Shown here: piece by piece, positions 1 through 64,000 of the stretch
Layout: every line of letters begins with the position of its first letter
Numbering within the stretch: the stretch's first letter is position 1
Source: Melampsora larici-populina 98AG31
Taxonomy: Eukaryota > Basidiomycota > Pucciniomycetes > Pucciniales > Melampsoraceae
Length of the DNA: 64,000 nt
Reading direction: 5' to 3'
Assembly (NCBI RefSeq): GCF_000204055.1
Contig: NW_006768787.1
Location: 736,309-800,308, forward strand
Notes under the pieces: model-generated
The model's input: the letters and a program-made list of their open reading frames with translations, nothing else
Database searches by the model: none
Told to the model about the DNA's origin: nothing
Translations under genes and position numbers: made by a program

Positions 1-134
1 TACCCCTTAACGAACAAAAGAGAACCAGTGCTGATATCTTCATATAAGAACAGAAACAAATAGAACTTGGTAGGCTAAATATTGCTTTCTATCTTTGTCT
101 GTGCTGTTAGTCCTGATTATCACGTTTCAATCAG

Positions 135-578
135 TGCGAACATTGGATGAACAACTTTCTCGTGTTGAAAGTTCACTCAAAATTGTCAAGGAGAAAGTCG
201 GCACAAATGCCCTTCAAGAGTTACAACAAGACCAAACAAAGAGTGTGTGTTTTTCATTGTAATCGACCAACCAAATCCCCCAGTTGACGCTCAAATTTAA
301 ATATATTTGCAGGTCTAATTGAAAAACACTCAAGCAATCTGGAGACCACAAAGAAAGATATCCACGCACTGCGAACGATGGTTGAAAGTTTGGATTCCAA
401 AACCAAAAACTTACAACGAGACCTGGACAAAGCTCACTCAACAATCCAAGGTTTTGAGCAGATCCTACGTAGACTCTTAGGTGGTACTGATGATAGTGAT
501 CTTGATGAGGAATATGAGGAGAATGAGAATGAGATTGAAGAAAACGAGTCTTCTTCCAGCAACAATAGTGATGCCTAG
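135..578 (+). CDS. C-terminal part of a coiled-coil acidic-tail protein (5' truncated by window edge)
   Basis: Two exons join in frame: 135-242 and 313-578, with an intron of the GTGTGT...TTTGCAG type between them; a further acceptor (ATCAG) lies just before 135, so more exons lie upstream outside the window. The peptide is heptad-rich (LDEQLSRVESSLKIV, then LIEKHSSNLETTKKDI) and ends in a strongly acidic Glu/Asp/Ser/Asn tail before TAG. This looks like a coiled-coil followed by a disordered acidic tail. I do not recognise the family. Similar helical coiled-coil architecture recurs in the cargo genes at 28.7-34.8 kb, but no direct sequence match was seen. Confidence 0.55.
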
Positions 579-1207
579 GAACACAAACATTTTTATTAGG
601 CACAAGTTACTTTAGACATTTATACAATATATAGTTTGCCTTGACTCTCTTGTGTGTGTTTTCTTTTGTGTGCACCCTTTTTGAAACTTTCTACGCTCAA
701 TGAAAGATCCATCTTACCCCATCATGAAAAGTATACAGTGTACACTTCAAATTGGGGAGGCTAGCAGTCATATATGTTTGAGGCCCAACCCCAGAGTGCT
801 TTCAAACATGTTATTTACGGGCGGATCACAAACAACCCCCTCAATGTCGGTATGTTCTCAGCATTTGTACTTATTGCATTTGGTGTTGCTCAAAGAATGA
901 GCGGTGAGTGGGGCATATCACCGCTTCTCCTTTAATTATCATGCTTTACCTAAATGCAAGTCTATACTATATACATTTGTAAAAAAATCTATCTCCAGTC
1001 GGAGATGAGTACACCTGCAGAAGCATTTCAATTCAAGATTTTTGAACAAAGGCTTTTTGTTCCACGGTTGATCTGTCTTCTCCTAAGATCAATTAGAGCT
1101 TTAATGTTGTGTCAACCTTCTCTCATGACTTTGAAATCCACCCATTCGAACCCATCTCATACTTTTACCCTTCCTCAGATATTAGATTCTTACCATCTTG
1201 AAAAATC
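579..1207. other. gene-free stretch
   Basis: AT-rich spacer with short open frames that lack coding character. It should contain the 3' flank of the upstream gene and the promoter of the gene starting at 1208. No element termini or repeats seen. Confidence 0.5.
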
Positions 1208-2058
1208 ATGTCTTCCAACGAGTTCAGATCCTACGTTTTCCTACCTGAATATATCCTTGAATACGTTGTTGGTGAAAATAACCCTAGAATCGATCCCGAC
1301 CTCTTCATAACTAAAGCTACTCCCTCACAGATTGTGGAGGTGATCTTAGCATTTCATCCTCATCTCCAATTTACTGAAAACGCTTGCAACAATCATGAGC
1401 TCCTCTTGAAAGTTTTCATCGAAATGATTGCTCCATGTTTATCTAGATTAGTCACCTCTTTCAACCACAATCAAAACTATGTTCAAGCCTTATGTCGAGC
1501 TCCCATCTACATCCCTGCGGAATCTACCAGAGTGATCAACTCTAGTGTGGATCTTGACACCAAACGAATTGGGGACTTCAACCTATGGGGTCTCACGAAC
1601 TTCAAGAACGGGAAATATCGACTTGCATCCAAACAATTGAATGCGTACTTCCTCAATACTTATAAGTATCTGAACAAAGAAGAGCTTGATGAACTCAAGT
1701 CTAGCGAAACCAATGCCATCAAGGCTCTCCATGAGACTTTACACCACCTTCAAGATTCCCACGTGTCTATCAAAAGTATTCAGCTTCGGTTATGTCAGCC
1801 CAAACTCTCACGAACCAAACGTGAGGACCTTGAGGAGCAGTTGAAATGTGCCAAGGCCTCATCGAGATCTCGTCAGGATATGTTCAATATGGGTGTACAA
1901 GATATTGGATTTGTTACCGCGTTTCTCAAGCATCATAGGTCAGTTTTTCATTCAAAGAATCGTAAGATCATTTACAGTTCACTCATCATTGGTTATATAA
2001 CACTTAACTTTTTAGGGACATCCTCGACAAACATCAACTATCTCATTCAGCTAATTAG
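1208..2058 (+). CDS. helical protein of unknown function, about 257 aa
   Basis: ATG at 1208 opens a long exon to 1938. A GTCAGT donor and a TTTTTAG acceptor remove 1939-2015, and the reading frame ends at TAG 2056-2058. The protein is predominantly helical. A Lys/Glu-rich segment in the second half (roughly residues 150-235, around KEELDELKSSETNAI) looks like a coiled coil. The same layout, a globular helical part then a Leu/Glu-rich coil, is seen in the gene at 47.6-48.6 kb inside the giant element, so the two may be distant relatives. No catalytic motif was seen and the function is unknown. Confidence 0.6.
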
Positions 2059-2701
2059 CCATATCCAATGTCATAATATCAAAACTACATTTTGATCAAT
2101 AGTACTTTTGGCAAGGGGAATTCTTGCGGAAAAGTTATTTTTTGGTAGTGTTTCATCTGTGTTCTTAGTTCCAAACTTGTCGTGATATATTGTAATTGAT
2201 AGAATGGTAACTTACAATGGGATCTATGAAGCAATAGGAATTTAGTTTGACAATGCGAGTATAAAAGGATGTATCCAATGATTTGTCATGACTTGTATAC
2301 TGATTGATCAATTGAGAGTTGATCTTGCTTTGATTTGACTCATCAATTATAACTGGTAGCAATGTGCTTGGTGATATACAGACCTATCGGAAGCTCATGA
2401 TAGGCAGCCGCCAAATCATCACAAAAGCAAACCTTTCCAGTGTTTCCTAGGTCCCCATAACCATGTACATTTTCACCCAAGTATTGAAAGGGTTTTCAAG
2501 AGTAGAATTGCATTGCCAACAATGATCAATATCAACTAATTCAGTGATGAGTTGATGATGTTCGCCAGCTTGCCATTCACAGGTTATTTTATGATCTGAA
2601 ACACAGAATCATATATACATCATAAATATGATGGTTTATAATTTTTCTTAATCCCTCCTTCTTATATATCATTAATTGTGTGCACCTTTTTTTGTCTGGT
2701 C
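2059..2701. other. gene-free stretch
   Basis: AT-rich spacer; only short unsupported frames on either strand. It precedes the first ATG with coding character at 2702. Confidence 0.5.
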
Positions 2702-5524
2702 ATGCCCCCGAAACGTACACGTCGACCGAAAAATCCTCATATAGCCCCAGTTCTTAGTAGCCATGAACTCCCGGATCGGCGCCGTGAACTTCATGACAGT
2801 CATCAGATTGGAACCAATAGTACAACAAAACTTAGGTGTAGAAAAAGAGAATCAGATTCGGAACCTGGTATGTTTCATGTATTAAAGTCCGATCCCCTTT
2901 TGCATTTTGGGTGACTTTTCATCTCATTACGATCTGTGTAGATGACAGAAGGGATGCTCTGGAGAAAATTGGAGTATCCCTCGGTACAAAAAGTACTTGC
3001 AAACATTTACTTAACCTCCTCGACAAGCGGATTCGAAGAAAAACACCACGTCTTTCAACCCAGTCCCAGCCAGTTCCATCTAAGCAGGATCTACAAACTC
3101 CAACCACTGCAGTGTTAAACCCGGGGAATCAGTTAGATACAACTTCAATCCTCTTGCCCTTGGATCAGGATATCGAAGACAATCAATTCGACAACACTCA
3201 GCTTACACTGCCTAGTCGCCTAACATCAACCTCTTCACCTTCAAACGAGATTCAACATCACGAAAAGTCTAAATCCAAGTCAGCTTCGAGTCCAATCCGG
3301 AAACCAGAAGATGAGCTTACCAAGGATCAAGACAATAGGACAGGCAATGTTGACTACAATCAATTCGACAACACTCAGCTCGTCAATATGTTGAAAATGG
3401 TCGGACTAGACACCAGCGGACTCGCCAGGAGTGAACTTTTGGACAATTGCCGTACATACAATGGTCTAAGTAAGGTCCACTGAGTCCGACTATAGTAGCC
3501 TAGCCGGGATCCAAACTGATGAACAAATGCTTTATACCAATTCAGTAATCCTTCCTTGAGACCTTATGAAAGACTCTCCTCACAGTACGAAAGACTCAAG
3601 ATTGGAGAATTCGCAGGAAAGGCACAAATCTCGACGTATCCAAGATCGTCAGTTTCAAAACTTATCCACTTCGAGATTCCAAAACTCACAATCAACTTTC
3701 CCTGCCCTTCTTTTCACGGACATCAAATGACCATTGAAGAAGTTCCTATAACCCCAACCACAAGCACTAGTATACCCGGAGCCGGCTCTTCGGCCTCAGT
3801 GCTTCCTAGCCTAGAGCATAAGCGATTCCTATACCCTTGACCGCGTCCTACTTTCCTCACATCAAATTCTTCAGCTTCAATGGCCACTTGACATAAAGGA
3901 AAATCAAAAGCAAAGTCAACCACGAATTCGGGTTCTGATTGGGAACCAGGAGATGAACCTACCAATGAATCTGACGACGAGATGTGTGATGACAGGGATG
4001 AACATACCGACCCTTTTGCTTCTACAGAAACCAGCAAACCAAGTACTTCACCTTCTAGACTGTGCCCTCCCGAGACCCCGCGTGACAGGTGAATGTCCCA
4101 AACAGAATCTCTCCAAACCCTGCACCTCAAGCTGACCAGATAATTCTCAATCTCATCTTTCTCAGCAAAACCATAGACATCAGCACACTTCACATCCTTC
4201 TCATGGGAAGCAACAAGAAGGTAGAATCTCTAGAAAGCAAAGTGAAAGCTTTGACTCAAGTAGTACATAAAATGGCTCGAGAGCCGATTGATAATCCTTC
4301 TCCTCAATCAAAAAGACGCGGCGGCCGTATTGGAGTGAGTCATTCAATAAAAATATACCCATACATACAATCAATATCTAATGGTATCAGAATCCACTTG
4401 TGTAGGATCGTATTAGGTTTCATGTTGATACTCTCATTGGGGTCAAGGACGGTTCCGATCTTCCACCACCAGACAATCCAGGTGAGGAGGGTATGTCTGA
4501 TACAGAACTTACACCCACCAATGATCAAAACGAACCTCTTGATCCTTGCTTCCCATACAAAAATGGACCTGGACACAAGGACGCAACTCCTCAAAAACTC
4601 AAAATCATGAAAAATATGTTAGCATCCGCGGGTCTTTCCAAATTCCGTCCAGATTTTTCAAAGTCAGCATCAGCGCCAGAATAAAAATGGGCTTGGAGTG
4701 TTTGCTTGAAGATATTTCACAAGCTAGTGGAGTGCGGCGAGTACAACAGAGTGACTGTGGGCGGAAAGGATGACACCTTCACAAAAAAGTGTCTTGACAC
4801 ACACAGTCAATCACTATCTAAGCGGTAAGTCAATAATATCAATATTTTGTGATGTTCTAAACTGAAAAGCGTTTTGTATATGCTACTTTACCATGAATTG
4901 TTCATTTGAATAGGTACCGCTTGCAATCATGGGATCCAGAACGATTGGAGAAATCGCGAAGCAGAGTCCGACAAGTTGCCAGACTTCAGCATGTGAGTCT
5001 TCTTACTTAATTCTTGATTTGAATAACTGAGCGTGAAATCTTTCTATTTGCTTGAAATCCAGTTAAAGAAAAGGAGAGATAAAGCAATATTTTCAAAACC
5101 CACACAGCTTTTGAAGCTTTCAGCAATACTTGAAAACACCTGCAGTGGTGATGAAACTGACAATGAAGCTGGTACTGAGGGTCACTCTGATGGGCTTATG
5201 CCATGTTGTGTCCGCACTCTGGAATGGCGTAGCGAAAGGTTGAGACAGGTTTGTATACTCTTGGACGGATATGTTGAGAGAAGCAATGCGAGTATCCCAA
5301 AGTTGGTCAGGAAAAAAACTGGTCGCCCGCCTCGACCTTGACTTCGCCAAGAAAACGCACCTCTCAGTAAGATACCGGCAGCTCCTGGACTCCCTGTTGA
5401 CTGCTACTCTTCTGTATGGATCAAAAAGATTCAACAAGAAGAGCCACTGGTGTATAATCAACTTGAGGTTGACCCGGTACCAGCTAACCTAGAGCAAATG
5501 ATTTTGGTATTGGAGGGGATTTAA
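2702..5524 (+). pseudogene. multi-exon rust-lineage gene with SAP-like segment and C-terminal GLPxDCY module; interrupted
   Basis: The start MPPKRTRRPKNPH is basic and NLS-like. An intron (donor GTATGT near 2869, acceptor TGTGTAG at 2941) leads to a second exon ending in a SAP-like helix pair near residues 195-225 (LVNMLKMVGLDTSGLARSEL). An acidic linker follows (about 3940-4080), then a block starting DPCFPYKNGPGHK at 4540, and further exons with introns near 4825 and 4995. The last part contains GLPVDCYSSVWIKK and ends at TAA 5522. The order acidic linker, PFFPYxxGPGHK-like block, GLPVDCYS tail matches my memory of an expanded hypothetical family in Melampsora-type rusts. An in-frame TGA (5339-5341) lies in an otherwise continuous last exon, and frames between 3.5 and 4.5 kb do not join cleanly, so it is probably decayed. 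A GLPxDCY tail also ends the cargo coiled-coil gene at 28.7-32.3 kb. Confidence 0.6.
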
Positions 5525-6478
5525 CTCATCAGGGAAAGAATGGATGTGATTGCTACTTTTTCACCTGGAAGGTTGTTTTTATCTTTCATATACTTCCTCC
5601 CCATTGTATTTTACTTCATTTGTGTGCTGGGCACTCATCATTTGAAATTGAAGCACCTTTGTATTTTCCAAATCAGCCCACAATCTCTTTAATACATTAA
5701 CACAAAGATTGAGAAATAGCATCAAAAATAAATGCATATTACAGCTGTTCTATGTACAAAGTACGCTAATGTCATTGTGTATAGTGGGGCTTTTCCTGCC
5801 TCTGTAGTGTTTTCTTAACATGATTGCAGCCATGTGGAGGACTTAAAGCATGTAAACTGATACAGTGACCTACCATTTGAGTGGTACCCACAGTGTCCTG
5901 ATCTGTATTGTACACCGGGATTGTATTTCAGATGTGGTTTTTTTGCAATCCTGGCAGTTTAGAAAACTCCACTGGGTTTTCTATAAAAAAATAGTTTTCT
6001 AAACCGCGCGGTATATTTGTGTTTTGGTGTAGTGTATTACTTGACCGTCATCCAAATCAACTTGATCCAATCAAAGCCCTCCATGACTTGCTAGACTCCA
6101 CGGACGGGCATCCGGATGACCCTCTGTTTTGCGGCATCACTTTGCACACACCAATTTGCTGTGCTACAGTCATGGCCCTTCTGAAGAAGTACCAGACCTC
6201 CTCTAGCACCTCCGGCATAATATCCTCGGATACAAGTATCCAAGTTAACAGCGGGTATGTGTGTCCGAGGAATCATCGGATAATTGTGTATCAAGGTAAA
6301 TGTCCAATGTAACATTGGACAGATATGTGCGAGGATATCTTGGGCATTTTGGTACTGAGGAAATCATTGCTCCGAGTCAAACTTGGCTGCACACAATTGA
6401 TGATATATACCATCGGACAAATGTTGTCTGAGTTAATATCGTGGATTAACATCAGAAAGTCCTTTCCGAGTTTAATAC
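5525..6478. other. gene-free stretch left of the inverted-repeat arm
   Basis: No convincing gene. From about 6200 to 6480 short motifs of the type TCCGAGGA and its complement recur. The visible inverted-repeat match to the right end of the window starts at 6479 only because the window ends at 64000, so the true end of that outer element probably lies within this stretch. Confidence 0.4.
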
Positions 6479-6899
6479 GGCAAGACTTACCCCAGTTACA
6501 ATATAGGCGGACCGTATAGCCTGATGAATTTATATCATCGGTGGGTCTTGTCCGAGTTTAATAAACCTCGGTCAGATTAGTTCGAGGAGATATCAAGTGG
6601 GAAGAATCCAAGGGTAAGGAAAACCTCGGACCTGGCTGACCAAGGTTTCCTCGTAAATTGTGTAATTGAAAATTGAAGCCAAAAATTCAAAGCTTAAGCT
6701 TAAAACTCGTAAATTCATACTTGAAAATCAAGGCCCAAAAATTAAATCTTAAAAATAAAAAGCCCGATACTAAAGGTCAGAAACAGAAATACAAGACCTA
6801 AAAGTCAGAAATTACACATTACAAACCAAAACATAAAAATTAAAAACTAAAGCTTTAAGGTTGGGAATTAAAGATTAAAAAATAAAAACTTACATATGT

Positions 6900-7490
6900 G
6901 TATGTCTTAGACTTGAACTTCTTCGACCTCGACCTGCACTTCGACCTGCACCTACACCTTGACTTCGACCTCCAATCCAAACTATCCAACTTTGACCTGC
7001 ACTTCCACATCCACCTTGACTTCGACTTCAACCTGCACTTCGACTTCGACCTTCAATCCGACTTTGACCTGCACCTCGAATTCAACCTCCACCTTGACTT
7101 AGACCTTCACAAGTCAAAAATTAGAAACATCACAAAACAAAACACAACAATCAAAACTAAAACTTTGAGCTTAGGAATGAAAGATTAAAAATTGAAAACT
7201 TATGTACACAGATATCTGACTTGGATCTTGACTTCAACCTGCACTTCAACCTACTTCATATTTGACCTCAACCTCAACTTCCTTCAATCCGACTCCGACC
7301 TGCACCTCAAATTCGACCTCGACTTTGACCATGTTTGACGTACACCTTGAATTTGACTTTGACCATGACCTGCATTTTGACCTACACCTCGCCTTTGACC
7401 ACAACCTGCAGTTTGACCTACACCTCCACTTTGACTTCGATCTCCGATCTGACTTCAACCTTCACTTTGTCCTTCACTCCGCTTTTGAAC
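6900..7490. repeat. degenerate hexamer satellite (GACCTN-CACTTY type)
   Basis: Imperfect 6-bp units such as TTCGACCTGCACTTCGACC recur for about 0.5 kb with one unique interruption near 7110-7240. Because the unit is a multiple of three, one frame reads as alternating Phe/Leu/His and Asp and the other strand as Val/Glu/Lys. These open frames are artefacts of the repeat. The inverted copy is at 63285-63595. Confidence 0.85.
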
Positions 7491-7580
7491 CCCACTTAAA
7501 AATTGAGAAATTGAAAATATCAAAATCAAAAATCAAAATTACAAAATTGAAAATTGAAAGTTGATTGAATTTTAAATTTA

Positions 7581-8922
7581 GGACGACACTATTTGGCAAC
7601 CGCTTTTTTAAACCCGACGCCCGGTCGGGTTTTGGTACTTATCCGTGCTTCCCTCGCACAACCCGGACCTGACTCAGCCAAATTTGACCGCAGCCGCAGC
7701 AATTCCGGGCATCAAACAACTTTGCAGTATAAATTTTGGAAATACAGTCAAACCTGTGCAAATGCATAATTTGGGTGGACGAGTTTTTCTATGCAATTTG
7801 ACCATTCATTCATTTGCACAGGTTTTCTGTTAATGCATAACTTTATCCATTATGGTCATAGTGCATAAAAATATGCATTATGACCACGCTCAACAAAACC
7901 AAAAAAGTTATCTGTATGTATTGGGTCTTTCAAAGGAGGCAACGAGTGTGGCGTGTATTGTAGATGTGTACAATGATCCTTAAAAATCGAGTTCAGGAAG
8001 TTCTATGAGATGTACAAATGTACAGCTTGCTCATTTGACAAATTTTTGTCTTCCAGATTGCAGGAAGCCCCAGGGCTTTATGCATTATGACCACCAACAT
8101 ATGGATATTTCTGCCAAAAGGCTATTCAGTATTATATTATGCATTAATCTGAATTTTGGCCCGCACCAGCTTGGTGGAACCCAAGCCTTATGCAAAATGG
8201 CCAATTATGCATCTGCACAGGTATGCATTTGCACAGGTTTGACTGTAGATTGCTTCATCATGGGAAAGCGGGCTATCACACCACCTCCAATCACATATTC
8301 AACCGGGCTACATCTTCAACCTGCTCATTGCTCGTGCTTCAACCCTCTCTTAACGCTTCTGTCAATGTCCTGTTGATGAACTAACTGACAATAAAAGGTC
8401 CCATTCGAAAGGTGACCATCCGATTCCAATGAGTTGCCTAAAGATGGTAAGTCTCCATTCTCTCGATTCGCTCTAGTTTCTCGTACTTCTCTTTCTTTCT
8501 GCCTTGTTCTATCTTTCTTCCTCTCACAACACAAGTGCTGACAAGTTTGCTTTACCTATGTTACATCTACAGCAGCCAAGTGTCTTTATTTGCCTCACCT
8601 CCAATAATCCAACCCTCTTTGTTTATTTTATCTTTTGTCTCTATCTACTTGTTTTGCCTGTTTTGTTTTTTGTTTTTGAAATCAAATCAAGAAAACGATC
8701 GATCTGAGTATTTGATAAAGTGATCTCATCTTGAGAGTCAGTCGAGGAGCAAGGGAGTCACTAATTAATAATTGTCTACATTTGACTTTTGTGAGCAAGA
8801 AAATGAGCCGACTCAATTCCAATTTGAACCGGGCTATGAATTCATTTGATAGGGCGATGAATAACAACTATCCAAACTCAGGGCGTCGGGTCAAAAAATG
8901 CGGTTGCCAAATAGTGTTGTCC
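7581..8922. mobile_element. non-autonomous hAT-like DNA transposon, 1342 bp
   Basis: Terminal inverted repeats of about 40 bp begin GGACGACACTATTTGGCAAC at 7581 and are mirrored at 8880-8922 (a few mismatches). The flanking sequence TAAATTTA is present at 7573-7580 and 8923-8930 and occurs once at 63193-63200 in the uninterrupted right arm. This gives an 8-bp target duplication and a genuine empty site. An 8-bp duplication is characteristic of hAT elements, but no transposase is encoded and the ends do not show the common CAG start, so the superfamily call is inference. It contains a nested MITE. Confidence 0.8.
7745..8245. mobile_element. pogo/Tc1-like MITE nested in the hAT-like element, 501 bp
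   Basis: Perfect 24-bp terminal inverted repeats start CAGTCAAACCTGTGCAAATG at 7745 and end at 8245, flanked by TA on both sides (7743-7744 and 8246-8247). CAGT-type ends with a TA duplication are typical of the pogo/Fot1 branch of Tc1/mariner. No transposase is encoded. Further partial copies of the GCATTTGCACAGG motif occur inside. Confidence 0.85.
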
Positions 8923-9257
8923 TAAATTTAAACCTGGAATTATAATCTGTATTTTTCCAATTCACTTTTTTTTCAATTCCCAATCTTTTAATTTTGTTCG
9001 ACCACATTTGATCTGATCAAGATTTGCCCATTCAAACCCAACAGAAAAGAAGATAACTACAAATCAAACTTCATACTCAGCTTCACCTTCTACTTCTTCA
9101 CAATTACCTTCAAGTTCAAGTTCAATTTCAGGTTGAGTGCTTTTTGACTTTTTCAAAAAGAATCATTCATCAAACATCAAACTAATGTTAACTGCTCTCT
9201 ATGTTGTAAATTTGAAATCAGATCTATGGATTGAAGAACCTTGGGCTTGAACTTGGG

Positions 9258-9368
9258 CTGGCACTTTGACTGGATTCGGACTTGGACTTTGACCTGGACT
9301 TCCACTTCAAATTCGACTTTGACCTGGACTTCCACTTTGACTTCAAATTGGACTTCCACTCTGACTGA
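9258..9368. repeat. second hexamer satellite block
   Basis: Units like TGGACTTCCACTTCAAATTC repeat over about 110 bp. The inverted counterpart is at 62770-62860 in the right arm. Confidence 0.75.
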
Positions 9369-9712
9369 TATCATAATCAAGAAGCCTATAGTTTTCAAAT
9401 TGATGGGTTCTGGCTTTACGAAATGGTCAAGACGGCGAAAACAAAGGTTTAGGTATTATCATTGGGCATGTAGTCTCTCAGGATGCAAAAGGTAGTGTAC
9501 GTAAAGCTTTGACTCAGTTCTTATTCTTTTCATCAAGTGAGAATTTCAACTTATGGTTTCAAATCTAGAACACAACCAACCTATCAGTGATACAATCATC
9601 GCAGGTGAGCACTAACCTGAATGCGCCAGTTTCCCTATCCGAAATACTGTCTCATTTTGTTTTTTGAAAACAGACCCATCATCATCGTCTCAAAGATGTC
9701 ACTCGCTAAAAT

Positions 9713-11284
9713 TGTCCCCATATCATGCTTGACGCTGGGCACATTGCGGTTTTGACCAATTGCTCTAGCTGGTCAATCCTACATATATCATTGTAAAGTT
9801 GGGAGGATGTGTCAATGGGTGAATGTAAACCACCTTCTATCTTGTTAGCTGGTGAGCTCTCCTTTTATTCCTCCTAGCGCTCAATCTCCTACTGATTGCC
9901 ATTGATTGATACCCAAATCACAGTTGGACCCTTGGGACAAGTCTTTTTGCACAAGTCCAAAGGTAATGTCATTGATCTTCGAGGGGTTGAACTCATCAAC
10001 GTGTGTTTCTTGCTTGCTTTCCCTTACACACCAAACCCTCTTAATTCAAATTCTATCATTTCCAGGACTCAGCATTCAAACTGTCACTCAGTTCGTGTTC
10101 GTACAGAACACACCGAGTTCGTCAACTTACTCGTTTGATCTTATCGTCAATGCACCAATGGGAAGCTACCATCTATTATCGGTCTTCCTAATGATGAAAA
10201 GTCTGTCCCAATTCAATTCATTCATAGGTCAAAGCATTATATGTACTGATGCTGACCTCACCGTTCTTTATCTAGCTATTCCCACCTACGCTACCCATTC
10301 ATCTGCCTTTCCATCCAGTCCTTCTCATGCTCCAGTCATCCGCGGCGGAGGTCATCCATTGCCATCATCTACCTCATCAGTGACTCGATCTCAGCCTAGG
10401 TCTCGCAAGCCCGTCCTGTCAGGTCAAATCTCAGAGACAAATTCAATTGCTAGCTCGATCAAGCCTTTTGGTATGCCCACCTTCTTGTATCTTCATACTC
10501 ATCTGAATTATCCTTCAAATTTGGTTTGACTGTCCATGTTTCATGACTCAACTAAAACTCATGTCGATGTTTTCCAAAGATGGAACGACATCAGGCTTGA
10601 CTCATCATGCCCCCAAAATCGTCGCCCATCTCGAACCGTCTGTGATTGTACCGCCTATAGTTGAACTCTTGGTTGCTGCACTCGAGGGACTTTTGGAAGG
10701 AAGTTTTGGTACATCTGGATCTTAAGTGAAACCTTTTCACGCATTTACGTCTGGTTTGGAAATCTTTAGACCCATCGTACGACCGAAGATAGATGTTTGA
10801 TCGGAAAACTACTGGAGAACTGGTGGCTCAATCACTTATTTCATTAGGACTTCTTGATATTGGACTGAACCATCAACATGATATTTGTTTACGTTCAGAT
10901 AATGTAAGGGTTTTTTTGTATAAATTGCTTTTTGATATAAATTCAAAGTTTTTCTCTGGAAAACTCTTTGTGAATTTATAGGTCTCAGGTTTAGCTTATA
11001 AACTAACAAGAGATCAGTTGTATCATCACGGTACAATTCTAATCAACTCAAACCAATTGCAACTCAAAGATTTCTTAAACCCAACTCAAATAAGTCTCCT
11101 TCTTTAATATTTTCTATAAACTTGTTGTCTAATCGGAAATCCTGTAGTCCCAAGTTGTTTCTAGAGCCACTGATTCAGTTTGATCACCTGTGACCAACCT
11201 TAGTAGCAGGTTTGGTAATCTGAATCATTTTACTTTTACAAAGTCACCTACTCAGATGTTTTTGGAAACATTATCCTACTCTTG
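9713..11284. other. arm-specific region with degenerate coding fragments
   Basis: Left-arm sequence that has no obvious counterpart at the equivalent place in the right arm. Short fragments with coding flavour and plausible splice sites occur near 9896-10140, 10069-10460 and 10543-10725 on the plus strand (for example TVTQFVFVQNTPSSS), but they do not assemble into a recognisable protein. Homology to the right arm resumes near 11300. Confidence 0.35.
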
Positions 11285-11460
11285 ATCCCAATCTTTCGCC
11301 CATAGTATGTGTTCTGTACGGAATGCAACATGTGCCAAAGTGACAACATGATTTTCAAAAATCAAAATTTCAGAATCCTCGGGTCAGAAACTGGGAAAAC
11401 CAGATTAAACATCAGATTTAACTCAAATACTGGTCAGAATGTACCTGTATTGGGGTGAAA
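11285..11460. repeat. repeat R, left half (continues at 55351)
   Basis: Matches the reverse complement of 58760-58625. The copy is cut exactly at 11460/11461 and resumes at 55351. The full uninterrupted version is on the minus strand at 58290-58760. This repeat is the target into which the Harbinger element inserted. Confidence 0.85.
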
Positions 11461-11478
11461 TAAGAGCGCGTTCACTTA
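11461..11478. repeat. Harbinger left end: TAA duplication plus TIR
   Basis: TAA at 11461-11463, then the 15-bp terminal inverted repeat GAGCGCGTTCACTTA at 11464-11478, matched perfectly at 55333-55347. Confidence 0.9.
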
Positions 11479-11764
11479 GCCCGGTTTCCTAGAAATCACT
11501 TTTTAAGGCACCACTTTTCTACACGTAGAAAAGTGATTTTTGTGAAAAAATATGAAATTTCGTTTCCATGACAGAAAGAGAGAAAGAGGCCGGTAAACAG
11601 TGTTCGTTTTGAGGGTCATTAAGCACATCAAAGATGGTTGGTGGTACAAACAACCACCAACCATCATGTCTGATTCCTCCACTTCCACGAGGTCCTCAAC
11701 TTCCTCTTGAAACCCTTTTGATCATCTCCAATTTGTCCTTCAAGCTGGAAAGGACTTCCTCGCC

Positions 11765-12948
11765 TTGTTAAAGACCGAGAAGATACCCTGTCGAACTTCA
11801 AAACTCTGCGGAAATCAATGTACAAAAGAAGTTCTTGAGGGGAGTGATGTACGGTTTCGAGAGATTTGTCGGATGAATAAGCTGGCTTTCAAGGGCTTGA
11901 TGAAAGCCCTTGAAGGCAAGATTATCATCCACTGCAAGCGAAGTGTGACGGTCGAAGAGCGTGTCATGATCTTTCTCTACATCATTGGCAACTCCGGAAC
12001 TAATCAAACACTTGGAGAGAGATTCCAACGCTCCGGAGCTACCATCAGCAAATATTTTCAAGAGGTTCTTGATGCCATAGTATCTTTACGTTCCATCTAT
12101 ATCGTTCAACCCACTGCCAAAGAAATATGCCCAAAACAGATTCAAAACAACCCTCGCATGGTTCCTTACTTTGAGAAATGTGTGGGTGCCATCGATGGCA
12201 CCCACATCCCATGTGTTGTACCTCCTGATCGTCAACCGGCGCATCGGAATCGAAAAGGAGATCTCAGCCAAAACGTATTGGCTGGATGCTCCTTTAACAT
12301 GCTATTCACGTTTGTCTACGCGGGTTTGGAAGGCTCTTACGCCGATGCTCGAGTGCTACATCAAGCACTCGAGGAAGATAGATTCATTGTACCAGAAGGT
12401 ACGTTTGCTTTCTTACAATTACATTTCTTTGATGAATTTTCTAATATGTTTCCTTACCTCCAGATCCCTTCTATGTAGCTGATGCTGGGTATGCAAATGT
12501 TCCGGGATTTCTTACCCCCTTTTGATTGGTACGATACCATCTCAAGGAGCGGAAGAACTCCGGATTGACGCCACGGACTGCAAAAGAACTCTATAACCAT
12601 CGACATTCTTCGCTCCGAATTGTCATAGAGCGTATCTTTGGTGTTTCCAAAATGAGATTCCCTATCCTCGCAACAATGCCATCATATTCATACAAGACTC
12701 AAGTCAAAGTGGTTGTTGCTTGTTGTGTATTACACAACTTAATTAAAATCGAGTCAGGAGAAGATGAGTTTTTCGAAGAATATGCTATCAAGGAACGATT
12801 AGAATCAAGACTGGCACGCGATGATGAGCCAGATTGGACTGAACCTACCATCCGACAACGTAATGAAGCCAATGAACAGCGTGACAGGCTTGCTCACCAG
12901 ATGTTTGAAGACTATATGACTGCACCTGCAGCTCGTCGACACGTTTAA
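11765..12948 (+). pseudogene. Harbinger DDE transposase (nuclease), interrupted
   Basis: The N-terminal part has the PCRTSKLCG...VLEGSDVRF block usual for fungal Harbinger nucleases. The catalytic triad is recognisable: first Asp in GAIDGTHIP, second Asp in GSYADARVL, and Glu in RIVIERIFGVSKMRFPIL, with the DAGYANVPGFLTPF block between. An intron 12399-12463 (GTACGT...CTCCAG) keeps the frame. TGA at 12523-12525 interrupts just after FLTPF where the family normally continues into an RGVRYHL-like block; VRYHLKE does follow, so one CGA-to-TGA change is the simplest explanation. No ATG is available in this frame upstream (TGA at 11708), so the start lies in another exon or frame or has been lost. 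It should cut and join the element's ends with the Myb-like partner, but this copy is probably inactive. Confidence 0.85.
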
Positions 12949-13027
12949 AAGCTTTTATTGGAATGTAGCCTATTCCTATTGTTTCCATTTCATATCAATG
13001 TGTATCTCTTTGTGAATCTAACAATGT

Positions 13028-13955
13028 CACCGCCAAGAAATTTGCGTCGGAACGTCCATTCTGATGTCATATCGGGAACGGTGTTCCAAATCAGATTCGG
13101 GGCCGAGATGTGCGATACGGTTGATTTGCAATGTCAAACCGGATCTGAAAGACCCGACTGATTCCTCAGTCCGATCCAGACATGGTTTGGCACATCCGAT
13201 GAGACTCAGTTCCAATGTCGAAGTGGATGTATATCAACCGACTGAGCCTCAGTCCCTTGAGGCGCGATGGCTACTCGCAAAGTGCTCATCCGACTCAACC
13301 ATAGCTGCGATGAAACCCTCCCATCGCATACGTTTTGACCAACTAAAGATCGGCCATTTGGTCCCGATTCAATCCTCCCTGCGATTTCACTTCGGTGTTT
13401 CTGGTACGATCCAATCCCCTGTATACCTGATATAATCCCAGGTCCGAGCCAACGTTGGACCTGTGTACCCGATTTGATTCCAGCTTCCGAACCAACTTCG
13501 GTGTCGTCTTTGTGATCCAACCTCAGAGTACAATGGAAATCCCGTCGCCCAAACTCCTCATAAGTTTTTTTTTTGATTTACTTTGACGGAGATCGTGTAA
13601 ATTCAAGTAACCATGTATACATTTACTCGCTTGCTGTTAGTTGTCAACTTCCACTTTTAATTCGGTGCTATTCTCGAACACTAGAATCTCTCATGAGTAT
13701 TTGTGTTATTGATTGATTATGGTATTGTGGATGGTGTTTAACCACTTATGAAATTAGATTTAAAAAAATCAAAAAATAAGTTCGAGTTTACAAAGACTGA
13801 GAGCCTTCAGAGCTAGAAAACAATGATGAATAGAGGAAAGGGATTCTTTGTGAAATACGTACTGATCAGTACTTATTTCAAGACGCCTATCAAAAGGATT
13901 TGTGTTCTCCATATACTGCCTTCTAAATTCGCAACCTCAGGAAATACTAGAAGTT
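13028..13955. repeat. left terminal inverted repeat of giant element
   Basis: The first roughly 480 bp match the reverse complement of 53263-52785 almost base for base. A left-only stretch of about 110-150 bp near 13510-13655 interrupts, and the match then resumes to about 13955 (around the TTTGTGTTCTCCA and CTAAATTCGC blocks). Within it, ACCCGATTT/ACCGATATAAT and CCGAACCAA-type words recur. Open frames in this region are shadows of the repeat. Confidence 0.85.
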
Positions 13956-14005
13956 CGAACTTGAAGTTCGAACTTTGAACTTTGAACTTTGAACTTTGAA
14001 CTTCA
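13949..14005. repeat. left subterminal AAGTTCGAA array
   Basis: GAAGTTCGAACTTGAAGTTC followed by several GAACTTT units. Similar words lie at 52205-52335 next to the right terminal repeat and in many internal clusters. Confidence 0.7.
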
Positions 14006-14324
14006 GGCTAGGACGTCAACTTGGAAATCACGTCACTTTAAGCTTGAATTTCAAACTTCGAAGTTTGAATTAAGTTATACTCCACAAAATTTTGACAAGG
14101 TGATCAGCAAACTTATCATTCTCCATTCTCTCAGTCATTCTGAAGCTTGCTAATCTTAGAGAGCCTGAGATATTATCATATAGGGACGTGAGTGAGACAA
14201 AAAAGTACTTCATGGTACAAGAAAACAAATTATAAGAAGCACAAAAAAAACCTTGACACTATATGCAGAAAGACTGATAAATGAAGGGAAAACCAAGTGG
14301 TAAGAATTGATGTTGAAAAACATC

Positions 14325-15541
14325 TCATACATGAACCTTATCATGGATAATCTTCAATTTTTTTTCAACTTCCTGATGATAAGACTTCACTACCCTTTTC
14401 ACAAAATTCTTGTACTCTTCTTCAGTTTTTCCTGCTTTTGATTGTACTACCTTGCCAATACGCCTAGCAAGTTCCGCATTTATCTGACAGGACGAGCCAA
14501 ACAACGTGATTGTGGAGTTATGCGGCCTGATTTTTTTGCCAAATTTATTTGTTGTCGTGGATTCAGATGTGTAATGAGTCTCATCTGACGCCCATAGCAT
14601 AAGAATGTTTCCCTCGCAAGCACGAAGATCCGTTTCGACATGATAATACAACAATACGAATTTGGTACCGGTAATCTTCCCTAAGCTTGATTTCTCTTTA
14701 TGTTGAGGTTTTCCAGTTGCACGCCAAATTAAATTCCAGAGGCCACAGGCATAAGGGCTTACGTCATTATCTTCATGCGGCTTGTTCCAGAAACCATCTC
14801 TGGTGACTGAGATACTAGAAAAGAGAGCACCTGATTTTTCTTCCGACCATTCTTCATCTGCAAAAGACGGAATACAACACTGAGCTGAGATGAACTTGTT
14901 CGCTTTGAATGCGCCCATTGAGAGGCTCGACATCCATTCAGCATAATTATTATGACATTTAGCCATAGCTTTCATTTCATTTCTATCTTTGAAAATACTG
15001 GCTTCGTTGGCCCCATCCTTTGGATTGAAAGCGAAAACACCTAGCAAAGAAAACATTTGAATAAGCCACAAGAAAACCAAACAAGGTCATACGTAAGAAA
15101 ATCACCAAATGTTTTTCCCGGATCACTACCTGGCCTAGACCCGGCCAACCTCATCTCACCGCCTGCTTTGCAACCTTTCATCGCGCGATTGACCTTACAA
15201 GTTGCACGTCGAAGAGTGTGGATGTACACTGTTTTAGTTGTTGATTTGAATTTTTCACGCTGAGCAAACGGAGTGGTGTCATCCGGGAAGAACTGAATGA
15301 CTTGGATGACCTTCAAATTGTCTTGGTCAACGATGACAGTGGTTCCATGGCTGATAAGTTTTCGTTCAGTGGTAGGAAGCGTTTCGTCGGTATACTTTTG
15401 TAAGAAATATATATAGGCGTCTTCAGGTAACCCCATATTCTTTAATAAATCTTCGCGAAATTGTTTGAGTAGATGAGAGTTCGAATGCGGAGGTTGGCCT
15501 GGATGTGATCGATGTCGATTAGCAGACAAGCGTTTTGTCAT
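14325..15541 (-). CDS. TET/JBP-like 2OG-Fe(II) dioxygenase, about 375 aa
   Basis: Two exons, 15541-15130 and 15040-14325, join through a GTAGTG...TTGCTAG intron at 15041-15129 and keep the frame. ATG at 15541 gives a basic start MTKRLSANRHRSHPG. A conserved-looking block reads YAEWMSSLSMGAF, then SFADEEWS, then SVTRDGFWNKPHEDNDVSPY. The HxD iron-binding pair is in NKPHEDND; the distal His is probably in WASDETHYTSES; a final GSSCQINAELARRI block resembles the end of the domain. This pattern fits the basidiomycete Tet-like 2OG-Fe(II) oxygenases, which oxidise 5-methylcytosine or related bases in DNA. Such genes are known to be expanded in basidiomycetes and linked with DNA transposons of the KDZ type; here one rides in a Tnp2-bearing element. 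No internal stop is seen. A decayed relative lies at 59.9-61.5 kb. Confidence 0.75.
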
Positions 15542-16102
15542 CCTTGAATCAAAGTGGCAATAAGTCAAGGGTTTGCTTATAAGATTGTCAAATGATCGAA
15601 CAGAATAGAGTACTCGAGAAAGGCAGAGACGAAATTGAGAACTCAAGGATGAGAGAATACGCACTCAGCGCGAGCAAAAAAAACCAACACAATTGAATAG
15701 GTTACGAATGATGAGACATTTGGGTACTGAAACTTCATGCAGCATGACTCAAAAATCCCATCAATGGCTCTGGTATGTAGAGACCAACCATATTATATTG
15801 GCAAAATCCTAATAATGTCCCGTGCTGGACCCTTGAACTTCACAGTTCAAGTTCGAAATGCAAAGGTCAAGTTCGAACTTCAAAGCCTTGGGCTTAGAGT
15901 TCCTGCAGGTTGAAATTAAGCTTTGATGTCTATTGAGTTAATGCTATCTAATGAACAAGTGGATACACTTTTATAGAATGTTCGTGCAAAGATACAAGCA
16001 AATGCAAGACATATGAGATATAATAGTAAAGAAGATATATAAATTAAACCACAAGACCCAGAGTACTCTCATTTCAGTCTGTCTTTCAAATTTATTACTC
16101 AG
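15542..16102. other. intergenic stretch with AAGTTCGAA words
   Basis: Promoter side of the TET-like gene and 3' side of the next gene. A cluster of GTTCAAGTTCGAAAT-type words lies at about 15837-15885. Otherwise nothing recognised. Confidence 0.5.
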
Positions 16103-17419
16103 TCAATCAGTGACCCTCATGCTATCTTGTTGCTCGACGGGAACTCTTCCTAGTGAGATTTGATCAGATGATGGACTGGGAGATATGTAGGAAACGTGAC
16201 TACGTATGGCATCCAGCAGTATCAGGCACTGCATATCAACTTCATGGGTGCTCTTGGAGTTTTTCATGTGATCGACTATCGAGCTCTGGATATTTGCCCC
16301 GTTGACTTAATATCAGTACACGAAGTGAAATTTGATATCAGTGGGTACTCACAAGCCAGGAATTGATATTGTCCTGATACAGCTTTAAAAGAGGTCTTTT
16401 ATCATCCAAAAATATCGAGATCTCATGGGTTTGATTCAGAGTCCCTGTGATTGATTGTTGAATTTGATTAGTGACGCAACTTCTGGTTGATCCAAACGCT
16501 TTGATGATACGGCTGAATCTGAAGCTCTCAGTCAATCTCTTTTCCAACGCATATAGTTGGTATCTTGCATCCTGATTGGCTTTGTTTGCGGTATGTATTG
16601 TATCAAGAATACTTTCAATTGACCTCGTTAGGAGCTTCAATGAATCACGATGACGGTCAAGGATCCTTTTTGCGGTGTGCATGTCCCTTGCAGCTTCCTG
16701 CCGATTAAACCACAAGGCAAACTATATGATTGTTTCAGTCATTGAAAATCTGTCGAATTATTGGTTGGTTATCTTACTCACCTCACGCATAAAGATATCA
16801 AGCTCCATTTGTCCTTTACCATTGAGTTGGCGCATCATGTCGGAGACCAAATCAACGGCATCGGAAACTTTGACCAGCAGCCTCACAGCAGCGGATGACT
16901 CTGGATAGTCCGTAAAAGTATCCAAGACACCCAATAGTTCTCTTAGAGATAGCAAATCTATGGGTTTGAGAGCAACATCATTACTCAGAGACTTCATCGA
17001 TTCAATAAAGGTGACGGGGGTATATTGAGCCTTGTGAAGTTCTTTCAATTCTTGACCTGACTTCATTCGGTCTGTTGCCTCCTTCAGCTGGTCGACGTTT
17101 GTGGCTGATGAGCTTCTAAAAAATCATGACATATAACATTTGATGGTCAGCAATATTTAACAATGACAAATGAGTATGTATCAATATACCCCTGGAATAT
17201 ATACCAAGCCACGATTGTCAAAATAGCAGATAGCACTATAAATTGTATTTGGAAAGTGTGGTGCTTATGATGCAATGCATCATGATCAGGGGTGGGTTTG
17301 GTCGGAGAAGTGGAATCAGGCAAGTTGAATTTTGAATCGCCGGGCATTTCCTGACTAGATGCCAGCCAGTTTGGGTCCATGATTGATGAGGATGTATCGT
17401 AATTAGGTATCTCGGCCAT
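16103..17419 (-). CDS. single-pass membrane protein with long helical region (four exons)
   Basis: ATG at 17419 (MAEIPNYDTSSSIMD). Exon 1 carries a hydrophobic segment, residues about 64-82 (FIVLSAILTIVAWYIFQG), then a donor after FQG. Exon 2 begins near 17113 (SSSATNVDQLKEATDRMKSG), exon 3 near 16696 (EAARDMHTAKRILDRHRDSL), and a last short exon begins near 16288 (SSIVDHMKNSKSTHEVD) and stops at TGA 16103-16105. Introns have good GTGAGT/GTATAT donors. The layout is a short cytosolic N-terminus, one TM helix, then several hundred residues of amphipathic helices with leucine heptads. It is divergent from, and shares the same architecture with, the gene at 18205. I recall families of this look as basidiomycete proteins of unknown function. 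Not disrupted as far as can be seen. Confidence 0.65.
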
Positions 17420-18204
17420 GATATTTTGAGTCACAAGTAGACGGAATATTTAAAGAACCAGATGTTCGTTCCTATGTGTGATTTCTACGGTGTTCACTTT
17501 GAATTTTTGTAAGTTGGGGTATTGATGATCAGCGAAGTATGGGCCTGCCAATAAATATGTTGACTCTGGCTATGTCTTTGGTCAAAGATTCGCACCATTC
17601 TACGCAGGCTCTGAGGAGCAGCCCCAGAACCTCAGTGTCTTTGATGATAAGCCGTTTGTACGATTTAAGATGACAAACACGTTTCTCACTTCGAAAAGCA
17701 TACACAGATGTGTTATTACGTTGAGCTTGTGAGATGCGTACCTCGCTTAGAAAACAACTTAGCTTGCACTACGCGATTCAATTAAAACAGTTAAAACCCC
17801 GTTGCGTTGTTGCGTTGAGCCCTGTTGAGCCCGCGAGATGCGTATCCTGAGCCGGCTTGTCATCCAGACTTCCCGAAACTTCTGAAAATCTTTTAAGTCC
17901 TTTGTAGGATTTGAAATGACAGACGCATTTCCCTTTCTGCTGGGGACTGCCTACTTGCAACACTGAGACGCGACTGAGTTTTAACGCGTAGAGAGTCACA
18001 TGGACACTCAGAATCGCGGTCAAATCCACCTCACTCCTGCAACTACTCGCTCAAGTTAGAATCCTCACCGTCTCTCAACTCACTTGAAAATCACGCAATC
18101 TGATATACTAGTGGGTTTATTCTGATTCCTACACGTCTTGCTGAGATGAAGCTAGGGACTGACTCATCCAAATAACACAAATCACCTCCTACACTTTCAG
18201 GATA
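17420..18204. promoter_or_regulatory. shared divergent promoter region
   Basis: The 785 bp between two divergently transcribed membrane-protein genes. Two related blocks, about 17641-17745 and 17803-17935, share AGATGCGTA, GTTGAGC and ACGATTTAAGATGACAAAC-like segments in different order, a possible duplicated regulatory unit. No defined factor site can be assigned. Confidence 0.4.
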
Positions 18205-19419
18205 ATGACTCAATCAGCTGTTTCAAGGCACCTCCTCAGATGGGCTGTATTTGCTCTAGTAGTGGCAACGATTCCGGCTATCCCCAAAGCTATCCACCAA
18301 TACCTTGTCGGGAGTTTCAGGATCCAAGTCCCGACAGCTTCACACTTGTACTGTACCTATATTGGTGGCCCTTATTTTTGCGGATGCAAAGGCAATAGTT
18401 GCTCAAACAAGGTGGCTTCATTATCAAACAGCGTTACGTCTACTGCACGCTCTGCCGGAGATATTTTTGAATCAATCCTTGACCTTGGAAATCCTACTCA
18501 TGTCCGTCTTTACCAAGATGAGATACTGGAACTGTCCCAGGCCATCGCCGCTTCTGATATACCGGAAAAGAAAGACCACCTGGGCAAATGCGTTCGAAAT
18601 CTCACTGAGATGAACAGAAATGTGAGGGACAAGGTGAATCTCTTGAATGGTGCGAGCATCTCAGTCTTACGAAAGGTTTTTCAAAAGGTGAGATGTCATT
18701 TTTTTAAAAACTATTGATACGTTTCAAGGGCTGCCCAGCCAAAGCTGATACATAGTGACTTTCGGACACCCCAGCTTGAAGTGATCCGGCTTATTCTAAC
18801 TTCCATCGCCAACGGGGAAAACAAGTACTCGACTGTGTCAGCTCAGGTCAGATTAGAAGATCTGGTCCAGACCATCTCGGATGGGTTTTCTGGCATGCAA
18901 GCGCAGATAGATGCCACCATTCCCCTGGCCAGACAAGGTTCGGCTCTTGCGGCCGGTGTGGGCGCCCAGTTTGCATGAGGAAACATGCGACTAAGGAAGT
19001 TCAAGGCGGGTATCCCATTCTGGAAACGTCTCGTGAACTTTGGAAGCTGGGGAACTCAATTGCTTGCTAGCAATATTGCATTAACTTCAGCAAGTGCATT
19101 GACTTTACGGTCTATTGCCACAAAGCTTGAAGACCTGTGTGCAACTCTTGTGACCTTTCAGGGCAACGCCGAACATTTTCAAGTAAGTGTGTTGTATCTT
19201 GACTAAAAGCCTGATAAATGACATATGAAATTGGCTTTTTAGGCTGAAATCATAGGCAATCATATGGCTTCTCGGGAGCTAGCAATCGAAGACAAATTTC
19301 GGGCAATGAGCCAGGTGATCGGTCGTTTCAGTCAGCTCACCAAGACAGCTGCTTACAAGTCTAAACCAACTTGGATCAATCTGCCTACCATTGAAGGTGG
19401 ACAGCCATTCACTGTTTAA
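18205..19419 (+). pseudogene. membrane-anchored helical protein, partner of the divergent gene; one in-frame TGA
   Basis: ATG 18205. Residues about 12-30 (WAVFALVVATIPAIPKAI) form a hydrophobic anchor, followed by a Cys-containing stretch (YFCGCKGNSCSNK) and a long helical region (STARSAGDIFESILDLGNPT). Exons continue near 18730-18975 and 18979-19182, where the protein again has hydrophobic alanine/glycine runs, then a last exon near 19243-19419 ending GGQPFTV and TAA. TGA at 18976-18978 splits the third exon; the frame is open on both sides, so a single substitution (A-CGA-G to TGA) would explain it. The TM-then-helical-bundle plan matches the divergent neighbour, suggesting two halves of one membrane-associated assembly. 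Function unknown. Confidence 0.55.
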
Positions 19420-19846
19420 TATTCATAACCCCAAACTTATACCTCCTTGGATACATCCCACTTCACAGCCCATTTGTTACTGTGCTGTACCTGTTTGTCT
19501 GATTTCTTCCCTTTGTATATGAGTGTGTTCCTTTTCAATTATTAAATGTTTTCCAATAAATCATGTCATTTATAGACGGAATATCAACCAGATGTCAGGG
19601 TGAAAGATTGATTTACAAAGAAAAAATGCTTCTTTTTGATTTGATGATCAATTATGAATAGCAATGTGGCGATATCTTATAAGTGATGTATTTACAAATT
19701 ACATGATCTTTCAATATATCTACAAGGAGATCTTCTGTATTTCTATTGCCATTAGGTGAACAAGAAGTAAAGTTTTTCCATAGAGGAACGTAAATTGACA
19801 TTCCTATATAGCAAATTGTTCTTCACAACTTTCATTAGCTTCTAAC

Positions 19847-20380
19847 ACTTCGAAGTTCATCTCGAAGTCATTTACGCTTTATTAAACCAGCCGACTCTGT
19901 CTCTAAATCATACCAAGGAGGTAGGGCCTCTGAGCCAACCCTAGTGGAAATATATATCCTCGTCTCTTTACTCTATATGACTCTCTTGTGATAGACTTCG
20001 AAGTTCATTTTGAAGTCATCTAAGTTGTATTAAAACAGCAGTCTCTTTCTTTAAAAAAATCAAAGCAAGTAGGGGCTTGACCCCAGTCAATATGTATCTT
20101 TGTTTATTTACTCTAAGACTATATGACTCTCTGGTGATACACTTCGAAGTTCATTTCGAAGTGATCTATGCTATAGCTATTAAACCCGCAGTTTTTCGAG
20201 AAAGACCCCGGATCAGGATTACCACGGCCTCTGAACCAACCTCTGTCCAAACATTTCTTTATTTGTTTGCTCTATATCACTATTTTGTGATGTACTTCGA
20301 ACTTCATTTCGAACTTATCTACGCGACTGTCAAACCAGCAGATCTTGACTGGGGATGGTTATGAGCCAACGCCAATAGGT
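19847..20380. repeat. tandem repeat, four units of about 148 bp
   Basis: Units begin ACTTCGAAGTTCAT at about 19847, 19995, 20141 and 20294 and include ATTAAACCAGC and a CCTCTGAGCCAACC-type block. They lie in the 1-kb gene-free stretch 19420-20426 between convergent genes. Each unit carries the AAGTTCGAA-type word found elsewhere in the giant element. Confidence 0.75.
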
Positions 20381-20426
20381 ATAACACTTCTTTTCACTTT
20401 AACCCCTTGTTGTAACCGTCATCTAT

Positions 20427-21690
20427 TTACCTTTCAAAACTCATAGCATGAACCTTAGCATCGTATTGGCGGCGACTCTCTGGATCAAGTAACACCTCAG
20501 CAGCAGCCGCTATCTAAGGTAGAGGGTCATCCACCAGCGTCAGAGTGTGCTCAAGGTTGGGAGGTAGTGGTGTGAGCTTGTATCCTGGCTTACCTGCTGT
20601 GCTACCCCAGTGTGTCCACCCTTGTCTGGATGAAAATACAACATGCATGACCTCCAGCGACTTTTTATCTGGGCAGGATTAGCCGTTGGGGCTAGAGCAA
20701 GCCGCTTTTTGAGGAAGTAAATATTAAAATCAACGCTAAGTTTCATTGGTAGAAATATTTGGGAAACCTTCACTCACTTCGTAATGAGTTGGTTCTCTTC
20801 TTTTCTGGGTTTTATGCCTGCAGGATATGGTGTTGCACTTCTCTTTGTAGGTGGCTCGTCTATGAAGCTGTGACAACCAAAGAAAATTATCATCCAAACT
20901 GTTGATGTAGAACTGGCTTTCAGAATTCCATAATTGTTTTAGAACTTCTTCTCCCGCTTTCAGTTGGCCAACGTGCAAATATACCTCGGCAAGAAATAGA
21001 TGAATCTTGACAATACTTTCTTTCAAATTTTTATCATATGCCTTTTTTTCCTCTTTTGCGCGACTAATACCTCCTTGTAAAACAAAAATGGCATCTTGTG
21101 ATTGATCTTGTGACAGAAAATCTTGAGCATACATATACATCAGGTCTAGGATCTCTTTGATGGTGAATACATCCTGAGAAATGTCTGATGCCTTTTAAAA
21201 GTGAAAAAGAACATCCTTGTCAATCAATAATATGAACAAATATCATGTATTGGAGCAGGTATCTACAGACATATTTACGATCCTCGGTACCGTCATTTAA
21301 GCTAGCCTCAACTTCAAAGTATAAGTGAGATAGTTCCAGATATTTTGGATGTGTGGCCGGTATGATGAGGGAAGAATCAGGATTCCAGGCTTGTTGGAGG
21401 GTGTCGAAGGCCGCTTGTGGTTGCTGAAGCCTCAAGTAACATCTTGTCAGATTGAAACAAGACAGAATCCAACCTGTATGGGGACCTCTACCGATGGTCC
21501 CGTTTTGGCTTTCACATCTTGCCATTTTGGTGGAATAAAAATCCAGGAGTTGCAAATATATTTTTGCAGAGTCTGTATAACTGCCTTTCAAGTTGGCAAA
21601 TTCGGCTTGATCCATAAGTTGATCCACACGTTGCTGATGCTGTAAGGTTGGATCAGGAGGTGCTCGATGAGACTTGATAGTTGGGGGCAT
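20427..21690 (-). CDS. TPR-repeat co-chaperone with C-terminal J domain
   Basis: ATG 21690 (MPPTIKSHRAPPDPTLQ). Exon 1 has helix pairs typical of TPR repeats (DQAEFANLKGSYTDSAKIYL, then CFNLTRCYLRLQQPQAAFDT). The next exon, from about 21193, adds more TPR-like pairs (IHLFLAEVYLHVGQLKAGEE). The last two exons encode a J domain: ANPAQIKSRWRSCMLYFHPDKGG with the invariant HPD, and after an intron (about 20520-20595) AAAEVLLDPESRRQYDA, which is helix IV. Stop TAA at 20427. J domains recruit and stimulate Hsp70 ATPase; TPRs bind client or chaperone tails. TPR-plus-J proteins (DNAJC3/DNAJC7-like) are known in eukaryotes, but with different TPR numbers. An Hsp70 co-chaperone in transposon cargo is unusual. 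Reading frames look intact. Confidence 0.75.
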
Positions 21691-22582
21691 ATTTAAGAAG
21701 CGCTAAAATTGGTCATCTGAAGCAAAGACATCTGATTTTCCATCAAATATATGATAAACCCACCATACTTCCCACTTTGGGACATTTGTTTGAGTGATAG
21801 ACTTGTGTTGACGTGTTGGTTGTTTTGGCTTCCAGTGTACCGTTGTATGATCTCTTGGAGCGGGATGAAGTGGACGCGTTGCTTGATTCAATTCAAAGAG
21901 TCCTCGGATCGGGTGAAAAACTCATCTTGAACGTAATGGAGCCCAGGCCCAGAGTAAGCTGGTAACGTATCTATTTTCGCGATGATGATAGAGCAGGTGT
22001 TAGTGTATGCAATGTTGAGGCGGTAAGAGTTTGATGGGGTGGTGCAATTGAGATGTCACATCTAGGATACAAGTCAAACGCGCTCGTGAGGGGCTTAGTG
22101 AAGCTTACTCTGCGCGTGGAGCAAAGTAGTACAATTCAGGCCTCAATTGAGCTGGCCACTGACCAAAAGTCTCATTCCTTGGATCATCCCCCTTCATAAA
22201 CGCTCTTGAGAGCTCTGAGCGTTGATGCGTAACAAGCGTAACTGAGGTACTGAGGTACTGAGGTGATAAAGACTTGTAGAAGGTGACATCCTTCCAGTTC
22301 ACTTCTCGGCTGAGCCGCTTGCACACAAAGGCGCGTATGTCTTGGCTTTAAACCGGAAGACGTCTCATCATGAGCTACGCAGAATCATGATGGTTCAGTC
22401 TGGGAAACGGAGCTCACGAACTCAGCACGTCTGTCACGTTAATTGACGGTATATATATATCTGTCTACAACTTCAATGGTCAAAACATATCAAATCCAAC
22501 TTGTGACTTCTATTCCCTTCGTTCTCCACACTTCAAGCTCGACGAAGCCAATTTTTCATAATCAACTCAACAATCGTCTGTG
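21691..22582. other. divergent intergenic region
   Basis: Lies between the TPR-J gene (minus) and the SUN gene (plus), so it should hold both promoters. No repeat or further gene recognised; short open frames on the minus strand lack coding character. Confidence 0.45.
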
Positions 22583-23802
22583 ATGCCAAGCCTGGAGGTG
22601 TGCCATGAAATGAGGTTGGGCAAAGATGAACCTCTCAGTTTTGGTCGTAGCGCTGGGTTAAGAGCTAGGAGAGCTGTCACTGAAATTTCGCGACACGCCC
22701 CCTCGCTGCATGTTCTCTTGTTAATAATTCTTTCGCTAAGTCAGCACATTTCTTTGATTGGTCTTTGCATATACATGTTAGAGGCTTATTCGACTCATCT
22801 CATACAGCTACATGCGGGCGAATGCATCTTCTTGATCGACATATAAGGAAAGCGGAGGGTGATCTCCTGTCCATGCGAGTACGACTGACAGCTCAACCTT
22901 GCATCAGCATCTCAGCTTCTGTGGAAGGGCTTTGATACGTGCACGGCAACTTCGCCGATCATGGAGGAGCAGCATTCACGAGAGAGTTTCCCTACTACGC
23001 AGATGAAGCAACCAAAAATGTCAAGTTTGACGACCTACAACCCGGACAGGATGACACTTACTCCCACGCCGAGACGGATGAAGTTCACGTACCTATGGAT
23101 GGAAAGAAAACAACCGCTGAGGAGAATCAGGTAACAAATTGGGAAAGCACTCAGCTTGGACGAGTTACAGGCGATTGTCCTTCCTCAGAAGATTTGGAAT
23201 TAAAAACAACCTACATGGCACGCAAAGCTTTCACGCAGTGTACCAAGGACCGGGATGGGCCCAGAGACTTTGCGTTTCTGCACACCGGAGGCTCTGTGAT
23301 TCATTCCTTGACTTCGAACTCCTTTATTCAGTCTAACACGTGGAGACGGCACCTACCTTGGCCCCCAATGCTAGGCGTATTCAGCAAGCACACGACTTTA
23401 CCAGAGATCACACTGAAGGGTGATGGTTCAGTTGGAAACTGTTGGCCTCTGGTGGGATCATCAGGACAGCTAGGCATAGGTCTCAGTCGCAGCATCGACA
23501 TCACGGCCATGTCAATTGAGCACATCGGAACGCAATTAGCGCAAAACGACATCACCGCTGCACCTAGAGAATTCGAACTTTGGGGACTAAGTGATGACCA
23601 GAGTCAATTGCCGAGCGATACCCTTTTGTTCAAAGGAGTATACAGCATCTCCAGTCCCATTTCACCCTTACAAACCTTCGAAATCAAGAAACCACATCCT
23701 TTGCTTTATAAAAAAGTGCTGTTCAAAGTCATTTCAAATTACGGGAACTCTCAATTTACATGCATATATTGGGTGAGGATACACGGACAGCCAATTGATT
23801 GA
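22583..23802 (+). CDS. SUN-domain (Sad1/UNC-84) nuclear-envelope protein
   Basis: ATG 22583. A hydrophobic segment at residues about 42-68 (LLLIILSLSQHISLIGLCIY) is a plausible inner-nuclear-membrane helix. A shifted frame (LLDRHIRKAEGDLLSMRVRL) follows near 22830-22915, so an unseen junction or a frameshift joins it to the last exon. The last exon (about 22940-23802) carries a full SUN domain: DFAFLHTGGSVIHSLTS, GNCWPLVGSSGQLGIGLSRS, MSIEHIG, a PREFELWGL strand, and the closing FTCIYWVRIHGQP. SUN proteins sit in the inner nuclear membrane and bind KASH peptides in the perinuclear space to form LINC complexes, which move nuclei and tether telomeres or spindle poles. The SUN domain itself is uninterrupted. 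Neighbouring cargo includes a tail-anchored and coiled-coil proteins. Confidence 0.8.
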
Positions 23803-24776
23803 AAGCCAGCATGTATCTACCTTTACCAAAACATAACTTGGACTTTATTTATATATTTTCTAGTGAAATTTCTCATTCTTGTAATGTCTCTTAATCATTT
23901 CATTTCGTTTTTTTAATGTAGGATGAGAACTGCGTAGCGCGTGATACATTGAATCTTTTTTTATGTTGGGTAATAAAGACTGGATTTTTTCTTTGCTTTC
24001 TCCCTTTTTTTGCTACTCAGGGACATGTGCGTATAATCTCAAGTCCAATGGTTTTTTTCAAAAGCTATCAGCCCTTTAGAGCCACTAGGTCATTCATGCC
24101 TACAGATGCCTATACACAAAAGCCTACTAGCGCAACGCGTTTGCAACAACCCGCGCTCTGAACACGTTGAACTAAAGGTTCGATAACGAGAGCTTTGAAT
24201 ATGGCCCCTTTGAATATGTAACCTAATGAGAACAGAAGCAATATAAATATGCTTGAATATGATCACATCTAAAAGCAAAGGAGACAGAAGGAAATAAAGG
24301 GAAGGAGACGAGTCAAATCAATGAAGAAATCCACTCAACTCTTCTTAGGCTTCTGTAAAGTGTATTTTTGCTTGATAGTCTTCCTGTGAAGATACTTACA
24401 CCGATTGCATTGAATATATATGCGCCTCTCCTTCAGGTTGGAAAAGGGGGTGATATTTGACGTTTGGTTTGTAATCAACTGGATTAAAATGGTCAAAACA
24501 ATATACAAACAAATCATGTTGTTTAACTGTCAGCAACAAAGGATAGTCATTGTCCTTAGTCCGCACAATACCCAAGAGGTTGAGTAATCTTGGCTTGGGT
24601 CAAACCAACTGCAGTGCCGCTTTACATAACTCACCCAACTCCACACTCCGGAAAACTAATGATCCCAAACCTCAAACTCAAAGTCTGAACAATTCGAATA
24701 CACTCAACTTATCACCAAGCTCCCAAGCTGCCTCCCCTTGAAGACAATTGTACCAAAGGATTCTCATACCAAAATT
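23803..24776. other. intergenic stretch
   Basis: 3' flank of the SUN gene and upstream region of the next gene. Low-complexity T tracts near 23910 and 24000. A short open frame at 24550-24741 (Asn/Ser/Pro-rich) may be 5' coding or leader sequence of the following gene but has no clear join. Confidence 0.4.
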
Positions 24777-25802
24777 ATGTCGGCTCGTAAAGGAGGAAAC
24801 AACGTCGCTTACGAATGTCCCCATCTTCCTACATGTTTCAATCCTACCAGCAAAGGAAAACCTTGCCAAGACTGTAAGGGGTTGAACCTGACCGGAGTTC
24901 GTAAGCACACCCTCAACACCAGGCATCACGCGTATTGCGGCCCTGCTCGCCCAGTCTACGGGTGTGAGTGCCTCTGAGAACGATCTTGTCATCGTCATTA
25001 GTACTGACCCTCTGAATTGCCCGTAGTGACCGATCTGAGTGATGTCAAATTTGAAAGAAAGAGATGTCCAACACCAACACATTTACCTGTTGCATCTTCT
25101 GCCACTCTAAGCCGTACACCTTCAACCAAGCGATCTTCTTCACCCTCCTTACACGCAAGAGCCGCAACCCCTAACCCAAAGCCAACGTATTTACCTGTTG
25201 CATCTTCTGCCACTCTAAGCCGTACCCCTTCGACTGAGCGATCTTCTTCACCCTTACATGCAAGAGCCGCTACGCCCATCTGCCCACAAGAAAGCTCATA
25301 CGAGGTAGCATCACCTTCCGATAAGGAAGGGAGAGCCAATTTAAGTGTTTGACGACGCTCTGTTCGAGGCACTTCTACAAGTAATCCTTTCCGAAATGAC
25401 CTCTCCAGTATGGCTATCAATCCGGAGAAGTTTGACCTACACTCGCATCATCCCTTGCCGAATACCTTCTCCTCCACTCAGGAAATAAGTCAGGCTTCCA
25501 AAAATGCTCCGAATCCGTCTACATCCTCAATTCCCATTCCTGGCTCGCATCATGCCCAGTTGGACACCTGCTCTGATTACAACACAAGCACAGCCAACCA
25601 GCGCCATGTATCCTTTGACTCTCAAAACTTGAAAGAGGCAGAAGCGTTTACAAGTAAAACTCAAAAGCGAGCTCCTCCCATCCCGCTCACAAACGTCTGC
25701 TATGAGGAATCTTTTCGCCTTGATTGGAAGTTTGGTGCACTTTTGGCAGCAGCTGCCATCAATCTCTTCTGGTTCATCAGGGCATGGTTCGATGGCTTAT
25801 AA
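24777..25802 (+). pseudogene. Cys/His-rich N-terminus, disordered repeat region, C-terminal membrane anchor; one in-frame TGA
   Basis: ATG 24777 (MSARKGGNNVAYECPHLPTC). The N-terminal exon has seven Cys and several His in about 60 residues, suggesting zinc binding. A GTGAGT...CCCGTAG intron at 24964-25026 keeps the frame. The next part contains two in-frame tandem copies of a 108-bp unit (from 25081 and 25189; LPVASSATLSRTPST). A TGA at 25350-25352 interrupts, and the same frame continues through a Ser/Pro/His-rich region to a C-terminal hydrophobic helix (FGALLAAAAINLFWFIRAWF) ending four residues later, a tail-anchored topology. A KASH-like partner for the SUN protein is conceivable from topology, but the tail lacks a PPPX-type ending, so this is only a hypothesis. 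Confidence 0.55.
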
Positions 25803-26669
25803 AAAAGGCTCATCTAGCCATCATTAATGAAACGTACAAAAGAAAATTCTCTTGACTACAATACACGATCTTGTTTACCCTTGTCCTTCTTCTTAGTCTG
25901 GACAGAAACGGTTGTAACATTTAGATTAGAAGTGCATGTGACTAATACCCGGTCGTAGGTGTGAGAAGATTTCAACAGTGTCTCGGTGGAACTAGGGAAT
26001 ATGGGTTCTCACAGAATCTCTGTCCATCTAGAAGAATCGGGCAATCTGCTCCTCATGTCTTTATCTTTTCTGAGGTCTATTCTTCAATCAGACAATCTTC
26101 GGCTTATTTTTTCTTGTATCTTTTATGAGGTCCACTATATTATCTCTCATGTTTTTTGAATGTTCTCATTTCTTAGCGTATCTTTTTGAAGGTCTGATTT
26201 GTTTTCTTCCTGTTATTTCTCTCTCCACCGGCCTTGATTCAGTCAAAATTATGGAGCCGCCTTCATAATTTTGTAATGTATGCTACTCTACACCTCAATT
26301 TTTACATGGAATGGATGTCGCGTCTTTTCGAAAAGTTTGAACTGTTTGAACTGTTTGAACTTTAACTTTTCGAACTTTTCCGAAAACTTTAAACCCTTTG
26401 CCGGATTATCAGTCAGAGGAAATTCATATGACGTGATATCTTTTATTAAGAACCATCTACTCCAGCACCTTATTATTTCAGAGAGTATAAGTTGGCCAGT
26501 TACTCGACGCACAACAGTTTGCCCCAAAAGAAGGCAGATAGGTCAGGTCTCAAAGATACAACAGATAATAGGAGATTGAATAATCTAATGAGAGGGAATC
26601 AACAAATTATACCCTAGCCTAGCTCAGCAAATGTAAAAATTTAAATTATCCGATACATATGTAACACAT
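25803..26669. other. intergenic stretch with GTTTGAACT words
   Basis: Between convergent genes. A cluster of TTTGAACTGTTTGAACTG and TTCGAAC words lies at 26325-26390. No gene recognised. Confidence 0.45.
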
Positions 26670-27164
26670 TCATTGGAAGAAAACAAATACTATCATTAAA
26701 AATTTGTGCAATACCTCCAGGCAAAAAGACTCAGGTGCAGAAATTCTGAGCCAGGTCTTCAGACTTCCTTGACACGCAAAACACACGTTTCCCCATGCAC
26801 TTGGTAGAAATTCGGGAGTCCAGTGTTTCAGAGATTCTGAAAAACATCCTGTTGGATATTGACCAGCAAGCCATATAGCTACGATTGCCATGATATTGAG
26901 ATGGGTCAATATTGAACGAAATGCACTTCGCCATAGCATCACTGTGGGAATTTTTTGTAAGTAATAGGAACCAGCTTCATAAGTGAGAGTTAGACAACCC
27001 GTACCCTTCACATTCTTTGGAGGTCTTTCGGACATTTCAGATAATCTGAGGGTTGAGTTTTGATTGGTCTTGGGTTGTTGGACAACACGTCTCTTGTGAG
27101 TCGAAACTTTGGAAATGCAGCCATCGCATGGCAAGTGATAAGGACTTGACTTCCTGCTGGCCAT
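26670..27164 (-). CDS. small putative membrane protein
   Basis: ATG 27164 (MASRKSSPYHLPCDGC), open to 26670, about 164 aa unless spliced. A basic Cys-containing N-terminus is followed by hydrophobic stretches near residues 85-105 (LTHLNIMAIVAIWLAGQ) and at the end (KFLMIVFVFF). No family recognised. Splice sites could shorten the C-terminus. It is one of several small membrane proteins in the cargo region. Confidence 0.4.
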   Translation of the reverse strand: MASRKSSPYHLPCDGCISKVSTHKRRVVQQPKTNQNSTLRLSEMSERPPKNVKGTGCLTLTYEAGSYYLQKIPTVMLWRSAFRSILTHLNIMAIVAIWLAGQYPTGCFSESLKHWTPEFLPSAWGNVCFACQGSLKTWLRISAPESFCLEVLHKFLMIVFVFFQ

Positions 27165-28655
27165 TTCTTTCTGGATCAAACGATATAGTGGGGTTTGGGA
27201 GATAAAGTGATGTGTGAAGCTACTTTGGAGGAAGTCATACGAGGAAATTGATTCGGATGACGTGATGCGGAGACAAGCGTGTTCCTCGCACAGATGATAG
27301 GTATTTATGAGGAAAGGCTGTTTGAACCTCGTCTGAATACCATGTCAAACTTATAGATACTCAGTGGTTAAAAAGGCGCAATGCCATGAGTCCTCAGTAT
27401 TTGTTCCTGTCATGGGGACCCTTTCCTGATCGCAGTGCTCACGTTCAATCAGCTAAGCTTCGATGACCATGATCTTTGTGATGTTAGTTTCCTGAGGCAT
27501 TGGTTTCATTAGTCTTCCAAATGTTCTCCAAAAAACCTCGAATTTCATGTATGTGATGGTCATGAACAAAATCAGCAAAGTTTAAGAAAAGGCTCACTAC
27601 GCTTTTTTCACCCGCTGAAGAAGCCTAAGCTCCCCTACGCTATACGCGACGGGAGCTTTTGTCTACACGGTGAGTCTTTATGACCCGCGTGAGAACAAAA
27701 AGCTCTGTGTAACAGAAGCTACGCTTTTGTGACCCAATAAGGGCCCTACGCTCATTGCATGTCGTCTCTTTTGTACCGCGTAGACAACCTTTGAGATCCG
27801 GAAGAATGACCCGCGTAGAAACCAAAAGCTCTGTGTAAAGGAAACTACAGCTTTCTGAAAATATCATTTCACTTTGAATGTGCATACTAGACCCCGGAGG
27901 TTTGAAGTAGGAACATTCCTACTTCAAAGTGACATATCAGACTTCCCAGATTCGAAGTGGGATGGAGTCAAGCTGGTTTGTACCAGCCTGCGTTAAGTTC
28001 CTGAAGCTTGGCGTTTTTTCTCACTACCTCTTGGTGGGCTTATGTAAGCCCCTGTGCGTAATGGATCATCGGCTATGTCCACACTGCCGTCTGCGTATTG
28101 TGGAATGTTTCTGCTGTGCTGGTACTGCATTACCCTATTCACGACGGGTGACCTATCGGGGCCAGTGTTGACAGTGATCCACTCAGCAACTACAATCCGA
28201 TAAATTCGAAGGCCTCAGTCCCACTCCCGCTCAGAAGTTTACTTTCTTTTTTGGATCTCTTTGTTGATAGAGTTCCTTTGATGTCAGTGCCTCAAGAATG
28301 ATAAAGACTTTCTAACCTCAGGACATTGTCTATAACTCAGGATACGGAGTTACGTTGTCCTGGGTGAGCCAAAGAAATCCTGAGCTACGGGTTGAGCAAG
28401 CGAAGTTTGAACGTTACAGTAATACGATAATGGAAAGGGCTGTGACTCTATATAAGGATTTTATTCTTTCTTGGTGGGTGCTTCTGTTTCCCAGCATCAT
28501 AGACTAGCCATCGCTTCCAAATCATCAAGCTACTTTCTCACAATCTTCACCTATAGCCAAAATAACCCCACACCCCACTTTTTCTTCTAGTTCGCGTCTC
28601 ATAAGCTATACCTATACTAAGAGCATTTTGTCCAGGAAACGCGCTTCGAGGAGTC
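27165..28655. other. intergenic region carrying direct repeat A (copy 1)
   Basis: About 27777-27935 and 28060-28210 match 36541-36692 and 36720-36870 in the same orientation (blocks TGACCCGCGTAG, ACCAAAAGCT, GCCGTCTGCGTATYGTGGAA, CAATCCGATAAATTC). The copies are diverged. The open frame at 27929-28171 lies in this repeat and is not supported as a gene. Confidence 0.6.
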
Positions 28656-31600
28656 ATGGATCAACACGTGCATGTCTTAGCTCTGGGAAAAAAAGTTCTT
28701 GACAATGAGGTGAGTCAACAAACCAATTGTCCTAGGAAGATTCTTTGGCTAACTAGCTTGTCTTGTTCAGGTCATGATGGGAATGGTACTCACACAAATG
28801 GAACACATAGCAAAGAAGCTGAAAAATCCTTCAGGTAGCATGGTCAGTTCTGATTTCAGATCAATGAAATAAAAGCGGTGATATTGAAATCTCTGAGGAG
28901 AAAGGCTCAACAGGCACCAAACAATGAAGTTGGCATCATACCTCGACCACATGATTTATGGTGCGATGATCTTGAAAGATGTAAAGAGGGGATTGAGGTC
29001 CTAAGAAAGGTTTGATTTGCACATACAATTTTGTCTAGTTGACATTCACTCTGACCAATCTCCTTGATATCAAACTTTCCACCCTACAAGAAAATATCTG
29101 ATGGAGAACACGAAAGCAACAACATACAGACTCTCCTTTTGACGATCAAAGGGTTAGAACAAAGACTTCAAGAAGTTGATGCTAAGCTGGATATTCTCGA
29201 GGATGAAGCAGTCAAGTCGCATCTTTTGGGTATAGGCCCAGTGCCTGCATGCAACAATCTTATAAAGACGAATCCGAATGCAGTAGTGAAAACGTTCAAA
29301 GAGGTTGCATACTTTTTTTACTTGCTACCTCTTTTCTTGCCAATATTTCCTAAACATTCTACTACTGGACTCCTGACTGTAACATATCTTTCAGAAATTG
29401 ATTGCTCAGGAACAGCAGATGATCGGAAGAATTTTTAATCAAGTTGAAATTTTATTGCAAGCTCAACAAGAGATGATGGCCGGTGCAAGAGAAGAAGATC
29501 GTAGATATATGGCTAAGCTCGTCCACAAAGAAATTGTCACTCTACACCAAGAGCTATCAAACCAAAACGCATCACATGATGTGACTATGACAAACACTGA
29601 AGATGACATTCTGGCTTCGGAAATTCAAGCGTTGAGAGCAACAGTGCAGGCACTTGAAAGTACTATGCATAAACAGCAAAATACTGTAGAACAATACTCT
29701 CAAAAGGTGGAACTATTGGAATATATCCCAAGGATATCACCCCTCAAGAGCACAGGCGATGATACAGAGATTGACGGAGTGAGTCCTACCTATTTGTTGC
29801 AAGTTTTACCCCTATCTACTGGCTCTCTCTGAGCTATCCCGCTGATGAGTCTGCATGTTCAATGAATATTGAAGGCCGAAGATCTTCTGGAACAAAGGGT
29901 CTCTGCTGTTGAATCATCTCTTTTCTCTGCGGAAGCTGAAGCCCAGCGTGAAGCGATAGATGCCAAAAAGTTTGCAAAGTTTCAAGAACAAATGTTAAAC
30001 TTAATTAAGGCGATGGTAGAAGACAGGAATCATTCCAATGTATGCGTATGTTGTCCCCTCTCCTCCAGACTGCAAGGTTATTGAGCAAAAGTTTTATCTA
30101 TCAAAAGTCAGCAGAAAGGAGAGGTCATCAAAGTGAAGTCTTAGAGTCTGAAGAACCCAAATTGGACCTTGAAAAAGAATTCAATAGCAGATTTTCAACG
30201 TTCAGACAAACGATAGATGATCAAGTCGAGAAATGGATAGCCATCACCATCGCAAGAACATCAGGAAAAGAGAAAGCTTCTGAATTACATGATGTATAGT
30301 CATAATCATCCTACTTTACATTCTCAATTTCATTCTGAAGTCACCATCCTCTGACAGGTTTCGTAAAATTTGCGAGTCCAAATTGAGAACCTCCGATCTC
30401 GCGAAGAGGAGAATCGTAGGCAGATCTCAGAGCAAGCCAAAGCTATAATCAAGATGTCTACTGACCTTTCTTTTTCCACCCAAAGACACCCAGTCGGTCT
30501 TCAGATATCTACAGAGGCAGACTCTCAAAGACAAGTGTCAAACTTCGAAGCACCTTTGATTGGCGGTGGAAATTTACCAATTCTTCAAGTAAGTGACAAT
30601 CTTCTCATACATCATATATCTTCACCTATAAAAAGAGAGTTTTCCCGGAATTTAGGTGAGATTGCTGTCAAAATGGATGCAATTAACTGAAAAGAATAAA
30701 ATTCTCAATTCTAGGATATTGATGTGACTGCCGTAAGCTCTCTGGATGAACATTGTGAAGGGGCGGACAACAGACAGTCTGGCTCCTTGCAATCATCCTT
30801 GGGGGAAGTGCCAGGTGAACGAAGAGATTGCCAGGTAGAGGTGAGAACAGCAGGTACACTCACTTCGGGTGTAAGTACCTTCGTAGTTCCTCATGCATGA
30901 TATCAAATGAAACAGAATCAGTGTTGACAGCTCTGCTTTGTCAACTCAAGACCGAGATACCCAATTCTGCTGGAAACAGTCAACATACGACGTTTCTCGA
31001 AACCGAATCACAATCCATGCACAACAACCTGGCAAATCATCCATCGAATTCACAAACTCCAACAGATATCAAGGGTCCCACTAGAACTAGCTTGGAGAAT
31101 CCAAATGTTCAAACATTTAGCTCGCAACCCCGGCTAACACCTGCCTCAAGAAAGTCAAACAAATGGAGGAGATCTAGCATAACACCAAAAAAACCAAAGG
31201 GTCTGAGCCTTCGGCAGGAAAGACTTTTGATGTCTCCGCAAGTAAAAGAGGCTGATGAACAAACAGTAACTCCTTCAATGAATTCATCTTTGATATTGAG
31301 GATCTAACACTGACAGTTTGTTTGGCACAGGCCGGCCAGGTGCAGAAGCATTTTCGACTCATGGCAGGGGTGGATCGGTGTAAAGCAGACTTTCCAAAAT
31401 GCCCAACACTTGAAGATCTTGAAAATCTACCAGAGCTGACGGTGGACTACAAGACTGCGCCACTTGGTGAAGCTGTTCGAAACCTCATCAGACCCGACCA
31501 ACTTCAACCAACTTGGAAAATCGAAGAGATGGAACTGACTGTGAAGGGTATGCATCCATACTTTCGGCGTAGACTTCAGCAGTACAGTCTTCCTTATATT

Positions 31601-32343
31601 GGCTCAAGCATTGCTAGAGATGTGAAAGCAGACGACTGGAATCGACGGGTTCTTGCATTCTGCACGGATACATTTAACAGGGCATATGCAGGTCAAGAGT
31701 ACCACGTTGTGAATCATGACCCACATCGTATAATGAAACTGATGAAAGAACATATTGAGTACCGCTTGAAAAATATGAGAAAGTATAAGAATCAAATAGA
31801 TGCACTTGAGTTGTCTCAAAAACGAGACCGCCAGCAACAAAGACGTTTACGAGTACGCTCCCGTATTGAAATTTGGATACGTTTCAGTACAAGACTTATT
31901 CTTTCTATCAACTTTTTTAGCTTGCAATTCGAAGGAAGGAAGTTTGTGAGCCACCTGAGGACTCACCATTCTCAAGATTCAGTGGCCTCTTTGAAGATGA
32001 GCAACTGTGTTCATCAGACGAGTCAGACGAGGACGTGTTAAACGAAGATCGCGTGAGGCATACTCCTATATGGCGAAGCTCTCTGGCTACCTCCCTCGTG
32101 GAAAACATTGATAGAGCGTACCAAAAGATGAGGCAAGATGAATGCCCAAAGCGACCAGGAAGGAAACCGGCGAAACATATTCTTTCAAACCACCGACCTG
32201 AAGGGGGCAAGTCACGATGGCCCGCAGGCCTACCAAAAGATTGCTACAATGAAGTGTGGCTACGCTCGCTTGACAAGAAAGATATGGATGGTCTCGAAAT
32301 GAAGGAATTTGTCCTGGAGAATCTGTTTCTATCTCTTTCATGA
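28656..32343 (+). CDS. large multi-exon coiled-coil protein with C-terminal GLPKDCY module
   Basis: ATG 28656 (MDQHVHVLALGKKVLDNE), then many short introns with GTGAGT/GTAAGT donors. Exons near 28771-28835, 29085-29300, 29396-29780, 29872-30035, 30105-30295, 30371-30590 and 30715-31300 form an extended coiled coil (GLEQRLQEVDAKLDILEDEA; EIQALRATVQALESTMHKQQ). The exons at 31331-31860 and 31920-32343 are different: a globular Trp/Pro-containing part (PTWKIEEMELTVKGMHPYFR), an acidic Ser/Asp stretch, a basic linker, and GLPKDCYNEVWLRSL before TGA. GLPxDCY tails are shared with the decayed gene at 2.7-5.5 kb, indicating lineage-specific origin. The length and coil suggest a scaffold or tether. 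Exon joins are provisional, but no internal stop within exons was obvious. Confidence 0.6.
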
Positions 32344-32589
32344 TGGCTATCCTGCCAAAAAGTCTCAGTTCCTACCGACCCTATGAACTTGGGTCTGATG
32401 TTTTCTTGTCTCTGCTATCAAATTTATTTTTGCTTTTTACTTATTCTGTGAAGAGATGTTCTCAATTAAAAATTATCCAAGCTACGCAAAGTCATTTCTC
32501 TGGTAAAGTGATCCATATCTCTAATCACACAACATTGTTTTCCAATGTATCTTGCTTTCTGGTAGTTGCTTCTCTTACAATTTGTGTTT

Positions 32590-33140
32590 CAAAGTTTGAA
32601 ACTCGAAGCTCAGACCTGAAGTTCGAATGTGAGATTCAAAGTTCAAAACTTCAAGCTTAAAGCTTGAGTTCGAGACTTGGCACTTTGAAATCTTCACCTA
32701 TATATGACAAGGCGAACTCGAACTTCAATGATCGAGGTTCGAAGTTCGAAGTTGGAAGTTGCCCTTGGGGAAGCTATAAAGTTCGAACCTCCGCTTTGGG
32801 ATGAGCTTGGGCGTTTGATACTGTAATTGGAAGAAATAAATTCCATCCACAAGGTTCGAACTCACGTCTCGGAATGTCAATATCTATTGGCAGAAGTAGC
32901 ATTGGCGACTAAAACAATCTCAGCCCGTAATTGCCACAGACTTGGAGTTTGCTCCTCAAATCTGGATGAAAAGCATTGATATGGTTCACTTGTTAGGCTG
33001 GTTGACGGTTTGGTCGACGTTTGGCCTCGTCTACCAGCGTTGAGCTTTTTATAGTGGTTCTTCTTTTGAGTCAGTAGCATGTAACTTGGTCACCTTTTTG
33101 AGTCCTCCCGTAAAGTGCTTCCCTGATTGACATGGCCCGC
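32590..33140. repeat. direct repeat B (copy 1) with AAGTTCGAA cluster
   Basis: About 32725-33137 matches 37297-37711 in the same orientation, nearly base for base, ending at CCCTGATTGACAT. A dense cluster of AAGTTCGAA-type words precedes it (32590-32760). No coding capacity; unrelated sequence follows each copy. Confidence 0.8.
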
Positions 33141-33347
33141 CTCAACAGGGCTACAGAACATCCGCTCGCAATGTTCTTCTGTTTCCCTGTTCCCGTAGTG
33201 ACTGAACCAGACTTATCCTATGCAAAATTGAAACCCGAATCCGAGTCTTTGAGAGCCAGAGCATACGTGCACAATAAGACCCTCTGTGATTGATGCAAGG
33301 AAATCAATCATCAGCCATCTGCTCTCTCTAAGCCTTAGCATCTCGAC

Positions 33348-34831
33348 ATGGATTTGGTGAGCGATGATCAATGTTCTGCTCCTTCTCACATACCCTTAGC
33401 ATCAAGTCACAGACATGTTGAGAGAAGCGTATCTGGTCATACTCGCAATCACCGGAATGTTGACTCCCTCCACTCAAATGAAGCGAAAGAATCTGACTCT
33501 CACCTCAATCGACTATTTGACAAGCTTCACGAATGTAGAACACGCCCCGACATGGATGCGGAGAGTGGTTCACAGTGTTACGCTTCATTCAGCAGACCCT
33601 TGGCACCACGACACAGACGTGATGAGCGAAGAGTAATAGGATCTCAACATGACGGCCGGGATGTTGAGGAGTTCCATCGACTGTACAGCGATGTCAGGGG
33701 TTTACAGGATGAAGGGAAAGGACGCGACTCTCACATCAATCGCTTGTTCCAGGAGCTTCAAGAACATAGGACATGGACAATCGAACAGATAGGAAATATC
33801 TCTTTGCAACAAGAAGACATGGATTCACGCAATCGGGGAACTCAAAGACTGATCACAAGGCTGATAAAAAACTTTGATAATCTGAAGAGTGAACTTGAGG
33901 AAAAATATGAGCACTTGTGGGAAGAAAACACGCAGCTTGCAGGGGCGTTAGCAAGAGCACAAGGCCAGTATCTTCCACCAATATACCTGTGCCTATGTAT
34001 GCTTATCATCTCCACATCTCTTTCACTCTCAGACAAGCACTGCATTTGGATTAGTGCTTATCACACGCCTGTAGAGGAGTCTAAAGATGTCGAAGCAAGG
34101 TTACAGGAAGCAGTTCGACAGCAGGGTTGGTATACAAAAGAGGCGCTCACTAAACTGTCTCAGAAGACCAAAGGTATGATTGAATTACCTCACTTCACCA
34201 AATCATGTCATGAAATCTCACACAAAAGCTTCTCCTTTGTTAGCATTCCATGAACACCAAATTCAACTGGAAAAAGTCACTGCTTCACGACTTCTGGAAT
34301 TCAAAGTGAAAGTGGATGAAGTATTACAAGCTGCAAGAGGTAAGTCCTCTGAGTCTAAGAATGATATCAGATAGAGATATTAATTACCTATCTTTCATAT
34401 CATGATTTTTGGGTAGACGCACAGAACCAAATTTACATCAAGTATGAAGAGGTCTTGCAAGAGCAACACAAGACTGAAAAGATACTGTCAAATCTAAAAT
34501 GGAATATGAATTTCATACCAGGAACACAAAAGGTGATTGGTTTGACATTTGTTAATCGGTGATGGTCAGAGCTGAATTAATCGCTCTTTTTTCAGAGCAT
34601 ATCTTACATAAGGAATTAAAAGAGGAAAAACTGATGAAATTGGCTGAAGGTGAGAACTTTGTAGACGGGTATAAACCAATCATTTGCAACAATCTGTATA
34701 CTGATGGAAGATACCTTGGATTTCCCAGCAGAGCATGCATGTCCGCCCCATCAAACTTGTATATCAATGCGCACAGGTTTAATGTTAGCTTTTATGGCTC
34801 TATTGATGTATTTATTGATGACAGAAGATGA
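33348..34831 (+). CDS. coiled-coil protein with internal duplication
   Basis: ATG 33348 (MDLVSDDQCSAPSHIPLASS). The first exon contains two diverged copies of a roughly 75-residue unit, each with a His/Arg-rich part and a DSHLNRLFDKLHE / DSHINRLFQELQE helix. A coiled coil follows (LIKNFDNLKSELEEKYEHLW). Later exons near 34070-34170, 34245-34340, 34420-34530 and 34595-34650 continue coil-forming sequence (EHILHKELKEEKLMKLAE). The last exon and stop are uncertain. It is oriented the same way as the larger coiled-coil gene just upstream, so both may form one scaffold. No family recognised. Confidence 0.5.
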
Positions 34832-36459
34832 TTCTCGCCAACCCAATGTGCTTTAGTTGATCACTTGTAACTTATGCATAGTGAAAATTTGGTTTATACT
34901 CGGCCACCGTCAGGCTAATCTCTACCAATAGTAGGCTCATCGTAGTGGGAGTTATATAGGAGAAAACCAAGATAGAAACCTCCAAGAATAAGTTTTTAAA
35001 TATGCTGATGTCGATTTGACAGCATTGCCAAACTTTTCGAAATTCTAGCCTAATCGTGCAACTCAGCTGGAAGTTATCGCTAAGGGTCACACCTTCGGCA
35101 CCGTATAATACTTGCTAAGATGTATAGCTGAATAATATGCTCCGTTATTGGTTTCATTTGTGTATAGAAACCAAAACTCACGTGGTCTTAGCCAAAAAGC
35201 ATGACTGGCACTTGGCGATATGGGGATCTGAAAGAGTGCTTGCAGGGGGCGTTATAGATCTCTCACAGAACTTTTTTTAGGCTATATCATGTGCATAAAC
35301 TCGCTGCTGGTCCAACTGGCTTTAGTATTAAAATTATCCTACATTCAACATCCTCATCATCAACAAAACATATGAAAGGTATTTTTTACAAATTTGATCT
35401 TCCTTCTTCCGCCCTAGCACCTTATTTGTAGCAGGTCTTTTGTATGTATTTTTTCGGTTCGTTTTTTAAAAAATTAAGCCTTGAAGGCTTGGCTGAAAGC
35501 TCAAGCTTCTGATAACAGCATCTTCGAAGTTGGAAGCAACCAAAAGCGTGTCCAAGCTGCAAAACAGATAGCCAGAGTTACCCCAATTGTGATTGTGGAT
35601 AGCGTGTCACAGAAACCGTCCATGGCCGTCAGGCCATAATACTTCAGAAAATGATGCTCTGTTGTTACGCATAGATGATGTTTGGTAGTAGTTGGTAGTG
35701 GTGCCAATTGTTGTTGCCAGAACATCCATGCTTGTGCGTGCAATGACCGAAGTGCATGAGATATCATTTGGTAAGTCTTGATGAGCACACCATCTAGCAA
35801 AATGATCGCTCGAAGAGTGCAGAGTATCAAACATCTGTTGAGCTTCGAATTCATCTTGACTTCCCATTAGAATTTGTTCAAACCGAAGACATCCGGGGTC
35901 AGACTATGTATGTACATCCAGCAAGCTCGATAGAGGTAAAGCATTATTTACCTGGCCGTCTGGTAGGGAGTATACCTTGACTTCAATGTATTCGAAATGT
36001 TGATAGGTTGGAGTGTGTTTCGTTTTGATGTCCGGGTATGGAATCGTATTCAAGAGTATGTAGATCTGATATATGGTCTTTTATAACAGGTAAATACCTC
36101 TAAATACCTCTTCTTGTTGAGCACTTTCACTTTCTACTCAGTCGTATCTCAGGAACCCCATTGTTACTTCCTTGAATGAAGTTTTTGGCATCAAGCATTC
36201 TCTCTCAACTGTTGATTGATGAGCTGATCAACTCAGAGCCCCCGCAATGAATGGCATGATAGTACTGAAACCGATCGCTGAGCTCATCAAACTGACTGCC
36301 TCAGTTTTGCTCTCGGTGTTCTACTAAATCACATCTCAGTTTTGTCATAGATCTGTGCTAGCATGTCGACACGCTGGGCAGATCATTATTGAATCATGCT
36401 TCTAAGTATCTCAAGACATTCTCACCATTTGATCTGGATGGAAAGAAACTAAGTGTTTG
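34832..36459. other. mostly gene-free region with one weak gene candidate
   Basis: AT-rich, no repeats recognised except the start of direct repeat A at its right side. The only coding candidate is on the minus strand at 35501-35867. Confidence 0.4.
35501..35867 (-). CDS. possible small membrane protein
   Basis: ATG 35867 starts MGSQDEFEAQQMFDTLHSSS; an overlapping frame ends with a hydrophobic helix (LSTITIGVTLAICFAAWTRF) and a short tail. One small intron or a frameshift would be needed to join the two frames. The result would be a tail-anchored protein of about 110 residues. Weak evidence. Confidence 0.3.
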
Positions 36460-36875
36460 TGCAGGTGCGTTTATGACCCTCTAAGGGCTACGCCGTTCGC
36501 CCCTGGAGGATTTGTCTACGCAATGGAAAAAAGGCCCACCGCTTAGACAATTTTTGAGATTCGTATGACCCGCGTAGGAACCAAAAGCTGAGCGTAAAGG
36601 AAAGTACAACTTTCTGATAATACCACTCCGCTTTGAAGGTGCATAGTAGACCCTGGAGGTTGGAAGTAGGACCATCCCTACTTCAAAGTGTCCTTGAACC
36701 ACGGTATGTTTTCTCACTATGTATCCCTCTCACAATGCCGTCTGCGTATCGTGGAATCTGCCTGCTGTGCTGGTACTACCCTATCCACAACGGGTGACGT
36801 ATTGGTGGCAGTGTTTACAGTAATACAGTCAGAAACTGCAATCCGATAAATTCAAAGCTTCCACTCCCTTGTCGA
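36460..36875. repeat. direct repeat A (copy 2)
   Basis: Counterpart of 27640-28210, same orientation, diverged and slightly shorter. The minus-strand frame here is a shadow. Confidence 0.65.
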
Positions 36876-37269
36876 TAGACAATTTCTTTTGATGTCAGTG
36901 CTTCAAGGAAAGACAGGTCTCGACCTTAGGTCAGAGAGCCTAGACCCGCTGAATCTGAAGTTCGCAAAGGCCTTATTCATGATGCATTTTTGTGATCTCA
37001 TTTTATTCTTTTGGGTATTTTATACTTATATCATTCTATTTTGTTTATTCAACTCAAGACAGAAAAAGATGGCCCACACTTTTCCATACACATACCAACT
37101 CGGAAACGGAGCTCTATGCTTGAATTTTCCATTTGAAAATCTATTTGTAAGAAAAGCAACTATCGGGGAGCAAGATACATTTGTTGTGTGATTGCTCCTT
37201 TGTTTCTATGAGAGATGGATGAGAGGGAGAACCAAAATCCTGGGCACTGATAAACAGAACACTTCATCA

Positions 37270-37711
37270 TGAAAGTAAGCTCGAAGTTCGAAGTTCGTAG
37301 TCCGAAGTTCGAAGTTGAAGTTGGAAGTTGGAAGTTGCCCTTAGGGAAGCTATAAAGTTCAAACCTCCGCTTTGGGATGAGCTTGGGCGTTTGATACTGT
37401 AATTGGAAGAAATAAATTCCATCCACAAGGTTCGAACTCATGTCTCGGAATGTCAATATCTATTGGCAGAAGTAGCATTGGCGACTAAAAAAATCTCAGC
37501 TCGTAATTGCCACAGACTTGGAGTTTGCTCCTCAAATCTGGATGAAAAGCATTGATATGGTTCACTTGTTAGGCTGGTTGACGGTTTGGTCGACGTTTGG
37601 CCTCGTCTACCAGCGTTGAGCTTTTTGTGGCGGTTCCTTTTTTCAAGTCAGAACCATGGAAATTGGTCACCTTTTTGAGTCTTTCCGTAAAGTGCTTCCC
37701 TGATTGACATT
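37270..37711. repeat. direct repeat B (copy 2)
   Basis: Counterpart of 32725-33137, again preceded by AAGTTCGAA-type words (37270-37330) and ending at CCCTGATTGACAT. Differences are few, including a short variable part near 37626-37665. Confidence 0.8.
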
Positions 37712-38404
37712 CTCTTATCTCTTAATCAGCAGGATGGGGATTCAAACCCAGTCCTGATAAGGGGTACTGGAATACCGAACATTCAATCTGTGAAATTTGG
37801 AAGCTTGAAGTTCAAACTTCAGCTTCGATGTTAACTTCCAGCTTCATGATTCCTAATTCTAAAATATTTTCTCAGACATACAAAGGAGGTGACCAACTCC
37901 ACAGGAGGAATAATAAACTCAAAGAGGAAACATCTACAAATTGATATGTATATATACTCAGGATAAATTAGGATAAAACATCAGCTGCATCATACATGAT
38001 AGAATCCTCATCATCTAAAGCTAGCTCCCGAAAGACATAATCAATGAGTTCAAGTGTTCTCTTCATGCGATTGCATACAAAATTGTATTTAATACCCATT
38101 GGCGTATCTTCATCGATCCCAGCCACTTTGCCTGGTATTTTCCAGTCAGCAATCTTGTCATTGAATAAGTTATAGTATTGAAAGACTGACCATAAAACAT
38201 GTCTTTCACATTCATATGCAGACCTTGTATAAGTTGCAAGACCTCCTTATATCTGTAAGAATCACTTGAAATCTTTGCACGCTTAGTAATGACCCTATCT
38301 GGAGTAATTATATTTTTTCATCAGTAGAGCTCCAATGAAGAAGAATGAGGCTTACCTTTGGACCCATCTACGTTGTTAAGAGAACGCTTGAATGGATGCA
38401 GTGG

Positions 38405-39068
38405 TTATGCAGAAGATTCATTCGACTCTCTTTCAATATAAGTCCCAGAAGATGACAAATCAGGAATAGTGTTCGAAATACTACAGTTGCTAGAATTCAA
38501 GGTATGATCTCCAAGCACAATATGCTCCATGAGTAAGTTTTGATCATCACGTTCAGAATTCACTAGAGCGGCACCATCATAATTCGGGACCAAAAGCTTC
38601 TTGTCCATTGGCCTTGGTAGAACACGTAGAACGCTTTCCATCGGAACAATTGGTCTGGATGGGCTCTTCGAATGTTTCAAAACTGGAGAGAGTACCGTAT
38701 TAGATGATCAGGTATATCTGTTCCAAGTGGAAATGAGCTTACAATCAGGTCGATGGAGTTTCTTGACGAATTTACCACCAAGCGTTTGAATCTTTTGAAT
38801 AAGTCTTGGCATACTGTGTCTAAAGCAAGCGAAGGAAGATTTAGGTTCAGATGTGAGTGTACTAATAAGAGGAAGAAAAAAAGCTATAACATACCAATTT
38901 GAAGTAGAATTTGTTATCTAAAATACTGGTGAGGAGATGGACTTTAATTTGAATCAAATCAGTCTTAGAGGTCAGAATTTCTACAAAGATGAAGATCGTG
39001 ATAATAATCAATCTGATGATTACCGATCTGCTGTACGCAATGTCCACAAAGCTAACCAAATCTTCCAT
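38405..39068 (-). CDS. small protein with N-terminal membrane helix (three exons)
   Basis: ATG 39068 (MEDLVSFVDIAYSRS) with a hydrophobic helix at residues about 16-33 (VIIRLIIITIFIFVEILT). Donor GTATGT near 38895; exon 2 near 38825-38745 (PRLIQKIQTLGGKFVKKL); donor GTAAGC; exon 3 from 38682 (HSKSPSRPIVPMESVL) to the stop at 38405. The mature protein would be about 175 residues, basic after the TM helix and Ser/Asn-rich at the end. No family recognised. The 0.4 kb downstream (38000-38400) holds no further supported exon. Confidence 0.5.
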
Positions 39069-41573
39069 GTTTTAATTTCCCCCCCTTCATTAGCTTAGAT
39101 AGGACTTCTGTCTTCTATTTTTTATGCCTATGCCTGATCATACTCTACATTCATTCGGGCCAAGATAGCCTGTCTTGTTGAACTCTGAATGCGTAAAGAT
39201 TTCGAAGCGGCTGTACCTATACTTTTTTCCCTGGTGGAAAGCTAGTTCAAGATATAAAATAGTAGTTTATGTTCATATTAGATGAGGTTCCGAGAGATGC
39301 TATGAGGTAGGAGTTACGACACGGTCATATCTATGCTGTTTTCCAAGTTTTGATATGGTCATACCTATGCTTTTTTATCTCGTGTATATCTATCTGGGTT
39401 CAGTTATAAAATAGTTTTTTGTAGTAGATGAGGTTTAAGGAATACTATGATGTAAAGGTTTCAATTTGGTTCTACATATGCTTGTTTTCTTGTGTATGTC
39501 TGGGTCAAGCTAGAAGATACATAGCTCTCACCGGTGATAGCTCTTTCCATCCTGATGATAAGTAGACCCTGCTGAGCTGTGAAAGGAGAGGAAATGATCT
39601 CACCCCAGTTGTCTTAAGACCGTATAGGGCCAGATTTCTCTTTCTGGAAGATGTACATACAGCCTCAAGTTTGTGCCATGCAGAGAAAATTCTTGAGAGT
39701 GGATTTCCATGGATTTGGATCTTGCTTGGATGAGGCAGTGATGAGTTGGAAAAGGTTACATTCCAATTCACCCCAAACAAACATGAGTTGTAACTGGATT
39801 TAAGTCCACTCATTCAACAGTGGTTTATCCACAGATCCGCCCACATGATGGCGCATAAAATACACCTCACTTTGACCCTTATCACGTAATCTACGTATCA
39901 GCAAGGAAAAGCAAGCAGTGGGCATGGAAAGTGCTGACTTGAGATGAAGGGCCTGAATTTTCCTCCATCTCAAGTCAATAGTGCAAGACCGTCGTATCTT
40001 ATAGATGTGAATGTGGGTTAAGCTTTGTTGAACAACGTGGCATTTGAAGAATAAAGAAATTTCATTCTCAATATGGTTCAATTTGAACTACATATTTTTC
40101 ATTTATTTGCATCTTAACTTGTATGTATTCTTTTTGTTGTGTGTCTTTCCAAATATATTGGCTGCCTGTTTTATTTAAGCAGTACGTACTAGTTTACTTG
40201 ACACCACATCCTAACAGGAGAAATACTCAACATAAGCCTGATTGTATTAAAGAACTGGAATCGGTTTTGGCTCTTTGGCTCTTTTGCTTTGGTCAAAATT
40301 CTTCAAATAAAATTATAACACACAACAACTTCTGGAGTCTGAAATAATTTGTGACCTATAGACATGAGATAGAAATAAATTTGGTAAACCCTTGCGCCCT
40401 ATGGGGTTGCACTACAACCAAATATAATCCTAATGAGAGTGACGGTGGGGAAATAAAACTTTCTTAATACTACTAAGTATGACAGTATAACTAATTTTTT
40501 GTTGAGAAAGAAATGTATAAATCTAACAAAACAGATATTAGATGATGAAAGTTAGGATACAAAAAAGAGACATGATTATAACTCGCCCATAAGATAACTG
40601 ATCAGAGAAGGTACAAGTGTATCAAAAGAAGGACTACCAATAATATACAACCACTATTGGTTGGATTTGCCTCTTCCAGTGATGCCAACACATAAAACAA
40701 CACGACAACCATACAATGGATGATAGATTCTGTGAATACATTAAAACTGAAATCAGCAGACGGCCTTGTCTTGAAAGATATCTGTGATACATACTAATGT
40801 GCAAACGGGCTTGGTGGACCTCAACACGCTGGTAGATATAAATTTGTTTCGCCTTCGAATCGAAGGCGATAAAGATATCTGGTCTCTGCCACGGTGTGAT
40901 TGTGTGACCTTGTTGTTTCGCGTCTGTTGTTTTTTTGATGGTCGGCTTTACCGACAGTATCCTGTGCGTATGTTTTTGGTCATTCTGAGGAGAGCTGACC
41001 CATGGGTGGGATTTCTTTTGTTCTACGACGGACATGGTGAAAGAAGTTCTGCCTGGCACTGATTCAAAGGAGGATGCTGGAACTTGAAGCACCTACGCAA
41101 CAAGGTCCTTAAGTAATATGTAAACAACTGGGACAACTGGGACGCCTCAGTCGCAAGGAACACTCAGACTTGCTCATGGAAACGGCTTCGAGCGGCTTGC
41201 GTTACAGTCCTAAGGGCTAAGTAGTAACTCAACCCTCAAAACTACTGAGACTCAGCACATATCCTCCCTTGAAAACTAGAGGTACTTCACGTAGTAAGCA
41301 GCTTTTGTGGTCTGGAGACTTTTCATTGATCAGCAATTTTTCGAAAGTGTTATACTCATGATGGCGCCTTTGTGATCTTCAGCATTTCTTCATCCTCGAA
41401 ATAGTCGTTTTCTTCTGAGGATGCGTAGCTCAGATGCGTATTTCATTTCAACGGGCTGCATGTCACCCTATCAATCTTCGTACATATATCGAACACTTCT
41501 CCACTTCAAGTCACATTAGGAGTATTCATCGACTCATCGAGCCTTATCACCCAAGAGCGTAAAGGATTGCAAG
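39069..41573. other. gene-poor region upstream of the Tnp2 gene
   Basis: Minus-strand open frames at 39505-40081 and 40634-41090 exist but lack splice-consistent structure or recognised motifs. A local direct repeat (GGTCATAYCTATGCTKTTTT type, 39200-39490) is present. CACTA-like ends for a separate small Tnp2 element were looked for here and not found. Confidence 0.4.
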
Positions 41574-44500
41574 ATGCGAATGCCGACCTTGATACCCTGC
41601 CACTGTACCGACTGTCAAAAAAACGCCTACCAACATCCCCAGACAAATGACCAAGTATACGGAACACTCTGGAGACCGGCAAATCACAAAAAACATGTCA
41701 AAGGCTTTGCCACACGAATCACCCACACGACCCAAAAAGCCTCTTTGTCCTTCGATATCTCAGGTGTGTAGACCTTTCCCTTATTAAATTCTTAATTTTT
41801 GTCTACTTCAGAGTCTGAGAGCACAGATTTGACAGATACACAATCACCATCACAAGATCCCCAAAAGTCTTCGACAGAGAGTTCGCCGCTTCCTTCTTCA
41901 GACTTACATACAACGCCTACCAATTTTAAAGTCACAGAAAGCCACTTTCAACCATCATGGGACGGGCCAATAATAGATTCAAGCTTGTTTCCTCTTCTGG
42001 TCTTGAATTGGGGTTTTATATTGATTTTTGTTGAAGTGTTGATTTTCTGACAAGCAGGCATCTACAGTCCAACATACTACGACACATTTCGACGTTGGAA
42101 GCCTTCTGACCTCGCTTACTTCCTTATGATCACATGTTTACACATCATCAAAAACATCAGTGTCAAGGCGGCCACGATTTGCTTGCATGTCATAGGCGTA
42201 GTCTCCAGCTTCAACACTGATAGAACGTCTTCGCATATCAATTTACCTAAGACTATGAGTACGTGCCTCGATGGACTAAGAATCGAACCCAAGATCCGTA
42301 GAACAGTGTGCTGTCCGAAATGCTTCAAGCTGTACTACGAGGATAATATCCCGAAGTTTTGCACGTATCAAGCTACTCCTAGAAGCCGTGTATGTTCAGA
42401 GCCGCTTCCAAACAAGCCAGGTGATCAAGATGGGACAACCACGAAACCATGTCGGCTCTTTTCAACCGTATCTTCTACTGACTGGTTAGCTCGCTTTTTG
42501 AATCGACCTGGGATCGAGGACTTGCTGGAATGGAACGATGATAATTGGGAAACACGAGGCCCAATGATGAAGGATGTGCGGGATGCTTCAATGTGGCACT
42601 TGCTTTGTGGGGAAGATGGCAAGCGATTTACTTTGTCCCCCGGGAATCTGGTTTTCGCTTTAAATGTGGATTGGTTTAATCCAGATGGAAACAAGGCTGC
42701 ATCAAAACAAATCTCTCTGGGGACTATTGCTATGATTTGCTTGAATCTGCCACCAGAGATTCGTTCCTCTCAAGAGAACATATTTTTGGTGGGCTTGACC
42801 CCTGGTCCTTCCGAACCAAATGTAGATCAAATTAACCATGTGCTGGCGCCTCTAGTCCACAAACTCAAGGCCCTATGGAAGGGTGTCAAGCTTTCTTTGA
42901 CAGCCAAGTATCCTAGTCATGGAAGAATTGTCCGTGCAATGCTAGGTCCCATCATCTGTGATCTTCCCGCAATACGAAAGGTTTTGGGAATGGCAGGCCA
43001 TTCATCGAACCGGCATCTGTGCTCGCTGTGTCTACTTGGAAAGGACGAAATACATTTATTACGGATTCCGAAAGAACTACAAAGGTGCACACATACACTC
43101 CGCGAACAGGCTTTGAGGTGGAGAGATGCAAAAACAATACAAGAACGCAATGACATATTTGCTGAATACGGCGTGCGGTACTCTGTCTTATGGGAGCTTC
43201 CGTATTTTGATCCTCTTAGACACACCATTGTAGAGCCGATGCACAATGTCTTCCTTGGTATTCTCAAAAACCATGGGACGAGGGCCTTTGGCATGAAGTC
43301 TGACCCAGAATCTCCTGAAGATCAGAAGAACGCGGATGCTAGCGAAGTAGTAGAATTGGATACGGAGTCGGTAGCCTCAGACATCTATATGGAAGAGGGC
43401 TTCGATAACGCAGCATCAGCAACCCCAGGACCAGAAATGGGATCCTCATCTCCACCGCCAACTCCAAGACATCTATCAGCAGAGAGCAATGACAAATTGT
43501 TGTCTGCCTTCGAAGACATGAACTTAGGAAACCAATCTTGTCCTGCGACATCACCCACGGATGATCAAGCCACGCAAGAGCAGACAGCAATCTCTTCAGA
43601 AGATGAAGAATTGGATGAAGACTTTTCTGACTGTGAAGATGCTTGTGACGACGAACTTGGTTGGAAGCTTTTTGATGATGCTCAAAACCTAGCTACGTTG
43701 CAAGATATCACAAAAAATATACGCCTTCCTTCCTGGGTTGGACGTGTGCCTAGCACTGTGGGTACACGGAAGGGTGGAAAATTGAAGGCCGATGAGTGGG
43801 TGATTCTCTACCAAGTCATGATGATTCCTGCAATAATTTCTGTCTTGCACAAGGACGGCAATGCTACAAAATTTACAGATCACAACTTCGTGCGCAATGT
43901 CCTACATCTTATAAGTGTATTGAACATTGTTTGGAGATTGGAAGTGACTGAACGCAATATCAGATCCCTTCAATACCACCTGCGAAGCTATCAAAATGGA
44001 TATTCTAAACTTTACACTTCACTTTCTGTCCTACCTAATCATCACATGGCACTGCATCTCCCCGAATGCATTCAACGGTTTGGGCCCACACCATGCTGGA
44101 GTGCATGGTTGTTCGAGAGACTTAATGGCAAACTAGCTAAAATTCCAAATAATAATCATCCTAGTAAGTTTATAAGATCAATCAACTGACAGATTTTGAC
44201 TGAACTGACGAAAGTATGGTAGATTCACGCGAATTGACAAGACTCAGGAAGTTTACCCTAGAGCAAAACCTGCGGCCAGTTGTGAAAATTATATGTGAAG
44301 CTCTTCCAACAGACATTGCTGCGAGTATCTTGGAGTTATTGCAGCCCAGTGGGACGCCACGAGGTAGCACCTCTGGATACAAGGCCCAAACGGGCATTCC
44401 TGTACACGCTGAGCTCGTCTATGACTACAATGAAAAGAAAGCAGAGACCTTGGACTACGACACTCATGAAAATCTTGCACGCCGTATGAAAGAGCTGGGA

Positions 44501-45010
44501 TGCGGGGATGTTGTTGTGGCTAGTCGAATTTACAAAACACCACTGCCTCCATCACATCTGATATTGCTAGGACGTATGGTGAACCAAAGAAAAACGGTCA
44601 AACATGGCGACATATTCTACTCAACCTGGGATCATCACCAGGGAAATAGCATTGTTATGTATGAGTCTAAAGATCTATGCCGTCCAATGAAGTATCGGTG
44701 GGGACAAATCAATGAGATATTTGTCACAAGCCCTGGGTCACAAGGACATCCGAAGGCGCAGTTATGGTTTGAAATTCTCCGATTCTCCAAGCTGAGAGCT
44801 TCTGAGAAAGCAAAGCATGGTCTTGACAATTGGCAAAATGCCAGAATGACTGTCTTGTACACCTCTTCCAAAAAAAAGGATCTGGTCCAAGTTGATGAGC
44901 TTGTGGCTCAAGGGGTAGCTTGGGATACCCCAGAAGGATGCTTTGGAATCAAGCAGCCAACCACCCTGATTATAAATATGAGCAAGTTTTTTTGCGAGGA
45001 AACTCTCTGA
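41574..45010 (+). pseudogene. Tnp2-type (CACTA/EnSpm, Transposase_21) transposase; one in-frame TGA
   Basis: ATG 41574 begins with a short Cys motif (CHCTDCQKN) common at the N-terminus of basidiomycete Tnp2 proteins. Small introns (about 41764-41811 and near 42013-42057) lead to a long exon 42058-44163. Key blocks: CPKCFKLYY, FALNVDWFNPDGNKA (first catalytic Asp region), LPPEIRSSQENIFLVGLTPG, DLPAIRKVLGMAGHSSNRHL with CSLCLLG, and EPMHNVFLGILKNHG. An acidic insert (43320-43670) separates this from GKLKADEWVILYQVMMIPAI. After a GTAAGT...CTGACAG intron (44164-44192) the frame meets TGA at 44201-44203, then runs open to 45010. The protein should excise and insert the giant element. Apart from the one TGA it looks complete. 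Confidence 0.8.
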
Positions 45011-45244
45011 TTTTCCTTTTCAACTCTTGATAGAATTTCTTTTCTCACTTTTTGTGTTTTTCTTAGTCAAAATGTCTTTTGTTATCTTCATGTATTATCT
45101 CAAAACAATACTTGATTTGTTTGTACATGCAATGGATGATCATGATAAACATTTAAATGTTCAAAGACTTTGAATTGGTAAAAAGACCCTTTCCCAAGTC
45201 GCAACAGCTGATAATTGTATTGTATCACCAGACATCGCTGATGT

Positions 45245-45490
45245 ACTTCGAACTTGTAGTTTCTACTAGGCAAGTTTGAAGTAGGATGATCTTGCTTCGA
45301 ACCTACATATCGAATGCCACAGGTTCGAATGTTACATCCTACTTCAAACTTGTAGTTTCTACTAGGCAAGTTCAAAGTAGGATGATCTTACTTCGAACCT
45401 ACACATCGAATGCTATAGGTTTGAATATTACATCCTACTTCGAACCTGCGTACTAAACTAGTCTAGACACCGCAGGTTACGAGGTTCTAA
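45245..45490. repeat. 96-bp tandem repeat
   Basis: Units start ACTTCGAACTTGTAGTTTC at 45245 and 45341 with a third partial unit at 45437. Each contains GAAGTAGGATGATCTT and several TTCGAA-type words. It directly follows the Tnp2 gene. The region to 46046 holds no supported gene. Confidence 0.75.
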
Positions 45491-46046
45491 GTATATCCCA
45501 CTTTTGACTTCATTTTTAGGCAGCACAGGTCCGAATAATGAAGTATGACCATCTACGTACCAGACATCGTAGGTCTGAATATTTTTAAGTAATCAATCTC
45601 ATCCTACTTCAAAATCATAGCAGTTTGATGGGCAAACACAGAGAAAATATGCAGTCATAGAATAACACTGTTTTCCTGATTAACATATCTTCAGTGAATC
45701 CAAATCTGTGCTGATATTATATTGGGTATTCTCAATATGTTCGACTACCTCTCCCTTTGTGGTCTTTGATGACATTTCTCAAATTTCACAACATACTTAT
45801 CGGGGAGTAGCATAGAAAAGGCCGAGACATGAAGTACAAAGGCAAGGTACTAGTGGTTTGGAGGCGAAATAGAATAAGCGCACATGGGGTGGAGATTTGC
45901 AACACACACCTCCATGAAAATCTCCGATTCAAAAAGAAACCAGAGAAAAAGATCACAAAGCCGCACATTTCAAAATGAAATCAGAAAGACAATTATTTGA
46001 AAATGGAAGTACCAATGAGTTTCAAGATACCAAAAGTACATATAGT

Positions 46047-47193
46047 TCATTGGCCTTCAAGAGGTTTGACGATAAGCTTGACTTCTCCCTTGTAAGCTTT
46101 GAACTTATCCCGCATATCATTCCAAATACCTAAAAAGCCTGTAAAATTATCACCCTTTGGGATCAATCCGGCAATATCCTTGGTTTTTTTAGCTATAAAC
46201 TTCTCCATATCGTTGGCTTGCGTTTTCAATTTCTCTATGATAAACTTTCCATCAAATGGGCTTGGAATTACTTCACCCCAGATATCAGAGGTTGCATCAG
46301 AACTCTTGCCTTCCTCTAAGTTCCAGTTCGCCTCTTCCCCAGTTAGTTGAGCAGCGTTCTCCTCTAGAAACAACTTGCCTCGAGACTGATCTTTCCATTG
46401 CTCACCAGCCGACGCCTGTGTTCTAATGACTATTTTCTTCACTGGTGATCGTAGATTGCCTTCTTCGGACAAAAATTCATCTTCCCTCCCCCGCTTCCTT
46501 GGTACCTCTCTGGTGCCATGAGATTCATTGGTGAGACCCCAATCCACCCCGGCATGTTTGACGATGGACTGCCATTTTTTGATGCGTGCGGCAACTGACA
46601 GTGGTATTTTAGTTCCAAGATATAGCGTATCCATACCAAATCTATGACTAAAGGATAGCGTACCATGGGTATTACCTTGCCCAGTTTCCAGTGGACCCTC
46701 CGCTCTCGCCGCCCCGTGTTCTTGAGGATCAATTTGAAATAGAGAGGCCATTTCCATACCTGAAACATCTATCGAAGATATAATTAATTCCAACAAGTCT
46801 GAACCAAAACAAAGAAGTAAGAGTACCTACCAGCTCTTCGAATATTCTGAGCAACTGGTCGTTCTGGGGGGGGCTTGATGGTCTTCGAAATGTCGGCTTG
46901 AATTTTCGAAGTGTTGAATGAGATATTCGTGCATCACATCTCACGTTGGCCACCCTGCCTCTGTCACATTTCCTGGATTTTCCACTTGCAGTGACACATA
47001 GTCGAACACTCTTAGCATTTCTCCGCCTTGAACACGGTTGGGAATAGTCATACCCTTCCTTGTATTCATCCATTCCCGAGAAAGCCGTGGCCCCCAAAGG
47101 TTCTTCTCGAACGTAACGCGGTTGCTCTTCTTGACTAGTTATGAAATCCGGGACGGATGGAAAGGGGGAATCATGGGAAAACGAGTGACTCAT
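46047..47193 (-). CDS. Cys-cluster protein with conserved C-terminal domain (paralogue 1)
   Basis: Start chosen at ATG 47193 (MSHSFSHDSPFPSVPD), aligned with the start of paralogue 2; an upstream in-frame ATG at 47271 would add a hydrophobic leader. Exon 1 holds a Cys/Arg-rich segment (PCSRRRNAKSVRLC...CDRGRVANVRCD). After at least one intron (near 46800-46830) the second part reads through a basic stretch (PRKRGREDEF) to a C-terminal domain of about 80 residues (WGEVIPSPFDGKFIIEKLK, DIAGLIPKGDNFTGFL) and stop at 46047. The C-terminal domain matches paralogue 2 at 49.6-51.5 kb residue by residue. A zinc-cluster DNA-binding role is possible. Function unknown. Confidence 0.55.
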
Positions 47194-47577
47194 GACTGAG
47201 GGTTGGGTATGAGGGTAAATTGATGTGACGAGGAGTAAGCAGCAGATCAGCTCAAAGGTTTTCAAATTCATTCGAAGGAAAAAAGGACTGCAAGGTAGAG
47301 TTAAATGAGACGGACAAAGCAGCTTTTACACTTTGATTGTTGCGTGATCTCATACATAAGTTCTACGAAGTTCGCAGATGACTAAAGAACCAAACAATGA
47401 AGATCGTGTTGACACCTTTTTAAAACCTAGAAGACAAGTGTAAAACTATGCCCGTAGTGGAGTGTGATTCCTGTTCAGTGGACAGCTACGCTATAAAGCA
47501 CGTCGAGACACCATGATACTATCAAACCATTGGCTTTGCTGCTTGACAAGAGACTTTTACATATATTGGTCCTTTAG

Positions 47578-48643
47578 TTGCCTCTAGAAAGGCCTATGCA
47601 AGTGACATACCAGCATCATAAGCACCACGTAACGAGTCCCACCAATAACAAAAATTCTAACATCTTCGATGATGATCATGGAAGATTGACATGTATGTCT
47701 GCCCCACTGGTGTTGTCCCTTTCAGAGTTGAATCAGCTCTTTATTCTCTCTGAAATGAAATATAGAGCCCTTTGAAAGACTGGACTCAAATGAATTACAA
47801 AGCCCATGAAAAGGCTGATCAAAATTTCGAGATCATCCTAACCTGTTCGAACAGCGTGACGTCCTCACTTGAGCCCAAGGTCATCTCTTGGTTATTGAGA
47901 TCTTTAATTGGTCAGGGATCCAACATCATTCAACGTTTATCTCCAACTTTTGTCCCAATGACTGACGCTTTTTCACAACATCAGTCTGCATAATGATACC
48001 AGCTTTCAGTGACCACATGCACCACGCCCTCATTCCGGAGCTGCGGGCCCTGGCGTTCCATGACCGAGTACCAACTTCACCAGCGGTACAAGTCAATACA
48101 CCTCAGCGCACCGGTCGTTTTAGGATTTATGTCCAAGGAGCCCTAGAACAAGGATTCTACCATAATATTGAGGATGGAATCAGTCAGCATTTAGAAACTT
48201 ACAGATTCCTCAACACCCTCGAGCTTGAAGCAATATCCGACACAATCAACACTCTAGAAGACGAGATTCATGACATCGGTGTCACCCTCAGCGAGTCTCA
48301 AGATGCAATTGCATACGTTCCAATGTTGTTGCGTTCACGTGACCCAGAAGTTGTTCCCCACCACCAGCTTTACAAAAGACAGCTCAAAATTTCGCGTAAA
48401 AAATATAAACGATTTATGCGTACACTTGACCGTTATCATAAGGAAATTGCAAATCTTAGGGCAATTCATTCCCAGGAGAGGTGAGTAGCTAAACAAAAAA
48501 TACATGTGTACACTTTTTATCTAGGGTGATGATGCTGACTTGATACACGTTCTCCCTCTTTTTACTGCATCAAAACCAGCAAACGCACCTGTGATTTTGA
48601 GGATTCTGAAGCTGGATTGGGCTCTACAACCGAATCAACTTGA
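47578..48643 (+). CDS. helical protein of unknown function
   Basis: Frames at 47578-47775, 47772-47990 and 47993-48480 follow one another with small shifts that may be short introns or frameshifts. The last exon pair is clear: donor GTGAGT at 48481, acceptor AAACCAG at 48579, ending at TGA 48641-48643. A conserved-looking block reads PKVISWLLRSLIGQGSNIIQ; the C-terminal half is a coiled coil (LELEAISDTINTLEDEIHDI). The plan resembles the gene at 1208-2058 outside the element. It lies between the two inverted paralogues. Confidence 0.45.
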
Positions 48644-49645
48644 CTGAGAAATTATTTGATCTTGATGACTTTAGTTGATTTGAGTTGAAAAACCCCAAGC
48701 ACTAGGAGGGGACTTATTAAGTTCGACTAGATCTACACACTCTTTTATGTTTGGATTGAGATCACCAGCGTCTCAGCCAATTGATGGTCTATAAATTGGG
48801 CTTGAACAAATGTGTAGAATCCTCAGAGGGAATAGAAGGCTCGAATTTTCTTTATCATCAAATCTCCACATATTTGCTTTGTTTGTCCACCAAATCTCAT
48901 TTCGAACCCATTACACCTTACAGAAGAGCACCACCACGCCAAGCTTTGAATAAGATGATTGTTCATTATCTTGTAACATGCAACACAAGACAAACAGACA
49001 AAGAGAAAAAGATAAGGAACTAATGAAAACTATTACTTAGTACTTGATGTATTTGATACGTAATTTGATGACCATCTAACAATCTTGAAGGTTCGCCAAA
49101 TGAACTTCTGGGTTATACTTTTGATCCTCGAACAAATGTGCATTTCAATACTCTGAAAGGCGCAGCTTTACCCAGATATCAACGTGCAAGGCAAAAAATC
49201 TGGTAGATGCGCGTATATACTAAGTCAGACTGAGTCATCCAAACACACAACAAATATTACTATTGTATCTTCGTACATGCCTCAGGGAGAATCTGCAAAG
49301 TTTATGAGGTGACTTAGGAATAACATGGAAATCTGATTATTACATGCGAGTAAGCTATGAACAAGGTTCGAGATGCTTACGTGTTGAAGTTCCCTGCTTA
49401 GCATTGTCGTTGGCTGCCTCATTTACCTCACACATAAAGTCAAGTCTGGGTCTTTGTTCCCCTCAACAATTTCAATTGTCTCAATTTCACCGTCACCGTT
49501 TCGTTTCTTACCTTTCCTCTTCAAAATCTAAAATTCTTCTCAATTCTTCAGTTCGTAACTCCTTGTTCGAACTTCGAAATTACTACGTTTTTTTCCGTTG
49601 CTTCTAAATCCAACAACCAATTTTTTTTCGCCTCTTTCATTTCAA
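48644..49645. other. gene-free stretch
   Basis: No supported gene; short frames near 48781-49020 and 49344-49607 lack motifs. It should include the promoter of paralogue 2. Confidence 0.45.
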
Positions 49646-51465
49646 ATGAGTTCTTCATTGTCACAAGAAAGCAATATAGAGATCATACCACTGGTACCGG
49701 ACACTGTCATCCACATCAAACCTAGATCTCCTCAATCTGTTCGATGCAAGACCGAGCTCAACGAAGCATTGAAAGGGAAAGAAGATTACACGAAGGTACA
49801 TTTGTATGCCAAGCCGTGTTCCAGATGCGTCAGGACTACTCGAATCTGTGTGACCATCCCCAGCAAATCCCTCAAGTGACGAGACTGCAAGGCCTTGAAG
49901 GTAGTTTGTGACGTCAATGGAGAGGAGTCTACCCAATTCATGTGGATGCAAAAAAAAGATGGAAAGCTCTATCCGGATTCGAAATTCGATTAAGATCACC
50001 AAACTTTGGCTTCGAGCACTTGTCTTCCTGAGGATCTCTCCCTGTTGGCGCCGGAGGATGAAGCTAGGGTTGATGATTGGTCAACAATGACACAAGGTAG
50101 GTTACCATCCTTCGATTGTGTTTTCTTGGAGATGCGTGTTCGGGAGAAACATGATGAGCTAATTGATGTTTCTTCTTAGATCTCGAATTGCTCGCTGCCA
50201 CTGCACGACAAGATTTCGGCGTGGAAAAACCTTTGAGTCGAAGCCCGGGGTCAAGAATCATACAGGATGATCTCAGAGCCGGCGCATACCTTCAAGATGT
50301 GATGGGATGGCAGCGAAGCCTTCAGGCACCACCCTTCCAACCACCACCTGGTTGGGATCCCAACCCAAACAAACCATCACCTCCTAACCCAAGCGAACCA
50401 CCACCCTTCCAGCCACGACCTTCGAACGCAAGCCCAGGTCCATTGAAAAAGAGACATGTGGAGGATTCCGCTAGCTCTGAAGAAGATTATCAACCAAAAA
50501 GAAGGATCAGAATCAAACTTCGTAGTCCCGTATCAGAGGAGGACGACCAACCCTCACCCCCTGCACCTCATCGCATGCCTCATGCCTCCCATCTCCGATC
50601 ATCTCAACACACATCCTTGGATCCTCCTCGATCCCTGCCTACGCCTTGGATTCGACCCGCTCACGCTGCTCCGGTAGACCGCCTTTCAAACCTCAGAACA
50701 ACTTGACGCGCGTCTGCTGCTCCGACACCCTACCTTTCAAACCTAGAAACGGCTTGACGCGCGTCCGCTGCTCCCGAACCTACCCTTTCGAACTCAGGGA
50801 CTGCTCAACACGCTTCCGCTGCTCCTGCACCCTCCATTTCAAACTCAGGGACTGCTCGACGTGCTTACCGGGCTCCTGCACCCCCTCTTCCGAACTTAGG
50901 GACATCTCGAATCGCTTCCCCGGCCCCTCCAACCTCTGTTTTGCCTCAAACCTCACAAATCCCACTATTCCGATCTTCACCAATGGAAGAGGGGGGACAA
51001 AGCGATGAACAAGTCCAACTTCCTCATGACAACTCGAGACAATGCGACCAACAAGTCCAATCTGAAGAGAGACACGCCGCAGAACATGGACAACGTGTAA
51101 AGGATGATACAAGATTAAACAAGCCAGAGCATGAACTCTCTCTCAAACCTGAATTTTTACAGGGTTTACAAAACAAAAAGACTGGGAGCGACCAGGGTGA
51201 GGATCAAGACTCAGATGATAGCTCTATAGACTGGGGTGAAGCCAAGCCCAACACGTTTGATGGTCAGTTGGTGGGGGAGCAGATGAAGAAGAATGTAAAA
51301 GATATGATGAAGTTCATGGCAGGTAAAATGGTGGATATTGCTGCTTTTATCCCAGCTGGTAATAATTTCAATAATTTCATGACTATACGTAGGGAGATTC
51401 AAGATAAGTGGAAGAAATATAAGGAAGATGTGAATGAGGCCCTCAAGCCTTTACAAAACCTATAG
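49646..51465 (+). pseudogene. Cys-cluster protein (paralogue 2), with several in-frame stops
   Basis: ATG 49646 (MSSSLSQESNIEIIPLVP). The Cys cluster is better kept than in paralogue 1 (KPCSRCVRTTRIC, then DCKALKVVCDV), a spacing that suggests zinc binding. TGA at 49877-49879 and TAA near 49991 interrupt exon 1; an intron near 50096-50179 follows. Exon 2 is Pro-rich (PPPFQPRPSN) then basic (PKRRIRIKLRS), then a tandem array of 18-residue units (RASAAPxPxLSNxxTA). At the equivalent array position the codons read TGA (50704), TGA (50755), CAA, CGA, CGA, which directly supports CGA-to-TGA decay. The C-terminal domain (WGEAKPNTFDGQLVGEQMKK) matches paralogue 1 and is intact to TAG at 51465. Confidence 0.65.
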
Positions 51466-52200
51466 ATTGGATTTTCAATTTACTTCTTGTTTTCAAAAAA
51501 ATACTCCTTAACTTTTTTCGAAATATCTACTAACTTGATTTCAAAAACGACTTGTTTTCCAAAAAAATATCTACCAACTTGTTTTCAAAAAATGACTTGT
51601 TGTTCAAAAAAAAATTATTTACTTGTTTTCAAAAAGTCTACTGACTTGATTTCAAAAAAGACTTATTTTCGAAAAAAAAATTACTTGTTTTCAAAAAGAA
51701 ATTCTACTTGTTTACAAAAAAATCTAATTACCTGTTTTTTAAAAATTGTTAGCGGTGTTGGTGTCATCTTTGCGTTTTGAATTTTATCAAATATCGAAAT
51801 CAAATCCCTCAACACTGTCCAAGGTATTTTTTTGTGCTTCTTGTCATTTGTTTCCTCGTACCATCAGGTACTTTTTGGTCTCACTTTTTCAATGAGTAAA
51901 TCTACTTATCTTCAAGAAAGAAATTCTAATTGTTTGCAAAAATAGTCTAATTACTTGTTTTTAAAAAAATGTTGGTGGTTCGTCTATTGGTGTCGTATTT
52001 GTGTTTTTTATCCTGTCGAATTTCAAAATCCAAGGTTTTTTGTGCTTCTTATGATTTGTCTTCTCGTACCATCAGGTACTTTTTTTGTCTCACTCGCGCC
52101 ACCACATTAGAATTTCTCAGGCTCTTTAACACAAGCAAGCTTTAAAATGACTGTGAGAACGCAGAATGACAAGTTTGTTTGTCCCCTTGTCAAAATTTTG
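51466..52200. repeat. low-complexity tract
   Basis: Degenerate units of the type TACTTGTTTTCAAAAAA repeat from about 51485 to 51975. A TCGTACCATCAGGTACTTTT segment occurs twice (51857 and 52063), so part of the tract is a direct duplication. No gene. Confidence 0.65.
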
Positions 52201-52204
52201 CGGA

Positions 52205-52335
52205 GCATAACTTATTTCAAACTTCAAAATTTTGATGTTCGAACTTGAAGTTGAACCTCGAAGTTCGAAGTTTGAAGTTCAAAGCTCAAGTGCAAGTTCA
52301 AACTTCGAGTCCATTCTGGTAGTTCAAAGTTTGGA
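52205..52335. repeat. right subterminal AAGTTCGAA array
   Basis: Words such as GTTCGAACTTGAAGTTG and CGAAGTTCGAAGTTTGAAG cluster just inside the right terminal repeat, mirroring 13949-14005. Confidence 0.7.
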
Positions 52336-52489
52336 GCTTTGGTTTTTATAGTGTAGGTATGAGGGACGCAATGAGTGCACGAGAGTCCATTTACCGCACT
52401 GCTATGACAAACTCGCCAGCGGAGGATTTGCTACCTCAAATTTATTCACAGACCATGTGAATGATCAAAGGAAATCCTTACGCAAGAGT

Positions 52490-53263
52490 CCTAGAACTAG
52501 GCACCACATATTTCCTGAGGTCGCGAATTTAGAAGGCAATATTTGGAGAACACAAATCCTTTCAATAGGTGTCTTTTCCCCCGACCATCTCCTCAGTACT
52601 GATTTCACAAAGACTCCCTTTCCTCTATTCACCATTCTTTTCTAATTCTGAAGACTCTCAGTCTTTGTAAACTCGGACTTATTTTTTGATTTTTTTAAAT
52701 CTAATTTTATAAGTGGTTAAATACCGTCCAAAAGAGATTCTAGTGTTCGAGAATAGCACCGAATTAAAAGAGAGAGTGCAAAGACAACACCAAAGTTGGT
52801 TCGGAAGCTGGAATTAAATCGGGTACGCAGGTCCGAATTTGGTTCGGACCTGGGATTATATCGGGTACACAGGGGATTGGATCGTACCAGAAACACCGAA
52901 GTGAAATCCCCGGGAGGATTGAATCGGGACCAAATGGCCGATCTTTAGTTGGTCAAAAAGTATGCGATGGGATGGTTTCATCGCAGCTATGGTTGAGTCG
53001 GATGAGCACTTTGCGAGTAGCCATCGCGCCTCAAGGGACTGAGGCTCAGTCGGTTGATATACATCCACTTCGACATTGCAACTGAGTCTCATCGGATGTG
53101 CCAAACCGTGTCTGGATTGGACTGAGGAATCAGTCGGGTCTTTCAGATCCGGTTTGACATTGCAAATCAACCGTATCGCACATCTCGGCCCCAAATCTGA
53201 TTTGGAACACCGTTCCCAATATGACATCAGAATGGACGTTCCGACGCGAATTTCTTGGCGGTG
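52490..53263. repeat. right terminal inverted repeat of giant element
   Basis: Reverse complement of 13028-13955, shorter by the left-only stretch. The outer roughly 480 bp are nearly identical to the left copy. The open frames on both strands here are repeat shadows. Confidence 0.85.
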
Positions 53264-53443
53264 TGTGTTTGTATTACTAATGTACCATTTAAAGCTATTA
53301 CAACTTATCACATTACAGATTGTACCATTTGAACCTATAAAACATGTTTTCTTTTGTATCAAAATATTTGTAATGGATAGAAAATGAGAGAAACAATTAG
53401 ATAAAAAACGATTTCACTATTCATATCAAGAAAAACTATTTGA

Positions 53444-54967
53444 CTATTCATAGTCTGCTAAAACCCCCGCCTCTTCTTTCAACCAGTTCCAGCGGTGATC
53501 TTCATGCATGTGACAGAAAAAGGAAGCCGTATCATCATCTTTGAGTTTACTGGCAACTTGGTTGATGTGATATGGCTTGAGCTCAGTTGCCATCTCTGAA
53601 TTGAATATCTTCATAGCCTCTTCTCGTTTTGGATGTTGATCTAGTTTAATCTTTGCTATGCTGATCTTATCACTTTTGTTCTTCTCTGCCAACTGGATGG
53701 CTTGATCCATTGAATTAGCTACAAGTTTTGGGCCCGTTGAGCGTGATTGTACTGATCCTGAACGCTTTGTTTACTGCGCACGAACTTCAACTCGGGGGTT
53801 TCGTCCTTGTCCTCTTCATCTTCAACAGGCTTCTTAGCGAGCTTTGCTTGAGTGCCCTATACATGTATCAAAAGGAAATATGAAGTACAAGTCAGTACAA
53901 TGATCAATAAACTATGGATACAAACCAATTACGTACCTTGCCCTTCTGCCTTTTTAAAGGAGGTGGAAGTCGATCACCCTCGGATTCAGTATTCGATTTG
54001 GATTGTTGATAGCCTGGAGAAGACTTCTCACTCAACTCGTGATCTAAGGAAAATGTAGATCAGATCATTGGATTGAGCTGAGCTGAGCTGATGGTGATGA
54101 AGTTAATGAAACCAATACCTTCTTTGCCATCATTATTAGCGGGTGGAGGGGTAGGTGCGCCTTTTTGTTTCTTGCTCTGTGTCCCAAAACCTTCATCTCC
54201 GTTGGCTCAAAGATTTTTTTCAGGCATAATTTGAGATACCGCTTGATATTGTGGAAACCCAGAGTTCTTGATAGGAATTGCATCACTATTTCCAGACTTA
54301 AGTTTAACAGTAAGCAGAATAAGTTGAGAGTAAGAAACAATAAAAGATAATTAAAGAAATGATTTACCTTCTTGATCCATTCATCCCACCAGTCCTTCGT
54401 AGCTTTAACTGTTCCAGTCGTGTCATCAGTTCCCGGAGCACCTGAAGAGTCTTTGATCTTATCGAACGCCTTGCATGTAGTCTTGAGCTGAGTTGGAGAT
54501 TGTACAGAACAAAGTTGAATCGACAGAATCAAGATTGTATGAGGAAGAAGTAAGAAAAAAGAAGAACGAAAGGAAGAAGGAAGAAGAAGGAAAACAAACC
54601 TTCTGCATGTGATTTTTAAATCGTGTTAATTTTTGATTTGTTTTAAATTTTGTGTTGTAGTTCTCACACACGATCTTCCAGGCGTCCGACTTGATTCCAC
54701 CATCGTTCGCTTTACCAATTGCAATTTGCTGTGCATATTCTTCGATGAAGAAAAGGGACTCTCGGAGAGTCCACACACCACCAGTACTATCTTCAGCTCC
54801 TTCTTTCTTCTTATCTTCCTTCTTCTTTTCATTTGATTTTTTCTCTGATTTTGATTTTGATTTTTTTGATTTTTTTTTGATTTGACTACGGGTTTCTTTG
54901 ATGTTGATGGCTTGATGATTGATTCCTTGTCACTGCTGGTGGCTGATTCCTCATTATCGCTGGACAT
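53444..54967 (-). pseudogene. Harbinger Myb/SANT-like DNA-binding partner; frameshift and in-frame TGA
   Basis: ATG 54967 (MSSDNEESATSSDKES). A Lys-rich stretch is followed by the Myb/SANT-like domain: VWTLRESLFFIEEYAQQIAI, SDAWKIVCENYNTKF, LTRFKNHMQK, then after an intron LKTTCKAFDKIKDSSG and WWDEWIKK, a full Myb_DNA-bind_3-type pattern. Later exons are low complexity (PTPPPANND) and end with a helical C-terminus (MDQAIQLAEKN) at 53444. The Lys-rich part and the Myb domain are in different frames; the shift maps to a run of nine A (T9 at 54870-54878 on plus). TGA at 54207-54209 (minus) interrupts exon 3. This protein normally binds element ends and helps import and position the transposase. 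It is convergent with the transposase at 11.8-12.9 kb once the giant insert is removed. Confidence 0.75.
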
Positions 54968-55332
54968 CTTGATGTCGAAGAGTTTTTGATCGAGTAGAAA
55001 GGTGGTGATGGAGGAGTGAAAGGCAAAGGACAAGCGTGGTGTAGATTGAGGTAAAGGGTTTTGTAGATCGTACAAGTTATGGTGTTATACAGAAAAGTAT
55101 GGTTTTGTAAAGTTTTGTACGGTGGACGTGGACTTGTCCATTTTCATCAAAAAGATAGAAAGTGATTTCTATGATGAGAATCAGCTAAAAGCTAATTCTC
55201 AAAATCGCGACAAAAATCGATTTTTTTAAGCATTCTACGATTTATAGAATGTGTGAAATTAAGAAATTGAACACATTCTGTAGAATGCCATTTTTGGACT
55301 TCACAAAAAGCGATTTCTGGTCAGAAATCGCT

Positions 55333-55350
55333 TAAGTGAACGCGCTCTAA
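55333..55350. repeat. Harbinger right end: TIR plus TAA duplication
   Basis: TAAGTGAACGCGCTC at 55333-55347 is the perfect inverse of the left end, then TAA at 55348-55350. Confidence 0.9.
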
Positions 55351-55670
55351 ATGCTTTCTGCCACTTTTGACCACTTTCAAGACTACGATTCTGAAATTGA
55401 CTGCTTGGTTGGCACTTTGGCACAGTTATTACATGAAAATTCCAAAAATCAAGTTTTGTGTTTACAAAATTCACAAATTCAAACAAACACAAAACACAAA
55501 ACCTATTCTGTCCCGCAAGTCAACTGTAGTAATGCACAACTACTGCTTCCATTGCATTGGAAGACACAAAACCTAATCATAATTTCAAGAACTCATCAAC
55601 CGCAGCCAACATTCACATTTAACTTGAACTGTCACTTTGACACAAGTTATGCAATCGATTATTCCTTGTC
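55351..55670. repeat. repeat R, right half
   Basis: Continues the sequence cut at 11460; matches the reverse complement of 58605-58290 closely, ending near GACACAAGTTA. The open frames here (for example from 55351) are shared with the inverted copy and are not recognised proteins. Confidence 0.85.
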
Positions 55671-57152
55671 AAATCTCCCACTCTTATCTTTGTTTCTTCT
55701 CATCATTCTTGGACAAATAGAACTTCTGATTCCATCTTACACCCTATTCTTCAGCAAGCTCATGACAACAAATGCACAGCACAATCCATCTCAGACAACA
55801 TCTGGCAAAGTCATCAAATTGAGATCAGTGTTTGAACCATCTGCCAAGACATTGAGGCACGGGGCTTGGAACACCCTTCACTACAGTTGATACTATAGTC
55901 AAAGCTACAATAGAATATTATTAAGAAAGTACTAAACTGAACAGATGGAAACAAAGGCCCGGACTACAGTAGATGAGAGCTGTACATCATGCAACTTTTG
56001 TTACTTCTGGTATTTTTACAGAGCACTCCTATCAGCCTTATAAGCAGCCCCCTTGACAGCAAGATTTTGCTTCTTGGCTTCAAATTGGTGTTTTTCCGTC
56101 TGTCGGGAAAACAGATGGGTGTAAGTATTGATTACCTTTCCCCCCCTCAAACAGATGTAACATCTCATCTGCAGTTACAGATGAAGGCAGATATTAATGA
56201 AATGGTACCTTGATTGCATTGCATTTTTTGGGTAGTATATTTGAAGTGACTTGGTAAAAAATTGTATTAGTGTGAGTATCAATTACCTGCTCTCACCTTG
56301 AACAGATGTAAAACCTGACCGTGATAGCACAACCTGGCTGTAGACAATGATGGAACCAGATGTCAGCATAATGAGCATGCTTCAGCATGATCACCCACAT
56401 AGAGAAGAGATGGAAAGGAAGATCCAGGACTTGTTGATATGTGAATCAAGAGGCTAGACTGGTACTCGGGGCTACCCACAATCACCTATTCTTACCCCTA
56501 AAGAGTTCACATATCCTCAAGCACTAGGTCTATCCCTCCACCCCCTCAACATGAGATGATCATCTGAAGATAAGATGGAAGGAAATAATTAAAACCATTA
56601 TACCTGGATGGATACACTTGCCTTGAAGGATGGAATTTTTGAAGTGACGAGGAAAACTGAATTATTGTTGGGATAATTCTGCTCCAAGATGGCCCCAGAT
56701 CTTATAGCAAACAGGCTCCAGGCCAGCTTGTGGTTTGCTTATAATCACATGATCACATGTGTTTGAATATATGGAAGCATGGCCAGAATGTGGGTAGAAC
56801 AGGTCATGTGACCTGTTGCGGACACTGCATTGGCTAAATGATAGACTTATTCAAAATCCAAATTTGGATCAATGAGTCATAAAGCAAATAACAATAGATG
56901 TAGAGAAATTTCAATCAAAGCACACAATTAAAGATATCAATGACTCATAAATCATTTACACGCAGGATACCAAGCCTGTTGGCTGGCTAGGTAGTCACCT
57001 AGCCACCGAGTGACCAACTGGGGCGAGCGGAGAATGGAGCACCCAAGCAGGCTTGGTGGTCTGTTTATTAGACTTTGACCACCTAGACTGCTCGGTGGCT
57101 GAACTTTAATAGATAGACCACCTAGTCCACTAGGTGGCTAAGGGTCCTATTG
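55671..57152. other. centre of the inverted-repeat structure, gene-free
   Basis: No supported gene. Two diverged direct copies of a GTATTGATTACC...CAGATGTAA segment lie near 56118-56165 and 56276-56310. CTAG-rich palindromic sequence begins near 56970. Confidence 0.45.
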
Positions 57153-57998
57153 CCTCAGTCAATCACTGAGTGATCAACTGAGGCAAGAAGTAGACAGAAC
57201 ACCTAGGGGGCTAGGTGGTCTGTCTATCAAAGTTTGACCACCTGGACTGTTAGGTGGTCACACTTTAAAAGATAGGCAATCTAGCTCACTAGGTGGCTAA
57301 GGTTCCTAGCTAGCCTATTTCCTCAGTCGATCACTCAGTGATTGACTGGGCAGATAGGCTACCTAGCCATCTTGTGGGCTAGATGGCTAGATGGCTAGCT
57401 AGATAGCTAGCCTATTGCCCCGGTCGATCACTCAGTGATTGACTAGGCGGATAGGTTACCTAGCGATCTTGCGGGCTAGATGGCTAGCTAGATAGCCTAT
57501 CGCCCCAGTCAATCACCCAGTGATTGACTGGGAAGATAGGTTACCTAGCCATCTTGTGGGCTAGATGGCTAGCTAGCTAGCCTATTGCCCCAGTCAATCA
57601 CTCAGTGATTGACTGGGCGGATAGGCCACCTAGCAAGCTAGGAGGCTGGCTAGCTAGCTAGGTAAGGGGCTACCTAGCTAGCCTATCTCCCCAGTCGATC
57701 ACTGGGTGATTGACTGGGGAGATAGAACACCTAGCCACCTAGCGGGCTAGCTGGCTAGGTAAAGAGCTAGGTAAGAGGATAGCTGGAAAGCTAGCTAGCT
57801 AGCCTAATGCTGCAGTCAATCACTGGGTGAGTGACTGTGGCAATACATAGACAGGCCACCTAGGTAGCTAGGTGGTCTGTCTATTAAACTTCAACCACCT
57901 AGCAGTCTAGGTGGGTGAGGTTTAACAGATAGGCCACCTAGCTACCTAGTTGGCTAGGTAGCCTATTGCCACAGTCAATCACTCAGTGATCGAATGGG
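57153..57998. repeat. hairpin satellite: eight CAGTCAATCACTNAGTGATTGACTG-type palindromes in CTAG-rich spacers
   Basis: Near-perfect 24-30 bp palindromes (12-nt arms such as CAGTCAATCACT around one base) are centred at about 57170, 57336, 57434, 57518, 57603, 57704, 57826 and 57983. Spacers are dominated by CTAGCTAGC and CCTAGC words, themselves palindromic. Several copies carry paired variants in both arms (for example CACTC/CAGTG versus CACCCAGTG or CACTGGGTG), though some, such as GTCGATCAC opposite GTGATTGAC, break pairing. Confidence 0.9.
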
Positions 57999-58289
57999 AC
58001 GTAGCTATGAGCTAGCTGTCAGCTAAATTCTACAAAAGGGTTCCTTCAATGTAAGGCTTAGACTAAATAATACGTACAATGATTGTTCATAAAGTTTCAA
58101 ATGGCTCTGTTTCAATAAAGCTAAGGACTATCTATTGAGATACATTCAAGCCGTGAGTTAGTACTTCCCTTTTTGAAGTGTGGAATCTACCTGAAAAGAG
58201 TACTCACTAGATATGTAAAAACCTCGATTCTTCTCCAGATAGGTACTAAGGTACACTTATCTCTGGTAAGGTTGTAAGCCCTACTAATC

Positions 58290-58760
58290 ATTGACAAGAA
58301 TAATTGATTGGGTAACTTGTGTCAAAGTGACAGTTCAAGTTAAAGTGTGAATGTTGGCTGCGGTTGACGAGTTCTTGAAATTATGATTAGTTTTTGTGTC
58401 TTCCGATGCAATGGAAGCAGTAGTTGTGCATTACTACAGTTGACTTGCGGGACAGAATAGGTTTTGTGTTTTGTGTTTGTTTGAATTTGCGAATTTTGTA
58501 AACACAAAACTTGATTTTTGGAATTTTCATGTAATAACTGTGCCAAAGTGCCAACCAAGCAGTGAATTTCAGAATTGAAGTCTTGAAAGTGGTCAAAAGT
58601 GGCAGAAAGCATGGTTTTAACCCCAATACAGGTACTTTCTGACCAGTATTTGAGTTAAACCTGATGTTTAATCTGGTTTTCTCAGTTTCTGACCCAAGGA
58701 TTCTGAAATTTTGATTTTTGAAATTTGATTTGGCACTTTGACACACCTTGCATTCCGTAG
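58290..58760. repeat. repeat R, uninterrupted inverted copy (Harbinger empty site at 58603-58624)
   Basis: On the minus strand this copy runs continuously through the position where the plus-strand copy is split by the Harbinger element. The two versions are equal in length over the junction once one TAA is removed. Confidence 0.85.
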
Positions 58761-59887
58761 TTCTGTCTTGATGCTTCCAATCACTAACTACGTTTTCTGA
58801 TGTTGTACTAATTGTATTTCAGGTTATAGACTCTGAGACACTTGAACAGGATAGTGCGATTGAGGATGAGATGTAAGAACTACAGATTTGTGCTTTTTAG
58901 ATTCTCTTTGTGTACCTTGATGATTGTACAATGCATAGTTTGACACTAATGAAATGGTATTTGGTCAATTTCTCTGATGTAGACTACACCAAAGTCCAAA
59001 CACTTCAAACCTCATTCCCAGCACCCCAAGCACCTCGTCTTTATGCCTTTCAGGCTTATACCAAGGAAAAGTAAGTTATCTTGAAGTCTACATTTGTTAT
59101 CATTGTTTTTGGAGCAGGATTTAGACTAACTCAACTGGAATTTTTATTAGCCAATCAACCATTCTGAATCAAAAGTTATCTCAAAGTATGTTTTATTTCT
59201 TTTGTTCTGTGAACAAGACTAACTCAAATTTTTACTACTTGATCGACTATTACAAAGGTTCATCAGACTGCTCCAGTGAAGTGTGGTGATACTGGCTTAC
59301 CTCCTCCACGTGGTGATACGAAGTCCACAAATAAGAGGTACGCTATTTGTTTTGAAGGTCTTCTTTTCATTGTTTTTGAAAACTTTCACACTACCTCCAA
59401 CCTTTCATTCGTCAAACAACTATTCCAAAGACTCATCAGACAGCTCCATTGTGATGTGGAAAGTCATCCTCACTGTTTGTAAAATTATTGTACTTATAAG
59501 TTAGGACATGTTACATAGTCTCAAGCACAATAAATGTAAGGAAGCTTTCACAATGGATCACACACCTGTTCTTACTTATCTTCTAGATATAAATGGCTCC
59601 AGAAGAAGAACAGACCAATCATGATGACTTTCACATATCACATAATTTGTAGGGAACATTTAAATAGGAAAGAATCAATTGTTACTGAACAATAGTACCA
59701 TTGTAGCTTTTAATTACAATGAGAGGAACATTTGATGGGAATCCACTGAGTTAAGAAATAGAAAACTCAAGGAAAGAGATACAGATGCACTGTTGTAATG
59801 ATCATATTTCTTTTGATTGCTTTTCAACGGACATCAAATCCACATCATAATGTGAGATTAACAAAACGGTGAGAGATGAATAAGAAC
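58761..59887. other. right-arm region with scattered exon-like fragments
   Basis: Short plus-strand fragments with splice-like borders occur (for example near 58824-58875, 58981-59070 and 59260-59338), rich in Ser/Pro/Thr, but no assembled protein is recognised. No match to the left arm. Confidence 0.35.
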
Positions 59888-61505
59888 TATTTAAATTTCT
59901 GACTTTGTTCTCCTATCTCTTTGACGAGATACATAGGAGATTTGATAAATCTTATCTTTTTCTTTTCTTCTACAACTGTACCATCTTCTCCAACAACCGA
60001 ATCATTCTTTCTCTTTCGTGATGATTTAGGTTCCTTTATAAGGGTTGCTTCATCGGCTGTGATATCCAGTATATTTGCACATGCAGTTGCATACCGATGG
60101 CTGAGTTGAACAGAGGTTCCAAGCCTGGTGAAAGATCTTGAGGGTTTGTGAGATGTGAGAGTACAGTGATGATTGTGGGCCCCGCGCCATAGAATTTTGA
60201 CAATCCCATCACAGCTTGCAAATCAACAATAACATTAAAATCGGGCCAGTAAAATTCACCATCTTTGACTTCAAATCCATCATCAGCCTGGCTAGCCATC
60301 TTTCCAGTTTCTCTAAAAGCTTGAAACCAAATTCCTTGAGACCATCCACCCGGAGTGTCACCATTGGTGTGAGGTATACCAGAGAAACAATCCATGGTAA
60401 AGCTGAGATTCCCTCCGAATGCATCCGGATTGTGAGTGTCTTTGTGATCAAGGTTTCCACCAGATAAAGCTTTGAGTTGTTTGATTAAAGATTGTTGAAT
60501 TTCAAAGAGCGGGAGACCTAAAGTTCTAAACCGTCCAGCATAGATTTCTTCAATACATTTTCAAAAGCCAAGATGTTGTTTCCATTCCAAAAACAGTTCT
60601 GGGTCTTCTTTTACAAAGTCGGGTGGTATATAAGATCCTAATCAAACACAAACACGTGTCAGATATTATGAGAGGTGATTCCAGAAGAAACAAAACACAT
60701 ACCAACAGCTTCATCATCCTGCATAGATTTTCGATATCCAAAGCAGCCCATGAACCCAGTTTTCACACTGCAAATATAATGTGTTTCTCCACAGTGAAAA
60801 ATGATTGCACTTAATGCACAAAATAATTAATAATGCAGATTTAATGCAGAAAAATGCAGATTTAATGTAGATTTAATGCACTTTCAATCATTTTTTGAAT
60901 TAAATGTAATCATTTTTCACCGTGGAGAAACACATTATATTTGCAGTGTCATTTGCTTATTCAAAGTACACCTTTTAACAATTTTTTTTCTTTCATACTG
61001 TATTCACAAGTTTCATCAAGTAACTTTCTATCATTTTCATTCATCTATTCATAAGGTGTAAATTTTACTACTCCAACCATCTCCTTTTTTGTTTATCTTG
61101 AATAACACAAACTTTATTAGCTACATATTTGATTCTTTGTGCACTCTTACTAAGTTCCAAAGCCTCTTCAATTGTAGGAGGATCACGCTTGTCAAGCCTA
61201 AGAACCGGATTGTATTTCTCATCAACCCAGTGGATCTTCTGAACAACATTTGTCAAAGCACCTGAACCAATTGATTTATGTCTATTTCTTTTGTATTTTG
61301 CACACCGTGCTAGCTCCGTAGGGGTCTTTGGTGTACGTGTGTCGGTGTCATTCTTCTCATCCTAGAACATCTCAGAGAGTGAGAATTTATTATTATGAAG
61401 GATGACTTGAATAAGTATTAATTTTGAAAATAAACATACATGTCCCCTTTTGTTTCTACGCTCTCTGCGTTTTCTAGCATCAGTAGGTTTTGATTTGTTG
61501 TCCAT
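59888..61505 (-). pseudogene. decayed TET-like 2OG-Fe(II) oxygenase
   Basis: ATG 61505 (MDNKSKPTDARKRRERRNKR, basic). After an intron, the 61360-61068 region reads TELARCAKYKRNRHKSIGSG and continues to KQKRRWLE. Next comes a 185-bp MITE (60765-60949), then MGCFGYRKSMQDDEAV, an intron, and a long exon with GGNLSFTMDCFSGIPHTNGD, GWSQGIWFQAFRETGKM. The iron site is HTNGD, not HxD, so a key residue is displaced or lost. TGA at 60561-60563 interrupts. Near 60120-60127 the frame must shift to reach the closing block LGTSVQLSHRYATACANILD and the Lys-rich tail, with the stop at 59888. Several independent defects mark it as dead. The closing block parallels GSSCQINAELARRI of the intact cargo gene at 14.3-15.5 kb. 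Confidence 0.65.
60765..60949. mobile_element. 185-bp MITE-like palindromic element
   Basis: Inverted repeats of about 50 bp start ACACTGCAAATATAATGTG at 60765 and mirror it at 60949. No clear target duplication. It contains TTTAATGCAGA-type direct repeats in the middle. It sits inside or at the edge of the TET-like pseudogene. Confidence 0.75.
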
Positions 61506-62400
61506 TTTAGAGGGACGTTGTAGTCTAAAAAGTGATGAATGAGATAATTTGAGATGATGAAAGACTGAAGTGATAAGCAAACTACTGCAAGATGGATATC
61601 AAAAAAAATACAAGATTAAATAATACATTGGTCAGTCATGATCTGATCAATATATTGAAGTCAGGAGATTAAAATGCAGAGTGACTTACTTCTTGTTAAT
61701 CCAACAATTGTGTTTGATTCTTGATTGTTGATTCTGTGAATCTGGGATGAAAAAAGTTCACACGAGAACTTCGAGAATTTCAGGAATTTCAAGAATTTTT
61801 TTATTTTTTTATTTTTTTATTTTTCATCAAAATTCATTCTAATTCCTTCGACCTTTTGTCCTTCACTTCAAGGACAACGAATAGATATAATCCATAACTT
61901 GTATGTATATTCTCAACTTCATCACAAACTCAGTCAACTTTATTTCTCTATCAACCTCTCTTGAAATTGCACATCAACTTAGCAATGGTGAAAACTCCCA
62001 AAAAAGAACTCAAGATAACGGAATTCCATTCCAAACTGTCGAACGCTGCGATCGATCAATCAAAAACAAGCCTTCTGGTATGATGGAATCGGACTCCTTG
62101 AACAAAGAGATGAGGCAAAAACTTCAGGACGCACAGGTATATCTCTCGAGGTCTTTGCCCACTAGCCATTCTGCTGATATCCAATCCCTCAATCTCAGAA
62201 AATGGCCTCCCGAGCTACAAAGTGTGAAACCAAAGGTGATTATGACAAAGCCTTCCAGTCAGTATCTTGACAAAATTGGTTTTGAACCCGTTGGGAGCTC
62301 CGTTTAGGAAACCTGTGGATCCTGATGCGCCTGATCAGTGAGTGTGGTTTTGTTTTGATTTCTTCAAACGGTGGAGATGATCTGATCATCCCTAAAACTG
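61506..62400. other. region with one weak open frame
   Basis: A plus-strand frame at 61903-62307 and an overlapping one from 61985 (MVKTPKKELKITEFHSKLS) have some coding flavour but no recognised domain. A T-rich tract lies at 61796-61825. Confidence 0.35.
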
Positions 62401-62425
62401 AACCCTAACCCTAACCCTAACCCTA
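62401..62425. repeat. interstitial telomeric repeat, four AACCCT units
   Basis: Four perfect AACCCT units followed by AG (TTAGGG on the minus strand). The inverted-repeat homology of the right arm ends within a few bases of this tract. Confidence 0.95.
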
Positions 62426-62769
62426 GTGAGTGACATCTTCGGGACGATGATGATGGGTCTGTTTTTGAAAAACAAAATGAGACCATATTTTGGATAGGGA
62501 AACTGGCACATTCAGGTTAGTGCTTACCTGTGATGATCGTATCACTGATAGGTTGGTGGTGTTCGAGATTTGAAACCATAAGTTGAAATTCTCACTCGAT
62601 GAAAAGAATAAGAACTGATTCAAAGCTTTACGTACACTACCTTTCGCATCCCGAGAGACTACATGCCCAATGATAATACCTAAACCTTTGTTTTCGCCGT
62701 CTCGACCATTTCGTAAAGCCAGAACCCATCAATATGAAAACTATAGGCTTCTTGATTATGATATCAGTC

Positions 62770-62860
62770 AGAGTGGAAGTCCAGGTCGAAGTCAAATTTG
62801 AAGTGGAAGTCCAGGTCAAAGTCCAAGTCCAAATCCAGTCAAAGTGCAAGCTCAAGCCCA
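62770..62860. repeat. hexamer satellite block (inverse of 9258-9368)
   Basis: GAAGTCCAGGTC/AAA units repeat over about 90 bp, inverted relative to the left arm copy. Confidence 0.75.
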
Positions 62861-63284
62861 AGCCCAAGGTTCTTCAATCCATAGATCTGATTTGGAATTT
62901 ACAACATAGAGAGCAGTTAACATTAGTTTGATGTTTGATAAATGATCCTTTTTGAAAAAGTCAAAAAGCACTCAACCTGACATTGAACTTGAACTTGAAG
63001 GTAATTGTGAAGAAGTAGAAGGTGATGCTGAGTATGAAGTTTGATTTGTAGTTATCTTCTTTTCTGTTGGGTTTGAATGGGCAAATCTTGATCAGATCGA
63101 ATTTAAGCAAACAAAATTAAAAGATTGGGAATTGAAAAAAAAAGTGAATTGAGTCAAAAAAATTGAAAAGATACAGATTATAATTCCAGGTTTAAATTTA
63201 AAATTCAATCAATTTTCAATTTTCAATTTTGTAATTTTGATTTTTGATTTTAATATTTTCAATTTCTTGCTTTTCAAGTGGGGT

Positions 63285-63595
63285 TCAAAAGCAAAGTGAA
63301 GGACAAAGTGAAGGTTGAAGTCAGATCGGAGATCGAAGTCGAAGTGGAGGTGTAGGTCAAACTGCAGGTCAAACTGCAGGTCATGGTCGGAGTCAAATTC
63401 AAGGTGTACGTCGAACGTGGTCAAAGTCAAGGTCGAATTTGAGGTGCAGGTCAAAGTCGGCTTGAAGGTCGAAGTCAAAGTGCAGGTTGAAGTCAAAGTC
63501 AAGGTGGATGTGGAAGTGCAGGTCAAAGTCGGATAGTTCGGATTGGAGGTCGAAGTCAAAGTGTAGGTGCAGGTCGAGGTCGAAGAAGTTCAAGT
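63285..63595. repeat. hexamer satellite block (inverse of 6900-7490)
   Basis: GGTCGAAGTCAAAGTGCAGG-type units over about 310 bp. The array is shorter than the left copy, so repeat number has changed between arms. Confidence 0.85.
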
Positions 63596-64000
63596 CTAAG
63601 ACACACACATATGTAAGTTTTTATTTTTTATGTTTTGATTTGTAATGTGCAATTTCTGACTTTTAGGTCTTGTATTTCCGTTTCTGACCTTCAGTATCAG
63701 ACTTTTTATTTTTAAGATTTAATTTTTGGGCCTTGATTTTCAAGTATGAATTTACAAGTTTTAAGCTTGAGCTTTGAATTTTTGGCTTTTAATTTTTTGG
63801 CTTCAATTTTCAATTACACAATTTATGAGGAAACCTTGGTCAGCAAGGTCCGAGGTTTTCCTTACCCTTGGATTCTTCCCACTTGATATCTCCTCGAACT
63901 AATCTGACCAAGGTTTATTAAACTCGGACAAGACCCACCGATGATATAATTTCATCAGGCTATACGGTCCGCCTATATTGTAACTGGGGTAAGTCTTACC

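What the first reader, a model, noticed from the sequence alone, without database searches (positions are those of the whole stretch)
13028..53263. A 40-kb cargo-carrying CACTA/EnSpm-like transposon
Seen: long inverted repeats beginning CACCGCC with a sharp boundary on both sides, TGT flanking each end, subterminal word arrays inside both ends, and a Tnp2-type transposase within. Known: CACTA elements make 3-bp duplications and encode Tnp2. Inference: one mobile unit carrying a dozen or more non-transposition genes, conceptually like Starships of Pezizomycotina but with a DDE-type Tnp2 enzyme in a rust fungus.
Basis: partly seen in the sequence, partly recalled or inferred. Interest (0 to 1): 0.97.

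Follow-up and report, generated by a model that had tools for sequence, protein, structure and literature searches.

The report
Giant rust transposon encoding SUN protein
A 40,000-letter stretch of the poplar rust genome is a giant jumping gene that carries, besides its own predicted cut-and-paste enzyme, about a dozen further genes shared by the rest of its family, among them a DNA-demethylase-like enzyme and a nuclear-envelope (SUN) protein that likely serve the element rather than the fungus.

Summary
Confirmed and extended. Window 13028-53263 is a 40,236-bp DNA transposon of the poplar rust Melampsora larici-populina: 485-bp inverted repeats (96%), TGT on both sides, a Tnp2 (PF02992) transposase, and an uninterrupted target elsewhere (290/300 bases, gapless, TGT once) in a sibling Harbinger copy. 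It belongs to a family: its terminal 15-mer occurs 35 times (reversed control 0), and 14 of 18 possible end pairs share an exact 3-bp duplication (5000 shuffles: mean 5.3, maximum 11). Two other copies, 97% alike over about 50 kb, sit at different sites, each with its own duplication. The 'cargo' is not random: twelve gene units besides the transposase recur in other copies (two are missing in one of the three read in full), dN/dS is below 0.7 in the ten tested, and marker genes cluster genome-wide beside related Tnp2 genes. Units include a TET/JBP-type dioxygenase (far more diverged, so probably swapped), a SUN-domain protein and several membrane proteins. Boldest reading: a transposon that encodes its own nuclear-envelope bridge. 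Four of seven same-contig end pairs do not match in their duplications; at least two look like mis-joins or recombinants. Closest known: TET+ EnSpm elements of Puccinia striiformis. It is not a Starship.

The parts
13028..13512 (+). left terminal inverted repeat, starts CACCGCCAAGAAATT
   Evidence: I1; genome copies
52779..53263 (-). right terminal inverted repeat
   Evidence: (I1), 96% complementary to the left one
13025..13027 (.). target duplication TGT, left copy
   Evidence: single TGT in the uninterrupted site
53264..53266 (.). target duplication TGT, right copy
11463..13027 (+). left part of the interrupted Harbinger-type target (DDE_Tnp_4 ORF 11711-12475)
   Evidence: 97% match to the sibling copy on C14; PF13359 E 1.5e-6
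14328..15664 (-). TET/JBP-type 2OG-Fe(II) dioxygenase gene, two ORF pieces
   Evidence: PF20515 E 7.3e-28; H-x-D and distal H kept in 4 of 4 copies; dS saturated
16106..17449 (-). G2, N-terminal hydrophobic helix plus helical body
   Evidence: shared with E3 and E4, absent from E2; hydropathy
18163..19413 (+). G3, N-terminal hydrophobic helix
   Evidence: shared with E3 and E4, absent from E2; 15 loci in the genome
20588..21892 (-). G4, TPR-like with J-domain motif HPDKGG
   Evidence: PF14559 0.0038 and PF00226 0.0002, both below cut-off; motif in 3 of 3 copies
22568..23799 (+). G5, SUN-domain protein with N-terminal hydrophobic helix
   Evidence: PF07738 E 3.2e-27; M. americana relative matches human SUN2 at 6.5e-26
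24669..25799 (+). G6, C-terminal hydrophobic helix and short tail; other copies hold two
26673..27344 (-). G7, hydrophobic membrane-type protein
28893..32340 (+). G8/G9, 747-aa protein MELLADRAFT_87865 (P0128), no Pfam family
33339..34853 (+). G10, charged helical protein with C-terminal hydrophobic helix and short tail
   Evidence: 8 of 8 genome hits at element-type loci
35504..35866 (-). G11, hydrophobic membrane-type protein
37971..38917 (-). G12, unknown
41520..45007 (+). Tnp2-type DDE transposase, several exons (longest ORF 42051-44186)
   Evidence: PF02992; D207, D304, C324/C327, H665/H669, E689; 108 rows in the genome
49559..51462 (+). G14, unknown; a diverged second piece at 46050-47325 (-)

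Best explanation
Window 13028-53263 is a 40,236-bp DNA transposon of the CACTA/EnSpm kind that sits in a Harbinger-type element of the poplar rust Melampsora larici-populina with a 3-bp TGT duplication, and its Tnp2-type DDE transposase is predicted to move it as one unit together with about a dozen family-wide genes that likely serve the element itself. Shown: paired termini, exact 3-bp duplications across the family, uninterrupted targets, near-identical 50-kb copies at different places, and conservation of the gene set with dN/dS below 1. Inferred: the transposase recognises the long inverted repeats, cuts both ends and pastes the unit at a 3-bp staggered target. Inferred: the TET/JBP-type enzyme would lift cytosine-methylation silencing from the element. 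Inferred and least certain: the SUN protein with tail-anchored membrane partners would form a bridge across the nuclear envelope that holds the element, or the breaks it makes, at the nuclear edge and so steers repair or silencing in its favour.
For: 485-bp inverted repeats and TGT on both sides. Uninterrupted target 290/300, gapless. 35 exact terminal 15-mers, reversed control 0. 14 of 18 possible end pairs share a 3-bp duplication; shuffles mean 5.28, maximum 11 of 5000. Uninterrupted targets also for E3 (28 rows), C80/C14 (99%) and C61/C54 (seven long rows). E2 and E3 97.4% identical at different sites. Twelve units besides the transposase shared with E2-E4. dN/dS 0.12-0.67. SUN 14 of 21, G9 14 of 16 and G3 13 of 15 loci lie within 80 kb of a Tnp2 of at least 50% identity, against 0.72, 0.55 and 0.51 expected. 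Transposase motifs. SUN domain.
Against: Four of the seven same-contig end pairs have unequal duplications (C11, C10; C44 and C1 by one base), so part of the family is mis-joined or recombined. For four of nine sites searched no uninterrupted target was found (E2, C11/C48, C92/C5, C44/C15, where only the 40 best candidates were scored). Seven of 21 SUN loci lie away from a close Tnp2. No KASH family match, no binding, localisation or transposition data. Both structure models were poor. No long reads.
Confidence: 0.78

Rival explanations
1. A Starship-like cargo carrier: a transposon that happened to enclose host genes, which now travel passively and change from copy to copy.
For: Large size and many genes that are not needed for transposition. 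Copies do differ in part: E2 lacks G2 and G3, and TET differs between E1 and the others.
Against: The same units recur in copies that are about 25% diverged in DNA, with dN/dS below 0.7 and dS near that of the transposase, and cluster with Tnp2 at far more divergent loci. No DUF3435 captain family among 38 ORFs scanned.
Confidence: 0.1
2. Not one unit: two separate small elements or a segmental inverted duplication whose ends happen to face each other, or an assembly mis-join.
For: Same-contig pairs with unequal duplications exist (C11, C10, C44, C1), and 10 of 36 termini lie within 7 kb of a known contig end, two more on loci cut short.
Against: For this copy the duplication matches, the window has no N, and the joined flanks match an uninterrupted site over 300 bases. 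E2 and E3 share about 50 kb at 97% between the same ends.
Confidence: 0.05
3. A transposon with its own accessory genes, in which the SUN and membrane proteins act elsewhere than in an envelope bridge, for example in membrane signalling or as unrelated helpers.
For: No KASH family match was found; the unknown membrane proteins have no Pfam family.
Against: The SUN domain is well conserved and complete, preceded by a hydrophobic helix in 4 of 4 copies, and two partners end in a hydrophobic helix plus a short tail.
Confidence: 0.5
4. An endogenous large DNA virus or virus-like element.
For: Long inverted repeats and a conserved set of many genes.
Against: No polymerase, capsid or packaging ATPase family among 38 ORFs scanned; a Tnp2 and a 3-bp duplication instead. 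Short exons were only partly scanned.
Confidence: 0.02

Closest known systems
TET+ EnSpm (CACTA) families of Puccinia striiformis (Kojima 2025, PMC12730594; abstract, section 3.1, first part of the Discussion and figure legends read)
   Same: CAC...GTG termini, 3-bp duplications, EnSpm-like transposase, a TET/JBP dioxygenase gene
   Different: No SUN gene and no dozen-gene set is mentioned in what I read; element lengths are not given there; in M. larici-populina that section names TET+ Dileera and IS3EU, not EnSpm
Enlarged En/Spm of Chondrus crispus, 16-20 kb with 4-5 ORFs (as cited in the review PMC6431247, passages seen)
   Same: CACTA type grown beyond the usual one or two ORFs
   Different: Here 40-75 kb and about a dozen conserved units, in a fungus
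Starships (PMC12134995, passages seen; eight also reported in the basidiomycete Tremella fuciformis, PMC13066641, passages seen)
   Same: Giant cut-and-paste fungal elements with many genes, sometimes nested in other transposons
   Different: Tyrosine-recombinase captain (DUF3435) instead of DDE Tnp2; variable cargo instead of a shared set
LINC (SUN-KASH) complexes; host example fission-yeast Kms1 in repair of repeats at the nuclear edge (PMC12632457, outline and abstract seen)
   Same: A complete SUN domain behind a hydrophobic helix
   Different: Encoded by a transposon; the KASH-like partner is only proposed

Membership tests
CACTA/EnSpm (CMCT clade) | 5'-CAC...GTG-3' termini with inverted repeats | tested here: met
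   CACCGCC...GGCGGTG, 485-bp repeats
CACTA/EnSpm (CMCT clade) | 3-bp target duplication | tested here: met
   TGT here; 14 of 18 pairs in the family
[quoted passage not shown]
   D207, D304, C324-C327, H665-H669, E689 invariant or nearly so in 24 aligned proteins; signature as given in PMC12730594; PF02992
CACTA/EnSpm (CMCT clade) | subterminal repeats | tested here: inconclusive
   modest in E1, strong in E3; no shuffle control
Starship | DUF3435 tyrosine-recombinase captain at one end | tested here: not met
   none among 38 ORFs scanned; Tnp2 instead
Starship | variable cargo | tested here: not met
   shared set in four copies and clustering genome-wide
TET/JBP dioxygenase | 2OG-Fe(II) domain with H-x-D...H site | tested here: met
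   PF20515 7.3e-28; residues in 4 of 4 copies
SUN-domain proteins | C-terminal SUN domain behind a transmembrane helix | tested here: met
   PF07738; SUN2 match 6.5e-26 for P0121; hydrophobic helix in 4 of 4 copies by hydropathy
LINC complex | a KASH partner that binds the SUN protein across the envelope | not testable with these tools
   G6 and G10 have a C-terminal hydrophobic helix and short tail, but no KASH family match and no binding test

The most novel reading that the evidence does not exclude
A giant CACTA transposon encodes its own nuclear-envelope bridge, a SUN protein with tail-anchored KASH-like partners, plus a TET-type demethylase, and uses them to pull its DNA or its transposition breaks to the nuclear edge so that repair restores the donor copy and silencing is lifted: a selfish element that brings its own LINC complex.
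Probability: 0.3. Interest if true: 0.93.

Novelty: new variant of a known kind. Interest (0 to 1): 0.82.

Why it matters
Giant gene-rich transposons of fungi are known mainly as Starships with tyrosine recombinases. Here a DDE cut-and-paste family of 40-75 kb keeps about a dozen accessory genes under constraint in an obligate plant parasite that lives with two nuclei per cell. It would show that ordinary CACTA transposons can grow into complex, self-equipped elements, and it makes one question directly testable: can a transposon use nuclear-envelope machinery for its own spread? It also shows where this assembly breaks or mis-joins: 10 of 36 termini lie within 7 kb of a known contig end, and two more on loci cut short.

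Tried and rejected
Structure prediction of the 747-aa core protein P0128 (mean pLDDT 44.2) and of the SUN relative P0121 (41.5) gave poor models; no fold search was run on them. Pfam on unknown core genes gave only hits below the curated cut-offs (for example SPO22 0.0039, TPR_19 0.0038, Mis12 0.0095, Fib_alpha 0.0012, PA_decarbox 0.0016); I give them no weight, apart from noting TPR and the J-domain motif in G4.

I considered counting the C11, C44, C10 and C1 pairs as complete elements. Their duplications differ (C44 and C1 by one base only). For C11 and C10 both ends match ends on other contigs; for C44 one end does; for C1 one end does. I therefore treat C11 and C10 as probable mis-joins or recombinants and leave C44 and C1 open. 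E4 (C11) was still used for gene comparison.

Literature: searches for a giant CACTA, or a SUN-carrying transposon, in rusts listed none that I recognised; one search listed 15 of 127 papers, and only the open-licence library was searched. In one search class B (ATG/CAT) can be paired within or across contigs with the same count; E3's uninterrupted targets favour within. Two-base triplet control gave 5 pairs.

Rows dropped before counts: L003 (degenerate terminus at C11:430604) and L054 (C42:332525, matches the 15-mer, then diverges) were left out of the 36 termini. In one search, five secondary rows of G9 and one of G3 were left out, and only 28 of the 108 transposase rows were entered, 21 of them at 50% or more. 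The Spearman figures include E1 itself. In one search the sent query was ten bases shorter at its end than the six pairs printed; the seventh pair (C120/C11) was not sent because its flank is another element's terminus. G7 and G12 were not in the dN/dS count.
Full report
WHAT AND WHERE. The window is G000:C23:736309-800308 of a 98.3-Mb assembly in 243 contigs. Public proteins that match it are MELLADRAFT_107438 and MELLADRAFT_87865 of Melampsora larici-populina 98AG31, on a contig of the same length as C23, 1,231,822 bases. The organism is thus the poplar rust.

The inverted repeats at 13028-13512 and 52779-53263 are 485 nt long and 96% complementary. Both begin CACCGCCAAGAAATT and both are bordered by TGT. 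The window has no N. The terminal 15 bases occur 35 times in the genome, 17 forward and 18 reverse; the pattern read backwards occurs 0 times. A 23-base version with up to 3 mismatches gives 41 places, control 0.

UNINTERRUPTED TARGET. Joining 150 bases of each flank, with TGT once, gave one full-length close match, C14:1156360-1156659: 290 of 300 identical, no gap, no mismatch in the 30 bases on the left and the 40 bases on the right of the junction. Two more rows match 271 bases of the query at 71-73%. On the left the 97% match reaches window position 11463, inside which lies a DDE_Tnp_4 (PF13359) ORF.

A FAMILY WITH 3-BP DUPLICATIONS. The first 480 bp match 37 places, all from base 1, which I sorted into five similarity classes. 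Seven pairs of ends face each other on one contig, spanning 40.2, 75.6, 50.7, 51.5, 43.3, 40.5 and 55.6 kb. Three have matching duplications: E1 TGT, E2 on C52 ATG, E3 on C23:64085-114746 CAT. Four do not: C11 AGA/TTT, C10 CCT/AGT, and, by one base, C44 AAT/ACT and C1 ATA/ATT. Ten of 36 termini lie within 7 kb of a known contig end and two more on loci cut short, so I asked whether ends on different contigs match. Over 36 termini, 14 of 18 possible within-class pairs share an exact 3-bp duplication; 5000 shuffles gave a mean of 5.28 and a maximum of 11; 4, 5 and 6 bases gave 0 pairs, 2 bases gave 5, and triplets displaced by 1, 2, 3 or 6 bases gave 1, 1, 0 and 3. In class E all five pairs join one end of a 100% type with one of a 92-95% type (chance 0.066).

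MORE TARGETS. For six cross-contig pairs the joined flanks were searched (40 of 148 candidates scored): C80/C14 matches C31 over 239 bases at 99%; C61/C54 has seven uninterrupted copies of at least 220 bases at 77-84%; C3/C68 has two partial ones; three pairs have none. E3's joined flanks match 28 uninterrupted copies at 79-88% (two read base by base); E2's match none. The C11 and C10 same-contig pairs are therefore probably mis-joins, or products of recombination, between near-identical copies; C44 and C1 stay open.

MOVED AS ONE UNIT. E2 and E3 are 97.4% identical over segments that add up to 53 kb; 84% of E3 is covered by E2 at 90% or more; yet they sit at different places with different duplications. 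E1 is more distant: 43% of its length aligns with E2-E4, in segments of 72-83%. As a control, the window's flanks give two short matches to E2 (98 and 126 bases) and none to E3 or E4.

GENE SET. Besides the transposase, twelve conserved units lie along the whole element: a TET/JBP-type dioxygenase, G2, G3, G4 (TPR-like, HPDKGG), the SUN protein G5, G6, G7, the 747-aa G8/G9, G10, G11, G12 and G14. E2 lacks G2 and G3 and has only part of G4. Blocks are inverted and reordered between copies. dN/dS against E2-E4, by simple Nei-Gojobori counting on best ORFs, was measured for the transposase and ten of the twelve units: transposase 0.13-0.22, SUN 0.26-0.29, G9 0.12-0.26, G2 0.16-0.21, G3 0.18, G8 0.34-0.40, G11 0.29-0.37, G14 0.37-0.44, G10 0.48-0.52, G4 0.19-0.67, G6 0.17-0.67. 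dS is 0.41-1.19 for these, 0.52-0.58 for the transposase, but 2.7-3.1 (near saturation) for TET, whose dN/dS of 0.25-0.29 is thus uncertain. TET in E1 is of another lineage than TET in E2-E4, in line with the exchange of TET genes among transposons reported by Kojima (PMC12730594, sections read).

TIED TO THE TRANSPOSON. In this genome 14 of 21 SUN loci, 14 of 16 G9 loci and 13 of 15 G3 loci lie within 80 kb of a Tnp2 at least 50% identical to this one; 0.72, 0.55 and 0.51 would be expected from the length of genome covered. Identity to E1 falls in parallel (Spearman 0.87, 0.92, 0.82; E1 itself included). Against: seven SUN loci lie elsewhere, among them C19 and C2 at 34-35%, perhaps the host's own; a C18 cluster has SUN, G9 and G10 but no close Tnp2; six of the 21 Tnp2 hits have none of the three genes near, at least two of them (C52:2745, C86:1) at a contig start. 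All 8 G10 hits lie at such loci, one being C18. Several copies carry in-frame stops, so not all are intact.

TRANSPOSASE. PF02992. In 24 aligned proteins D207, D304, C324/C327, H665/H669 and E689 are invariant or nearly so, which fits the signature given in PMC12730594. The best named relative outside Melampsora is from P. striiformis, 46%. The homologues found for SUN and G9 with a species name are all from Melampsora; the searches reach only relatives that share exact words.

SUN AND MEMBRANE PROTEINS. The SUN domain scores 3.2e-27; residues 163-362 of the M. americana relative P0121 align with human SUN2 at 6.5e-26. A hydrophobic helix precedes it in 4 of 4 copies. G6 and G10 end in a hydrophobic helix and a short tail (7 of 7 and 4 of 4 ORFs); G7 and G11 are hydrophobic in 4 of 4; G2 and G3 have an N-terminal hydrophobic helix in 3 of 3 (Kyte-Doolittle only). 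That is what a SUN protein with tail-anchored partners would look like, but no KASH family was found and no binding was tested.

HOW IT LIKELY WORKS. Shown: termini, duplications, targets, shared genes under constraint. Inferred from the family: cut-and-paste by Tnp2. Inferred from the literature: TET against methylation silencing; PMC12730594 says that this function is not experimentally validated. Least supported: an envelope bridge of SUN and tail-anchored proteins that steers repair of transposition breaks; host LINC parts do affect repair of repeats at the nuclear edge in fission yeast (PMC12632457, abstract).

NOVELTY. By the membership tests it is CACTA/EnSpm and not a Starship. What sets it apart from the CACTA elements in the passages I saw is its size and a large shared accessory set that includes SUN. 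Searches for such an element in print listed none that I recognised in the library held.

Noticed in passing
window 6207 to 64000 and 272 bases beyond (L063): An outer CACTA-like element: ends CACCTCCGGC / GCCGGCGGTG, 472 of 500 terminal bases alike, TAG on both sides, 58,066 bp with E1 and the Harbinger-type element nested in it.
   Followed up: partly
window 60039-60560 (-): A second TET-like 2OG-Fe(II) ORF (PF20515 E 3.1e-20) inside the outer element; it lacks the D of H-x-D in the alignment.
   Followed up: partly
window 1202-2092 (+): A 297-aa ORF without a Pfam family, 37% identical to an ORF inside E3 and one inside E4 that E1 does not have.
   Followed up: no
G000:C120:68922 and 69022 (L008): One class of terminus lies 100 bp inside a terminus of another class: one giant element inserted in another's end.
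   Followed up: no
G000 loci on C3, C30, C9, C67, C6, C4, C46: Tnp2 at 51-53% identity with core genes nearby but without the CACCGCCAAGAAATT ends: a more distant branch whose termini were not found.
   Followed up: partly
window 32741-33133 and 37317-37710: A direct repeat inside E1 (300 nt at 98%, then 74 nt at 88%) of unknown nature.
   Followed up: no
G000:C5:2131609, C16:396534, C24:147889: Three ends reading CACCGCCAACATATTCACCTCGG, perhaps another related family.
   Followed up: no
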